Source: Xestospongia muta (lineage: Eukaryota; Porifera; Demospongiae; Haplosclerida; Petrosiidae). From it: a stretch of 64,000 nucleotides of DNA. The notes under the pieces were generated by a model that saw nothing but the letters and a program-made list of their open reading frames with translations, was not told the origin of the DNA and ran no database searches. Positions 1 to 64,000 of this stretch are shown here, one piece after another. The translations under genes and the position numbers were made by a program. Each line of letters begins with the position of its first letter. Position 1 is the first letter of the stretch. Location of the stretch: the NCBI GenBank assembly GCA_963693285.1, contig OY848928.1:1550501-1614500 (forward strand), read 5' to 3'.

Positions 1-284
1 GTTTATGATCAGGTTTATTTAGCTATTATATACATTGTAGTAGACTTAACTCAGCTGTTACATATACACAGACTAAATACTGTAATCCTCACACATGGCC
101 ACATAAATCAGAACATTCTATAAATTTGCACTGTTTATTTTATAGATTATATTGAGTATTCTCAAATTATAAATTAACAAAATGTACAAGGATTTATACA
201 TAACTACAGCATATCTTTAGTTACATTAATGAACTAAATAAATAGGATCTAAGATTTCAATCAATTCTCTACTCTCTAGTAGGT
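1..284. other. Intergenic flank upstream of gene A
   Basis: AT-rich sequence with no supportable gene. It is clearly similar to the flank upstream of gene C (about 32410-32550 and 33427-33540), so it belongs to the duplicated unit. The gene C copy is split by a foldback insertion that is absent here, which makes positions 135-150 the empty site for that element. Confidence 0.6.
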
Positions 285-429
285 GTGGTGCAGGCTTTAT
301 TCTAGTTATTAAATTCAGTATATATGCACGTGACTTTCTTCATTGCGTATGCAATTGATATTTCCATCGCTGAGTGATTCTACGAGTTTCTACTCCTCAT
401 TTGCAAGTTCTGTTAGTATCCTGTAGTTG
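285..429 (+). promoter_or_regulatory. Gene A promoter and 5' UTR exon
   Basis: Conserved upstream block shared with genes B and C, with an E-box CACGTG at 327-332 followed by similarity that stops at a splice donor (GTTG then GTACGT at 430). The same arrangement precedes every copy (donors at 19702, 33707, 42686, 59205), so I infer a noncoding first exon of roughly 60-100 nt ending at 429. The transcription start is not determined; no convincing TATA box is seen in the A/B/C type. Confidence 0.5.
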
Positions 430-2775
430 GTACGTTACTAGTGAATTACAAGTTCTTCAATATAACTCTAAATTAAAAGTATATAATATACGACGTTTCT
501 ATATCTCCAGGTGTATATATGTAGCCGGCAGAAAACGCCGTACATTTATGTGAAATCAATACAGTTAGGTTCCAGGGTTTCAGGTTTGGGTCTGGGAAGT
601 AGTACCAATTTCACAATGTAGTATGACCTCTGGTGTCTGCCTATACTCAGTGAACAATGTGTGCGAATCAAACAAAAATAATTATTATATATAATTAATA
701 ATTATTAATAATTTTAAAAGCTATTATAGTGTCTATGATACCAGTTACAAAATACCATACATTTAATGCAAAATTAAGACAGGTTAAATGTTTAAGCATT
801 ATTGTCTGTTAATCAATAGGCTATAGTATGTAATGGTTTTCCATGTTGTGTTCAGCACTTAGTGTTGCTAATATTATTTGAAAGTGATATATACAAATTT
901 GTCTACAGGTCCAGCTATAGCAAAGAGTCCAATCTATATCTTGTACAACATACAAATTTAGACCTCTTAAGCAATAACATATAGACTTCCTCTTTGGACA
1001 TCTGGATTCTTTCAACATTTCAAGTTAGAACTTTCTAAACTACTTACATTTGTAGTTGAATTTTAAATATTTTGTGTCTGTCACAAAGTTGTCATTTATG
1101 ACCCAGTATTGTGAAGCAACAGTTATAAAAAGATCACATGTAGGCTCTTCCCAAGATTTTGTGTGGGGTTTCCTTCACACAATTTACAATTTATAGAGTA
1201 ATGTAATTTTAACAAGTGAGTATTTATGTCTGGCATGAAGTCCATACATTGCTAGCAAATTATTGTTAATGTTAAGGATTTAGGCATTGGTATCACACAT
1301 GATAACTATGACAGGAATTTACGAGAACAATAGCTTTGATTACAGTATACCCTTATCACATCTTTGGTTTGGTCACATGTCATAATTTTACTCATTATAG
1401 TTATGATAGAACTCTATGGGAACAGCTGGTTTGGTTAAAGTAGAATGACTTGGTTGAAAGTCAGTGTTATGCATTACTTACAAGGCAATCTCTGCATAAG
1501 TAACAGTAGTTAAAGCAACCAACCTGTACAGCAGTTCAATCTCTTTATTCTACTTAATTTCGGAAAGCTACAAGTCCACCTTGTTAAAAAAGCATACATT
1601 AAATGTTCATACATTAATTTTCACAACTTGTTAACTTAAACAACTGCAAAATTAACTCAATTACAATATCTTAATGTAATATAATGATTGTACTTTGTGA
1701 TATAATAATAAGGGAGTACACTCCCTTATCTAATCTTCCATGTCATAATCTTACTCACGATAGCTATGACAGGAAGTCTATTGGGACAGTAGCTTTGACT
1801 ACATAATAATCTTATCACATCTTTAGTTTGTTCATGTCATAATTTTACTCACAACAGCTATGATAGCTAGGAAATCTAATGTGAAAGTAGCTATAACTAA
1901 CTAGTCAAATGACTTGGTTAATAGCTAGCATTTAGTGCATCACTTATAAGAGCAATCACAATCACTATAAAATTGATTGGTTGATTGACAGTTCATGTAT
2001 GTAGCTACTAAGCATTTATAGTGTTCACTGCATGTGACCTTTTTGCAATTTACTCAAGTCAGTTCTTTCTGAGAAAAAAGATTCTTGGGCAATCTGTATG
2101 TAGTATGTAATAACTGCTCACACACAAAGGAAAGAACCAAGGTTGGAACAAATACACAAATCTGTACAAACTAAATCTTTACATAAGTATCCAGCTTGTT
2201 ATTAATGTTACATGATTTTCTACAGTTCTGGCAGAAAACACAATACTTAATTACGAAAATAATACTATACCTTAGTTTCTAAACCCTAAACCTCAGAACC
2301 TAAATATGTTAATTTCACATTAAAGTATGGCTTTTTTCTATCAGAATTTTAGCCACAGCATTTATGTAATCATGAACACTATATAGTAGAATTTAGCATT
2401 CAGTTTGTATCACAGTAATAGCACTTTTTAAATGTTATGTGGTAAATAGGTAATATCAGGAATCTGTTGGATTTTGTCTTGAAGTGAGTCACTTGACTGT
2501 AGGAACAAAGCACAAGTCCATAATAGTAATGCCTTCAGAGCCTGTGTAGGTCTTTTTATAAACAATTATTAGCCAGCAAAAAAATTAAATAATTGGTTAC
2601 ATTTTGCAAACATTCAAACTCAAAGGGATATACTATGATTGTAGTTCTTGCATTTAGAGGCACTATAACTTACATAGCTGCAATAGCTTACTGCATCAGA
2701 GTTACCATATTATGATGATTTTAAAGTAATCTTTTCAATTATAATCTTATGTTACTACAGTTTTATCATTTTTAG

Positions 2776-2820
2776 AATAAGAGTATAAGTATGGCCTACA
2801 GACAAGACCGTAATCATATT
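2776..2820 (+). CDS. Gene A start exon (MAYRQDRNHI)
   Basis: Acceptor TTTTTAG ends at 2775; the exon has 15 nt of 5' UTR, ATG at 2791, ten codons, then GTGAGT. It ends in phase 0. The equivalents in the other genes read M-A-(Y/R/Q)-R-Q-(D/E), with the same acceptor and the same GTGAGT donor, while flanking intron sequence differs more. It is too short for ordinary gene finding; paralogue conservation is the evidence. Confidence 0.65.
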
Positions 2821-5800
2821 GTGAGTATACTGTAGTTAAAATTGTGACCTTACCTTGATGAAATAATCATTTGTATAGTTAATTAATCATTGCGTAACTA
2901 TTGTAGTACATACACTGTAAAAATTACTATGTTATATATTTTAATAACTAATTTGTACTTTACATGGGTGAATTACTATGGAATCTAGAATTTATGTGAA
3001 TTACTCACTATATAATTTGCAGATATGTAAACATACAACATATCTATAATTCTATAACGAGTAATGCACAAGAAATCTATATTTCATAGTAACCCACCCA
3101 TGTAAAGTACAAAATAGTTGTTAAAATGACATAGTAGTTTTTACAGTGTACATCAGCATTTCTATAGATCATATCCAGCACCAAGTACATGTATAAAAAG
3201 TACTCGTGTTTGATCCATGCCATAATTTTCAAAGTGAATGGCAAAGAAGACTACTTCACTGTGTTTGTGTTTAATATGATTGGCCTGCTTTAAGTTTAAA
3301 GGACTGGTTTGTCGCATTTTGGACCTATATCATAATCATCCTATATCATTTTACAAAGACCCATAGCTAATGTTTATTAACTCATGCCACTCTCAGTGTG
3401 AATGAGGTTTATAGTACTTGCTCTGTGCATGCGTTTGCATCTGTTTGTCTGTCACTAGCCAATGCACTACAAACTACTCTAACTTGACAATGACAACATT
3501 ATAGCTCCAAAAATCATAAACATTTAGCATTGTGAATTCATTTTAGCTAAACGGTGGCCAAAGAAAGGTAAATTTTTAAAAGTAAAATGACCTTTGCAGC
3601 CAAGATGGAAGAGTTGATTGCACAGAAAAACCTACTGTGTAATACCTACAAACTTGATGTGGGGATTTTCATTAAAAATTCTATCTATGGTTATGGCAAT
3701 TTTCAATGACCTTGACAAAATGTTTAGTTATCGGAATGTCAACAGTGACATTCTCTCCATGGAGAGTTTGACTGGATGTTTTTATTTGGGACAATCATTC
3801 CATGTTTTCTTAATTGCAGACATCTTTAGTTGATTATTTCAACTGCGCACTGCTAAGCTTTCAAGAAACCTCTCCCTATATAAAACAATATCAGTTGTAA
3901 AAGAGCCAACAAATGATCCTCAGTGGTAGAGACCAATGTGACCTTGCTTGGTTGTAAAGGTTGTTACTTGACTAGGTGCAACTTGAGTATGACTCAACTG
4001 AACCAGGTATTAAAGACATCCTTGTCTAGCATTGTAGTATGCTTTTACTAAGCAAGATCAGCCTAATACTGTAAGTTCTCTAACAAACTAGTGCTAAACT
4101 ATAGACAGTGATGTTACAAAGTAGCTCCTGACTTCTGTTATTTGAGATTGAATTTTGAGCAGCTCCATAGCTTCTCCAGTCTTCAAACTTACAAAAATCT
4201 AGTCCCTTACAGTAGCATTATGACAATATATATATATATATATATATATACCTGATTTGCTATAAATTTAACTAAATACTTTAGACTCCAATTCTTAGTT
4301 ACTAGCACAAAGGAAGGCACTAGACATACACATGATGGATATGATCTATTGTATAAAACATCTATGAACATAAATAAGGAATATAATAAATTTGTTATTT
4401 AGCATTTTTTATTTGTTATGGTTGCATTTAAAACATGATTATTAACTGTCTAATTGTATGCTCATTCATATGAGTTGTTATCACTTTTGTTATTTCTCTT
4501 TTCTCTACTACAATCATGTTATGATGACAATCTACTATGATAATAATGATTTCTATATATTTAGCCTGTAAGTATGAGCACAACACACATTAGTATTATG
4601 AATTGCTTAATTATACATTCATCATAAATCACTTTTTTCTTTTCTGTACTATGATCATACTATGATGATAACATATACTATATTTTTCTTGTTCAGCGAG
4701 TAAGTATGAACACACTCATTATTAGTCATTGTTTTTCTTTCTTTTCTTTATTATGATGATAACCAACACTGTATTCTACTTATTTAGCGAGTAAGTATGA
4801 ACACACATTAGTATTATGTATTCTTTGACAGTGTACCCATTTTTAATCCTTCTTTTGTCTTTTATGATCATTCTATGATGATAATTTATACTTATGTATT
4901 CAGGCAGTAAGTAAAACACATTTTAGTATTGTGCATTTTATATCATTGTATTTCTTTCTTTTCTCTTCTACGATCATTCTATGATGGTAACTTGTATTTT
5001 ACTTATTTAGTCAGTAAGTATATATACTACACATTAGTATTGTGCATTTTTTTAATTGAGCACCAACTATAAATTTTTTTCTCTTTTATCCACTATGATT
5101 ATATTATGATGATATCGTACACTGATCCCAATTTTTCAGTCAGTAAGTATACGTACACATTAGTATTATGTTTGTTTCCATTATGCATCTTTGTTTCTTT
5201 CTTTCCTTTATTATGACTATAATGAAAACCTACAACATATCCTGCATATTTAGGATGTAAGTATGAAGACGATATTAACAATTGTATATGCATTATCACT
5301 TATTGTTTTCACTCTCTTTTTCTACTATGATCATGCTATGATGATAATCTACACTATATTCTACTTATTTAGCGAGTAAGTATGAATTCACATTAGCATT
5401 TTTTATTGTTTAATTTCATAGCAATTGTTTTTCTTTCTTTTCTTTACTATGATCATTATATTATGATGACAACATACACAATATGTTTTACTTAATTAGC
5501 GAGTAAGTTTGACACAAATGAAATTAGTATTCTGTATTTATTTAATTGTGTGTGCATTATCATTCATTCTTTATCTTTCTATGATCATATCATGATGATA
5601 TCCTACAATATATTCCACTAATTTAGATTGTAAGTACAAGCACATAATTATTATTATTATGTAGTGTTTAATTTTGTATACATTATTAATCATTTTTTTT
5701 CTTGTTTGTCTCACTTTGATCATATTATGATGACATCCTACACTGTATCCCACTTATTCAGTCTGTAAGTATGGACACACATTAGTATTATGTATTGTTT

Positions 5801-8800
5801 AATTGTGTATACATTATTAATAATGGTTTTTCTCTCTTTTATCTACTATGACCGTACCATGATGATAACCTATACTTTTCTGCTTTTTAGCGAGTAAGTA
5901 TGGACACACATTTGTATTATGTATTGTTAAATTTGTACCCGACATTAATCGAAGTTCTTTTTTTTTCAATTATGATTTATATGATGATAATCCTACATCC
6001 TGTATCCCATCTATTTAGCCTGTAAGTATGATTACACATACACCAGTATATATTATGTATTGCTTTGATTATCTATTATTTATTCACTGTTTTTTTCTTT
6101 CTTCTTTCTACTATGATATACTATGATGATACATTGCATTGTATCCCACTTATTTAGCCTGTAAGTATGAACACACAGAGGTGTTATGCATTGTTTAATT
6201 ATGTATTTATAGTAAATTAATGTTTTCTCTTTTTCTCACTTTATATGATCATACTATGATGGTTATATCCCACTTATTCAGCTTGTAAGTATGAAGACCA
6301 ATTAATTATTATTTAGTGTGTACTGATTGAATAATATTAAATTATTGTTTTCTCTTTTTTCTTTCCATTATGATTGTATTATGGTGGTCATTCACATTGT
6401 ATTCTACTTATTCAGCGAGTAAGTATAAACACACAGTAAAAATTCATGAAATGTAGGGATAACAGCCTAAACATCTGACCTCAGTAGGAATGATAGTAAA
6501 ACATCCCCACATCGTAGCCCCACAGTAGATTGATTGACACTATACATCTATAGGGCCTTACGTTATGGGTACTATGTAGGGAATTTTATACTGCCATTCA
6601 TATTGTAGTCTTAATAATTGTTTTTTAAAGTATGTACTTGTTTGTGTTGTCTTTTTAAATTGACAACAAATCTTTTTATAATAATATTTCTATCATTTAA
6701 ATGTATACATGAGTAATTGAGTATCTAGACTAGCTTAGTATTCTGAAATAGTGTCCAATTATAGATCCTGCTTTTTATTTGAGATTACAGTTATTCTCTC
6801 CTTAGAAGAGAAATATGTTCCAGAAAACACAGGAAATGTTTGATCAAGATCAGTGCACATTGTAGGATAGATAGATACTAACTATCTTTTGTTTTCCTCC
6901 TTGTGAAAAATATATAGTAGATATGCTGTGACTAGACTCCCAGGAGAAAAATGAATGCATAATTAATATATTTAGGTTTAAAAGTTTACACACTAGAGTA
7001 TACTCTTAATTTTACATTGAACTATTATGCTTTCTGCCAGTACTATAGACATAATTAATCATTAATTAAATGTAAATAAATGGCTTCTATCAGTGAGACT
7101 GCTTTCCAAGCTCTGCAAAATCACTACTTTCATTGTTGAGATACTTGAAATAAGACATCTAAAAATGGACACCTCATGTACAAACAAAATGTTCTGTGTA
7201 AAAATAGTCATCAATAGCATTCTAGTTTTATAAGCATCATGTAGCAAACAGAAGAAACATTGTGCCGTCCCTACTTAGTCAATCCTATTACTTGCCTGAT
7301 AACATATTGTTTAATTATGTATTCTTTATAATTCTTACTGTTTGCTTTTTTTTCCTAACTATATGATGGTTTTTCACATATCCTACTTATTCAGCCTGTA
7401 AGTATGAACATACATTAGTATTATGTATATTGTTTTATCAAGTATTCAATAAAAATCATTTTCTCTTTTTTTTCTCTGCTATGATCATATTATGATGATG
7501 ACTCTCTTTGTATTTTACTTATTTAGCGAGTAAGTATAAACACATATTAGTATATTATAAATTCTTTAATTATGTACCAATTTATTATTAATTGTTTTTT
7601 TTCTTTCTTTAATTGGTTTCTCTCTTTTATCTCTACTATGATCAAATTATGATTATAATTCATTTTGTCGTCAATTTATTTAGCGAGTAAGTATAAAGTA
7701 TAAACACTTATTATTATATTATTAATTATTTAATTGTGTACTAACATATTATTAATTGTTTTTCTTTATTGCTATACTATGATCATACTATGATGTAACC
7801 TACCCTGTATTCTACTTATTTAGCTAGTAAGTATGTACACTATTAATTGTTTAATACTTATTGTGTATCAATTATTAATTGTTGTTCTGTCTGGCATACA
7901 CTGCATGCCAGACAGTCATAAGATTGTATTGGGTCATGTGATATATAATATATTTGAATGTCCACCTATTTCTTGTATGTTATGACAAATAAATTTTATC
8001 TGCATAAAAGGAAATTCCTAATATCTCATTGAAGTATTGTACTTCTTGTGCTATACAAATAACCACTGCCTTTTACAAATATATACTTTTTCTTTCTCTA
8101 TGATCATCCAATGATGGTAAATTATTCTCTTCTTATTCAGTTGGTAAGTATTAACACACATTATGTATAAGAATGACATATTGTTTAATCTTTATTTGTT
8201 ATTAATTTGTTTATCATCATTCTCTGCTATTATGTAATATTAATAACCTACATTGTATTCTACTAGTTCAGCCTATAAATATGAGCACACACCAGTTTTG
8301 TTTTATTCATCTGCAATATAATACCAAACATTACTTCATGTTCATGGTTATTGGTATTGCATGACATAAATAACTTATGACAGAGATACTGAAGTATATA
8401 ATAATATATTACAAATACATTAAATATCTTAGACTGTGTACATACTGACACTGGCAGATTTTTAATAAATAGTATAAATAAACCAATGTGTTGTTTGGTC
8501 ATTGTACATGATACTGCATACATGATGATAATTATGATTCCTACAATAATTATAAATTGTATTGTATTTTAAAATATCTATCTCTCATTTCTATATAGAG
8601 TAGAGAAATCAGTGCTGAAGAAGGTAGGAAGGTTCTTTATCAATTAAATATTCCATAGTCATTTATTTATCATTACAAAAAGTACCAGATGGTTTGCCTT
8701 AGCAATAATCATATGTGTGTATGAATTAATCACTGTCAAAAGTGATGAATGAGTTTACTTAACTACCAACCTTTGCTATATATATATATATATCTCTAAC

Positions 8801-11800
8801 TGACCAAGAAATGTTATTTTTTTGCTCTGTTTTTGTATTATGAAATTACATCCGCCCATTTACACTTAAATATATTAATTATAATTTTATAGATGTTGAA
8901 TATCGAAAAGCTCTAGCTGAAGGAGAAATGGATGTAGCATATGCCAGACTTATGTTTCTAGGAGCAGCTGGTGTTGGAAAGACGAGCTTTAAAAGATCAC
9001 TCATGAAAGAACGTTGGAATCCTTGCATTGATAGCACCATTGTCTCTGATGTCCATTCTCTGCGACCAATTGGACGAGAGTGGCAATCATTAGGTGATGA
9101 AGTTGAGGAGAAGTGGAGAGAAGTCACAGAAGACGATGAGCTGAATGAGATGGCAGAATTACTGGCTGCTGTACATCAAAACATATCAGGCATTAATGAG
9201 TTTAGTAGCAAAGTAATTGCTGCTACCAAGTTGTTTCCAGATTCTCACATGCTAGAAAGCACTATGATTTCAGAAGAAAAGGTTGAAGAAATTGAGAAAT
9301 CTCATGTTCGATCTGTTCTCTCAGAAGCTATTGCTCGTGCTAGTTCTATACCCATGAGCTCAGCAAGAAATATTAAACCACAACCTTTTCTTCATATTTG
9401 GGATTGTGGGGGTCAGCCTATTTTTCTAGAAATTCTCCCAGCATTTCTCACATCTCGTACTATGTTTCTTCTCCTGTATGATGCCTCTAAGAGTTTTAAG
9501 GAAAAGTGGCAAGCTGTACAGACTATACAAGGAGAGAGAAGGGTTGAAGAAGAAGTAAGCATCACCACAATTGATCTTCTTCTTAATTGGCTGTCCAATA
9601 TTCACATTCATCTCACAAAATATGATGAAAAGGGAGCACTCTTAAATTATCCTCGTGTACTATGCATTGGTACACATGGTGACAAGCTGAAAGCTATGGG
9701 CCAAGCTCATGATCAAAAGATACGAGAATTAGAGTCATATTGCCAAGGAAAACCATTTGAAGTTCTTATTGATGGTTTTCACATTGTTGATAATACCACT
9801 GCTGGGAGAGGGATTGGTGAAGATGTCAATTTCTCTAAAGTGCGAAGAGCCATACGTGATTTCACCTACAAAAAGCTTATTGTCAAAACACCAATTAGCT
9901 GGGTACTCTTCCGTAAAGTCATTCAAGTTCTCAAAGCAAATGTTATTAGTCTTGAAGAAGCTCATGCCATTGGTATTGCATGCAAAATACCCAGTGATGT
10001 TGTTCCCAAAGTACTCCTTTTTTACCACGACTTAGGAGTGCTCTTGTTCTACCCTCACATCATTGGTTTAGAAAATGTAGTCATTCTCAGTCCCAGATGG
10101 TTTGTGAATGCTCTTGGGAAAGTGTTAACACTAAAAGGAAGAGAAGACCATAAAACACGACTTATGTGGGACATATTACGCAAGAAGGGTATACTTGTCC
10201 AACCTCTCTATGTAGCTGCCTGGAGAGAAATTGAAGGGGTTGATCCAGAGTCATTGATTAATTTATTGGTTTGCTTTCGACTTGCTGCTGAAGTGAAGAC
10301 AGATCAATTTTATGATCCCAGTGTGAAGCAATACTTTTTGCCTTTAGTATTGCCTTCAGTTAAGGAACCATCAGTTTCACCAGGATACCGTCAAACAGCT
10401 ACTCCTTTGCATCTCACATTTAGAACTGAGTTTGTACCACCAGGTTTTTTCACTCGTTTTATTACAACAATTGCAGAATCACCATTATGTGAAATCAACT
10501 TTGATAAAGGAGTATATCGCAATCGAATAAATATTGAATTTGGAAATCCACCAATTGATGAGGTAATTTTAAGTGAGCTACCTCATGCTATTCAAGTTGA
10601 TGTCCATCGATATGCACCTGAAAGTGATGGTCTTGACAAGCTTACTCATGTCTGCCAAGAATTGTGTAGTTTTGTTAAGGAAGTAGCTAAAGAAGTTGAC
10701 AAATGTTTGTTTGCGAATGAAGGTAATGAAAATGACATCGATGACAGAGACATGCCTGGCAGGGTATTCAAAGAAGTTCGTTTTGTATGTGCTGCACCAG
10801 AGTGTCAGTCTACTTCATGTTGTCATTATTTAAAGCACAAAAAAGGCCAGACCTGTGATTTGTACTTACGTTGTGAAAACAGTAATGAGTATCGTGAAGT
10901 TTTACCTGAAGAAGGCCTCTGGTTTCCTGACAAGAGTACTGCATTAAAGGTCAGTGCTACTTGTATATAATAATAACTAAAGTCATTTCATAATTATAGA
11001 AAACTACCTCATTGCAGCAAAAAGAGATGCTAGATATTAGCAAAAAGATTTCAAACCAAGAGAAATTATTTGAGCTTGCAGCATGTTTGGAAATGACGCA
11101 AAATCTTAATGTCATTCTTCAAGATCCTTCTAAACACAAACGAGCTGGTTTTGAACTATTATATGAGTGGGTAAATAATAAAGGAGGTGTACGTGATGAA
11201 ATGGTGAAAATTCTGCAAGCTATAGATCTACCACAACTTGCTGAAATGTAAGATATTTTGTTATAAGGAACAACAATAATGTCTTTTAAATCTAATTAAG
11301 GGTAAAGGAAGCTGAGTATGATCCTGGGAAGTTAGGCAATAAGAGAAATCAACAAATGGTTAGTTCTAAAATACATCAGATTTCTTTATTTGTAGTTATT
11401 ATACAGGGTCACCCAAAACCATTGGTAAATCCAATAACTATACTACCTCTCAGTTCTGAACCTACCATTTCTGAATCTACTACTCCTCAGTCTCCACCCA
11501 CAATAATACCTACAACTACCTTAATATCTGATGTTGATCTTTTACGATGTACTCGTCATATTCATGGAAATATATCAATCCTTGCTGGCTCTCTTGGTAT
11601 CTCTTCTGCAAATCTACAGGAGATAAAACATGACTATGAAGAAATGGAGACACAAGCATACTGGGTATTAAAGAAATGGAAAGAATTTGTTTCAAGTAAT
11701 GCTCAACATCAAGAACTTCATGACAAACTCCGAGTTTTAGGATTTAATAATGCTGCTGAAAGGTATCATTGTTTATGCATGAACAATAAAATTATCATTT

Positions 11801-11923
11801 ATTATCTATAGTTTGATGAATCCTGACATGCAACCATCACCATCACCATCACCATCACCACCGCCACCATCACCACCACCATCACCATCACCACCACCAC
11901 CAAGTAGATGTGTTGTTTTGTGA
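2791..11923 (+). CDS. Gene A: Roc-COR GTPase with tandem death domains and CVVL CaaX tail (spliced)
   Basis: Complete gene. Coding exons: 2791-2820 (MAYRQDRNHI), 21 three-base exons 4565-8143, 8599-8623, 8893-10949, 11000-11247, 11301-11358, 11407-11762 and 11812-11923. All exon phases join cleanly (0, 0, 1, 0, 2, 0, 2), giving about 982 aa with every microexon, 961 without. Order: variable Arg/Pro-rich N-terminus, Roc GTPase, COR, Cys-rich module, death domain 1, linker, death domain 2, Pro/Ser tail, CVVL. Roco proteins are known GTPases whose COR domain dimerises; death domains recruit signalling partners. The function here, probably intracellular stress or immune signalling at a membrane, is inference. 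The start ATG lies in an exon (2776-2820) whose acceptor and GTGAGT donor are shared by all paralogues. Confidence 0.75.
2913..3148. mobile_element. MITE with long terminal inverted repeats, TA target duplication
   Basis: The ends CACTGTAAAAATTACTATG and its near reverse complement are inverted over about 65 bp each side, and TA flanks both ends (2911-2912, 3149-3150). The paralogous site in gene B (around 22552-22566) lacks the element and has a single TA. This is a non-autonomous element of about 236 bp with no coding capacity, of the kind mobilised by Tc1/mariner-like transposases (inferred from the TA duplication). It inserted in intron 2 of gene A after the A/B duplication. Confidence 0.8.
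4226..4250. repeat. (AT)n microsatellite
   Basis: Uninterrupted AT dinucleotide run in the intron before the gene A array. The gene B equivalent at 23627-23660 is longer and interrupted. Confidence 0.95.
4565..8143 (+). other. Gene A array of 21 single-codon microexons
   Basis: Tandem diverged units, each with ...TTYAG, three bases, GTAAGT. Codons by start position: 4565 CCT Pro, 4697 CGA Arg, 4788 CGA Arg, 4904 GCA Ala, 5011 TCA Ser, 5140 TCA Ser, 5254 GAT Asp, 5373 CGA Arg, 5500 CGA Arg, 5627 ATT Ile, 5762 TCT Ser, 5891 CGA Arg, 6019 CCT Pro, 6158 CCT Pro, 6282 CTT Leu, 6416 CGA Arg, 7395 CCT Pro, 7527 CGA Arg, 7684 CGA Arg, 7824 CTA Leu, 8141 TTG Leu. A 22nd unit (CCT at 8272) has lost its donor (ATAAAT). 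Introns are mostly 88-154 nt, except for a non-repeat spacer (about 6430-7370) and a hairpin-bearing stretch (7830-8100). The array lies between two exons that both meet it in phase 0, so each exon adds exactly one residue. That the sites are spliced is inference; the pattern is seen directly. Confidence 0.75.
7887..7915 (+). other. Conserved intronic hairpin in the gene A array
   Basis: Perfect 11-bp inverted repeat CTGTCTGGCAT / ATGCCAGACAG with a 7-nt loop, in the long intron between the last two intact microexons (7824, 8141). Gene B has it at 27316-27344 with one stem mismatch, and gene E has a weaker version at 63273-63299 in a similar long intron. The role is unknown; an RNA structure bridging this longer intron is possible. 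Confidence 0.6.
8599..8623 (+). CDS. Gene A 25-nt exon (SREISAEE plus split codon)
   Basis: Acceptor TATATAG at 8592-8598, 25 nt reading S-R-E-I-S-A-E-E and the first base of an Asp codon, donor GTAGGA. The paralogues have exons of identical length and phase: 28030-28054 (TRKISAEE), 39052-39076 (VKKNNAVE), 47661-47685 (TKIKSAIE), and 17186-17210 in the pseudogene. Entry in phase 0 is what makes the upstream three-base exons read as whole codons. Confidence 0.75.
8893..10949 (+). CDS. Gene A Roc-COR exon
   Basis: A single 2057-nt exon: acceptor TTTTATAG before 8893, donor GTCAGT after AAG at 10949. Positions counted from the internal Met at 8929: Walker A GAAGVGKTS at 12-20, G3 DCGGQ at 159-163, and a G4-like THGDK at 249-253. 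These are Roc GTPase signatures. A COR domain follows (about 320-570, including VLLFYPHIIGLENVVILSP and the LHLTFRTEFVPPGFFTR stretch). A Cys/His cluster (about 621-649, C-x4-C-x4-CCH...C-x6-C) is a possible zinc site. The sequence between G1 and G3 is long for a small GTPase but normal for a Roc with inserts. Retention of the downstream intron would end the protein after V-S-A-T-C-I. Confidence 0.9.
11000..11923 (+). CDS. Gene A C-terminal exons: death domain 1, linker, death domain 2, Pro/Ser tail, CVVL
   Basis: Exons 11000-11247 (death-domain-like helices, KLFELAACLEMTQ...YEWVNNKGG), 11301-11358 (linker, K-E-A-E-Y-D-P...), 11407-11762 (Ser/Pro/Thr spacer, then death domain 2 with the ILAGSLGIS and YWVLKKW motifs), 11812-11923 (tail). 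The tail is a proline/serine run encoded by CCA/TCA/CCG codons and ends R-C-V-V-L-stop; Cys codon at 11909-11911. CVVL fits a CaaX box with Leu last, which established prenyltransferase rules assign to geranylgeranylation. The low-complexity DNA is therefore probably coding here. Confidence 0.7.
11838..11902 (+). repeat. CCA/TCA trinucleotide repeat in the gene A tail exon
   Basis: Imperfect (CCATCA)n and (CCA)n tract. Read in the frame fixed by the splice junction it gives an uninterrupted Pro/Ser stretch upstream of the CaaX box. Genes B, C and D lack this expansion and have ordinary short Ser/Pro-rich tails. Confidence 0.9.
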
Positions 11924-13088
11924 ATGTGGCTCTAACGTACTATTTGAAGTGCAGTAGTATACATTGACTATATAACTAATGTATAATCTGTTAATAGTCT
12001 ACTAGTCTTGTGTACGTTGTAAGATAAGATTAAATAAATAAATAAGTAAATAAATAAATATAAATATATATATATATATTAGCTAGTTGGACACATAATG
12101 ACCATTTTAGTCAGTTTACTACAAAACTATAAGTGTATGTACTTCTTCATCAAAATTGAAGTACTTAATAAACCAGTTCAAAAATGCGCAAAGGGCTTCA
12201 TACTTTAATGTAACCTCTCAAAAGTTTGCTGTAGCAACCAATTTTCTAAATGACATAGTACAAATAATAATTGTCAATTATATCTTAAACATCAAACTGA
12301 GCCGCAGTTTTTATTTTAAAATAAAGATCTTTATTAGCTACAACAATTTGTGTGAAAGTCAATAAGTTTGCTATATAAAATCTGGAAGACAAAACATCAA
12401 GGTGACAGTAATGATCAAGCTTAAGATTTTATTTTGAAATATAGACGACAATCCTACTAGTCATGTATGGTCCAAAAATCTTGGGAGGGCAGTAAATGAT
12501 AATAATATCTTTATTGCTTTTATCTTCGTTCTGATATATGTCAGAGATTTCTTATGCTTGTGATAATAGAAAACTAATCTTCTCACTATTTTTTAAGATT
12601 GCAAACCTAATTATGTGAGATGAGTTAATATTATACAAAATTGAATTCATTTCTGTGATGGATTATACAGTCAGATTTATTTTCTTATCATACAGTTACA
12701 TTCCAAATAGACAGAAAATTACGAGATGTCAAGTATAACAACTCTACGAACTATTGAAGTGTTGTACAGAATATTTCTGTTTTGGACCACCAGTGCAGTT
12801 AGTGTCAAACAAATGGATCACAGTTTGTCTCGAGTAAGTTTGCTTGTTTTATAAAAAAGGCGTTATGCACTTTGTTCTGATCCTTATCACTCTTGTGCTA
12901 CCGACAACATTAAGAGACTAGTTCAAACCTTTAAGAAAGTTATATCTAACAGAAGGAAGGAGACAGATCAGAACAGCACACATTGTCTAACTTTCTCATG
13001 AAGTAGATCTACACCTCCACTTGTAGCTCCCTGTGAGTAAATGCTGACCATACACAATATATATACTAGATTTACTGAATCCAATCAT
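11924..13088. other. Intergenic region after gene A
   Basis: 3' flank with AATAAA-type polyadenylation hexamers from 12033 and an AT repeat near 12062-12079. At 12813-12833 an ATG followed by seven codons runs into CGA then GTAAGT, which could be a start exon of something unidentified, but nothing downstream supports it. No other gene is seen. Confidence 0.5.
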
Positions 13089-13235
13089 GTCTACTTAAAT
13101 CTGTATCTGTATCTACCCATCATACAAGCGTTGATAGCAGTGTCCTTGAGCATATGCCCTGAACAAATGACAGAGAGGAGGGGTATGTTGTCTCATTAGA
13201 ACTGCTACAGCAACGGCTGTGCCTCATGAGGTCTC

Positions 13236-14669
13236 CTATTTTTCGAAAAGACCTTCCACACGGACAGGGATAATCATTATTTCTATCAGTTTTATTGGCT
13301 GCACAATCATTTGCCTTCCTACGCTGACTTTTAATACCTTCATCACAAGATTTTCGTCACAAGGATCGATCCTGTGCAAGATCATACCATCCATCATCCT
13401 ACCCCAATTGCTTGCAAGTCTAGCTTTACTCCATCTCGCCACCTGTTCTTTCTTCCATGGCATGGCCTTTTCTTCGCTACCTCTCCAAATAACAGCTTCT
13501 TTGGTAATACATTTTAGGTGGCCAAGCCATCTAAGACGGTGTGCCATCAGTATGTCTTCAATTGGTTCCTCCATACCAAAAGTAGATCCAAGCTGTTTAG
13601 AAGTGATTCAATCTCTCCACTGTTGGTACTTTGTCACTCCGAGTATGGTCCTTACACATTGGTTATGGAATGATCTCAGTCACCTTACATGCTCAGCTTT
13701 AACTGTCCACGTTTCTGCTCCATACAACAAAACTGACATAACTACACCACAGTAAAGGGCTTTTTTGTTGGCACTGATAAGTTAGGGTTGTGAAAAATGG
13801 TTTCTTCCAGCATCCAAATGCTCTTGCAGCTTTGGCAATTCTACTTGCTATTTCTAAGGAAAGACTTTTACCATTTCTATTGAACCATTTTCCATCTGTA
13901 GTGATTCAACATCCTTGTCATCTAGATTTGCTCTCACAACCATTCCTTTAGTTTTCTCAATGTTCACCATCATCCCCCAATCTTTCACTGTGTGCACAAG
14001 CTCCATAGCTGATTGTTCCAAGGTCTCACGAGATGATGCATATGTAGCAGTATCATCAGCAAACTGGGATTCAGTCACATTCACATTACTCAGGCGTGAC
14101 TTTGCCATTCTATCTCCCACCAGTTTTCTTCCTTGCTTAAAGTTAACATTCACTCCTGCTGATGGGCATCAATTCCTCCAGTTGGCAACTACAGCACTGT
14201 AGTATGTGTTAAATAGGGTAGGGGCCAGAGTTCACCCTTGTTTTAGCCCATTCTTCACTTCAATGCTATCTGTGGATGATTTACCCGTTTGCGCATCTGC
14301 CCGCATGCCATCATGGAATGACTTTACGACTTCAAGCATAGTTGGAGGCACTCCAGTCTTTCCCATCACTTTCCACAGGGCATCCCTAGGAACTGAGTCG
14401 TACGCCTTTTTCAGATCAACAAACAAAATGAACATTACATCATCATGCTCACGAATTTTCTTCACCAGCTGCCTTTCTGCAAAAATTATGTCAGCGCACC
14501 CACAACTCCTCCTGAACCCACACTGAGAGTTTGGTAAAAAGGTTTCAGCTATAATTTGGGGCATTTCCTGGATTATTCTTGCAAATATCTTACCAACCAC
14601 ATCAAGAAGACTAATACCTCGCCAATTATCACAGGATTGTACAATCTCAGCATTCTTCCAGTCATTCAC
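13236..14669 (-). pseudogene. Reverse transcriptase relic of the LINE
   Basis: Broken frames. 14232-14669 carries the N-terminal RT part (NWRGISLLDVVGKIFARII, CGFRRSCGCADIIFAERQL, FVDLKKAYDSVPRDALW). 13854-14153 carries the FADD catalytic motif (QFADDTATYA) and the following E-K-T-K block. 13236-13574 carries the C-terminal RLRWLGHL motif. Frame changes separate them, so no active enzyme can be made. Confidence 0.85.
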
Positions 14670-15694
14670 AACCTTCCTCTCCTCCTACACTTCTCTCATT
14701 AGCTCAAGTATTCTGTCAAACAACTCAGCTTCTCCATAGGCAATTAGTTCAGGAGGAATTCCAGTCTTTCCACCCGCTTTTCCTTTCTTGAGCTTGCCAA
14801 GTGCTGTCACTAGTTCTTCTTCTGTTGGTGGATCATCAAGGTCTAATCTTGTTGGTTGTCATGTCATGCTATCCACTATGTGCTTGCAAAACTCACTAGA
14901 AATGTTTAAAATCTTTGAAAAATGTGTTTTCCATCATGATCTAACCTCTTCAGGACTCTTCATGAGCTCACCATCTTCCTTCAGTATTGCTTTTGTTCTG
15001 CTTGGTCTCCTTCCAGTATGAACCATCTGAAGCTTCCTAATGCTCTGCCATCTGGTTTGTCCATCCTTCACAGCCTACTTTCCTGCTTGTGCTGTTCTTC
15101 TTATCCACTCCTCTTTCGCCCTATCCATGGTCACTTTCACTAGTTTTTGGTGTCTATGAAACTCTTTATGGCTGGCAATGTACTTGATTAGATCATCTGA
15201 TTGCGTGTTTTGTTTTTGCCATCTATCAATGGCTGGAGGGTGTCAATGCTCTCCAAGAACCAGTCAGGTTGAGATTTCTTTGCTTGTCCTACTGTCTCCT
15301 CCCCAGCTATCAAAATACAGCTCTTTAATGTCTCTCAATTTTGCTCAGCTTTATCTCAGAGTCATGTGGTGCTGCCAATAGTTTCTCTGTCAAGTTCTCT
15401 CTGTAATCATCCCTAAAAGCTGAATTTCGCAACAGATAAGTTACAAAGGGTACAGTTGGCTTCCCTTTGTCCCTTGGTGAGAAGATGGTTTTGATCCACA
15501 ACTGACCTCTTACCATTTGAGGTCTGACCAGCATTTGGTGTCCCTTATGACTCTCACATCTGTACAAAACATTCTTTGTCCTTCTCTCCAAACTACAAAA
15601 TCAATTATGTGATGTTTCTTCATAGCAGGGTGCACCCAGGTACCTAGGTGGATCTCCTTCTTCTGAAACCATGTATTCGTGGTTGTGAACTAAT

Positions 15695-16139
15695 TTATGG
15701 CACAGAACCTAGAAACTCCTCTCCAGCCTCATTTCTTTCACTTAATCCATGTAATTCTAAAGCCTCTTGCCACAAATCACTCCCTGGATCACGTCTGCCT
15801 ACATGTGCATTGAAATCTCCTAAAAGGACAAGCACATTTGACACAGGTACTTTATCCACTGTGTTCTGAAGATCTCCAACAAATTGCTGCTTCACATGAG
15901 GAGATGCTTTAGCAGTAGGAGCATATGCTGATATCACTGTAACAAAGGTGTCTGTGTGTCTCCCTAGAGCCACATGGTATTCTTTGCCCTCTACGGGTAA
16001 GCTTTAACCTAGCTGTGACTATTCTTGAACTTACTGCCTCCCACGCCTCACCTGGTGCCCTCCATGCAGCTGTAGCCTTTTCATCAAGAACAATACCGAC
16101 ACCTTCCCTTTTGATGGCGTTCTCATGGTCACTAGGCAT
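15695..16139 (-). pseudogene. APE-type endonuclease relic of the LINE
   Basis: Two overlapping minus-strand frames: 15909-16139 (GVGIVLDEKA...) and 15695-15973 with VISAYAPT and VLLGDFNAHVG, signatures of the apurinic-like endonuclease of non-LTR elements. A frameshift around 15940-15980 separates them. Confidence 0.8.
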
Positions 16140-16641
16140 GGGTCAACCTGAGTGCAGAAAGGTATATCCTTCCTCTTGTCATATATCACTACCGAACCAC
16201 TTAGTTTCTTGAATTGCTCCTACAGACAGGCTGTACCGCAGTTTCTTGAATTGCTCCTACAGACACGCTGTACCACCTCAATTCTCTCATCAACAGGTCT
16301 AACTTGTGGTCAATTGCTTGGAGATTTGATAGAGCTTTCTGTGGTCTCCTTCTTCATATATGCTTGTCTCCTGCATTATTCACCAAAGAAAGATCTTACA
16401 TTCCATGTTGCCATCAGTAAAGCCTTCCTAGTGCAGCTTCGGGATGTTTTACTTAAGCCTTCTCTAGTCATTATCTCGTACTATCTTTACTTTAATTCGA
16501 TTCGCAGGTTTGAAATAAGTTAACCACCACATGATAGATAGTGGCAGCGGGTCAGCTTTAGCCGTAGTTTCAACTTGGGAACTGCGTTACCAGGGTTCAC
16601 CGCTAGGAGGTAGCTGACCACGAAACCCTGTCTACTTAAAT

Positions 16642-17185
16642 AATAATAAGCAAGTTACAGAAAAGAACTATCATGACAAGAAGTCTTACATCTGACTAAT
16701 AATTATACAGAGCAGTCAGATGATACTGTGCTAATCAAATGGACAAGGGTAAGCAACTATCCAATTCTACGATATATTGAAATAGTGCTTTTTCCCTCAG
16801 AACCAATTGTAATCCTCAATCAACTAGTAGATCACACAACCAATTTGTCAACATACAGATACCACAATAACATAGATGTATTATGTGTTGTTAGGATTGT
16901 ATGTGGAAGTGTTGTTTTACGCATGTTCAATTGATTGTAGATAAGACCTCATTGTACTTTAGAGTGATTCTTTACCCTGTGTTATTAATAATCTTTGATA
17001 ATCTTTTTGAGACAAACTTTAGTTATTGCTTTTCTAGCTTTCGAATTTGACTAATTGTAGTGAAACACTCAGCATCAGATCATCTAAACAATTTTAAGTT
17101 GATCATAGTTGTGATTTACATTATAAATACAACTTGTATTAACTTGTATCGTGTTTTTAAAATGTCTATTTTTTCTATTTTATAG
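16642..17185. other. Intergenic region between the LINE and the pseudogene
   Basis: AT-rich, with no gene or repeat that I recognise. It lacks the microexon units found at this position in the intact genes, so the pseudogene has lost its array and start exon, or never had them. Confidence 0.5.
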
Positions 17186-18995
17186 GCCAAAAAATTCAAT
17201 ACTGTGGAAGGTAAGGTTCTACATTAATTGAATATTAATTTTTGGTAGTTATTATTCATTAACCCTCATTACAAGAGTTATAGCAATTGCTAAATGTTGC
17301 TTTAAGTCAGCAACTACAGAGTATCATGCTACAAAATTTGACATGGAAACTGTAAAAGTTCAACATTATGAATTTGTCCTAGCTAAATGGCTACCAATTG
17401 CAAAAATAGGAAGCTTAAAAGTCACAAAATTATTTAAAAAAACAGACAGAGGATGAAAGAGTTGATTACTTCAATGTTATAAATATGACATCGTTGTTCT
17501 TTCATATTTTATAAAACTGTAATTTTCTTTGTCTTACCTTAAAAAAATTGAATATTAATTATACTTTTATAGATGTTGTATATCGAAAAGCTCTAGCTGA
17601 AGAAGAGATGGATGTAGCATATTGCTAGACTTATGTTTCTAGGAGCAGCTAGTGTTGGAAAGACAAGCCTCAAATGATTGCTTATGAAAGAGCCTAATAA
17701 CTCTCATATTAACAGTAATATTATCTCTGATATCCATTTTTGAGACCAATTTGATGAGAGTGGCAAACACTAGGTCGTGAAGATGAGGAGAAACGGATAG
17801 AAATCACAGAAGATGAGCTGACTGAAATAGCAGAATTACTGGCTGCTGCACATCAAAACAGAACTAACTTGAATGAGTTTAGTAGTAAAGTTATTGCTGC
17901 TACCAAGATTTTTCCATATTCGTGTATGCTAAAGACCTCTTCAATTTCAGAAGAAAAAGTTGAAAAATTTGAGAAATCTTATGTTCAATCTGTTCTCTCA
18001 GAAGTATTGCTCATGCTAATTCTATACCCAGGAGCTCAGCAAAAAATATTACACCACAATTATTTCTTCATGTTTAGGATTGTGACAGTCAATTTATTTT
18101 TCTAGAAATTCTCTCAGCCTTTCCAACCTCTCATACTATGTTCCTTCTCCTGTGTGATGTAATTTGGCTGTGAAATATTCATATTCATCTCACAGATTAT
18201 GATGAGAAGGGAACACTTTTAAATTATCCTCGTGTACTATGATGCATTGGTACACATGGTACACATGGCCACAAGCTACGGGCCTAACATATGACCAAAA
18301 GATACAAGAAATTTAATCATATTGCCAAGGAAAACCATTTGAAGTTCTTATTGATGATTTTCACATTGTAGATAACATGACTGCTGGGACTGGTGAAGGT
18401 GAAGATGCCAATTTCTTTAAAGTGCAAAGTGCAATACTTCATTAAGCTACAACAAGCTCATTTTCAAAACACCAATTAGCTGGGTAATCTTTCGTACACT
18501 CAAAGCGAATATTATTTTTCTGAAGAAGCTCACGCCATTGGTATAGCAGCAAATACCCAGCAATGTTGTTCCCAAAGTACTTCTTTTTCACCATGATTTA
18601 GGGGTGCTCTTGTTCTACCCTCATATTGCTGGTCTAGAAAATGTAGTGATTCTCAGTCCCAGATGGTTTGTGGGAGCTCTTAGGAAGGTGTTAACAAGGA
18701 AGAGAAGACCACAAAATGTGACTTGTGTGGGACATATTAACTGCTTGGAGAGATATTTGAAGGGTTTGATCCAGAGTCTTTGATTAATTTATTTGTTTGC
18801 TTTCGCCTTGCTGCTGAAGTAAAGACAGATCAATTTTATGATCCCAATGTAAAGCAGTACTTAGTATTGCCTTTAGTTATAGAAGCATCAATTTCATCAG
18901 GATGCTTTCAAAGAACTACCCCTTTGCATCTCACATAAAGAAATGAGTTTGTGCCACCAGGATTTTTTACTTGTTTTATTACAACAATTGCAGAG
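17186..18995 (+). pseudogene. Roc-COR pseudogene (25-nt exon plus degraded large exon)
   Basis: The 25-nt exon is intact (17186-17210; A-K-K-F-N-T-V-E plus G, donor GTAAGG). The large exon starts at 17573 after TTTTATAG. It has a one-base insertion near 17624, a P-loop in which Gly became Ser (GAASVGKTS), a stop at 17675-17677, many further indels, and stops homologous with the paralogues at about 18995 within COR. No death-domain exons follow. Similarity is closest by eye to gene D (for example VQSVLSE, CMLK). Confidence 0.85.
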
Positions 18996-19099
18996 AATTA
19001 AAACTAATTATGATGATATGGTATTTGTATATAATTTGTATATACTTATCACATTGAACAGTTATTCATTATGTACGTCTCTTCTCAGATGTCTGACCT

Positions 19100-19510
19100 G
19101 ATCATTACATTAATAGCACTGTTGTCTCCAATATCCATTCTCTGAGACGAAGATGAGGAGAAGTGGAGAGAAGTCACAGAAGAAGATGAGCTGAATGAGA
19201 TGGCAGAATTACTGGCTGCTGTACATAAAAACAGAACTAGCTTGAATGAGTTTAGTAGCAAAGTAATTGCTGCTACCAAGTTTTTCCAGATTCTCATATG
19301 CTAGAGAGCACTTCAATGTCAGAATAAAAAGTCAAAGAAACTGAGAAATCTCATGTTCAATCTGTTTTCTCAGAAGCTATTGCTCGTGCTATTTCTATAC
19401 CTATGAGCTCAGCAAGAAATATTAAATAAACCACAACCACTTCTTCATGTTTGGGTTGTTGGGGTCAAACTATATTTCTAGAAATTCTCCTAGCCTTCCT
19501 TACATCCACC
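19100..19510 (+). pseudogene. Second Roc-COR exon fragment
   Basis: Matches the first quarter of the large exon, from the segment after the P-loop (LNEMAELLAAV, FSSKVIAAT) to just past the DCGGQ region (mutated), with small indels. It abuts the promoter block of gene B. It is a separate duplication relic, because it repeats exon sequence already present in the pseudogene upstream. Confidence 0.8.
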
Positions 19511-19559
19511 CTTGGTCATTTTAATAAGCTTCATGAAATTGGTTCTCTAGATGTAGTCG

Positions 19560-19701
19560 CTGTCGTATGTAGATTAGTTATTATATTTATTAAATTTAGT
19601 AGTAGCACGTGACTTTGCAGCTATCTTTGTCGTCTAAGAAGCTCTATCTGCTAGCCAGACTCTGTTTGTTAGTTGCGAGTTCTTTTAATATTCCATAGTT
19701 G
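19560..19701 (+). promoter_or_regulatory. Gene B promoter and 5' UTR exon
   Basis: E-box CACGTG at 19606-19611 followed by sequence similar to the other first exons, ending ATAGTTG then GTAAGT at 19702. The gene A/C type of promoter is recognisable. The transcription start is not fixed. Confidence 0.5.
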
Positions 19702-22420
19702 GTAAGTTAACAGGTTATTGCAGTATGACTTCTAAATATAAACTATTAAGTATATATCAGTTATCATAATTATAAAAATAAAGTATCTAAAAATAATTAT
19801 ACATGTTGTACCATGCAATGCTTTAAGTGACCAATTAAACTGTTCCATTTATAGTTCAGGTCTTTTACATCTCCTGGGAAGATGTATAAGATCTTATACA
19901 AGTTATCATATAGTAACTAGTTTAGAAATGTTTCTATATTGTCTATCTAAATATATTAAAATAAACATTATATATACAAATTTAAAATGGTCATTAATAA
20001 AAAAAGTCTGCAATATCAAAAGAGTTAGACAAGCAAAGACTGTAATTAAAGGATTGACTTGATTAATACTGAGCCTGATGTTTAGCTCAATTTTTATGTT
20101 GATAATGAAAAGTAAATACTTTCTACTGAGCTTATATACCATCAATGAGTTTGTGTATAAATCTCTATTTAGATCAAACTAAGTAATGACCATCACTAAC
20201 AAACTAACAGAATCTCTAGCTAATATGCATAATCCTCTGTGGGACCTATAGACACATTGTTATTTTTTTCTTTTCTTAAAAGAATTTGTTGCACATAATG
20301 TGTGACAGGATATATAGCCTCAAAGTTTATACAAGTTTGTATCCCATAAAAAGATAATATAATTACTTATACAAAATGTTTATATAGTGACATTATTAGT
20401 AAGTGTTGGACAATAGCTGAATAATTAAATATCACAAGTGTAGTTGATTAATCTTTTTGAAATAAATAAGTTATCTGCATTGGTTAATGTAATTTTCAAA
20501 TAATATTGGCAATGTTTGGTAATGAACAATATACTTTAATGAGAAATCAGTACTATAGCCTATAGCAGACCATAAAGCTTAAACCTTTAAACTAATTGTC
20601 TTAATTTTGTATTAAAGTCTGGCATTCTTATACTGGTACTGTGGACACAATTATGTATAGGTTATACACAGAGATCAAGATAGCTATTTAACTTGTATAC
20701 TGATGTCTTCAGGCTAGAGGTCTCTAAATACATAGTTACTGAGACAGGGATGTATAACCAACTTATACCTAATCAGATTGTTTAATTTAAATTGCTACAT
20801 TAGTTAGATATGCTGCATGCGTGTGATGCAAGAGATCTATTGAATTATTAACTTTAGTTAATGAATATTAAATTAAGAGTATCATTTGTGACTTGATTTG
20901 CAATAAGGAGTCACTTCTCTCAAAACATTTGTGACCTTTTTGTAAATCAGGTCAGATTTGTAGTTCCATATATGGACATTTAGGTTCCTGTTTAGGTATA
21001 GTAATTGTGTAGCTTTGGTTTGTTCTTATGATAATGTACAATAGTTAGCAATGACATGCATTTTTATCAGAATTAAGTAACAATCAAACAGTTTACCAGT
21101 GAGCACATGACAATACTTGGAGTTTAATGCACCATTTATTTATGTTATTATGTATTTTTCACAAAAACAAACACATCATTAATGACTAGAGAGACAATCC
21201 ATTGGAGACAACTGTTCTTGTATGTAAGGATTGTATCAGACTTTTCTTCTATGTAATTTACATTACACAGAAACCAACTTAGTACTATTTATTATTTGTC
21301 CAACAGGAAGTCATATAGTTAATAGGTTTAGTGGGTAGGGATCAGTGTCATAATACATAACAAAGCATAGACTTCCTACCAGACAAATCTTTTCTATGCT
21401 ACTTAACCTGTATACCAATATGAAAAGGTATATAACTTAATGTAATGTAAACTTTATACTTCATTATCTAGTTATAATGAGGGAGTATACCTTTATTGCA
21501 TCTTTGGTTTGTTCATGTAATAATTTTACTCATGACAGCTATCACAGGATTAGGAAGTTAGCTTTAATTATTTTAATTATAGTAAAATAACTTAATTAGT
21601 GGAAAGGTTGTGTTCATTATATCACTTACAAGATCATTCTCTACATAAGTAGCAGCAGGTCAAAAATCTTGTGCTGTCTAAAATGGAGGCAATGCACTCT
21701 GTATACCGATGTGATATTCCTTTCTATAGCTGTTACTACTTATATGTAGAATTATATTGAAAACATTATGTTAAAAGGCATTCCTTTATCCCTTTTGATT
21801 TAGTAACACAAAGTAATTATTATTTATTTCAGAAAATGTTATGTCATCATGGACACCTACCTTCCTATAATTCCATCCATTAAGTTGCAAAACCAGCAAC
21901 CATGCCCTACATTCTCAAAAAGAATTCTTGCACAAAGCATTGTCTTTTTCATAAACGTTGGCCAATATAAGTGTTTTTACAGTTTGCTCATACCTACCAC
22001 AACGTCATGTGTTTGTTATTCCAAGCACTGGACCATTATAACTCTACAAGTATTGCCTCACTGTTTCTGACATAGTCAGAATACAACAATGTGGCCTCTG
22101 CTTTCTTTTTTAAATTCTAAAGGAAAACATTAAGAGATTTTAAAATTAATGTAACCACTTCACAGTCCAACAAACCAACTTCAGAGCCTGTGTAGGTGTT
22201 TTTACGAACAATTATTAGCCAGTAAAAAATTAAATAATTGGCTACATTTTGCAAACATTCAAACTCAAAGGAATATACTATGATTGTAGTTCTTGCATTT
22301 AGAGGCACTATAACGTACATAGCTGTAATAGCTTACTGCATCAGAGTTACCATATTATGATGATTTTAAAGTAATCTTTTCAATTATAATCTTATGTTAC
22401 TACAGTTTTATCGTTTTTAG

Positions 22421-22465
22421 AATAAGAGTATAAGTATGGCCTACAGACAAGACCATAATCATATT
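22421..22465 (+). CDS. Gene B start exon (MAYRQDHNHI)
   Basis: Acceptor TTTTTAG to 22420, ATG at 22436, donor GTGAGT at 22466, phase 0. One residue differs from gene A (His for Arg at position 7). Confidence 0.65.
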
Positions 22466-23626
22466 GTGAGTATACTGTAGTTAAAATTGTGAGCTTACCT
22501 TGATGAAATAATCATTTGTATAGTTAATTAATCATTGTGTAACTATTGTAGTACTTACATCAGCATTTCTATAGATCATATCCAGCACCAAGTACATGTA
22601 TAATAAGTACTAGTGTTTGATCCATGCCATAATTTTCAAAGTGAATGGCAAAAGAAGACTACTTCACTGTTTGTGTGTTTACTATGATTGGCCTGCTTTA
22701 AGTTTAAAGGACTGGTTTGTCGCATTTTGGACCTATACCACAATCATCCTATATCATTTTACAAAGACCCATAGCTAATGTTTATTAACCCACGCCACTC
22801 TCAGTGTGAATGAGGTTTATAGTACTTGCTCTGTGCATGCATTTGCGTCTGTTTGTCTGTCACTAGCCAATGCACTACAAACTACTCTAACTTGACAATG
22901 ACAACATTATAGTTCCAAAAATCATAAACATTTAGCATTGTGAATTCATTTTAGCTAAAAGGTGGCCAAAGAAAGGTAAATTTTTAAAAGTAAAATGACC
23001 TTTACAGCCAAGATGGAAGAGTTGATTGCACAGAAAAACCTACTGTGTAATACCTACAAACTTGATGTGGGGATTTTCATTAAAAATTCTATCTATGGTT
23101 ATGGCAATTTTCAATCACCTTGACAAAATGTTTAGCTATCGGAATGCCAACAGTGACATTCTCTCCAGAGTTTGACTGGATGTTTTTATTTGGGACAATC
23201 ATTCCATGTTTTCTTAATTGTACACATCTTTAGTTGATCATTTAAACTATGCACTGCTAAGCTTTCAAGAAACCTCTCCCTAAAACAATATCAGTTGTAA
23301 AAGAGCCAACAAATGATCCTCAGTGGTAGAGACCAATGTGACCTTGCCTGGTCATAAAGGTTGTGACTTGACTAGGTGCAACTTGAGTATGACTCAACTT
23401 AGCCAGGTACTAAAAGACATCATTGTCTAGCGTTATAGTATGTTTTCACTAAGCAAGATCAGCCTAATACTGTAAGTTCTCCAACAAACTAGTGCTAAAT
23501 TATAGAAAATGATGTTGCAAAGTAGCTCCTGACTTCTGTTATTTGAGATTGAAGTTTGAGCAGCTCCATAGCTTCTCCAGTCTTCAAAGTTACAAAAATC
23601 TAGTCCTTTACAGTAGCATTATGACA

Positions 23627-23661
<35 letters not shown>

Positions 23662-26600
23662 TGATTTGCTATAAATTTAACTAAATACTTTAGACTCCAA
23701 TCCTTAGTTACTAGCACAAAGGAAGGCACTAGACATACACATGATGGATATGATCTATTGTATAAAACATCTATGAACATAAATTAAGAATATAATAAAT
23801 TTGTTATTTAGCATTTTTTATCTGTTATGGTTGCATTTAAAACATGATTATTAACTGTCTAATTGTATGCTCATTCATATGAGCTGTTATCATTTTTGTT
23901 ATTTCTCTTTTCTCTACTACAATCATGTTATGATGACAATCTACTATGATAATAATGATTTCTATATATTTAGCCTGTAAGTATGAGCACAATACACATT
24001 AGTATTATGAATTGCTTAATTATACATTCATCATAAATTATTTTTTTCTTTTATGTACTATGATCATACTATGATGATAACATGTACTATATTTTTCTTG
24101 TTCAGCGAGTAAGTATTAATACACTCATTATTAGTCATTGTTTTTCTTTCTTTTCTTTATTATGATGATAACCAACACTGTATTCTACTTATTTAGCGAG
24201 TAAGTATGAACACACATTAGTATTATGTATTCTTTGACAGTGTACCCATTTTTAATCCTTCTTTTGTCTTTTATGATCATTCTATGATGATAATTTATAC
24301 TTATGTATTCAGGCAGTAAGTAAAACACATATGAGTATTATGCATTTTGAATTGTGCATGCATTTTATATCATTGTATTTCTTTCTTTCTCTTCTATGAT
24401 CATTCTATAATGGTAACTTGTATTTTACTTATTTAGTCAGTAAGTATATAAACCACACATTAGTATTGTTTATTTTTATAATTGTGCACCAACTATAAAT
24501 TTTTTTTCTCTTTTTTATTCACTATATTGTGATGATATCATACACTGATCCCAATTTTTCAGTCAGTAAGTATAAGTACACATTAGTATTATGTTTGTTT
24601 CCATTATAAATCTTTGCTTCTTTCTTTCCTCTATTATGACTATACTATAATAAAAACTTACAACATATCCTACATATTTAGGATGTAAGTATGAAGACAA
24701 TATTAACAATTGTATATGCATTATCATTTATTGTTTTCTCTCTTTTTTTCTACTATGATCATCCTATGATGATAATCTACACTATATTCTACTTATTTAG
24801 CGAGTAAGTATGAATTCACATTAGCATTTTTATTGTTTAATTACTTACCAATTGTTTTTCTTTCTTTTCTTTACTATGATTATTATATTATGATGACAAC
24901 ATACACTATATGTTTTACTTAATTAGCGAGTAAGTTTGATACAAATGAAATTAGTATTTTGTATTTATTTAATTGTATGTCCATTATCATTCATTCTTTA
25001 TCTTTCTATGATCATATCATGATGACATCCTACAATATATTCCACTAATTTAGATTGTAAGTACAAACACATAATTATTACTATTATGTAGTGTTTAATT
25101 TTGTATACATTATTAATCATTTTTTTTCTTGTTTGTCTCACTTTGATCATATTATGATGACATCCTATACTGTATCCCACTTATTCAGCCTGTAAGTATG
25201 GACACACATTAGTATTACGTATTGTTTAATTGTGTATACATTATTAATAATGGTTTTTCTCTCTTTTATCTACTATGATCGTACCATGATGATAACCTAT
25301 ACTTTATTCTGCTCTTTAGCGAGTAAGTATGAACACACATTTGTATTATGTATTATTAAATTTGTACGCGACATTAATCAAAGTTTTTCTTTTTTTTCAA
25401 TTATGATTTATATGATGATATCCTACATACTGTATCCCACCTATTTAGCCTGTAAGTATGATTACATGCACACCAGTATATATTATGTATTGCTTTGATT
25501 ATTTATTATTTATTCACTGTTTTTCCCTTTCTTCTTTCTACTATGATATACTATGATGATACATTGCATTGTATCCCACTTATTTAGCCTGTAAGTATGA
25601 ACACACAGAGGTGTTATGCATTGTTTAATTATGTATTTATAGTAAATTAATGTTTTCTCTTTTCTCACTTTATATGATCATACTATGATGGTTGTATCCC
25701 ACTTATTCAGCCTGTAAGTATGAAGACCCATTAATTATTATTCAGTGTGTACTGATTGAATAATATTAAATCATTGTTTTTTCTTTTTTCTTTCCATTAT
25801 GATTGTATTATGGTGGTCATTCACATTGTATTCTATTTATTCAGCGAGTAAGTATAAACACACAGTAAAAATTCATGAAATGTAGGGATAACAGCCTAAA
25901 CATCTGACCTCAGTAGGAATGATAGTAAAACATCCCCACATTGTAGCCCCACAGTAGATTGATTGACACTATACATCTATAGGGCCTTATGCTATAGGTA
26001 CTATGTAGGGAATTTTATACTGCCATTCATATTGTAGTCTTAATAATTGTTTTTTAAAGTATGTACCTGCTTGTGTTGTCTTTTTAAATAGACAACAAAT
26101 CTTTTTATAATAATATTTCTATCATTTAAATATATACATGAGTAATTGAGTATCTAGACTAGCTTAGTATTCTGAAATAGTGTCCAATTATAGATCCTGC
26201 TTTTTATTTGAGAATACAGTTATCCTCTCCTTAGAAGAGAAATATGTTCCAGAAAACACAGGAAACATTCGATCAAGATCAGTGCACATTGTAGGATAGA
26301 TAGATACTAACTATCTTTTGTTTTCCTCCTTGTGAAAAATATATAATAGATATGCTGTGACTAGACTCCCAGCAGAAAAATGAATGCATAATTAACATAT
26401 TTAGGTTTAAAAGTTTACACTCTAGGGTATACTCTTAATTTTACATTAAAGTATTATGCTTTCTGCCGGTACTATAGACATAATTAATCATTAACTAAAT
26501 GTAAATAATTGGCTTCTATCAGTGAGACTGCTTTCCAAGCTCTGCAAAATCACTACTTTCATTGTTAAGATGCTTGAAATAAGACATCTAAAAATGGACA

Positions 26601-29600
26601 CCTCATGTACAAACAAAATGTTCTGTGTAAAAATAGTCATCAATAGCATTCTAGTTTTATAAGTATCATGTAGCAAACAGAAGAAACATTGTGCCATCCC
26701 TACTTAGTCAATCCTATTACTTGCCTGATAACATATTGTTTAATTGTGTATTTTTTATAATTCTTACTATTTTCTTTTTTTCCTAACTATATGATGGTTT
26801 TTCACATATCCTACTTATTCAGCCTGTAAGTATGAACATACATTAGTATTATGTATATTGTTTTATCAAGTATTCAATAAAAATCATTTTCTCTTTTTTT
26901 TTCTCTACTATGATCATATTATGACAACAACTCTCTTTGTATTCTACTTATTTAGCGAGTAAGTATAAACACATATTAGTATATTATATATTCTTTAATT
27001 ATATACCAATTTATTATTAATTGGTTTTTTTCTTTCTTTAATTGGTTTCTCTCTTTTATCTCTACTATGATCACATTATGATTATAATTCATTTTGTCTT
27101 CAACTTATATAGCAAGTAAGTATAAAGTATAAAATCTCATTATTATGTTATAAATTATTTAATTGTGTACTAACATATTATTAATTGTTTTTCTTTATTG
27201 CTATACTATGATCATACTATGATGTAACCTACCCTGTATTCTACTTATTTAGCGAGTAAGTATGTACACAATTACTTGTTTAATAATTATTGTGTATCAA
27301 TTATTAATTATTGTTCTGCCTGGCATACACTGCATGCCAGACAGTCATAAGATTGTATTGGGTCATGTGATATATAATATATTTGAATGTCCACCTATTT
27401 CTTGTATGTTATGACAAATAAATTTTATCTGCATAAAAGGAAATTCCTAATATCTCATTGAAGTATTGTACTTCTTGTGCTATACAAATAACCACTGCCT
27501 TTTACAAATATATATTTTTCTTTCTCTATGATCATCCCAATGATGGTAAATTATTCTCTTCTTATTCAGTTGGTAAGTATTAACACACATTATGTATAAG
27601 AATGACATATTGTTTAATCTTTATTTGTTATTAATTTGTTTATCATCATTCTCTGCTATTATGTGATATTAATAACCTACATTGTATTCTACTAGTTCAA
27701 CCTATAAATATGAGCACACATCAGTTTTGTTTTGTTCATCTGCAATATAATACCAAACATTACTTCATGTTCATGGTTATTGGTATTGCATGACAGGAAT
27801 AACTTATGACAGAGATACTGAAGTATATAATAATATATTGCAAATACATTAAATATCTTAGTCTGTGTACATACTGACACTGGCAGATTTTTAATAAATA
27901 GTATAAATAAACCAATGTGTTGTTTGGTCATTGTACATGCTACTGCATACATGATGATAATTATGATTCCTACAATAATTATAAATTGTATTGTATTTTA
28001 AAATATCTATCTCTTATTTCTATTTATAGACTAGAAAAATCAGTGCTGAAGAAGGTAGGAAGGTTCTTTATCAATTAAATATTTCGTAGTCATTCATTTA
28101 TCATTGCAAAATGTACCAGATGGTTTGCCTTAGCAATAATCATATGTGTGTATGAATTAATCACTGTCAAAAGTGATGAATGAGTTTACTTAACTACCAA
28201 CCTTTTCTATATATATCTCTCTAACTGACCAAGAAATGTTATTTTTTGCTCTGTTTTTGTTTTATAAAATTACATTTGCCCTTTTACATTTAAATATTAA
28301 TTATAATTTTATAGATGTTGAATATCGAAAAGCTCTAGCTGATGGAGAGATGGATGTAGCATATGCCAGACTTATGTTTCTAGGAGCAGCTGGTGTTGGA
28401 AAGACGAGCTTTAAAAGATCACTCATGAAAGAACGTTGGAATCCTTGCATTAATAGCACCATTGTCTCTGATGTCCATTCTCTGCGACCAATTGGACGAG
28501 AATGGCAATCATTAGGTCATGAAGTTGAGGAGAAGTGGAGAGAAGTCACAGAAGACGATGAGCTGAATGAGATGGCAGAACTACTGGCTGCTGTACATCA
28601 AAACATATCAGGCATTAATGAGTTTAGTAGCAAAGTCATTGCTGCTACCAAGTTGTTTCCAGATTCTCACATGCTAGAAAGCACTACGATTTCAGAAGAA
28701 AAGGTTGAAGAAATTGAGAAATCTCATGTTCGATCTGTTCTCTCAGAAGCTATTGCTCGTGCTAGTTCTATACCCATGAGCTCAGCAAGAAATATTAAAC
28801 CACAACCTTTTCTTCATATTTGGGATTGTGGGGGTCAGCCTATTTTTCTAGAAATTCTCCCAGCATTTCTCACATCTCGTACTATGTTTCTTCTCCTGTA
28901 TGATGCCTCTAAGAGTTTTGAGGAAAAGTGGCAAGCTGTACAGACAGTACAAGGATCGAGAAGAGTTGAAGAAGAAGTAAGCATCACCACAATTGATCTT
29001 CTTCTTAATTGGCTGTCTAATATTCACATTCATCTCACGAAATATGATGAAAAGGGAGCACTCTTAAATTATCCTCGTGTACTATGCATTGGTACACATG
29101 GTGACAAGCTCAAAGCTATGGGCCAAGCTCATGATGAAAAGATACGAGAATTAGAGTCATATTGCCAAGGAAAACCATTTGAAGTTCTTATTGATGGTTT
29201 TCACATTGTTGATAATACCACTGCTGGGAGAGGGATTGGTGAAGATGTCAATTTCTCTAAAGTGCGAAGAGCCATACGTGATTTCACCTACGAAAAGCTT
29301 ATTGTCAAAACACCAATTAGCTGGGTACTCTTTCGTAAAGTCATTCAAGCTCTCAAAGCAAATGTTATTAGTCTTGAAGAAGCTCATGCTATTGGTATGG
29401 CATGCAAAATACCCAGTGATGTTGTACCCAAAGTACTCCTTTTTTACCATGACTTAGGAGTGCTCTTGTTCTACCCTCACATCATTGGTCTAGAAAATGT
29501 AGTCATTCTCAGTCCCAGGTGGTTTGTGGATGCTCTTGGGAAAGTGTTAACACTAAAAGGTAGAGAAGACCATAAAACACGACTTATGTGGGACATATTA

Positions 29601-31307
29601 CGCAAGAAGGGTATACTTGTTCAACCTCTCTATGTAGCTGCCTGGAGAGAAATTGAAGGGGTTGATCCAGAATCATTGATTAATTTGTTGGTTTGCTTTC
29701 GACTTGCTGCTGAAGTGAAGACAGATCAATTTTATGATCCCAGTGTAAAGCAATACTTTTTGCCTTTAGTATTGCCTTCAGTTAAGGAACCATCAGTTTC
29801 ACCAGGATACCGTCAAAGAGCTACTCCTTTGCATCTCACATTTAGAACTGAGTTTGTACCGCCAGGTTTTTTCACTCGTTTTATTACGACAATTGCAGAA
29901 TCACCATTATGTGAAATTAACTTTGATAAAGGAGTATATCGCAATCAAATAAATATTGAATTTGGAGATCCACCAATTGATGAAGTAATTTTAAGTGAGC
30001 TACCTCATGCTATTCAAGTTGATGTCCGTCGATATGCACCTGAAAGTGATGGTCTTGACAAGCTTACTCATGTCTGCCAAGAATTGTGTAGTTTTGTTAC
30101 AGAAGTAGCTAAAGAAGTTGACAAATGTTTGTTTGCAAACGAGGGTAATGAAAATGACACCGATGACAGAGACATGTCTGGCAGGGTATTCAAAGAAGTT
30201 CGTTTTGTATGTGCTGCACCAGAGTGTCAGTCTACTTCATGTTGTCATTATTTAAAACACAAGAAAGGCCAGACCTGTGATTTGTACTTACGTTGTGAAA
30301 ACAGTGATGAGCATCGTGAAGTTTTACCTGAAGAAGGCCTATGGTTTCCTGACAAGAGTACTGCATTAAAGGTCAGTGCTACTTGTATATATATATAACT
30401 ATAGTCATTTCATAATTATAGAAAACTACCTCATTGCAGCAAAAAGAGATGTTAGATATTAGCAAAAAGATTTCAAACCAAGAGAAATTATTTGAGCTTG
30501 CTGCATGTTTGGAAATGACACAAAATTTTAATGTCATTATTCAAGATCCTTCTAAGCAGAAACGAGCCGGCTTTGAACTGTTATATGAGTGGGTAAATAA
30601 TAAAGGAGGTGTACGTGAAGAAATGGTAGATGTTCTACAAGAAATAGATTTACCACAACTTGCTGACATGTAAGATGTTTTGTTATAAGAAACAATAGTG
30701 TTTTATTTCTAATTAAGGGTAAAAGAAGCTGAGTATGATTCTGAGACATTACGCAAAAAAAGAAGTCGAAAAAAGGTTAGTTCTAAGACACATTAGTAAT
30801 TTTACTTATATCTTTTAAAAAGAGTCACTCAAAACCATTGGCAAATTCAATCAATGTACTTCCTGCCAGTTCTGAATCTACCAGTTCAGAATCTGCCCCT
30901 CAGTCTCCACCCACAATCACACCCACCACTTCTATAATATCTGATATTGATCTTTTAAGATGCACTCGTCATATTCATGGAAATATATCCATCCTTGCTG
31001 GCTCCCTTGGTATCTCTTCCAAAATTCTACAGGAGATAAAACACGACTATGAAGAAGTAGAAACACAGGCATATTGGGTATTAAAGAAATGGCAGGAATC
31101 TGCTTCAAACAATGTTCAACATCAAGATCTTCATGACAAACTGCAGGTTTTAGGATTTGATAATGCTGCTGAAAGGTATCCTTGCTTAATACATACATAA
31201 TAGTTTTTTTGATTTTTATTAGTTTGATGAATTCTGAGCTGTCACAATCAAACTTGAGTCAAAGTTCACCACCTAGTGAAAGACCAAAGAAATGCCTGAT
31301 TCAGTGA
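22436..31307 (+). CDS. Gene B: Roc-COR GTPase with tandem death domains and CLIQ CaaX tail (spliced)
   Basis: Coding exons: 22436-22465 (MAYRQDHNHI; exon begins 22421), 21 microexons 23974-27572, 28030-28054, 28315-30371, 30422-30669, 30718-30775, 30823-31175, 31223-31307. About 972 aa if all microexons are used. The 5' half up to the large exon is a recent copy of gene A, while the last four exons and the 3' UTR are nearly identical to gene C, so the gene is a mosaic. The P-loop, DCGGQ and THGDK are intact. The large-exon frame can be read open upstream to 28236, but that start lies in intron sequence (TTATAG acceptor just before 28315) and is not the real start. Confidence 0.75.
23627..23660. 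repeat. (AT)n microsatellite
   Basis: AT dinucleotide tract with one AC interruption, positionally equivalent to 4226-4250. Confidence 0.95.
23974..27572 (+). other. Gene B array of 21 single-codon microexons
   Basis: Same architecture as gene A. Codons: 23974 CCT Pro, 24106 CGA Arg, 24197 CGA Arg, 24313 GCA Ala, 24437 TCA Ser, 24563 TCA Ser, 24682 GAT Asp, 24801 CGA Arg, 24927 CGA Arg, 25054 ATT Ile, 25189 CCT Pro, 25320 CGA Arg, 25449 CCT Pro, 25588 CCT Pro, 25711 CCT Pro, 25845 CGA Arg, 26823 CCT Pro, 26956 CGA Arg, 27113 CAA Gln, 27253 CGA Arg, 27570 TTG Leu. It differs from A at four codons by one base each (11 Ser to Pro, 15 Leu to Pro, 19 Arg to Gln, 20 Leu to Arg). A 22nd unit near 27700 has lost both splice sites. 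Every intact unit keeps the exact 3-base length. Confidence 0.75.
27316..27344 (+). other. Conserved intronic hairpin in the gene B array
   Basis: CTGCCTGGCAT / ATGCCAGACAG, the gene A hairpin with one mismatch, in the same long intron between the last two microexons. Confidence 0.55.
28030..28054 (+). CDS. Gene B 25-nt exon (TRKISAEE plus split codon)
   Basis: Acceptor TTTATAG, donor GTAGGA. Same length and phase as the gene A exon. It joins to the large exon through G|AT, making Asp. Confidence 0.75.
28315..30371 (+). CDS. Gene B Roc-COR exon
   Basis: 2057 nt, the same length as in genes A, C and D. Roc motifs GAAGVGKTS, DCGGQ and THGDK, COR domain and Cys-rich module are all intact. It shares AGRGIGEDV and NISGINEFSS with gene A, where C and D have AGSGEGEDV and T-S-x-x-E-F-S, so this part descends with gene A. 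It begins D-V-E-Y-R-K-A-L-A-D-G-E before the internal Met. Confidence 0.9.
30422..31307 (+). CDS. Gene B C-terminal exons: death domain 1, polybasic linker, death domain 2, CLIQ
   Basis: Exons 30422-30669 (death domain 1), 30718-30775 (linker ending RKKRSRKK), 30823-31175 (Ser/Thr/Pro spacer and death domain 2), 31223-31307 (tail P-P-S-E-R-P-K-K-C-L-I-Q-stop). CLIQ with Gln last is a CaaX box of the type farnesyltransferase prefers, and the two Lys before Cys resemble the basic patches of prenylated GTPases. The acceptor at 30821-30822 is AAAAAG where the paralogues have CAG, so it may be weaker. Nearly identical to gene C over this stretch. Confidence 0.75.
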
Positions 31308-32553
31308 TCAAATATTTTAGAGGTTAAAATAATTAAAAATAACTCTATATAGATTATAAACCTTTTTTTCTGAGATTTATTATAATATGTATTGCTACAA
31401 CTACATTGGACTGATCTTGTTTATTTGTGTTTAAGTATATTTTTTTTCCTAGCTAAGCCATTGTTTTCTTTAAACTTTTTGAGAATAATATTTAGTACAT
31501 TGTGCCGTATTTGTATATTGTTAAGGTTTGCAGAATAAGAGATGTTTATGCTTTAAAAAGCAGCTAGTGATGCAAACACAATTTTCTCAAAATGTTATTG
31601 TCAACAGAAATGATGATACAAGCAAATCATTAGACCAAATCAAATAGTTGTTTTGATGAGATTGTTGTTAACTGTCTTATATAGTCAAATCTACACAGGA
31701 TGGAGAGTCTTAAGACCATATTAGTGATGTAGAAAAATATTTGTGACAGTATTGACTGTTCAGTGTGTAGGATAAAACATCACATATTGACACACACAAA
31801 GGAATCAACTGATTAAATTCAGTACTATAGCCATTTCTTTTTATTCATACCATTGAAAAATTTGAGAGAAGAAACCAAAGTAAAACATCTTATGCAATGT
31901 TGAAACCGTATTGTGTTTTATCACTAATGACATGTTAACTGAAATATTACCCAGTAATGGAACCATTTGACACTAGTGCTTTTACCTTGACTACTGGTGC
32001 AAAGTTTTGCACACATTATTACAATGTATAGCCTATACTATACTGTGTAGCTATTATAACCTTGGACTGTTTTTTGGATGACCAAAAGAGTGTCGTTTCT
32101 ATGACATTGACATCATATGTCAGTGTAATTCTAGACTACTATACTCTAATTGCATCATGTGAAAACAATAATTGCAAAAAATGAGATTGTAACTTGATAA
32201 AAGTACTTTAAATATTAAAAGGAAACTATAATGATGATATTCCATCATGTACATTGAGTTTATTTTACATTATTCAGTATTACAGCCACTGAATTTCTAG
32301 TTCACTGACACTATTGATCTGTAATTGTTAATTAGAAAGTTGAATTATATTTGTGATCTCCATTAAAAGTTTGTTGCTACAGAGAAAGAAAAACTTTTGA
32401 ATTTCAGTTGTTTGCATTCATGATCAAGTTTATTTAGCAACTGCATTATAGTAGATTTAACCCACATGTTACATATACACAGACTAAATACTGTAATCCT
32501 CACACATAGCCATATAAATCAGAACATTCCATAAGATTGCATAATTTATTTTA
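31308..32553. other. Gene B 3' flank and intergenic region
   Basis: 3' UTR conserved with gene C for about 140 nt, then AT-rich sequence without a supportable gene. From about 32410 it resembles positions 1-130 (the flank upstream of gene A), marking the start of the next duplicated unit. Confidence 0.55.
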
Positions 32554-33426
32554 CACACTGAAAAAAAGCTTTTTGTCATTTTAACTGAGGTCTTCATTAC
32601 CACAGTTTCATCAATATGGTGTAAGCTCAATTCTAAGTTGCTACAAGACCAAACCTAGTGTAACTTAATATGCATAAAGCAAACTAGTTGCATCTACAAC
32701 CACATTGCTTTTACACCCACTTTGCTATAATCGTGGCTTCAATTGAAGCTATAAGCAGATACTGTTTCAACTGAACTAACCCAGTTAGTTAAGTTGAAAT
32801 AGTATCTATCTCCTACTCATAGTTTAAATTATTAAACATAAACTACAAAGAGTACTTTTTGGCTTCTAGTTGAGTTTGCATTAAGCCAACTAGTTGCATC
32901 TACAACCACATTGCTTTCATACCCACTTTGCTATAGTAATTGAAGCATGGCTTCAATTGAAACTATAAGCAGATACTGTTTCAACTGAACTAACCCAGTT
33001 AGTTAAGTTGAAATAGTATCTATCTCCTGCTCATAGTTTAAATTATTAAACATAAACTACAAAGAGTACTTTTTGGCTTCTAGTTGACTTTGCATTAAGG
33101 CAACTAGTTGCATCTACAACCACATTGCTTTCATACCCACTTTGCTATAGTAATTGAAGCATGGCTTCAATTGAAACTATAAGCAGATACTGTTTCAACT
33201 GAACTAACCCAGTTAGTTAAGTTGAAATAGTATCTATCTCCTGCTCATAGTTTAAATTATTAAACATAAACTACAAAGAGTACTTTTTGGCTTCTAGTTG
33301 ACTTTATACATATTGAGTTAGACCAGTTTTGGCTTTGTAACAATTCAACATTGGGCTTACATTATATTGATGACACTCTGGTAACGATGACAACAGTTGA
33401 AATGACAAAATGCTACTTTAGATGTA
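32554..33426. mobile_element. Foldback element with internal tandem repeats
   Basis: Insertion relative to the paralogous site at about 141 upstream of gene A. The ends are inverted copies over about 30 bp with mismatches (TTTTGTCATTTTAACTG near the left end; its reverse complement, CAGTTGAAATGACAAAA, near the right), and TA is at each border. The interior is about three copies of a 206-214 bp unit (32682, 32888, 33102 to about 33310). No coding capacity. This looks like a non-autonomous DNA transposon that acquired a minisatellite. Confidence 0.7.
32675..33312. repeat. About 214-bp minisatellite, three copies
   Basis: Unit starts at AACTAGTTGCATCTACAACC (32682, 32888, 33102). The second and third copies are almost identical; the first is 8 nt shorter and more diverged. 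Contained inside the foldback element. Each unit includes the inverted pair GTTTCAACTGAACTAAC / GTTAGTTAAGTTGAAA. Confidence 0.85.
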
Positions 33427-33559
33427 GATTATATTGAGTATTGTCAAATTCTAAATTAACAAAATGTACAAGGATTTATACATAACTACAGCATATCTTT
33501 ATTTACATTAATGAACAAAATAAAATAAGATCTAAGATTTCAATCAATTCCTTACTCTC

Positions 33560-33706
33560 TAGTAGGTGTGGTGCAGGCCTTTTATTTTAGTTATTACATT
33601 CAGAGTAAATATGCACGTGACTTTCTTTATTACGTGTGCCATTGGAATCTCCATCGCCGAGTGACTCGCCGAGTGATTTGCAACTTCTGTTACTATCCTG
33701 TAGTTG
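33560..33706 (+). promoter_or_regulatory. Gene C promoter and 5' UTR exon
   Basis: E-box CACGTG at 33614-33619 in the same context as gene A (ATGCACGTGACTTTCTT). The exon ends TGTAGTTG at 33706 before donor GTACGT. Gene A-type promoter. Confidence 0.5.
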
Positions 33707-34943
33707 GTACGTTACTACTTAATTACAAGTTCTTCAGTATAACTGTATGTTTATGTAAAATTAATACAGTTAGTTTCCAAGATTTCAGGTTTGGGTCTAG
33801 GGAATAGTACCAATTTCACAATGAAGTATGACAGTGTCTGCCGTCTACCTAGAATCAGTGAATAATGTGTGTGTATGTGTGTAAATCAGCCAAAAATAAT
33901 TATCATTATATATAATTAATAATTATAAAAGCTATTAGTGTCCATTGTACCAGTTATGGAAAGACACAGATTTAATGCAAAATTAAGACATACTTTATAG
34001 GTTTAAGCTTAAATTGTCTGCTAAGCTATAGGCTAGCTATAAGCTATATAATGGTTTTCCATGTTGTTTAGCACATAATAGCATTGCTAATATTATTTGA
34101 AAGTGATATATTACAAAATGTCTTCAGTTCCAGGTGAAGCAGAGAGTTCAATCTATATCTTGGTACAATATACAAATTTAGACCTCTTAAGCAATAAAAT
34201 ATAGACTTCCTCCCAGGACATCTAGACACTTTCAACATTTCAAACTAGAAGTTTCTAAACTACTTACGTTTGTAGTTCAGTTTGTAGTTCAGTTATCATT
34301 TATGACCCACTAGTGTAAAGCAAGTTATATAAAGATCACACGTAGGCTCTTCCCAGGAATTATATGGACCTTCCTTTGCACAATTTACACTTCATAAAGT
34401 AATTTAATTTTGGCGAGTGGCTATTTGTGTCTGACATAATGTCTATACAGGATTTAGGGATTGTTATCACACATGACAGCTATGACAGGAATCTTTGGGA
34501 GCAGTGGCTTCAATTATAGCTTACCCTTATCACATTTTGGTTTGTTCAGATGTCATAATTTTACTCATTATAGCTATGAAAGAACTCTATGGAGACAGTA
34601 GGTTTGGTAATAGTAGAATGAGTTGGTTGAAAGTCAGTGTTATGCATTGCTTACAAAAGGACTCTCTAGATATATGTATACCCTTATCATATTTTCTACT
34701 GAATATCACATTCTGAAACGGTATCTTTTGCCCTGATATAGAATTGTAAGTAATGGAAGTGTTATGATAAACTATTTCCCTACCTTCACTATAGCTCTTG
34801 GATTTAGGGACAACATAGTTTCTGTTAAATCCCAGTGTTTGATATTGTGATAGCTGTTACTATACTAGAAGTATACCATATAAAATGTTAGGGTGATTGT
34901 TTCAAGTATAATGATGTTTCAATATTGTTTTATCATTTTATAG

Positions 34944-34985
34944 AATTAGAGTATAATTATGGCTCGCAGACAAGATGATCATATT
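34944..34985 (+). CDS. Gene C start exon (MARRQDDHI)
   Basis: Acceptor TTTTATAG to 34943, ATG at 34959, donor GTGAGT at 34986, phase 0. Nine codons. Confidence 0.6.
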
Positions 34986-37900
34986 GTGAGTATATTGTCA
35001 TTAAAATTGTGAAATCCTATCTTGATGAAATAATTACAGTGTAATGTTAATATAATCAATGATACAATCATTCTAGTATAATTAACATTCATATAGATTA
35101 TATCTATGTGAGTTATTAATTGTACTCATAAGTCAAAACTTTCATTTGTTTATGCCATATTTTTAAATTGCATAAAAACGACTACTTGTTCTGATAATAT
35201 TGAATGTACTATTAACTTGCTTTGCTTGAAGGCAGGACCAATTTGTTTGGCAGGAAATGCATACTTTGTTGTATATTAAATTGATTCCCTTCCCCCAAAC
35301 CTTAAACATTAACTATACATAGAAAAGTATAATTTTCTGCTGGACCTATAGGCACTACCTCACTTAAATGATAGTTAGATGTTATAAAAAATTATCAAAG
35401 TTAGTTTATATTACTCACTATAAAATTGAGTTATTATATTGTTTGCTAAGTCTTCATAACCCCTACAGGATAGAGCTAATATGTTGACAATATTCATATT
35501 AAAATTCACCAAAAAAATAAATCATTAACACCAAACATTCCAATAGTACAACTACCTTCATCAGTAACTTGAATAATGATGAAGTAAAAGTAAGAGTTCC
35601 ATTTTTACTAAATGCTAAGATATAAAGTTCAAACATCTTGCACTCCTGCTCATGTTGTGAAGGTGGGCTACTGCATATGAAGATTTTCAATGTTTTGTAT
35701 CTCCCCAGACATTGCAAGGGTGCCCATCTCCAATATTATTGACCAGTAAAAAACAACTAGACTTGCTATTCTGTGCATACAAGGTCAATCAGATTCAATC
35801 AAAAAGATATCATAACCTTTCTTGGCATACAGTGTTTAGGCTACTAACCACCCTAAGAAAAATATTATCCAAGCCTAATGATGCAATGCCCACCATGATG
35901 AAGTTTGATGTAGTTTATAAAGAGCTTTCCAAAAGTATGATGCAACTTTCATCTGATAAACTGGCAGAAATGTCTTACAATGCATTAAGAAACATACAAG
36001 TGCAATGAAAAAACTGGACATCTTCTCCATTCTATATCAGAACAGGTTTGCCAGACTGGCTACACAATCATCTGGGAGAATCTACCCATCCTAGCTCACC
36101 ACCTTTTCCTCTGGCAAAGAGTCATCCTCAAGTGTTAGCAATTCAATAACAAATGTTCCTACATCATCTGTGAGAGAAGTCCTCTTCCTAGTACCTACTT
36201 TACATTACGGTTCAAATTACATGAATGGTATCCCACATATGCAACGTGTACAGTGACAGAAAACATTAAAAATCTGCATATGTGGCCACCCACTCATGCA
36301 AAATATGCAAGAATGCAAAATATGTGAACTTTGTATTTGGTATACATAGAGTTCTTACTTCACTTTATCATTATTTTACTGATAAACTTAGTCATACTGA
36401 CTATTGAAAAATTTGGTGTTAATTATTTATTTGTTTGGTGAATTTTAATATTAACAATGTCAACATTATATCCTACCCAGATGTTCAGGTCTTTTTCTCA
36501 TAGAGCTAATATATGTACATGTGTCAACTTAAAGTAACCTTGTGTCATTTTAAGAAAGACTAATACAATCTCATTCTTTTAATATGAATATTGTCAATAT
36601 TATCTTACCCAGACATCCAGGCCTCTTTCTCATAAAGTTAATATATATATATACTTGTGTATATATTACTAATACCATCTTATCAAAAAGATCTGGTATG
36701 ACAGTATGGCAGAGCCCTTATGCTTTAAAATAGGGCAATGCTTAAGTTGCTAGCATTGAAGAAGTCCCAAAACATAAAATATAATAGATCTGTTCAATAA
36801 TATTAAACATATATGAACATAATTGATGGTTAATTATGAAAATCATTTTTGAGGTAATTTAATTTTTCATATAACATTATACACTATAAGTTGAGCCTGT
36901 AAGTATGAACATACATTAGTAATATATATATGTTTTTAATTTGTGTATCAATTATTAATCATTACTTTTCTCTTTTTTTTCTATTGTGATCATATTATGA
37001 CAATCACATTTTTTAGAAAGTAAGTAAGATTCTACATTAGCACTATGTATTATTAATAATTATGCATCTATTATTAATCATTATTTTTATCTACTATGAT
37101 CATATTATGATAACATTCTACACTACATCCCGCTTATTCAGCCTGTAAGTATGAACACATATTAGTATTATGTATTGATTAATTATGAATCCATTATCAA
37201 TCATTGTTTGTCTCTTTTCTATCTACTATGACCATATTATACTAACATCCTACACTGTATCCTACATTTTAGAAAGTAAGTATGAACACACATTAGTATT
37301 ATGTATTGTTTAATTCTGTATTCATTATTAATTACTGTTTTCTCTATTTTATTTACTACGCTCATATTATTATGACAATTTAAACTGTATACCACTTATT
37401 CAGCCTGTAAGTATGAACACACATTAGTATTATGTATTATTTAATTGTGTATTCATTATTAATCATTGTGTTTCTTTCTTTATCTACTATTATCATATAA
37501 TTATGACTTCCTACTCTGTGTCCTAATTACTTAGCCAGTAAGTATGAAGACACTAGTATTTTGTATTGTGAATCTGTTATTTTCTTATCTACTATGATCA
37601 TATCATGATGACACACTATTATGCATTATACATTTTAGAAAGTACATGTGAATACTTATTAGTATTATGTATTGCTAAAATTGTGTATTATTCATTGTCT
37701 TTCTTTTTTTTATCTATTGTGATCATATTATGATGATAACACATTATTTAGAAAGTAAGTATGAATATGCATTAGTATTTTGTATTATAAAAAGTATGCA
37801 TCTATTATTAATCATTATTTTTCTGACTTATATCTACTATGATTATACTATGATGACATCCTACTCTACATCCCACTTATTCAGCCTGTAAGTATGAACA

Positions 37901-40900
37901 TATATTAGTGTTTTTATTGCTTAATTATGAACCGCAATATTAATCATTTTTTCTCTTTTTTATCTACTATGACCATTATGATGACATCCTATTCTACATC
38001 CCACTTATCCAGCCTGTAAGTAAGAGCACACATTAGTATTCTTTGATGTGAAAAATTGTTTATTTATTATTAATCATTGTTCTTCTCTCTTTTGTCTGCC
38101 ATAATCATATTATGATGAAATCCTACTCTACATCCTACTTATTCAGCCTGTAAGTATGAACACCTATTAGTGTTATGTATTGTTTAATTGTATATTCATT
38201 ATCAATCATTGTTTTTCTCTTTTTTTATCTACTGTGACCACATTATGATGACATCCTACACTGTATCCTACATTTTAGAAAGTAAACATGAACACACATT
38301 AGTATTATGTATTATGTAATTGTGTATTTATTATTAATCATTGTTTTTCTTTCTTTTATCTACTATGATCTTATTATTACGACTTCCTACGCTGTGTCCT
38401 AATTATACAGCCTGTAAGTATTAATACATATTAGTATTATGTATTGTTTAATTAAAAATCTATTATCAATCTTTGTTTTTCTCTTTTTATCTACTATAAC
38501 CATATTATGATGACATCCTACACTATATCCTACATTTTAGAAAGTAAGTATGAACACACATTAGTATTATATGTTGTTTAATTGTGAAACAATTATTCTC
38601 TTATCTGCTATGATCATATCTCAATGACAAACTATTATGTATTCTGCATTTTAGAGAGTAAATATGAATACTCATTGCTATTATGCATTGCTAAAAATTG
38701 TGTATTAATCATTGTTTTTTTCTTTTTTTTTATTTTGATCATATTATGATGATGTTAATTTAACGTTTTGTATTGTTGTTGTATGTTAGCTTTTGAAGGT
38801 AATATATGAAAATAATCTGTAATCAGTTAATACTGATCACACTGAAACTAATGAACTAAATTATCAATGTTTCTAAGACATTTCTGAGCTTTATTATTAG
38901 CTTGTACTAAATTACTTTTTCCTTTTTAATTTCAGTTATAGTGAAACACTAATATAAACATCAACACTATTTAAGACATTAATAATTGTTGTTTTCATTA
39001 TAATTATATCTTATATAGTAATTTTAAAATACCTCTCTCTTGTTCCTATAGGTTAAAAAAAACAATGCTGTGGAAGGTAGTTTTTTTTTGTTTTATGAAA
39101 ATACATTTACCCTTTTACATTTAAATATTAATTATAATTTTATAGATGTTGAATATCGAAAAGCTCTAGCTGAAGGAGAAATGGATGTAGCATATGCCAG
39201 ACTTATGTTTCTAGGAGCAGCTGGTGTTGGAAAGACGAGCTTTAAAAGATCACTCATGAAAGAACGTTGGAATCCTTGCATTAATAGTACCATTGTCTCT
39301 GATGTCCATTCTCTGCGACCAATAGGAAGAGAGTGGCAATCATTAGGTCATGACGTTGAGGAGAAGTGGAGAGAAGTCACAGAAGACGATGAGCTGAATG
39401 AGATGGCAGAATTACTGGCTGCTGTACATGAAAACAGAACTAGCTTTAATGAGTTTAGTAGCAAAGTAATTGCTGCTACCAAGTTGTTTCCAGATTCTCA
39501 TAAGCTACAAAGCACAACAATTTCAGAAGAAAAGGTCGAAGAAATTGAGAAATCTCATGTTCGATCTGTTCTCTCAGAAGCTATTGCTCGTGCTAGTTCT
39601 ATACCCATGAGCTCAGCAAGAAATATTAAACCACAACCTTTTCTTCATATTTGGGATTGTGGGGGTCAGCCTATTTTTCTAGAAATTCTCCCAGCATTTC
39701 TCACATCTCGTACTATGTTTCTTCTCCTGTATGATGCCTCTAAGAGTTTTGAGGAAAAGTGGCAGTCTGTACAGACAGTACAAGGAGAGAGGAGGGTTGA
39801 AGAAGAAGTAAGCATCACAACAATTGATCTTCTTCTTAATTGGCTGTCCAATATTCACATTCATCTCACAAAATATGATGAAAAGGGAGCACTCTTAAAT
39901 TATCCTCGTGTACTATGCATTGGTACACATGGTGACAAGCTCAAAGCTATGGGCCAAGCTCATGATCAAAAGATACGAGAATTAGAGTCATATTGCCAAG
40001 GAAAACCATTTGAGGTTCTTATTGATGGTTTTCACATTGTTGATAATACCACTGCTGGGAGTGGTGAAGGTGAAGATGTCAATTTCTCTAAAGTGCGAAG
40101 TGCAATACGTGATTTCACTTACAAAAAGCTTATTGTCAAAACACCAATTAGCTGGGTACTCTTCCGTAAAGTCATTCAAGCTCTCAAAGCAAATGTTATT
40201 AGTCTTGAAGAAGCTCATGCCATTGGTATTGCATGCAAAATACCCAGTGATGTTGTTCCCAAAGTACTCCTTTTTTACCACGATTTAGGAGTGCTCTTGT
40301 TCTACCCTCATATTGCTGGTCTAGAAAATGTAATCATTCTCAGTCCCAGATGGTTTGTGAATGCTCTTGGGAAGGTGTTAACATTAAAAGGAAGAGAAGA
40401 CCATCAAACTCGGCTTATGTGGGACCTATTACGAGAGAAGGGAATTCTTGTCCAACCTCTCTATGTAGCTGCCTGGAGAGAAGTTGAAGGCCTTGATCCA
40501 GAGTCATTGATTAATTTATTAGTTTGCTTTCGACTTGCTGCTGAAGTGACGACAGATCAATTTTATGATCCCAATGTAAAGCAATACTTCTTACCTTTAG
40601 TATTGCCTTCAGTTAAGGAACCATCAGTTTCACCAGGATACCGTCAAAGAGCTACCCCTTTGCATCTCACATTTAGAACTGAGTTTGTGCCACCAGGTTT
40701 TTTCACTCGTTTTATTACGACAATTGCAGAATCATCGTTATGTGAGATAAACTTCGATAAAGGTGTATATCGTAATCGAATAAATATTGAATTTGGAGAT
40801 CCATCAATTGATGAAGTAATTTTAAGTGAGCTACCTCATGCTATTCAGGTTGATGTCCGTCGATATGCACCTGAAAGTAATGGTCTTGACAAGCTTACTC

Positions 40901-42153
40901 ATGTCTGCCAAGAATTGTGTAGTTTTGTTACGGAAGTAGCTAAAGAAGTTGACAAATGTTTGTTTGCGAATGTGAGTAATGATAATGACACCGATGACAG
41001 AGACATGTCTGGCAGGGTATTCAAAGAAGTTTGTTTTGTATGTGCTGCACCAGAGTGTCAGTCTACTTCACGTTGTCATTATTTAAAGCACAAAAAAGGC
41101 CAGACCTGTGATCTGTACTTACGTTGTGAAAACAGTGATGAGTATCGTGAAGTTTTACCTGAAGAAGGCCTCTGGTTTCCTGACAAGAGTACTGCATTAA
41201 AGGTCAGTGCTACTTGTATATATATATAACTATAGTCATTTCATAATTATAGAAAACTACCTCATTGCAGCAAAAAGAGATGCTAGATATTAGCAAAAAG
41301 ATTCCAAACCAGGAGAAATTATTTGAGCTTGCTGCATATTTGGAAATGACACAAAATTTTAATGTCATTATTCAAGATCCTTCTAAGCAGAAACGAGCTG
41401 GCTTTGAACTATTGTATGAGTGGGTAAATAATAAAGGAGGTGTACGTGATGAAATGGTAAAAGCTCTACAAGAAATAGATCTACCTCAACTTGCTGACAT
41501 GTAAGATGTTTTGTTGTAAGAAACAAAAGTGTTTTATATTTAATTAAGGGTAAAAGAAGCTGAGTATGATCCTAAGACGTTACGCAAAAAAAGAAGTCGA
41601 AAAAAGGTTAGTTCTAAGACACATTAGTAATTTTACTTATATCTTTTAAACAGAGTAACCCAAAACCATTGGCTAATTCAATCAATGTACTTCTGGCCAG
41701 TTCTGAATCAGCCAGTTCTGAATTTACCAGTTCTGAATCTGCCCCTCAGTCTCCACCCACAATCACACCTACCACTACTATAATATCTGATATTGATCTT
41801 TTAAGATGTACTCGTCATATTCATGGAAATATATCCATCCTTGCTGGCTCCCTTGGTATCTCTTCTAAAACTCTACAGGAGATAAAACACAACTATGAAG
41901 AAGTAGAAACACAGGCATATTGGGTATTAAAGAAATGGCAGGAATCTGCTTCAAACAATGTTCAACATCAAGATCTTCATGACAAACTGCAGGTTTTAGG
42001 ATTTGATAATGCTGCTGAAAGGTATCCTTGCTTAATACATACATAATAGTTTTTTTGATTTTTATTAGTTTGATGAAATCTGAGCTGTCACCATCAAACT
42101 TGAGTGAAAGTTCACCACCTAGTGAAAGACCAAAGAAATGCCTCATTCAGTGA
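34959..42153 (+). CDS. Gene C: Roc-COR GTPase with Pro/Lys microexon array and CLIQ CaaX tail (spliced)
   Basis: Coding exons: 34959-34985 (MARRQDDHI; exon begins 34944), 15 microexons 36896-38657, 39052-39076, 39146-41202, 41253-41500, 41549-41606, 41654-42021, 42069-42153. About 970 aa with all microexons. The domain plan matches gene A but with its own N-terminal peptide, which is made only of Pro and Lys and ends in Arg. The COR region and the AGSGEGEDV loop resemble gene D; the C-terminal exons are nearly identical to gene B. The open frame extends to 39070 upstream of the large exon, but that lies across an intron and is not a real start. Confidence 0.75.
35200..36890. other. Intron of gene C before the array
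   Basis: Contains an unrecognised + strand open frame (35712-36008, 98 codons, with S-W-H-T-V-F-R-L-L-T-T-L-R) that may be a transposon scrap, and two diverged copies of a repeat of about 130 bp (around 36460-36530 and 36590-36650, sharing TACCCAGA...CTCATA). Nothing here is needed for gene C. Confidence 0.35.
36896..38657 (+). other. Gene C array of 15 single-codon microexons spelling Pro/Lys
   Basis: Codons: 36896 CCT Pro (weak acceptor, TTGAG), 37017 AAA Lys, 37142 CCT Pro, 37273 AAA Lys, 37404 CCT Pro, 37535 CCA Pro, 37639 AAA Lys (weak donor GTACAT), 37752 AAA Lys, 37885 CCT Pro, 38013 CCT Pro, 38147 CCT Pro, 38279 AAA Lys (donor GTAAAC), 38411 CCT Pro, 38541 AAA Lys, 38655 AGA Arg (donor GTAAAT). 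Used in full they read PKPKPPKKPPPKPKR. Spacing is regular (104-134 nt) and Pro and Lys units alternate in places, suggesting that two-unit blocks were duplicated. Lys units have acceptors ATTTTAG and Pro units TTATTCAG, so the two unit types form separate lineages. A unit near 38735 has decayed. Confidence 0.75.
39052..39076 (+). CDS. Gene C 25-nt exon (VKKNNAVE plus split codon)
   Basis: Acceptor CCTATAG, donor GTAGTT. Length and phase match the paralogues although the residues differ. Confidence 0.7.
39146..41202 (+). CDS. Gene C Roc-COR exon
   Basis: 2057 nt with acceptor TTTTATAG and donor GTCAGT. GAAGVGKTS, DCGGQ and THGDK are intact and the COR domain is full length. Differences from A/B include NRTSFNEFSS, AGSGEGEDV and VEGLDPES; one Cys-rich-module residue changes (S-R-C-H for S-C-C-H). 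Intron retention would add V-S-A-T-C-I-Y-I and stop. Confidence 0.9.
41253..42153 (+). CDS. Gene C C-terminal exons: death domain 1, polybasic linker, death domain 2, CLIQ
   Basis: Exons 41253-41500, 41549-41606 (ending RKKRSRKK), 41654-42021 and 42069-42153. The spacer before death domain 2 has an extra Ser-rich repeat (A-S-S-E-F-T-S-S-E-S) compared with gene B. The tail ends P-K-K-C-L-I-Q-stop, a CaaX box favouring farnesyl. The polybasic linker could be a nuclear signal or a membrane-binding patch; the sequence alone does not decide. Confidence 0.75.
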
Positions 42154-42479
42154 TCAAATATTTTAGAGATTAAAATAATTAAAAATAACTCTATATAAAT
42201 TATAAACCTTTTTTTTCTGAGATTTATTATAATATGTATTGCTACAACTAAATTGACAGTATCACTTGGAATTATAAGTCAAGATATTTAGAGAAAAGAG
42301 CTATGCCATGGTACTATAATGAGTCTTCCATTTAATCTTACTTCGATAATTAATTTAATAGTTGTTTAATCACAATTTGCTCCGTGATTTTCATTAAAAA
42401 ATTGATAGACAATATCTACGGAAAGGGATAATTTAGCTAGTGGATTATGTCCCCTCAGAACGTTATTCACTAAAGAATT

Positions 42480-42685
42480 TATAATATCTACGGGGGAATA
42501 TTTTAGATCTGGGGGGAGGGATTTCACTAGGACAACGTGACGCGTATTTATACCTTTGGTGGCTGGGCAGTCTGTTGTTATGCAGTATACACGCATGACT
42601 TTGTCCGTTATCTTCATCGTCTGGGTGACTAGCTCTAGCTGCTACTGGTAGATACTTAATTACATCTTTTGCTATTCCATATTTG
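42480..42685 (+). promoter_or_regulatory. Gene D promoter and 5' UTR exon
   Basis: Shares with gene E, but not with A-C, the block TTTAGATCTGGGGGG... followed by TATTTATACCTTTGGTGGCTG (TATA-like at 42545-42552). The exon ends CATATTTG at 42685 before GTAAGT. The CACGTG of A-C is not kept (ACGCATGAC here). So two promoter types exist in the cluster. Confidence 0.55.
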
Positions 42686-44159
42686 GTAAGTTACTACAGA
42701 ATTACATTACTGCTGCATGACTCCTAAATTAAAAACTATGAAGTAACAGTTATATATTAGGTAGCAAGTCATACTTTACTTCATATACTTAGTATTTAAG
42801 GTTTAGAAGGTGGGATTTAATACACAACAAAGTATACATTTCCTGCTGGACAAATACACAATGCCTATACATTATAATGAGTATAAAATGAATCATCCCA
42901 AAATAATTAATAATTAATAGCACTATAGTCTAATAGACTATTGTAATGATTTTCCATATAATAAAAGAGTAATGACATAATTGTGCTTCATTTGATGATA
43001 ATTAACTAATCATCGTGGTGATAGAATAATAATAGGGCGAGTCAGGAAACACTAACACTGTCATTTTTGTTGTTCCTGGCTCATTAAGTATGGTCAAGGA
43101 AAATCTAGTGTTATCATGAGCTCACAGATAAAACTGTTTGGTTATTAGTACTTCTCTCTGAGTAAAATGCCTGTCATTGTACATATGAATAAACAAAGCT
43201 ACATAATGAAATACACATATAATTGGTATCTAAATGTTTCTTAGTTGTTAGTATTGACATAATACATGATAGTATACAAATATATTTAAGAAGCTTTTAA
43301 ACTACCTATGTTTGTAGTTCAATTTGAAATATTCAATGTCTGTCACAAAAAGGGACAGATCATTTATGACCCACTAGTGTGTAGCAATAGTTATATAAAG
43401 ATCAGTATGTAAAGATCAGACATAGGCTCTTTCCAGGACTTGCTTTGACTTCACTTTGCACTATTTACATTACATGGAATAGTCTAACTTTAGCAAGCAA
43501 CCATTTATGACTATTTGTCTGCCACAACGTCCATATATTGCTTGCTACACAGGAATAAGATTTGGCATAGGTATCATACTACGCAACAAAGTATGGACTT
43601 CCTACTAGGCAAATTAAATAACAATCTCTGTTTTTTCTATGCTTTACTTGACCTATAGCTATAAAAGGCATATAAAAGGCATATAGGTTAAATGTAATTG
43701 ATTAATTACACTTCATATCTATTTGGTGAGGGAGTATATCCTTATCACATCTTTGGTTTGTTCGTGTCATAATTTTACATTCATGACAGCTATGACAAGA
43801 AATCTATGAGTCAGTAGCTCTGATTATAGTATACCCTTATCACATCTTTGGTACAATCATGTGTCATAATTTTACTCATGACAGAAGTGATAGCTATGAC
43901 AAGAATCTATGGGGACAGTAGCTTTGATTATAGTAGAATGACACTGGGGGATCTAGGGGGATGCCTAGGGTGCACAGGCATCTCATCTTTTATTCTCTAA
44001 TAATACTCATGATCAATCATCAAGTCGCATCCTGTGGTAAAAATTATTACTTTAAATATATTCATAGCAAATTCTTCCAACCACACCTTACAAAGCTATA
44101 CCTTAATAACTTTAATGTCTCGTGATTAAAAGGATGTGTCTATGAATAATAAGTACATG

Positions 44160-44300
44160 AATTTTTATTGGAAGTAACTATTTTTACGGCACCGTAAACT
44201 ACTTCCGTTTGGCTATCTTTACGGCACTTACGCACGTGTTGTTGTACGCATGCGCAGTTAGGTAAACAGCTGCCATTAGAAATGCAGGTTCTCACTGTTG
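44160..44300. promoter_or_regulatory. Promoter-like cluster inside gene D intron 1
   Basis: Within 75 bp: two TTTACGGCAC copies (44183-44192, 44218-44227), an ETS-like ACTTCCG (44201-44207), an E-box CACGTG (44233-44238) and an NRF1-like TACGCATGCGCA (44245-44256). CpG-bearing motifs are rare in this AT-rich window. No gene is recognised on either side, and the equivalent introns of A-C lack the block. It could be an alternative promoter or part of an inserted element. Confidence 0.35.
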
Positions 44301-44853
44301 GTCAAGAGTTTAGCTCATTTCAAGAGCTTTCTTGTTCTATAAGCCAGTGGGAAAGAGCTACTTTTGTAACACTATTCAATAAAGGAGTACATTCCTTATC
44401 TTATCTTCCATATCATCTGTTTTGATAGCTATGACAGGAATTCTAATGAGATATTATCTTTGATTATAGTAGTAAAATAACTTAATTGGTTAGAAGGTAG
44501 TGTCAATTACAATAATTACAACATCAATCACTACACAAGTAGCACCAGTTCAAGGATCTAAGAATGCAGCCAAAATTGTAGGCCATAGTGAATCTATACT
44601 ACATCCCAAAATGATATCTTTATCCTAGCTGGAACTACTTAATTATGTATAATGAAAGTACTACATTAAACTGTATCCCTACCTATAATTCTTACAATAG
44701 AGGTGACATAGTTTCTGTTAAATCTCTGTCTTTGATATTATAAGAGCCGTAGTAGGTTATTCCAATGGAATTACCATAATATAACAATATAGGATGATTT
44801 TTTAAATCTTAATTAATACTAATTTGTTTCAGTACTGTTTTATTATTTTCTAG

Positions 44854-44886
44854 AATTAGAATATAACAATGGCTCAAAGACAAGAT
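44854..44886 (+). CDS. Gene D start exon (MAQRQD)
   Basis: Acceptor TTCTAG to 44853, ATG at 44869, donor GTGAGT at 44887, phase 0. Confidence 0.6.
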
Positions 44887-45303
44887 GTGAGTACACAGTA
44901 ATTAAAATTATAAGAGCTACCTTGACGAAGTCATAGTGTAACTATTCAATATTTATAGATCATGTATCCACCAAATAATAGCATCAAAAGTTGATAAATT
45001 GACCTGTGTATGATCCATGCTAGCATTTTCACATGAGTAGTGGACTACTTGCTGTGTTTGTATTTATAAACCATAGGCCTACTTTTCTTAAAAGACAGTT
45101 AGATGTTTTAGGACAATTATAATGTTAGTTATATAGTCACTAAGAAAAATTAATAAAACAGAGATATAACCACCAGATAGTTTTTCTGTCATGAATAATT
45201 TGTAGAAGCTATCACCATGAAATATTCTATTCCTGACAATTTTATACTTGTATTTTGTGCAGCTGTATCATATGTAGTAAGATGTGTTTAAAGACAACCT
45301 GTG

Positions 45304-45341
<38 letters not shown>

Positions 45342-48300
45342 GCTATGTCACTGCTTCTTTAATCTTTGTAGTGTTGCAAATATGTTGGTAATGAATCTGA
45401 TTGGTTGTTAGTCATATGATTTAATAAACACTTTTAAATCCAGTTGTTTAAAAGACTAACTTCGTCTTGAATAGATCTGATATAACAGTATTCTATTGCA
45501 CAGCCTTTGTGTCTCAAAATCTTGCAATATATAACTAGTATCTAAATATTCCTCAGTTTCTAGTATACATGGTGGACATGATCTATTGTATATAAATTTG
45601 TTTATACAAAATCATTTTTTAAGTATAATCCAACTTCTGCAAATATAAAGTGAATTTGTTATTCGTATTATCTATTAAGCTAGGCTGCTTCTAAAACACA
45701 ATCCAATTGTGCGTGCCCATTCTCTTTTGAGTAATTTTAATCATCAATTATCAATTTTTAAATTATTACTTTGATCTTTTTTCTACTATGACCATCCTAT
45801 GATGATAACTTATTGTTTGTTCCAGCATTAAGTATGAACACACTTAGTATTGTGTATTGTTTAATTATGTATATCTATTAATAATAATATATTTTCTCTT
45901 TTCTCTACCATGATCACATCATACTGTGATCACAAATTTACAATGAATTCTACTTATTCAGGATGTAAGTATAAAGATACATTACTGTTCTCATTGATTT
46001 TCTTTCTTTTCTCTACTATGATCATGTTATGATGATAATTTACATTGTATTTAGCAAGTAAGTATAAACACACATTAGTTTATCGTAAACTTTAATTATG
46101 TATATAAATAGTTATTAATCATTGTTTTTCTATTTTATTCCTACTATGATCACACTGTGATGATAACTCATGGTTTATTAATTTAGTTGGTAAGTATAAA
46201 AACACATTAGTTTATTGAGTCTGTGTATGTATTAATTGTTTTTCTTTCTTTCAATTCTCTGCCATGATCATATTATGATGATAATTTATACATTGCTTAC
46301 TTAGTCGGAAAGTGGTATATATAAAATTATGTATTGTAATTGTGTACCTATTATTAACAATTGTTTTTTTCTCTTTTCTCTATGTACTATGGTGGTAACT
46401 TGAATTTAAATCATGCATACACATTTAGTCAGTAAGTACATCAGTATTATTTATTTCATTTGTGTACCCATTATTAATCATTGTTTTATCTCTTTTTATA
46501 TTATAATCTTGTGATGGTAATTCACTTTGTATATTCTTCTTATTCAGGTACCAGTGGTAAGTATGATTATACATTAATATTATGTGTTGTTTAATTGTGT
46601 ATATGCATTATTAATCATTGTTTTTCTTTTCTTTTTTTAATATATGGTGTCATACTATATGATGATAATTAACTTATATTGTATTTTACTTATTTAGCGA
46701 GTAAGTATGAGCATACATCAGTATTATGTATTATTTGACTGTGTATATGCATTATTAATCATTGTTTTTCTTTTTCTCTACTATGATCACACTATGATGA
46801 TAACTCATACTTTACTTATTCAGATGGTAAGTATGACTATAGATTAGAATTATGTGTTGTTTAATTGGGTATTCCTTTATTAATCAATATTTTTCTTTTT
46901 TTTCTAATATAATGGTGGCATACTATATGATGATAATTAACTTATACTGTATTTTACTGATTTAGCGAGTAAGTATGAACACACAACAGTATTATGTATT
47001 ATTTAATTGCTGGTATCGTTACCATTATTAATCATTACTTTTTCTTTATTTATGATCATATTATGATGATAACTTATACTGAACTACTTAACTTATTCAG
47101 TTGGTATGTTCAAATACACATTAATATTATGTATTGTTCAATCGTGTATTCATTATTAAATGTTTTTTTTTCTCTCTTTTCTCCACTATAATCATATTAT
47201 GATGATAACTTATACTTTAGTCGGTAAGTATATTAGGATTACATAATGTTTATATGTCTCCATTCTTAATCATTGTTTTCTCTCTTTATTTATTCTGACC
47301 TCAATGTGATGGTAATCCACATCATATTCATACCACTCACCTAACATTTAATGTTGTTCAGATTGCATGACAATAACAGGATAATAATGTGATGGTTTTT
47401 CACATTGTATTCTATTTACCTAACATTCAATGTTATTGACATTGCACAAAGGAATAAACTATGACTTAAGTGTATACAGAAGTATATAATACATATCCTA
47501 AATACATTCTAATCTGTATACATACTGACACTAACAGTTAGTAATAAAAAAAGGGTAAGTCCACCAATGAATTGATAGCTCATTGCACATGCTGTTGTGT
47601 ACAGGATATAAATTATACTTTAGTGTATTTTTAAGAAAATTATCTTTTGTTTTTTTATAGACTAAAATAAAAAGTGCTATTGAAGGTAAGGTTCTTTATC
47701 AAATGACTATTTGGTAGTTATTCATTTGTTGCTCCAAGCTGTTTGCCTTAGGAATAGTGTACTTGCTATAAAAAAGTGATAAATGAAATTACTTAACTGC
47801 CAATTAAGTATGGCACCATTACATGATAGATTCAACTGTGCAATTACAATGATGTTGCTCTTTTTTAATTTATGAAATTGCATTTTCCTTTGTCTTCTCT
47901 TAAAATAACTGAATATTAATTATACTTTTATAGATGTTGCTTATAAAAAGGCTCTAGCAGAAGGAGAGATGGATGTAGCATATGCCAGACTTATGTTTCT
48001 AGGAGCAGCTGGTGTTGGAAAGACAAGCTTCAAGCGATCACTCATGAAAGAGCCTTGGAACCCTCACATTAACAGCACCATTATCTCTGATGTTCATTCT
48101 TTAAGACCAATTGGACGTGAGTGGCAATCATTAGGTTGTGAAGATGAGGAGAAATGGAGAGAAGTCACAGAAGACGATGAGCTGAATGAGATGGCAGAAT
48201 TACTGGCTGCTGTAGGTCAGAACAAAACTAGCTTGATTGAGTTTAGCAAAAAAGTAAATACTGCTACCAACTTGTTTCCAGATTCTTGTATGCTAAAAAG

Positions 48301-50938
48301 CTCATCGATTTCAAAAGAAAAAGTTGAAGAATTTGAAAAATCTCATGTTCAATCTGTTCTTTCAGAAGCTATTGCTCGTGCTAATTCTATACCTTTGAGC
48401 TCAACAAGAAATGTTAAACCACAACCATTTCTTCATATTTGGGATTGTGGAGGTCAGCCTATTTTTCTAGAAATTCTCCCAGCCTTCCTTACCTCTCGTA
48501 CTATGTTCCTTCTCCTATATGACGCATCTAAGAGTTTCGAGGAAAAATGGCAGTCTGTACAGACAGTACAAGGAGAGAGAAGGGTTGAAGAAGAAGTTAG
48601 CATCACAACAATTGATCTACTTTTCAATTGGCTGTCCAATATTCACATCCATCTCACAAAATATGATGAAAAGGGAGCACTCTTAAATTATCCTCGTGTA
48701 CTATGCATTGGTACACATGGTGACAAGCTCAAGGCTATGGGCCAAACATATGACCAAAAGATACAAGAAATTGAGTCATATTGCAAAGGAAAACCATTTG
48801 AAGTTCTTATTGATGGTTTTCATATTGTTGATAATACCACTGCTGGGAGTGGTGAAGGTGAAGATGTCAATTTCTCTAAAGTACGAAGTGCAATACGTGA
48901 TTTCACCTACAACAAGCTCATTGTCAAAACACCAATTAGCTGGGTACTCTTCCGTAAAGTCATTCAAGCTCTCAAAGCAAATGTTATTAGTCTTGAAGAA
49001 GCTCATGCCATTGGTATAGCATGCAAAATACCCAGTGATGTTGTTCCCAAAGTACTCCTTTTTTACCATGACTTAGGAGTGCTCTTGTTCTACCCTCACA
49101 TCATTGGTCTAGAAAATGTAGTGATTCTCAGTCCCAAATGGTTTGTCGAAGTTCTTGGTAAGGTGTTAACATTAAAAGGAAGAGAAGACCATAAAACAAG
49201 GCTTATGTGGGATTTATTACGTAACAAGGGAATACTTGTCCAACCTCTTTATGTAGCTGCCTGGAGAGAAGTTGAAGGCCTTGATCCAGAGTCATTGATT
49301 AATTTATTGGTTTGCTTTCGCCTTGCTGGTAAGGTGAAGACAGATCAATTTTATGATCGCAGTGTAAAACAATACTTTTTACCTTTAGTATTGCCTTCAG
49401 TCAAGGTAGCATCAATTTCACAAGAATACCGTCAAAGAGCTACACCATTGCATCTCACATTTAGAACTGAGTTTGTACCACCAGGTTTTTTCACTCGTTT
49501 TATTACGACAATTGCAGAATCACCATTATGTGAGGTAAACTTCAGTAAAGGAGTATATCGCAATCAAATAAATATTGAATTTGGAGACCCACCAATTGAC
49601 GAAGTAGTTTTAAGTGAGTTACTACATGCTATTCAAGTTGATGTCCGTCGATACGCACCTGAAAGTGATGATCTCGACAAGTTTACTCATGTTTGCCAAA
49701 AATTACATAGTTTTATTAAGGAAGTAGCTATAGAAGTTGACAAGTGTCTGTTTGCGAGTGAGGGTAGTAATAATGATATTGATGATGGTGATGAGTCTGG
49801 TAAAGTATTTAAAGAAGTTCAGTTTGTATGTGCTGCACCAGAGTGTCAGTCTACTTCATGTTGTCATTATTTAAAGCACAAGAAAGGCCAGACCTGCGAT
49901 CTATATTTACGTTGTGAAAATAATGACAAGCATCGAAAGGTTTTACCTGAAGAAGGCTTCTGGTTTCCTGACAACACCACTGCATTGAAGGTGATTATTA
50001 CTTGTATATATATGAACATATAATATTGTTATGATTATAGAAAACCACCAAATTGCTGGAAAAAGAGATGTTAGATATTAGCAAAAAGATTCCAAACCAA
50101 GAGAAATTATTTGAGCTTGCTGCACATTTGGAAATGACACAAAATTTTAACATCATTCTTCAAGATCCTTCTAAGCAGAAAAGAGCTGGCTTTGAACTAT
50201 TGTATGATTGGGTAAATAATAAAGGAGGTGTACGTGATGAAATGGTTGAAGTCCTTCAAGAAATAGATCTACCACAACTTGCTGAAATGTAAGACGTTTT
50301 GTTATAAGAAATAATAATGTTTTAAAATCAAATTTAGGGTAAAAGAAGCTGAGTATGATTCTGAGAAATTAGGCAAAAAAGGTCATCTAAGAAAGGTTAG
50401 TTCTACTTAAGACATGTCAGTTATCTTTACTTATATCTTTTACACAGAGTCACCAAAAACCAATGGTCAACCCGAACATTGTATTACCTACTTGTTCTGG
50501 ATCTTCTGTCCCTCAGTCTCCTGCACCAATAATCACACCTACTACTCTGATATCTGATGTTGATCTTATGCAATGTACTCTTCATATTCATGACAATGTA
50601 TTGCGTCTTGCTGGTTATCTCGGTATCACATCTACAAGTCTAGAAGAGATTAAAAGTGAGTATGGAGAAGTAGAGATACAAGCATATTGGGTATTGAAGA
50701 AATGGCAAGAAAACAACACAAGCAATGCTCATCAAGATTATCTTCATAATGTGCTACAAACGTTGGGATTTCACAAAGCCGCTGAAAGGTATCTTGTATC
50801 TTTGCTTATTAGACATATAATATATTGTTGTTTTGAATTAGATTGATGAGTCCTGAACTGCCACCACCAAGTGAAAGTCAACTGCCAAATGAAAGTCTAC
50901 CATCAAGTACAAATCTATGGAAATGCCTTGTTCAGTGA
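44869..50938 (+). CDS. Gene D: Roc-COR GTPase with tandem death domains and CLVQ CaaX tail (spliced)
   Basis: Coding exons: 44869-44886 (MAQRQD; exon begins 44854), ten microexons 45962-47223, 47661-47685, 47934-49990, 50041-50288, 50338-50395, 50448-50788, 50842-50938. About 959 aa. It is the most diverged of the complete copies but has the same exon lengths (25, 2057, 248, 58) and phases. The linker reads G-K-K-G-H-L-R-K, less basic than in B and C. The tail ends W-K-C-L-V-Q. Donor of the large exon is GTGATT, weaker than the paralogues' GTCAGT, so read-through into the intron stop may be commoner. Confidence 0.75.
45307..45336. repeat. (AT)n microsatellite
   Basis: AT dinucleotide run in the intron before the gene D array. 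Confidence 0.95.
45962..47223 (+). other. Gene D array of ten in-frame microexons, one of 9 nt
   Basis: Codons: 45962 GAT Asp, 46055 CAA Gln, 46187 TTG Leu, 46429 TCA Ser, 46548-46556 GTACCAGTG Val-Pro-Val, 46698 CGA Arg, 46824 ATG Met, 46966 CGA Arg, 47101 TTG Leu (donor GTATGT), 47221 TCG Ser. Two units are dead: 45827 (CAT followed by TAAGT, GT lost) and 46305 (TCG followed by GAAAGT). The single longer exon is 9 nt, again a multiple of three. Unit structure and phase match the other genes, but the array is shorter and less regular. Confidence 0.7.
47661..47685 (+). CDS. Gene D 25-nt exon (TKIKSAIE plus split codon)
   Basis: Acceptor TTTTTATAG, donor GTAAGG, phase 0 in, phase 1 out, as in all copies. 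Confidence 0.75.
47934..49990 (+). CDS. Gene D Roc-COR exon
   Basis: 2057 nt. GAAGVGKTS, DCGGQ and THGDK are intact. Distinct residues include CEDEEKWREV, NKTSLIEFSKK, SPKWFVEVLGK and SISQEYRQR. The Cys-rich module is conserved (CAAPECQSTSCCHYLKHKKG). It begins D-V-A-Y-K-K-A-L-A-E-G-E before the internal Met, differing from D-V-E-Y-R-K in A-C. Confidence 0.9.
50041..50938 (+). CDS. Gene D C-terminal exons: two death domains and CLVQ tail
   Basis: Exons 50041-50288 (death domain 1), 50338-50395 (linker), 50448-50788 (short Ser/Pro spacer then death domain 2, VLRLAGYLGITS and YWVLKKW), 50842-50938 (Ser/Pro-rich tail, W-K-C-L-V-Q-stop; Cys codon at 50924-50926). CaaX with Gln last, as in B and C. 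Confidence 0.75.
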
Positions 50939-51859
50939 TTGAAATATTTTACAGCTTAGAATATTAAAAATTGTTATATATAGTTTTTTTTCTATTACTT
51001 ATTAAAACTATATGTATATTGCTGTAACTTAATTGGAATTTTGTTATTTGTGATTAAGTATATTTTTTGTAGCTAAGCCAACCATTGTTTACTTACAATT
51101 TGTGATTTTAAAAGTTAGTATTTTTAAATTGTGTTGACTTTCCATCATAATTTAACTCTTCATGATAAGGTTATTTCAAAAGTTTAATGTGTTTAACTCC
51201 ACTTGGAGATAGAAACACTTATATATATGCTTTGAAACTACTTCTATGCATGCATTTGTGGAGTCTCCATCATTACATTTTTGCTTTTTACTCTAATGTA
51301 TTATAAATCCATCCTATGGGTCTCTCAAAAAATTTGCTTACAAACATCTCATTTTGCTGTAAGTTCTCTTGACCATTTCCTCTACATTACAATTTCATGC
51401 AATATATTATAAATATAAATTGGAGTTTCAAAAAAATCATAAAATGTAGGATGGCTTTATGTACATTATTCATAAATTAGATCTGAGATCTAGAAAACAG
51501 GACAGTATGGTCACTGTATTATCTTATATAATGTAGTCATATACTTACATGTATAAGTGAAGTATTATGTAATGTAAAAAGATCTGAAACAATTGCAAGA
51601 CCACACAAATACAGTAGGAATGATGATATAAAATCTTTACATAATAATCACACAGTAAATCTCACTAAATATTCATAGGGTCTTAGGTTGTGGCTATGTA
51701 AGGATTTTTATATATTTTTATTTTTATACTACTATTCAACTGAAATATACAATAAATTAAAAAAGAAGACTTAGACATCAATCTGGCAACTATTTGTATG
51801 AGTAAACAGCAACAAAATTAACAGCAAACTAACATGCTGTTTTCTGACACTTAAAACCC
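50939..51859. other. Intergenic region after gene D
   Basis: 3' UTR similar at first to genes B/C, then AT-rich sequence with no recognisable gene, RNA or repeat. Confidence 0.5.
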
Positions 51860-54300
51860 CTAATTATTATCCAATTAAAGACAGCACAGAGATCAGTCAA
51901 CCATCATCAAGCGAAACACAACTATGCCGCTGGATCTTTTACAGTTTTTGTAGCATTGTTAATAATCTTGGTAACAAATCTGATTAGATGCTAGTCATAT
52001 GATTTAACTAAACAGTTTTGACTCCAGTTATGCATATAGGTATATATTAGTGGTTATTTATACAGTAGAAGTTATACATTGACTGCATATAGTTATTGTT
52101 CATTGTTTAGAGGGCTAGGATCAGTTTAATACACAAGGAAATATGGACTTCCTGCCAGACCTATAGGTACTATATAGTTTGCATGTTCATTAACATGATT
52201 TTGAAGCATTCTGGTGTTGCCATAGTAATCTCGGTGCATGGAATAATCCACAAGCCAAAAGAGGAGTGCACTAGTTTGTACCTCAATCACTACGGCACCA
52301 TAATTCATATGAAACCATAAAGTATAGGGTAAATATATATTTGTGTCACCTTGAGAAAGTTTATGTCTTGTCTTAAGAAAGTCTAACTTTGTCACAAATA
52401 GATCTGGTATGAGAGTATTCTATTAAACAGCCTTTATAACTCAAACTTTGCAATATATACAAACTTGTATTTAAATATTTCTTAATTGCTAACATTACAT
52501 ACTACATGATGGATATGATCTATTGTATATAAATTAGTTTAAGTAAAAATCATTTTTGAAGTAATCCAAGTTCTTTAAGTATAAAGTAAATTTCTTATTT
52601 GTATTATCTGTTAAGCTAGGCTGAATCTAAAATAGAATTGTTTTAGTAAGAAAATATATATTTAGTTATTGCTTTTGTTCTTGTGTGGTGGAAGAATAAT
52701 TCTTGCTTTAGTTTTTGAGATGGTTAAAACCTTTTTTTAGTTTTAGTTATAGTTTACTTAATGTAATACAGTATTAGTTCCTGTTCATTTCACACATGTG
52801 CTAGAGTTTTAGTTTTAGTTATAGATCATTTTAGTTTGTCCCATATCACTTTACTTTTCATTACAAACCTTTTCTTTTTCACATAGTCTTTCTTTTCTAA
52901 ACAATAAAACTCCTTCTTTTGATACAATAAAGTTCCTAAAGTTTAGTACCAGTTTTAGTTTTAATTTAATGAATATAACTTACAAAATGGGTTTCAGTTA
53001 TAGTTTTGATTAACTAAAACAACTCTAATTTAAACACAGTCCAATTGCATCTTCATTCAGTATATTAATAAACTTTTGTCATCCATTATCAATCATTCAA
53101 TTATTACTTTTCTGTTTTTTCTACTGTGACTATCCTATGATGATAGCTTATAGTTTACATTACAATATGTAAGTATGAACACACTTAACATTGTGTATTG
53201 TTTAATTATGTATATCTATAATTATTATTATTCATTGTCTTTTTCTCTTTTTTCTGCTATGATCATATACCATACTGTAATAAAAAATTTATGATGTATT
53301 CTATTTATTTAGGATGTAAGTAAAAACACACTTTACTGTTGTCATTGATTTTCTTTCTTTTCTTTACTATGATCATATTATGCTATGATGATAAATTTAT
53401 GATGTATTCTATTTATTCAGGATGTAAATAAAAACACACATTACTGTTGTGATTGATTTTCTTTCTTTTCTTTACTATGATCATATTGTGATGATCACTT
53501 ACACTTTATTTAGCAAGTAAGTATGAACACACATTAGTATCAAATTGTTTAATTATGTATTCATTATAAATCATTGTTTTTCTTTCTCTTCTTTAATATG
53601 TTCATATTATGATGATAATGTACATTATATTTAGCAAATAAGTATGAACATACATTATTATTATGTATTATTGTTTAATTGTACATGTGTATTCATTGTA
53701 AATCATTGTTTTTTCTTTCTTTTTCTGCTATGATCACACTGTGATGGTAACTTATATTTTATTTATTTAGCAAGTAAGTATGAACACACATTAGTTTAAT
53801 AGATTTTTAATTATGCATAAATAATATTAATCTTTGTTTTTCTTTGTTTTCTCTAATATAACTCACACTATATATCATTGTAATTCATGCTTTATTATTC
53901 AGTTGATAAGTATAAGCACACATTAGTTTATTGTTTCTGTGTATGTATTAGTTGTTTTTTTAATTCTCTACCTACAATGATATTATAATGATAATTTCTT
54001 GGCAAGTTTACTCATATCTGCCAAAAATTGTGTAATTTAGTTAAGGAAGAAAGATGTTGACAAATGTCTATTTCCCTGTTATGATATTAATTACAATGAT
54101 GAGTCTGGTAAAGTATTCAAAAAAATTTGTGTATGTCCTGCACCAGAGTGTCAGGCTACTTCAGGTTGTCATTATTTAAAGTACAAGAAAGGTCAGACCT
54201 GTGATCTATATCTACGTTGTAAAAACAGTGATGAACATAGCAAACTTTTACTTAAAGAAGGCCTCTGGTTTCCTGACAAAAGCATTGCATATATAATCTA
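51860..54300 (+). pseudogene. Relic sixth copy: intron, decayed microexon array and end of the Roc-COR exon
   Basis: 51860-52650 is similar to the gene E intron (60710-61480). The array part has GAT (53313), GAT (53421, donor GTAAAT), CAA (53514) and CAA (53771) with both sites kept, and decayed units at 53167, 53635 (donor ATAAGT) and 53903 (ATAAGT). From about 54001 the sequence jumps into the Roc-COR exon near codon 570 (counted from the internal Met), with KFTHICQKLC and the Cys-rich module, ends near 54297 and has frame breaks. A deletion removed everything between an array unit and the exon. Confidence 0.8.
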
Positions 54301-55110
54301 AGTAGCAAAATCAATGCATCCTATGAGTACTTCTCACATGCTTTGCATATATCTCATTTTACTGCTCTGCCTAATAAATCTTGATCACTTAATTCAATCC
54401 ATCCATATAAACGGACATAATTAGTAAAAATGTCAATGGACATATAAAATTGAGTTATGACACTTTTACATTGACTAGAGCTAACTACAATTAAATAAAA
54501 CTATTTCTAAAAAATGAAGTAAATATAGGGATGGGAAATATTGATGTGTTTATGCAGTCAAATCAGCTCAAAGTGTAGACAAGCTATATATCGACAATAT
54601 GGTATCAGAACTAATCCTAAAGATGGCCTATTTTATTAGATACAATAACATTACATGTACAAGTACAAATATATATATATAAATGTTATCAGTGATCTTG
54701 CTCATTTTGGTGCATTAAAAGGAAAGACTTATCATTCCAGTTATTTCTAATGACAATAATTAAAATAGAAAATAAGTACAAAGTTGAAAAATATCAAGGT
54801 TAAAACTAAAGGAAAACAAAAGTGGTGTAAAAAATAGTGTAGTACATGGAGGAGGCTTCATTATAAAACGTATTGGAAATTATTTGAGAAGCTAACTCCT
54901 ATGACAGTGGATGCTGTTCTGTCTAGTAAATGGATAAGCTATGACTTGTAGCACAGCTGGACTATCAGTACACAGAAAAAATAGAAACAGATCTTTTAGC
55001 ATCTTGCAATGTGATTAAAAGACCAAACAAAATCCTTCATTGCCTCCCTCCCAGTTCCAGATAAGAAATGATTTGGAGATCATATTAAAATTGCAAAACA
55101 TTTCCTTCCG
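54301..55110. other. Intergenic region
   Basis: AT-rich, no gene recognised. About 54840-54960 resembles by eye the sequence near 58605-58660 (GGAGGAGGCTTCATTA / GGGAGGAGTTTCATTA), probably two scraps of the same old repeat. Confidence 0.4.
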
Positions 55111-55319
55111 ATCACGGACTCGCATCATGAAAGACAATGAATAATATTAAAATCACATGAGGCAAGGCAACGAATAATTAAAACCACATGCACAAGATAG
55201 GCGTGTATATTCATGGATGCACAAGATAAGCATGTACAAATGTGATTTTAATTATTCATTGGCTTGCCTCATATGATTTTAATATTATTCATTGTCTTTC
55301 ATGATCCGAGTCCGTGATC
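55111..55319. mobile_element. Long inverted repeat, MITE-like
   Basis: The left arm from ATCACGGACTCG and the right arm ending CGAGTCCGTGAT are near-perfect reverse complements over about 60 bp each (including the CAATGAATAATATTAAAATCA block), around a centre of about 85 bp that also holds inverted pieces. No coding capacity. Typical of a small foldback transposon, but a target duplication is not clear. Confidence 0.65.
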
Positions 55320-55714
55320 TGCAGTCCGTATATTCTATTTACCGTTTATTAGTAAATGCGCATGCGTATGGTTCACTGCTATTTTTCACTATCTGCTCGA
55401 GTAAGTTCGTTCCGAAAAGAAGACTTTATGCTCCATATTTTGTAAGTTATAATTGCACACACACACACACGCGTATATAAGTATAATCTATGATAGAAAT
55501 GATTTTCAAAAATGAAAGGTTATGTAGGGATATCAATGAAAAAATGAAGGAATGAAGATTAGAATGAATGCCCAAATCCATACAAAATCCCTATATACAT
55601 AATCAGCACCAGCTGGCTATCAGTGTTTGATGCTGTTATCCTGGCAGAAAACATAATACTTAAATGTTAACTTAAACAAATACTATATCTTAAACCCTAA
55701 TAATAAAAAATGAA

Positions 55715-55990
55715 ACAAGATGGAGTAAATAATGTACACAACTAAATTTTGTAACTTGTAATTTTAATAACATAGCAGAAAATGAGAAGTACTTATAAGT
55801 ACCTAGGTAGGAAAATGACCAAAACCTTAGAATATCACTATAAAAATGGATTACTTGATTTAACTAATCTATTATCAATAATAATGAGATACTAAGAAGT
55901 ATAGTAACCACCACTCTGTTTTTATTTATTATTAACCACGTTGATGATTGTAATGGTGTGAACAGAAGTAGGTAACAGACTTCCCTATTA
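55715..55990. repeat. Direct repeat, copy 1 (copy 2 at 57095-57375)
   Basis: Both copies share GGAGTAAATAATGTACACAA at the left, then the CACTTATAAGTACCTAGG-like block, ending in TGGTGTG/AGAAGTAGGTAACAGA. About 1.4 kb apart, same orientation, diverged. The nature of the repeat is unknown. Confidence 0.7.
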
Positions 55991-57094
55991 ATTGAAAGCA
56001 ACAGATGCTCTACCCTTCCTTGTTACTACAGTGCAAACATAAGAAGATAATAGACTATTATTGTTTAATGAGATGTTATACGAAATCTTATAGTCTAATA
56101 ATTAACTAATGACTTGGCATTAGTATATTAGTACATTAGAGTACAGAATGGTGTATATTATAGTATTTAAGAGAATAGACTGATTCACTATTCAAAAATA
56201 CTCATTTAAGATGAGACTGTGTATTAAAAATTAGTACATTCAAAAAGATCAAAAGTATTGTGGTTTAAAGCCACTCCTTCCAACACTTTTCAAGAAAAAT
56301 GAATGCCTCATTTTGGAATTTAATTTTTCATTGAAAGTATTGAAGCAAATAAATAATTAAACAAGATTGTAATTAAACTAATCATCCCATGATTAATTTG
56401 GAAGATACAAACTTCACAGTGAAATAATGACTAGAGCTGCATGGGTAATGACTGTAAAATTAGTAGCAATGTCTTTTGAAGACTATAACTATAAAATACT
56501 AAAAATATAGGCAGAGAAATAAACTATGAGAAGGTTCAAACTTTATCAGTCACAACCATTGTTTCAGTGCTTGTGATTTTGCTTAAGTGTTAGTTGGCTG
56601 CTATACACATCAGCAGTTAATGGATAGGGTTTAATTTCATTTGTTGCTATTGAAAGTTGCATACAACAATATAGTAAAATTACAATGGGTAGACCGTAAA
56701 CATATACACAATATACCGACTACCTGGCATGCTACGCATTCTATATGTAGCTAAAATATGAGGTTGTTTTGAGAGAGAAATGTTTTACTGTAAAGCAATA
56801 TGGGTAAGACCTTACAAGTCAGCAAAACTGTGAATATCTTTACTAGATTAACAGTTTATGACACAATTCAATGTAACTATTAATCACCCCTTTTGTTGTA
56901 GAAGAGACATGACATATCTTAGAAAGTTAAGCAAACACAGGTCTTTATTTCTCTAACAAGTTGTACTTAATTTGATTATGGCAGCATTCCAAATTTGTTT
57001 ACTTTTATGAATAGTAAAAAAATTGTTCTGACTTGCACTCTTGGCAAATGTTTAGTAGCAATTGAATTTTCGGTTTTGTAGCCATAATATGATA

Positions 57095-57375
57095 GAATGG
57101 AGTAAATAATGTACACAACTAAATTTTTGTAACTTATATCTTTAATAACTCAGAACAAAATGTGAAGCACTTATAAGTACCTAGGAAGGAAAATGGCCAA
57201 AATCTTCACTATCACTATGAAAATGAATTAGTTGATTTAACCAATCCATTGTCAATTTGGTTGGAATAATAAAGAGATACTAAAAAGTATAATAACCACA
57301 ACTCTGTTTTTAATTACAAGTATATCACATTGATGACTTTAATGGTGTAGAAGTAGGTAACAGATTTTCCTATTA
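57095..57375. repeat. Direct repeat, copy 2
   Basis: Diverged partner of 55715-55990, with small indels. Confidence 0.7.
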
Positions 57376-58355
57376 GCTTTGATTATAGAAGAATGACTTG
57401 GTTGAAAGGTATAGTATTATGAATTTCTTACAAGAGTAATTTCTCATAAATAACAGCAGTTAAAAGCAACCAATCTGTGCAGAGATTCAGTGATTTCATG
57501 CATATATATAGAGATTAGAAACCTATTTTTTCTGTTATCTGTTAAAACGTATGTATTGCTACAAATACATTGGACTCATATTATTTGTGATTAGTATATT
57601 TTCATATTTTAGCTAGCCTTTGTTTACTTTTAATTTGTGATTATAAAGAATAGTATTTTGAATTTTTTGTTTGAGTCTATCTACATAAGCATGTTTTTAC
57701 CTCATACTCTAATTTATGTTTTATATGTATCCAAAAATTTCTCTACATTTCATTTGCTGTTCTCCCTAAAATCTTAATCTCTTTCTATAGTCCTATTCAT
57801 AGATTAAAATTTCAAACTGAACTAAAAATGCATAGTTTGTATTATCATTGTAATCACATATATTTACATTCAACACTACAAGATCTACTTGTATGCCAGT
57901 TAAAGAGGAACACATATAGAAAAGCTATTCAGTTGCCTATGTATTTTATATTCCCCAATTGTTAATTGTTAGATTGCTAATCAACTACTCAAAAATACCA
58001 AACAAAATCTTAGCTACAGGTATATAAGATATATCTTATTGTAATGACTATGAGGGTGACATCAAATGATGTGAAAGTAGGATGCATTTTAAATTTAAGG
58101 TATTATCACATAAAATTTATGCATAGTAACTACATGTTACAATAGAAGCTAGTGATGGTCATACTTTTTAACTGGAGATGTGTATAGCAACCAATTAATT
58201 TCATTAGAGAATCTCTAATTTACTGACCAGATAAGGCCATTGGAGTGCACAAAAAGATTGGACAAAAGTAAGGACTGGTCTCTGGCACAGTAGAGTCACA
58301 CTGAATTAAGGACTGGACCATAGCTATCACAACATACCAGATGTGTAAAACAGTA

Positions 58356-58358
<3 letters not shown>

Positions 58359-58393
<35 letters not shown>
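58359..58393. repeat. (AT)n microsatellite
   Basis: Uninterrupted AT dinucleotide run in intergenic sequence. Confidence 0.95.
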
Positions 58394-58394
<1 letters not shown>

Positions 58395-58614
58395 CTTGAT
58401 ACTGTGAATGAGATAAAATGATTGCTTGGTTAGCATACACTTCTCTTGGTCAAAAGTGTAATGTCATTTTATCTTGTAATACACCTATATGAAATATTGA
58501 TGAGTTTATGTAGCCCAATTCAGCTGATAAGAGTGGGCAGGTTATAAGACATAATAAGACATAGTCACATGCTTCTATCATAACAGCAGGTGATAATCCC
58601 AGCTGCTGCATGAT

Positions 58615-58857
58615 GTGGGAGGAGTTTCATTAAAATTTCTGAAGAAAGAATGGTTGAAACTATTTGACTTTAAGATTTACTGCTATTGTCACAATTCAGA
58701 AATAAATAGTATTCCAACAGTGAGGTGTGACAGATGCAGTGACTGGTTTCGCTTGGAATTATATAAGTCAAGACCAGTTGGAGGGTTGTACCTTGGTACT
58801 GTTGTGATTGATCTATTTATTCCTACTTTGATACTTAATTTAGAAATGTTTGTTTGA
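58615..58857 (+). pseudogene. PHD-finger-like fragment
   Basis: Open frame of 80 codons with C-Y-C-x(10)-V-R-C-D-R-C-S-D-W-F, which resembles the first half of a PHD zinc finger (C-x-C ... C-D-x-C-x-D-W-F/Y). The His and last Cys pair are missing. Probably a scrap of a transposon- or gene-derived PHD protein; the start codon and gene limits are not supported. Confidence 0.35.
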
Positions 58858-58939
58858 TAACAATTTGCTCAGTCAAATCCACAATAAAACAGGGGGGGGG
58901 CTATATTATCCAGCGAAGAGGGACAATTTCACTAGTGAA

Positions 58940-59204
58940 TTATGTTCCCCCCACTCATTATTCACTAGTGTTTTTATTATTATAATATTTGCGGGGGAGA
59001 TAGTTTAGATCTGGGGGGGACGAATTTCACTAGGACAACTTCACTCGTATTTATACCTTTGGTGGCTGAGCAATCTGTGTGGCATATAAATCCAGTAGTA
59101 CGACTGAGTTTGTCCGTTATCTTTATCCTCGACTTGCTGACAAACTCTAGCTGCTAGATACTTAATTTGCAATTTCTTTTCAAAGTTTTCATGTTCAATA
59201 GTTG
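58940..59204 (+). promoter_or_regulatory. Gene E promoter and 5' UTR exon
   Basis: Matches the gene D promoter: TTTAGATCTGGGGGG near 59005-59020, TATTTATACCTTTGGTGGCTG with TATTTATA at 59048-59055. The first exon ends ATAGTTG at 59204 before GTGAGT. D and E therefore form one promoter class. Confidence 0.55.
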
Positions 59205-59855
59205 GTGAGTTACTACAGAATTACAGTACTGTAGCATGACTCCTAAATTAAAATCTATGGACTAACAGTATATATTAGGTAATGCTGATAGGTCCAGCAG
59301 AAAGTCATACTTTACTTAACACAGTTAGGGTTTAGGGGGTGGGGATCAATTTTATGCACAACAAAGTATGCATTCCTTTTAGAAAGCCAACCCACAACAT
59401 TCGGTATAACAACAGTTCACTTTTGTAAAGATGACACACACACACACATACAGGCTTTTTGAATTCCTAGTATGTGCAGGCTTTCATTGCATAATTCCAT
59501 TTTTTATATACAGAGACCACATTAGTAATTTTTATACTACTTATCCTGTATAGCAATACAAAAGACATATATAGCTTAATATAATGTAAACATTGTACTT
59601 CATAATTTTGATAGGGGAGTATACACTCCCTTATCTTATCTTCCATGTCATAATTTTACTCATGATTGTGAAAGGAACTCTATTGGGACATTAGCTTTGA
59701 TTACATAGTAGTAGAATGATGGTAGTATTTATTACAACAGTTACAAGATCAATCTCTATATAAATAGATATAGTTCAAGGATCTAATGTAGCCAAAAATG
59801 GAGATTGTGACTTATGTATACTGCATGCCAGAATGATGCTGTTTACCCTAGCTGG

Positions 59856-59858
<3 letters not shown>

Positions 59859-59908
<50 letters not shown>
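59859..59908. repeat. (TA)25 microsatellite
   Basis: Fifty uninterrupted bases of TA in intron 1 of gene E, the longest simple repeat in the window. Confidence 0.95.
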
Positions 59909-59910
<2 letters not shown>

Positions 59911-60127
59911 CGAAAAACTTACATTAAGCTGCATTTCTACCTATAGCTTTTACATTTGGAGATGATATGCTTTTTATCAAATTTCAGTCTTTGATATTTT
60001 AATAGCTGTAGTACTTTACTGAACCAGAATTACCATTACATAACAGCATGGGTCAATTTTTTATTTCAATTAATACTAATCTTGTTTTGGTACTGTTTTG
60101 TCATTTTTTTAGAATGAGATTATAATA

Positions 60128-63100
60128 ATGGCTCAAAGACAAGAAGACGTGAGTAACACTGTAGTTAAAATTACGAGATTGTCATGAAGTGATAGTGTAA
60201 CTATTCAATATTAACATTCAAAATCATATGAATTAATATTTGTAAATTGAAAAACTGACCTGTGTAACTGATCCATGCTATATTTTGTAATGTGTGTAGT
60301 GAACTACTTGCTGTGTTAGTGTTTATATACTATTGGCCTGCTTTACTGTTGGTAGAACAATTATAAAGTTAGTTATATAGTTGCTATGAAAATTAACAAA
60401 ACAGAGATATAGCACCAGATAGCCTTTCTGTTGTAAATAATTTATAGAATATATCACCACAAATACTATTCCTGACAATGTTCATACCTACTAGTATTTT
60501 GCGCAGCTGTATCATATATAATAAGATGTATTTGAAGACAACCTTGACTTATTAGTGAGCATAAGAGTGATTGGCCATTATTGCATGATTGAAACACATA
60601 TTTTCACTCAAAAATAACCTTGCTGCACTAAGGGAAACAAACAGTACACAGAAACAAAAACTAAGACATGAATCTGGCAACTATTGGTTTGAGCTAACAA
60701 CAACAAGTATGACAACAACAAATGTACTATTTTCTGACAATTAAAATACCCAATTATTATCAAATTGAAAACAGCACTGAGATCGGTAAACCATCATCAA
60801 GTGAAGCACAACTCTGCCACTGCGTCTTTTATAGTCTATGTTGTGTTGCTAATAACCTTGGTAATGAATTTGATTGGTTGTTAGTCATGTGACAAATAAA
60901 CACTTTTGACTCCAGTTATGCATGTAGGTAGGTATATAGTAGTAGTTATTTAAACAGCAAAAAGTGATATGTTGACTGAGTTAATGATCAGGAATTAAGG
61001 GGCTAGGATCAGGTTAATACACAAGGAGATATGGACTCCCTGCCATGCCTATAGGTAGTCTGTAGTTGTATATCCCATTAAGCGATTTTGAAGCAATTTG
61101 ATGCTGCCATAGTATCTCTAGTGTGTGGAATAATGCACAAGCCAAAGGGGAGTGCATTATTTGATTACTATGATGCCATAAATCTTATATAACCCTAAAT
61201 TATAGGGTTAATATACATTTTATGTCACCTTGACAAAGACATTCTTAAATTAAGAAGGTCTAACAATACATCAAATAGATCTGGTATGAGAGTATTCTAT
61301 TGAACAGCCTTTATGCCTCAAATCTTGCAATATATACTTAACTAAATATTTCTTAATTGCTAGTATTACATACTACATGATGGATATAATCTATTGTATA
61401 TAAATATGTTTAACAAAAAATCATTTTTGAAATAATTCAACTTCTTTAAGTATATAAATTAAATATGTTATTTGTATTATCTGTTAAATGAGCATGTGTC
61501 AGATATAATGCACTCTACGCGGATTCTCGATCACTATAAAAGGGGAGTGAGCTGCCCCAGAATGAAGTGATGCCTACCAAAGAGTGAAATGGCGGCAATA
61601 TTCAAACCTAGATGTCGTTCTAGATAGTAGTCATACCAACTTGAACAACCCAGGCAAAACATCTATAATAGTTGTAATAGTTAGCTCTAGGTACAAACAC
61701 GTGTTATCTCAATTACACAGTTGATAATAATAGGTAACAACTTTTATTGCTGTACTGCACTTATTATACATGGCAGAATCAAAGATGGCTGACATAAGAC
61801 CATAGTTGTCTAAATCAGATTGCTTAGCAGGAGTTAGAACTTCTCTAACATAGTCCAACCTTCTCTTGAAGACATTCTTCCCCTCTAGACTGTCAAAGTC
61901 GATCACAAGAGAAAGTCTTACATGTTTTCTACTGTTCGCCATTTCACTACTTACACGTATCCAAAAAAAACGGGAATATCTGCACTGAACATACACATAA
62001 TATTAATTAAGCAGCTGTTGCAACAGCTACAGGAAGTGCATATTATGATGTTAACAGGAAAAAAACAGTTTCCATTTTTTAATATTGAAATATTTTGTGT
62101 GTGCCATTTTGTGGGCAACCCAGCCCCCTTTTATACTGCGCATTTATTTTTTCTTTTCTCTACTATTCATATTATGATGATAAATTATACTGTATTTAGC
62201 GAGTAAGTATGAACACATTAGTATTATGTATTGTTTAATTGTGTATTTATTGTAAATCCTTGTTTCTCTTTCTTTACTATGATCATGCTATAATGGTAAC
62301 CTACACTGTATTTAGCGAGTAAGTATAAACACATATTAGTATTATGTATTTTTAATATGTAATCATTGTAAATCATTGTTTCTTTCTTTTCTCTAATATG
62401 ATCATACTATATGATTGTAACTTGTATTCTACTTATTTAGCGTGTAAGTATTAACACACATTAGTTTATTATAATCTTTAATTATGTATATACAATATTA
62501 ATTATTATTTTTCTTTCTTTTCTCTAATATAATCATACTATCATTATGGTAACTTGTGCTTTATTTATTCAGTTGGTAAGTATAACCAAATACATGTTTT
62601 TTTTGTCTCTATGTATGTATTTATTGTTTTACTTTCTTTTAATCCTTTACTATGATCATGTTATGATGATAACTTATACATTACTTATTTAGTCGGTAAG
62701 TATTATATTTAGCATTATATGTATTTAAATTGTGTGCCTATTATTAATCATTGTTTTATCTATCTATACTATGATCCTGTGATGGTAATTCATATTGTAT
62801 TTTTTTGCTTAGTATATAAGCATGAACACATATTAGTATTATGTATTGTTTAATAGTGTATACTCATTATAAATCATTGTTTTTCTTTCTTTTCTCTACT
62901 ATGGTGTCATACTATATGATAATACTTTGTACTGTATTTTACATATTTAGCGAGTAAGTATAAACAAACATTAATATTACGCATTGTTTAATTACTGGTA
63001 TCATTACCATTATTAATCATTCCTTTTTCTTTACCTATGATAATAATGTGATAATAACTTGACTCATTCAGTCAGTAAGTATAAACATACATCATTATGT

Positions 63101-64000
63101 ATTGTAAATTATGTTAATCATTGTTTTTGTCTCTTCTCTCTACTATGATTACTTTATGATGATACTTGGACTGTATTTTACTAATTTAGCAAGTAAGTAC
63201 ACATATCAGTGTTATATATTGTTTAATTAATCATATGTGTACAGTTATTAAAGATTGATTATAGTTTAATAACCTGGCACACACAGCATTTATACCAGGC
63301 AGTCTTATAATCATTATTGACTAATGGTGTGTGCATATTTGTATATATTATTTTATACGTTATGTCCATTCACTTTGTTCTATCCCTTTTGTTAAAATAT
63401 AAAGCAATGAATAAAAATTAACTGCACATCGCCAACACATTTTCAATTGTAATCTTGTACTTATTTTTACATGATGTTTAATTGTGTATGCATTGTTAAT
63501 GATTTGTTTTCCTTTCTTTCCTCTCTCTTTATGATGATAACCAACACTGTATTCTACCTATTTAGCGAGTAAGTATGAACATAGATTAGTATAATGTATT
63601 GTTTTGTGTACTTATCATAAATCAATATATTTTCTTTCTTTACATATATATGATCATACCATGATGATAACTTATACTTTATTTATTTAGTTGGTAAGTA
63701 TGCAATGCATGCATTAGTATTGTTTTTAGTTTAATGATAACTTATACTTTATTTATAATTACATATTTACTTGGTAAATATATTAGTATTATATGGTATT
63801 TATATAATTGTGCACCAATTACTGTAATCATTGTTTTATCTACTATGATAATAATGTGATGGTCATTGGCATTGTATTCTATTTACTTAACATTCAAGGT
63901 TATTGACATTGCATGAGAGAAATAAACTCTGACATAGAGTATATACACGTCCCAGATACAATGAAAAATATCTTTGTCTCTGTACATCCTGACATTGACA
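60128..64000 (+). CDS. Gene E: fifth family member, 5' part only (runs off the window)
   Basis: Start exon 60128-60148 (MAQRQED; exon begins 60113 after TTTTTTTAG; donor GTGAGT; phase 0) followed by the array. The 25-nt, Roc-COR and death-domain exons are expected beyond 64000. By its start exon and promoter it groups with gene D. Whether it is intact cannot be judged here. Confidence 0.6.
61480..62150 (-). other. Insert in the gene E intron with an antisense open frame
   Basis: A minus-strand frame (61709-61942 from M-A-N-S-R-K-H-V-R-L-S-L) of about 78 codons reads like a real protein (F-K-R-R-L-D-Y-V-R-E-V-L) but I do not recognise it. The plus strand has a consensus TATA box (CTATAAAAGGGG, 61535-61546). 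The block is missing from the paralogous introns. It is possibly an inserted element or the first exon of an antisense gene. Confidence 0.3.
62200..63693 (+). other. Gene E array, ten intact single-codon microexons so far
   Basis: Codons: 62200 CGA Arg, 62316 CGA Arg, 62441 CGT Arg, 62573 TTG Leu, 62693 TCG Ser, 62951 CGA Arg, 63072 TCA Ser, 63190 CAA Gln, 63566 CGA Arg, 63691 TTG Leu. Dead units: 62813 (TAT, donor ATAAGC) and one near 63773 (no acceptor AG). A long intron (63193-63565) holds the weak CCTGG / CCAGG hairpin (63273-63299), matching the hairpin introns of A and B. The final CGA-hairpin-TTG order seen in B is similar, so the end of the array is recognisably homologous. Confidence 0.7.

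Follow-up and report, generated by a model that had tools for sequence, protein, structure and literature searches.

Single-codon exons are known as isolated cases. The accessible part of PMC8042270 reports a 3-nt exon in the rodent Ncam gene and another in Drosophila TnT that adds a lysine, and that of PMC4674806 reports a constitutive 1-nt exon and gives 3 nt as the smallest alternatively spliced exon known before. As in these isolated microexons, the units considered here hold one in-frame codon between ordinary splice sites; however, the Ncam and TnT examples are cited there as single exons, whereas the present arrays contain 8 to 61 or more in a row and the codon is diversified. Many tiny symmetric exons, skippable in frame to give variable proteins, are described for the schistosome MEGs (PMC4015677, accessible part). 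MEG proteins are mostly secreted, most of them carrying a signal peptide, whereas here the N-terminus of a Roc-COR-Death protein would be encoded, with nearly every predicted exon a single codon, and hypervariability at codon positions 1 and 2 is a feature here, unlike in MEGs. Most MEG exons exceed one codon and reach up to 36 nt. Furthermore, microexons make up as much as 75% of a MEG coding sequence, far from the situation in gene A (see below), where 21 codons compare with roughly 685 in the Roc-COR exon. Dscam1, for which a role in immunity has been proposed, likewise contains germline arrays of duplicated exons (PMC5465998, accessible part). In contrast to that gene, the predicted exon here is a single codon, and the unit that is repeated is the intron. 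The exons within Dscam arrays are much larger and mutually exclusive. At recursive splice sites the 3′ and 5′ sites also almost touch; here they are 3 nt apart, and the intervening block is codon-like. No tandem array of single-codon exons was found among the matches listed in the open-licence PMC literature, and one paper on Dysidea NLRs makes no mention of microexons, introns or splicing. An array of one-codon exons, as predicted here, appears to be without a precedent that we could find, the nearest known cases being isolated 3-nt exons and schistosome MEGs.

The window (the whole 64,000-nt stretch of Xestospongia muta DNA analyzed) carries five neighboring signaling-protein genes (A to E) on its (+) strand, each with a row of 8 to 21 units, as part of a longer cluster that extends beyond the window on both sides. 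The initial annotation had described five tandem genes; this holds for A to D, which are complete through the Roc-COR exon, but for gene E only the start exon and array lie inside the window, with the Roc-COR exon just outside (C12:1614998). Gene A begins with a 30-nt start exon (2791..2820, MAYRQDRNHI), ending in phase 0 at the 5′ splice site GTGAGTAT. Its array (4565..8143) comprises 21 predicted single-codon exons (PRRASSDRRISRPPLRPRRLL), spaced mostly 91–157 nt apart with two wider gaps of 979 and 317 nt. Downstream are a 25-nt exon (8599..8623, SREISAEE plus 1 nt), the phase of which is forced by the Roc-COR exon, the Roc-COR exon itself (8893..10949), and a Death-domain region (11296..11811, bounds of the region and not exon ends). 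A domain search with gene A returned PF08477 (40.3 bits) and PF16095 (48.9 bits) in the Roc-COR exon and PF00531 (32.6 bits) in the Death-domain region, the Roc and COR matches above the curated cut-off, identifying the product of this gene as a Roc-COR (ROCO-like) protein with a Death domain. An internal ATG (GEMDVAY) is located near the beginning of the Roc-COR exon.

The remaining genes, also on the (+) strand, follow the same plan, the ends of the Roc-COR exons of B, C and D being set by analogy with A. Gene B has a 30-nt start exon ending in phase 0 (22436..22465, MAYRQDHNHI), an array of 21 predicted single-codon exons (23974..27572, PRRASSDRRIPRPPPRPRQRL), a 25-nt exon (28030..28054, TRKISAEE plus 1 nt) and a Roc-COR exon (28315..30371). 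Gene C has a 27-nt, phase 0 start exon (34959..34985, MARRQDDHI) and an array (36896..38657) with 11 YAG + GTAAGT units (KPKPPKPPPPK), a further unit after GAG and another three in which the 5′ splice site is weaker, followed by the 25-nt exon (39052..39076, VKKNNAVE plus 1 nt) and the Roc-COR exon (39146..41202). Gene D starts with an 18-nt, phase 0 exon (44869..44886, MAQRQD); its array (45962..47223) contains eight predicted single-codon exons, one GTATGT unit and one predicted 9-nt exon (GTACCAGTG at 46548) with an inner CAG, and is followed by the 25-nt exon (47661..47685, TKIKSAIE plus 1 nt) and the Roc-COR exon (47934..49990). A relict array (53313..53773, + strand) consists of three intact and several decayed units; no gene of its own was found between it and the start exon of gene E. 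The latter exon is 21 nt long and in phase 0 (60128..60148, MAQRQED), and the array of gene E (62200..63693) holds 10 predicted single-codon exons (RRRLSRSQRL), with the 25-nt exon beyond the window.

The spacing of the splice motifs is nearly invariant. On the (+) strand of the window, the distance from TTYAG to the nearest GTAAGT was 3 nt in 68 cases and 9 nt in one, with no other gap between 0 and 60 nt, while the (−) strand contained no such pair closer than 30 nt. Chance was ruled out as the origin of this spacing by 60 dinucleotide shuffles, which gave a mean of 0.05 and a maximum of one 3-nt pair. A U1-matching GTAAGTAT occupies the 5′ splice site of most window units, and when the search was anchored solely on GTAAGTAT[GA], YAG was found exactly 3 nt upstream in 57 of 60 sites; the other three comprise one that reads 2 (within the 9-nt unit) and two without YAG within 12 nt. 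YAG-N3-GTAAGT occurs at 75 sites in the window, of which one is isolated (19699) and 74 are in arrays (A, 21; B, 21; C, 11; D, 8, plus 3 in the relict at 53.3–53.8 kb; E, 10). The 77 units reported in the initial annotation (A 21, B 21, C 15, D 10, E 10) are reproduced if counting is widened to admit the 9-nt unit, the GAG-preceded unit and the weaker 5′ sites GTAAAC, GTAAAT, GTACAT and GTATGT. Their uniformity had been slightly overstated: GTAAGT is exact in 73 of the 77, but TTYAG is present as well in just 66.

Across the arrays other than C1, a decayed array described below, the YAG nearest to a GTAAG[TA] anchor lies 3 nt away in 279 of 290 instances, so that at the sequence level the blocks are AG/GT-bounded with lengths in multiples of three, like coding microexons (microexons being spliceosomal exons of at most 30 nt). 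The other 11 are three 9-nt units (one in D, two in G; alternatively readable as 2-nt exons from the inner AG), one with the codon CAG, one with a 1-nt gap (in array C5b), and six without YAG within 12 nt. The 3-nt statistics omit the 9-nt units as well as TAA|GTATGA readings, which reflect a 4-nt shift within GTAAGTA and are not units. In an HMM tally all of the 316 units classed as intact had a gap of 3 nt, but its fixed center sends other gaps to a "broken" class, which also received the 9-nt unit and four others, with scored gaps of 1, 2, 2 and 7 nt; because of this fixed center, we rely on the count anchored on the 5′ site. Stepwise removal of a long intron follows naturally from such arrays, and the units could be ratchet points, of which the mRNA retains no trace. 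At such points AG is followed directly by GT, with zero nucleotides between them. A gap of 0 was never found for TTYAG/GTAAGT in the window, and the zero-nucleotide ratchet site was rejected there; moreover, nearly all of the 3-nt blocks start with bases other than GT and so have no means of restoring a 5′ splice site and being dropped, which makes recursive splicing an extremely improbable account.

The exons flanking the arrays keep the frame. Start exons of A to E measure 30, 30, 27, 18 and 21 nt, all ending in phase 0, with a conserved MA-x-RQ start and length differences in multiples of 3; by eye, these sequences (MAYRQD…, MAQRQ…) are hydrophilic. In all eight genes inspected by eye (A to H), the 25-nt exon can be read through in phase 0; in the comparison of A to E, it joins the Roc-COR exon in phase. 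The arrays sit between a start exon that ends in phase 0 and an exon that requires it, and the predicted microexons of A to E, 8 to 21 in a row, are symmetric, with phase 0 on both sides. Outside the window, G, H, C10 and C5a (for which the upstream search covered a limited distance) yielded no start exon, the end of the start exon could not be fixed for F, and two different short exons before Roc-COR both fit in the C5 family. The Amphimedon queenslandica proteins compared begin near the Roc domain and have no such segment. Alternatively, a long 5′ intron might hold the units as decoys for splicing or as regulatory elements, with sites that are recognized and 3-nt blocks that are skipped, such that transcripts would either run from the start exon straight into the 25-nt exon or begin downstream. 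Exons of 3 nt are sterically hard to define, which speaks for this idea, and translation could begin at the ATG of GEMDVAY, in the manner of the A. queenslandica models. Decoys, however, need neither 3-nt spacing nor the stop avoidance and the excess of variation at codon positions 1 and 2 over 3 reported below, and the start exons are conserved and differ in length by multiples of 3; we consider decoys quite unlikely.

AG-N3-GTAAGT arrays with unrelated introns recur elsewhere in the genome, in gene orientation and upstream of signaling-domain genes, reaching 61 or more units (61 in 8 kb in one array). One site is upstream of a second Roc-COR family. Another apparently precedes a ZU5-like gene: Pfam and PDB sequence searches gave no name for the gene after the C5b region, and 1 of 50 homologues (P0161) carries PF00791, which we take to be ZU5. 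The third is C1, a decayed array with 40 intact units among 89 scored and several other gap lengths, upstream of an FN3 receptor-like gene. This gene has one FN3 domain by Pfam; Ig-like and transmembrane exons were read from its translations, without a Pfam match. Array H may sit in a pseudogene, as the gene that follows it is missing the first part of the Roc region and contains a stop. Genome-wide, the strict pattern TTYAG-N3-GTAAGT has about 1350 more matches than the reversed control, and the excess is concentrated in clusters.

No stop codon occurs among the 77 window units, as the initial annotation had stated, and the depletion extends further, with none in 280 intact units from all arrays except C1, compared to 8.6 expected from composition. 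Genome-wide, TTYAG-TRA-GTAAGT accounts for 17 of 1637 matches versus 28 of 284 in the reversed control (Fisher p about 2e-13; because units are related by duplication, this and the other p-values given here overstate independence), and none of the 17 lies within the arrays that were read. By hand count, 63 of the 65 TRN matches listed for C5:2.00–2.79 Mb are sense codons, the array-rich stretch of C5 containing two TAG matches. In the decayed array C1, 2 of 40 intact units are stops (1 of 33 in a strict count). Taken singly, no array was significantly short of stops (lowest of eleven permutation values, 0.088).

Variability was compared along the unit in four young arrays. Among 141–143 unit columns, codon positions 1 and 2 ranked 3rd and 1st in array F, 1st and 2nd in H, 1st and 3rd in C5a, and 2nd and 1st in C5b. 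Nearest-neighbor units of these four arrays differed at 97 of 260 sites for positions 1 and 2, at 15 of 130 for position 3, and at 1055 of 16925 (6.2%) in the intron. Positions 1 and 2 therefore diverge several-fold faster than the intron, while position 3 lags nearer the intron rate; pooled, it is slightly above it (p 0.03), and in C5a it varies too (10 of 30 pairs). This pattern is expected with translation in this phase plus diversification, not of decoys or satellite DNA. The argument rests on F, H, C5a and C5b because the window arrays, with their old and diverged introns, show no clear excess at codon positions; between A and B, 4 of 42 position 1 and 2 sites differ versus 3.4% of the intron, a small sample. 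Satellite DNA, or an amplified intron-like element with both splice motifs in its consensus by accident, would suit the tandem, homogenized units, the largely decayed locus and the clustered excess over the control. It would not account for a spacing common to gene-oriented arrays with unrelated introns, nor for codon positions 1 and 2 standing out among all columns in four homogenized arrays, and is very improbable; satellite DNA free of coding constraint was rejected on the pooled stop depletion and the codon-position pattern.

A further possibility, which we regard as unlikely, is that the codons are translated but vary through mutation targeted to two bases and not through selection. Consistent with this, the units at C12:1540384 and 1541056 read CGT and TCT without a difference in 90 flanking bases, and below 2% intron divergence the codon already differs in some pairs of F (about 1 of 3) and H (about 1 of 11). 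In contrast, 33 C5b pairs below the same threshold have no codon change, indicating that codons do not change at once in that array; this is explained by block duplication together with selection.

Frame, recurrence with unrelated introns, stop depletion and divergence at positions 1 and 2 support the tandem single-codon exons proposed in the initial annotation. Judged from the genomic sequence, the arrays are probably duplicated intron-plus-codon units in which the 3-nt blocks are true exons that build a hypervariable N-terminal Roc-COR-Death segment residue by residue. Splicing would place the codons in frame, flanked by the start exon and the 25-nt exon; the introns (mostly 90–200 nt) may be recognized by intron definition and excised in sequence, so that with every splicing step one codon would be added and the next 5′ splice site would become accessible. 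The segment would grow when units are duplicated in blocks, and its residues would be varied by diversifying selection or codon-aimed mutation. The segment would likely serve as a variable recognition or decoy part of innate immune sensors. If the codons are included, a protein segment is encoded one amino acid per exon, dozens of 3-nt exons joined in order test the lower limit of exon definition, and a receptor is diversified codon by codon with little risk of frameshift or stop. Reads are difficult to assign to very short exons (PMC8042270, accessible part), so mis-annotation of the affected proteins is probable in this genome and possible in other animals.

More tentatively, the arrays could act as combinatorial peptide generators, each transcript containing its own subset of codons at one residue per exon; we hold this to be possible but doubtful. 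Because each unit is symmetric, every subset keeps the frame, and the number of different N-terminal segments could then reach about two million for a 21-unit gene and far more for a 61-unit array; this would be an undescribed route to diverse innate immune sensors in an early animal branch. The codon content of three arrays resembles the stop-free codon set of a designed peptide library in being almost exclusively NNT (position 3 = T), a set without stops: 32 of 35 units in F, 40 of 40 in H and 53 of 61 in C5b.

Scanning gaps of 0 to 60 nt across the window revealed that TTYAG and GTAAGT on the (+) strand were separated by 3 nt in 68 cases, by 9 nt in one and by no other length, compared with a mean of 0.05 3-nt pairs in 60 dinucleotide shuffles; no TTYAG/GTAAGT pair less than 30 nt apart was found on the (−) strand. 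This count bears out the three-base separation, with one 9-nt case, described in the initial annotation. With YAG as a looser 3′ site, 75 sites were found in the window, 74 of them within arrays, namely those of five neighboring Roc-COR genes (A to E) and a relict one. The 77 units originally claimed (each an intron plus a 3-nt block, i.e., a predicted single-codon exon) are recovered if the 9-nt unit, four units with a weaker 5′ splice site and one GAG-preceded unit are included and three relict units are excluded; on recount, none of the 77 is a stop codon, as had been stated. The relict array (53313–53773), whose splice sites have decayed, is tied to no recognizable gene.

Every gene's array is flanked upstream by a short start exon and downstream by a 25-nt exon, which is followed by the Roc-COR exon (PF08477 and PF16095) and, farther downstream, a Death domain (the domain scan covered gene A); in gene E, the Roc-COR exon falls just beyond the window. 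The start exons of genes A (MAYRQDRNHI, 30 nt), B (MAYRQDHNHI, 30 nt), C (MARRQDDHI, 27 nt), D (MAQRQD, 18 nt) and E (MAQRQED, 21 nt) all end in phase 0. Read by eye, the 25-nt exon has an open phase 0 in 8 of the 8 genes examined (A to E and the sister genes F, G and H outside the window), and the one base left over goes to make up the first codon of the Roc-COR exon. Between these exons, a one-codon unit therefore has a single possible reading, the three bases as such. This argument from frame is weaker for the sister genes, since the comparable start exon of gene F has an ill-defined end and none was found for G, H or the arrays C5a and C10 on contigs C5 and C10 (the C5a stretch read begins inside the array). 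The gene family is large and clustered (144 matches, counting fragments and distant members), and the nearest named proteins come from a sponge, Amphimedon queenslandica (~50% identity). Between the window genes lie Roc-COR pseudogene fragments with several stops (17566–19510, between A and B) and a 214-bp repeat in three copies, 96% alike (32671–33305, between B and C); an open frame on the (−) strand (14232–14684) resembles, by eye, part of a non-LTR reverse transcriptase.

Published work describes single 3-nt microexons (PMC8042270, PMC4674806) and schistosome micro-exon genes in which small symmetric exons are strung together (PMC4015677). No report of tandem single-codon exons was found in the open-licence PMC literature among the matches listed.

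Anchoring on the 5′ site alone in the arrays other than that on contig C1, we found the nearest YAG 3 nt from GTAAG(T/A) in 279 of 290 cases; the remaining 11 comprised three 9-nt units with an inner AG, one CAG codon, one 1-nt gap (in C5b, a second C5 array) and six sites with no YAG in the nearest 12 nt. This constancy is supportive of coding rather than decisive, because indels are infrequent across the remaining columns as well (mean 0.7–5% per 3-column window). Stop codons were absent from 280 units in these eleven arrays, versus 8.6 expected under random combination of positions. No single array was significantly depleted (lowest value, 0.088), p-values being indicative only since units are not independent, and arrays of NNT codons, a stop-free set, add almost nothing to the expectation. 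The C1 array had 1 stop in 33 versus 3.7 expected. Genome-wide (158 Mb), TTYAGNNNGTAAGT gave 1,637 matches versus 284 for the reversed pattern, with TAA and TGA together in 17 and 28 of these, respectively; none of the 17 falls inside an array read, and two TAG matches lie within an array-rich stretch of C5.

Codon positions 1 and 2 were among the three most variable of ~142 columns in all four young arrays (F, H, C5a and C5b; ranks 3/1, 1/2, 1/3 and 2/1), with position 3 ranking 54, 126, 16 and 40. Between nearest-neighbor units, differences numbered 97/260 at positions 1 and 2, 15/130 at position 3 and 1,055/16,925 at intron sites excluding splice-site cores (6.1, 4.2, 8.6 and 5.9% by array). 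Such a pattern is the expected mark of phase-0 amino-acid diversification; C5a is the weakest case, because 10 of 30 pairs differ at position 3. The window arrays are too old for this pattern, which derives from their sister arrays. Among pairs with <2% intron divergence, codon changes occurred in 0/33 (C5b), ~1 of 3 (F) and ~1 of 11 (H), and their absence from C5b favors gradual diversification with duplication of blocks over immediate hypermutation. The final run of C5b, HRPPC-HRPPC-HRPC-HRP, consists of block copies.

Our array census is partial; each array read has the same orientation as the next such gene downstream. Arrays F (35 units) and H (40–41 units; the gene after H is damaged) belong to neighboring genes of A to E, and one C10 gene carries 23 units. 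C5a (36–37 units of 182 nt, unrelated in sequence) belongs to a second Roc-COR family, ~55% identical in the Roc region; ahead of its Roc-COR exon, a 16-nt exon (five codons plus one base) would suit phase 0, as would a recurrent 25-nt candidate, and either may be the exon used. C5b comprises 61 single-codon units (~120-nt spacing, (−) strand) in an 8-kb piece of C5 and is rich in cysteine (TGT). Single-unit matches continue, with gaps, over C5:2.004–2.068 Mb on the (−) strand, and the gene beyond the lower end looks ZU5-like, resembling ZU5-bearing proteins; the C5b array, separated from this gene by 56 kb, likely belongs with it. The C1 array (C1:10682001–10702000, (−) strand; ~97 units, ~200-nt spacing, unrelated introns) sits upstream of receptor-like exons, including an FN3 domain, and looks decayed or decaying, since fewer than half of its scored units (40/89) are intact and 2 of the intact ones are stops. 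Elsewhere on C1 (17.33–18.34 Mb, (+) strand), TTTAG-ATT/ACT-GTAAGT recurs singly at spacings of mostly tens of kb, perhaps marking members of a gene family that each have a single genuine 3-nt microexon.

Array anatomy and codon signature are direct observations; as for splicing, the introns, mostly 90–200 nt, would each be recognized whole and excised successively, so that every splicing event would add a codon and bring up the following 5′ splice site. In most window units this site is GTAAGTAT, a full match to U1. All units are symmetric, so the frame is preserved whichever of them are included, and the arrays are compatible with constitutive inclusion as well as with combinatorial skipping. 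The arrays precede a Roc-COR-Death module in genes of a large and clustered family, which hints that they may encode a variable part of sensors for innate immunity or self-recognition. By eye, unit introns (e.g., 4630–4696) have a C/T-rich tract ~50–70 nt upstream of the AG with a ATGATGATAAC-like motif between, an order unusual for a 3′ splice site.
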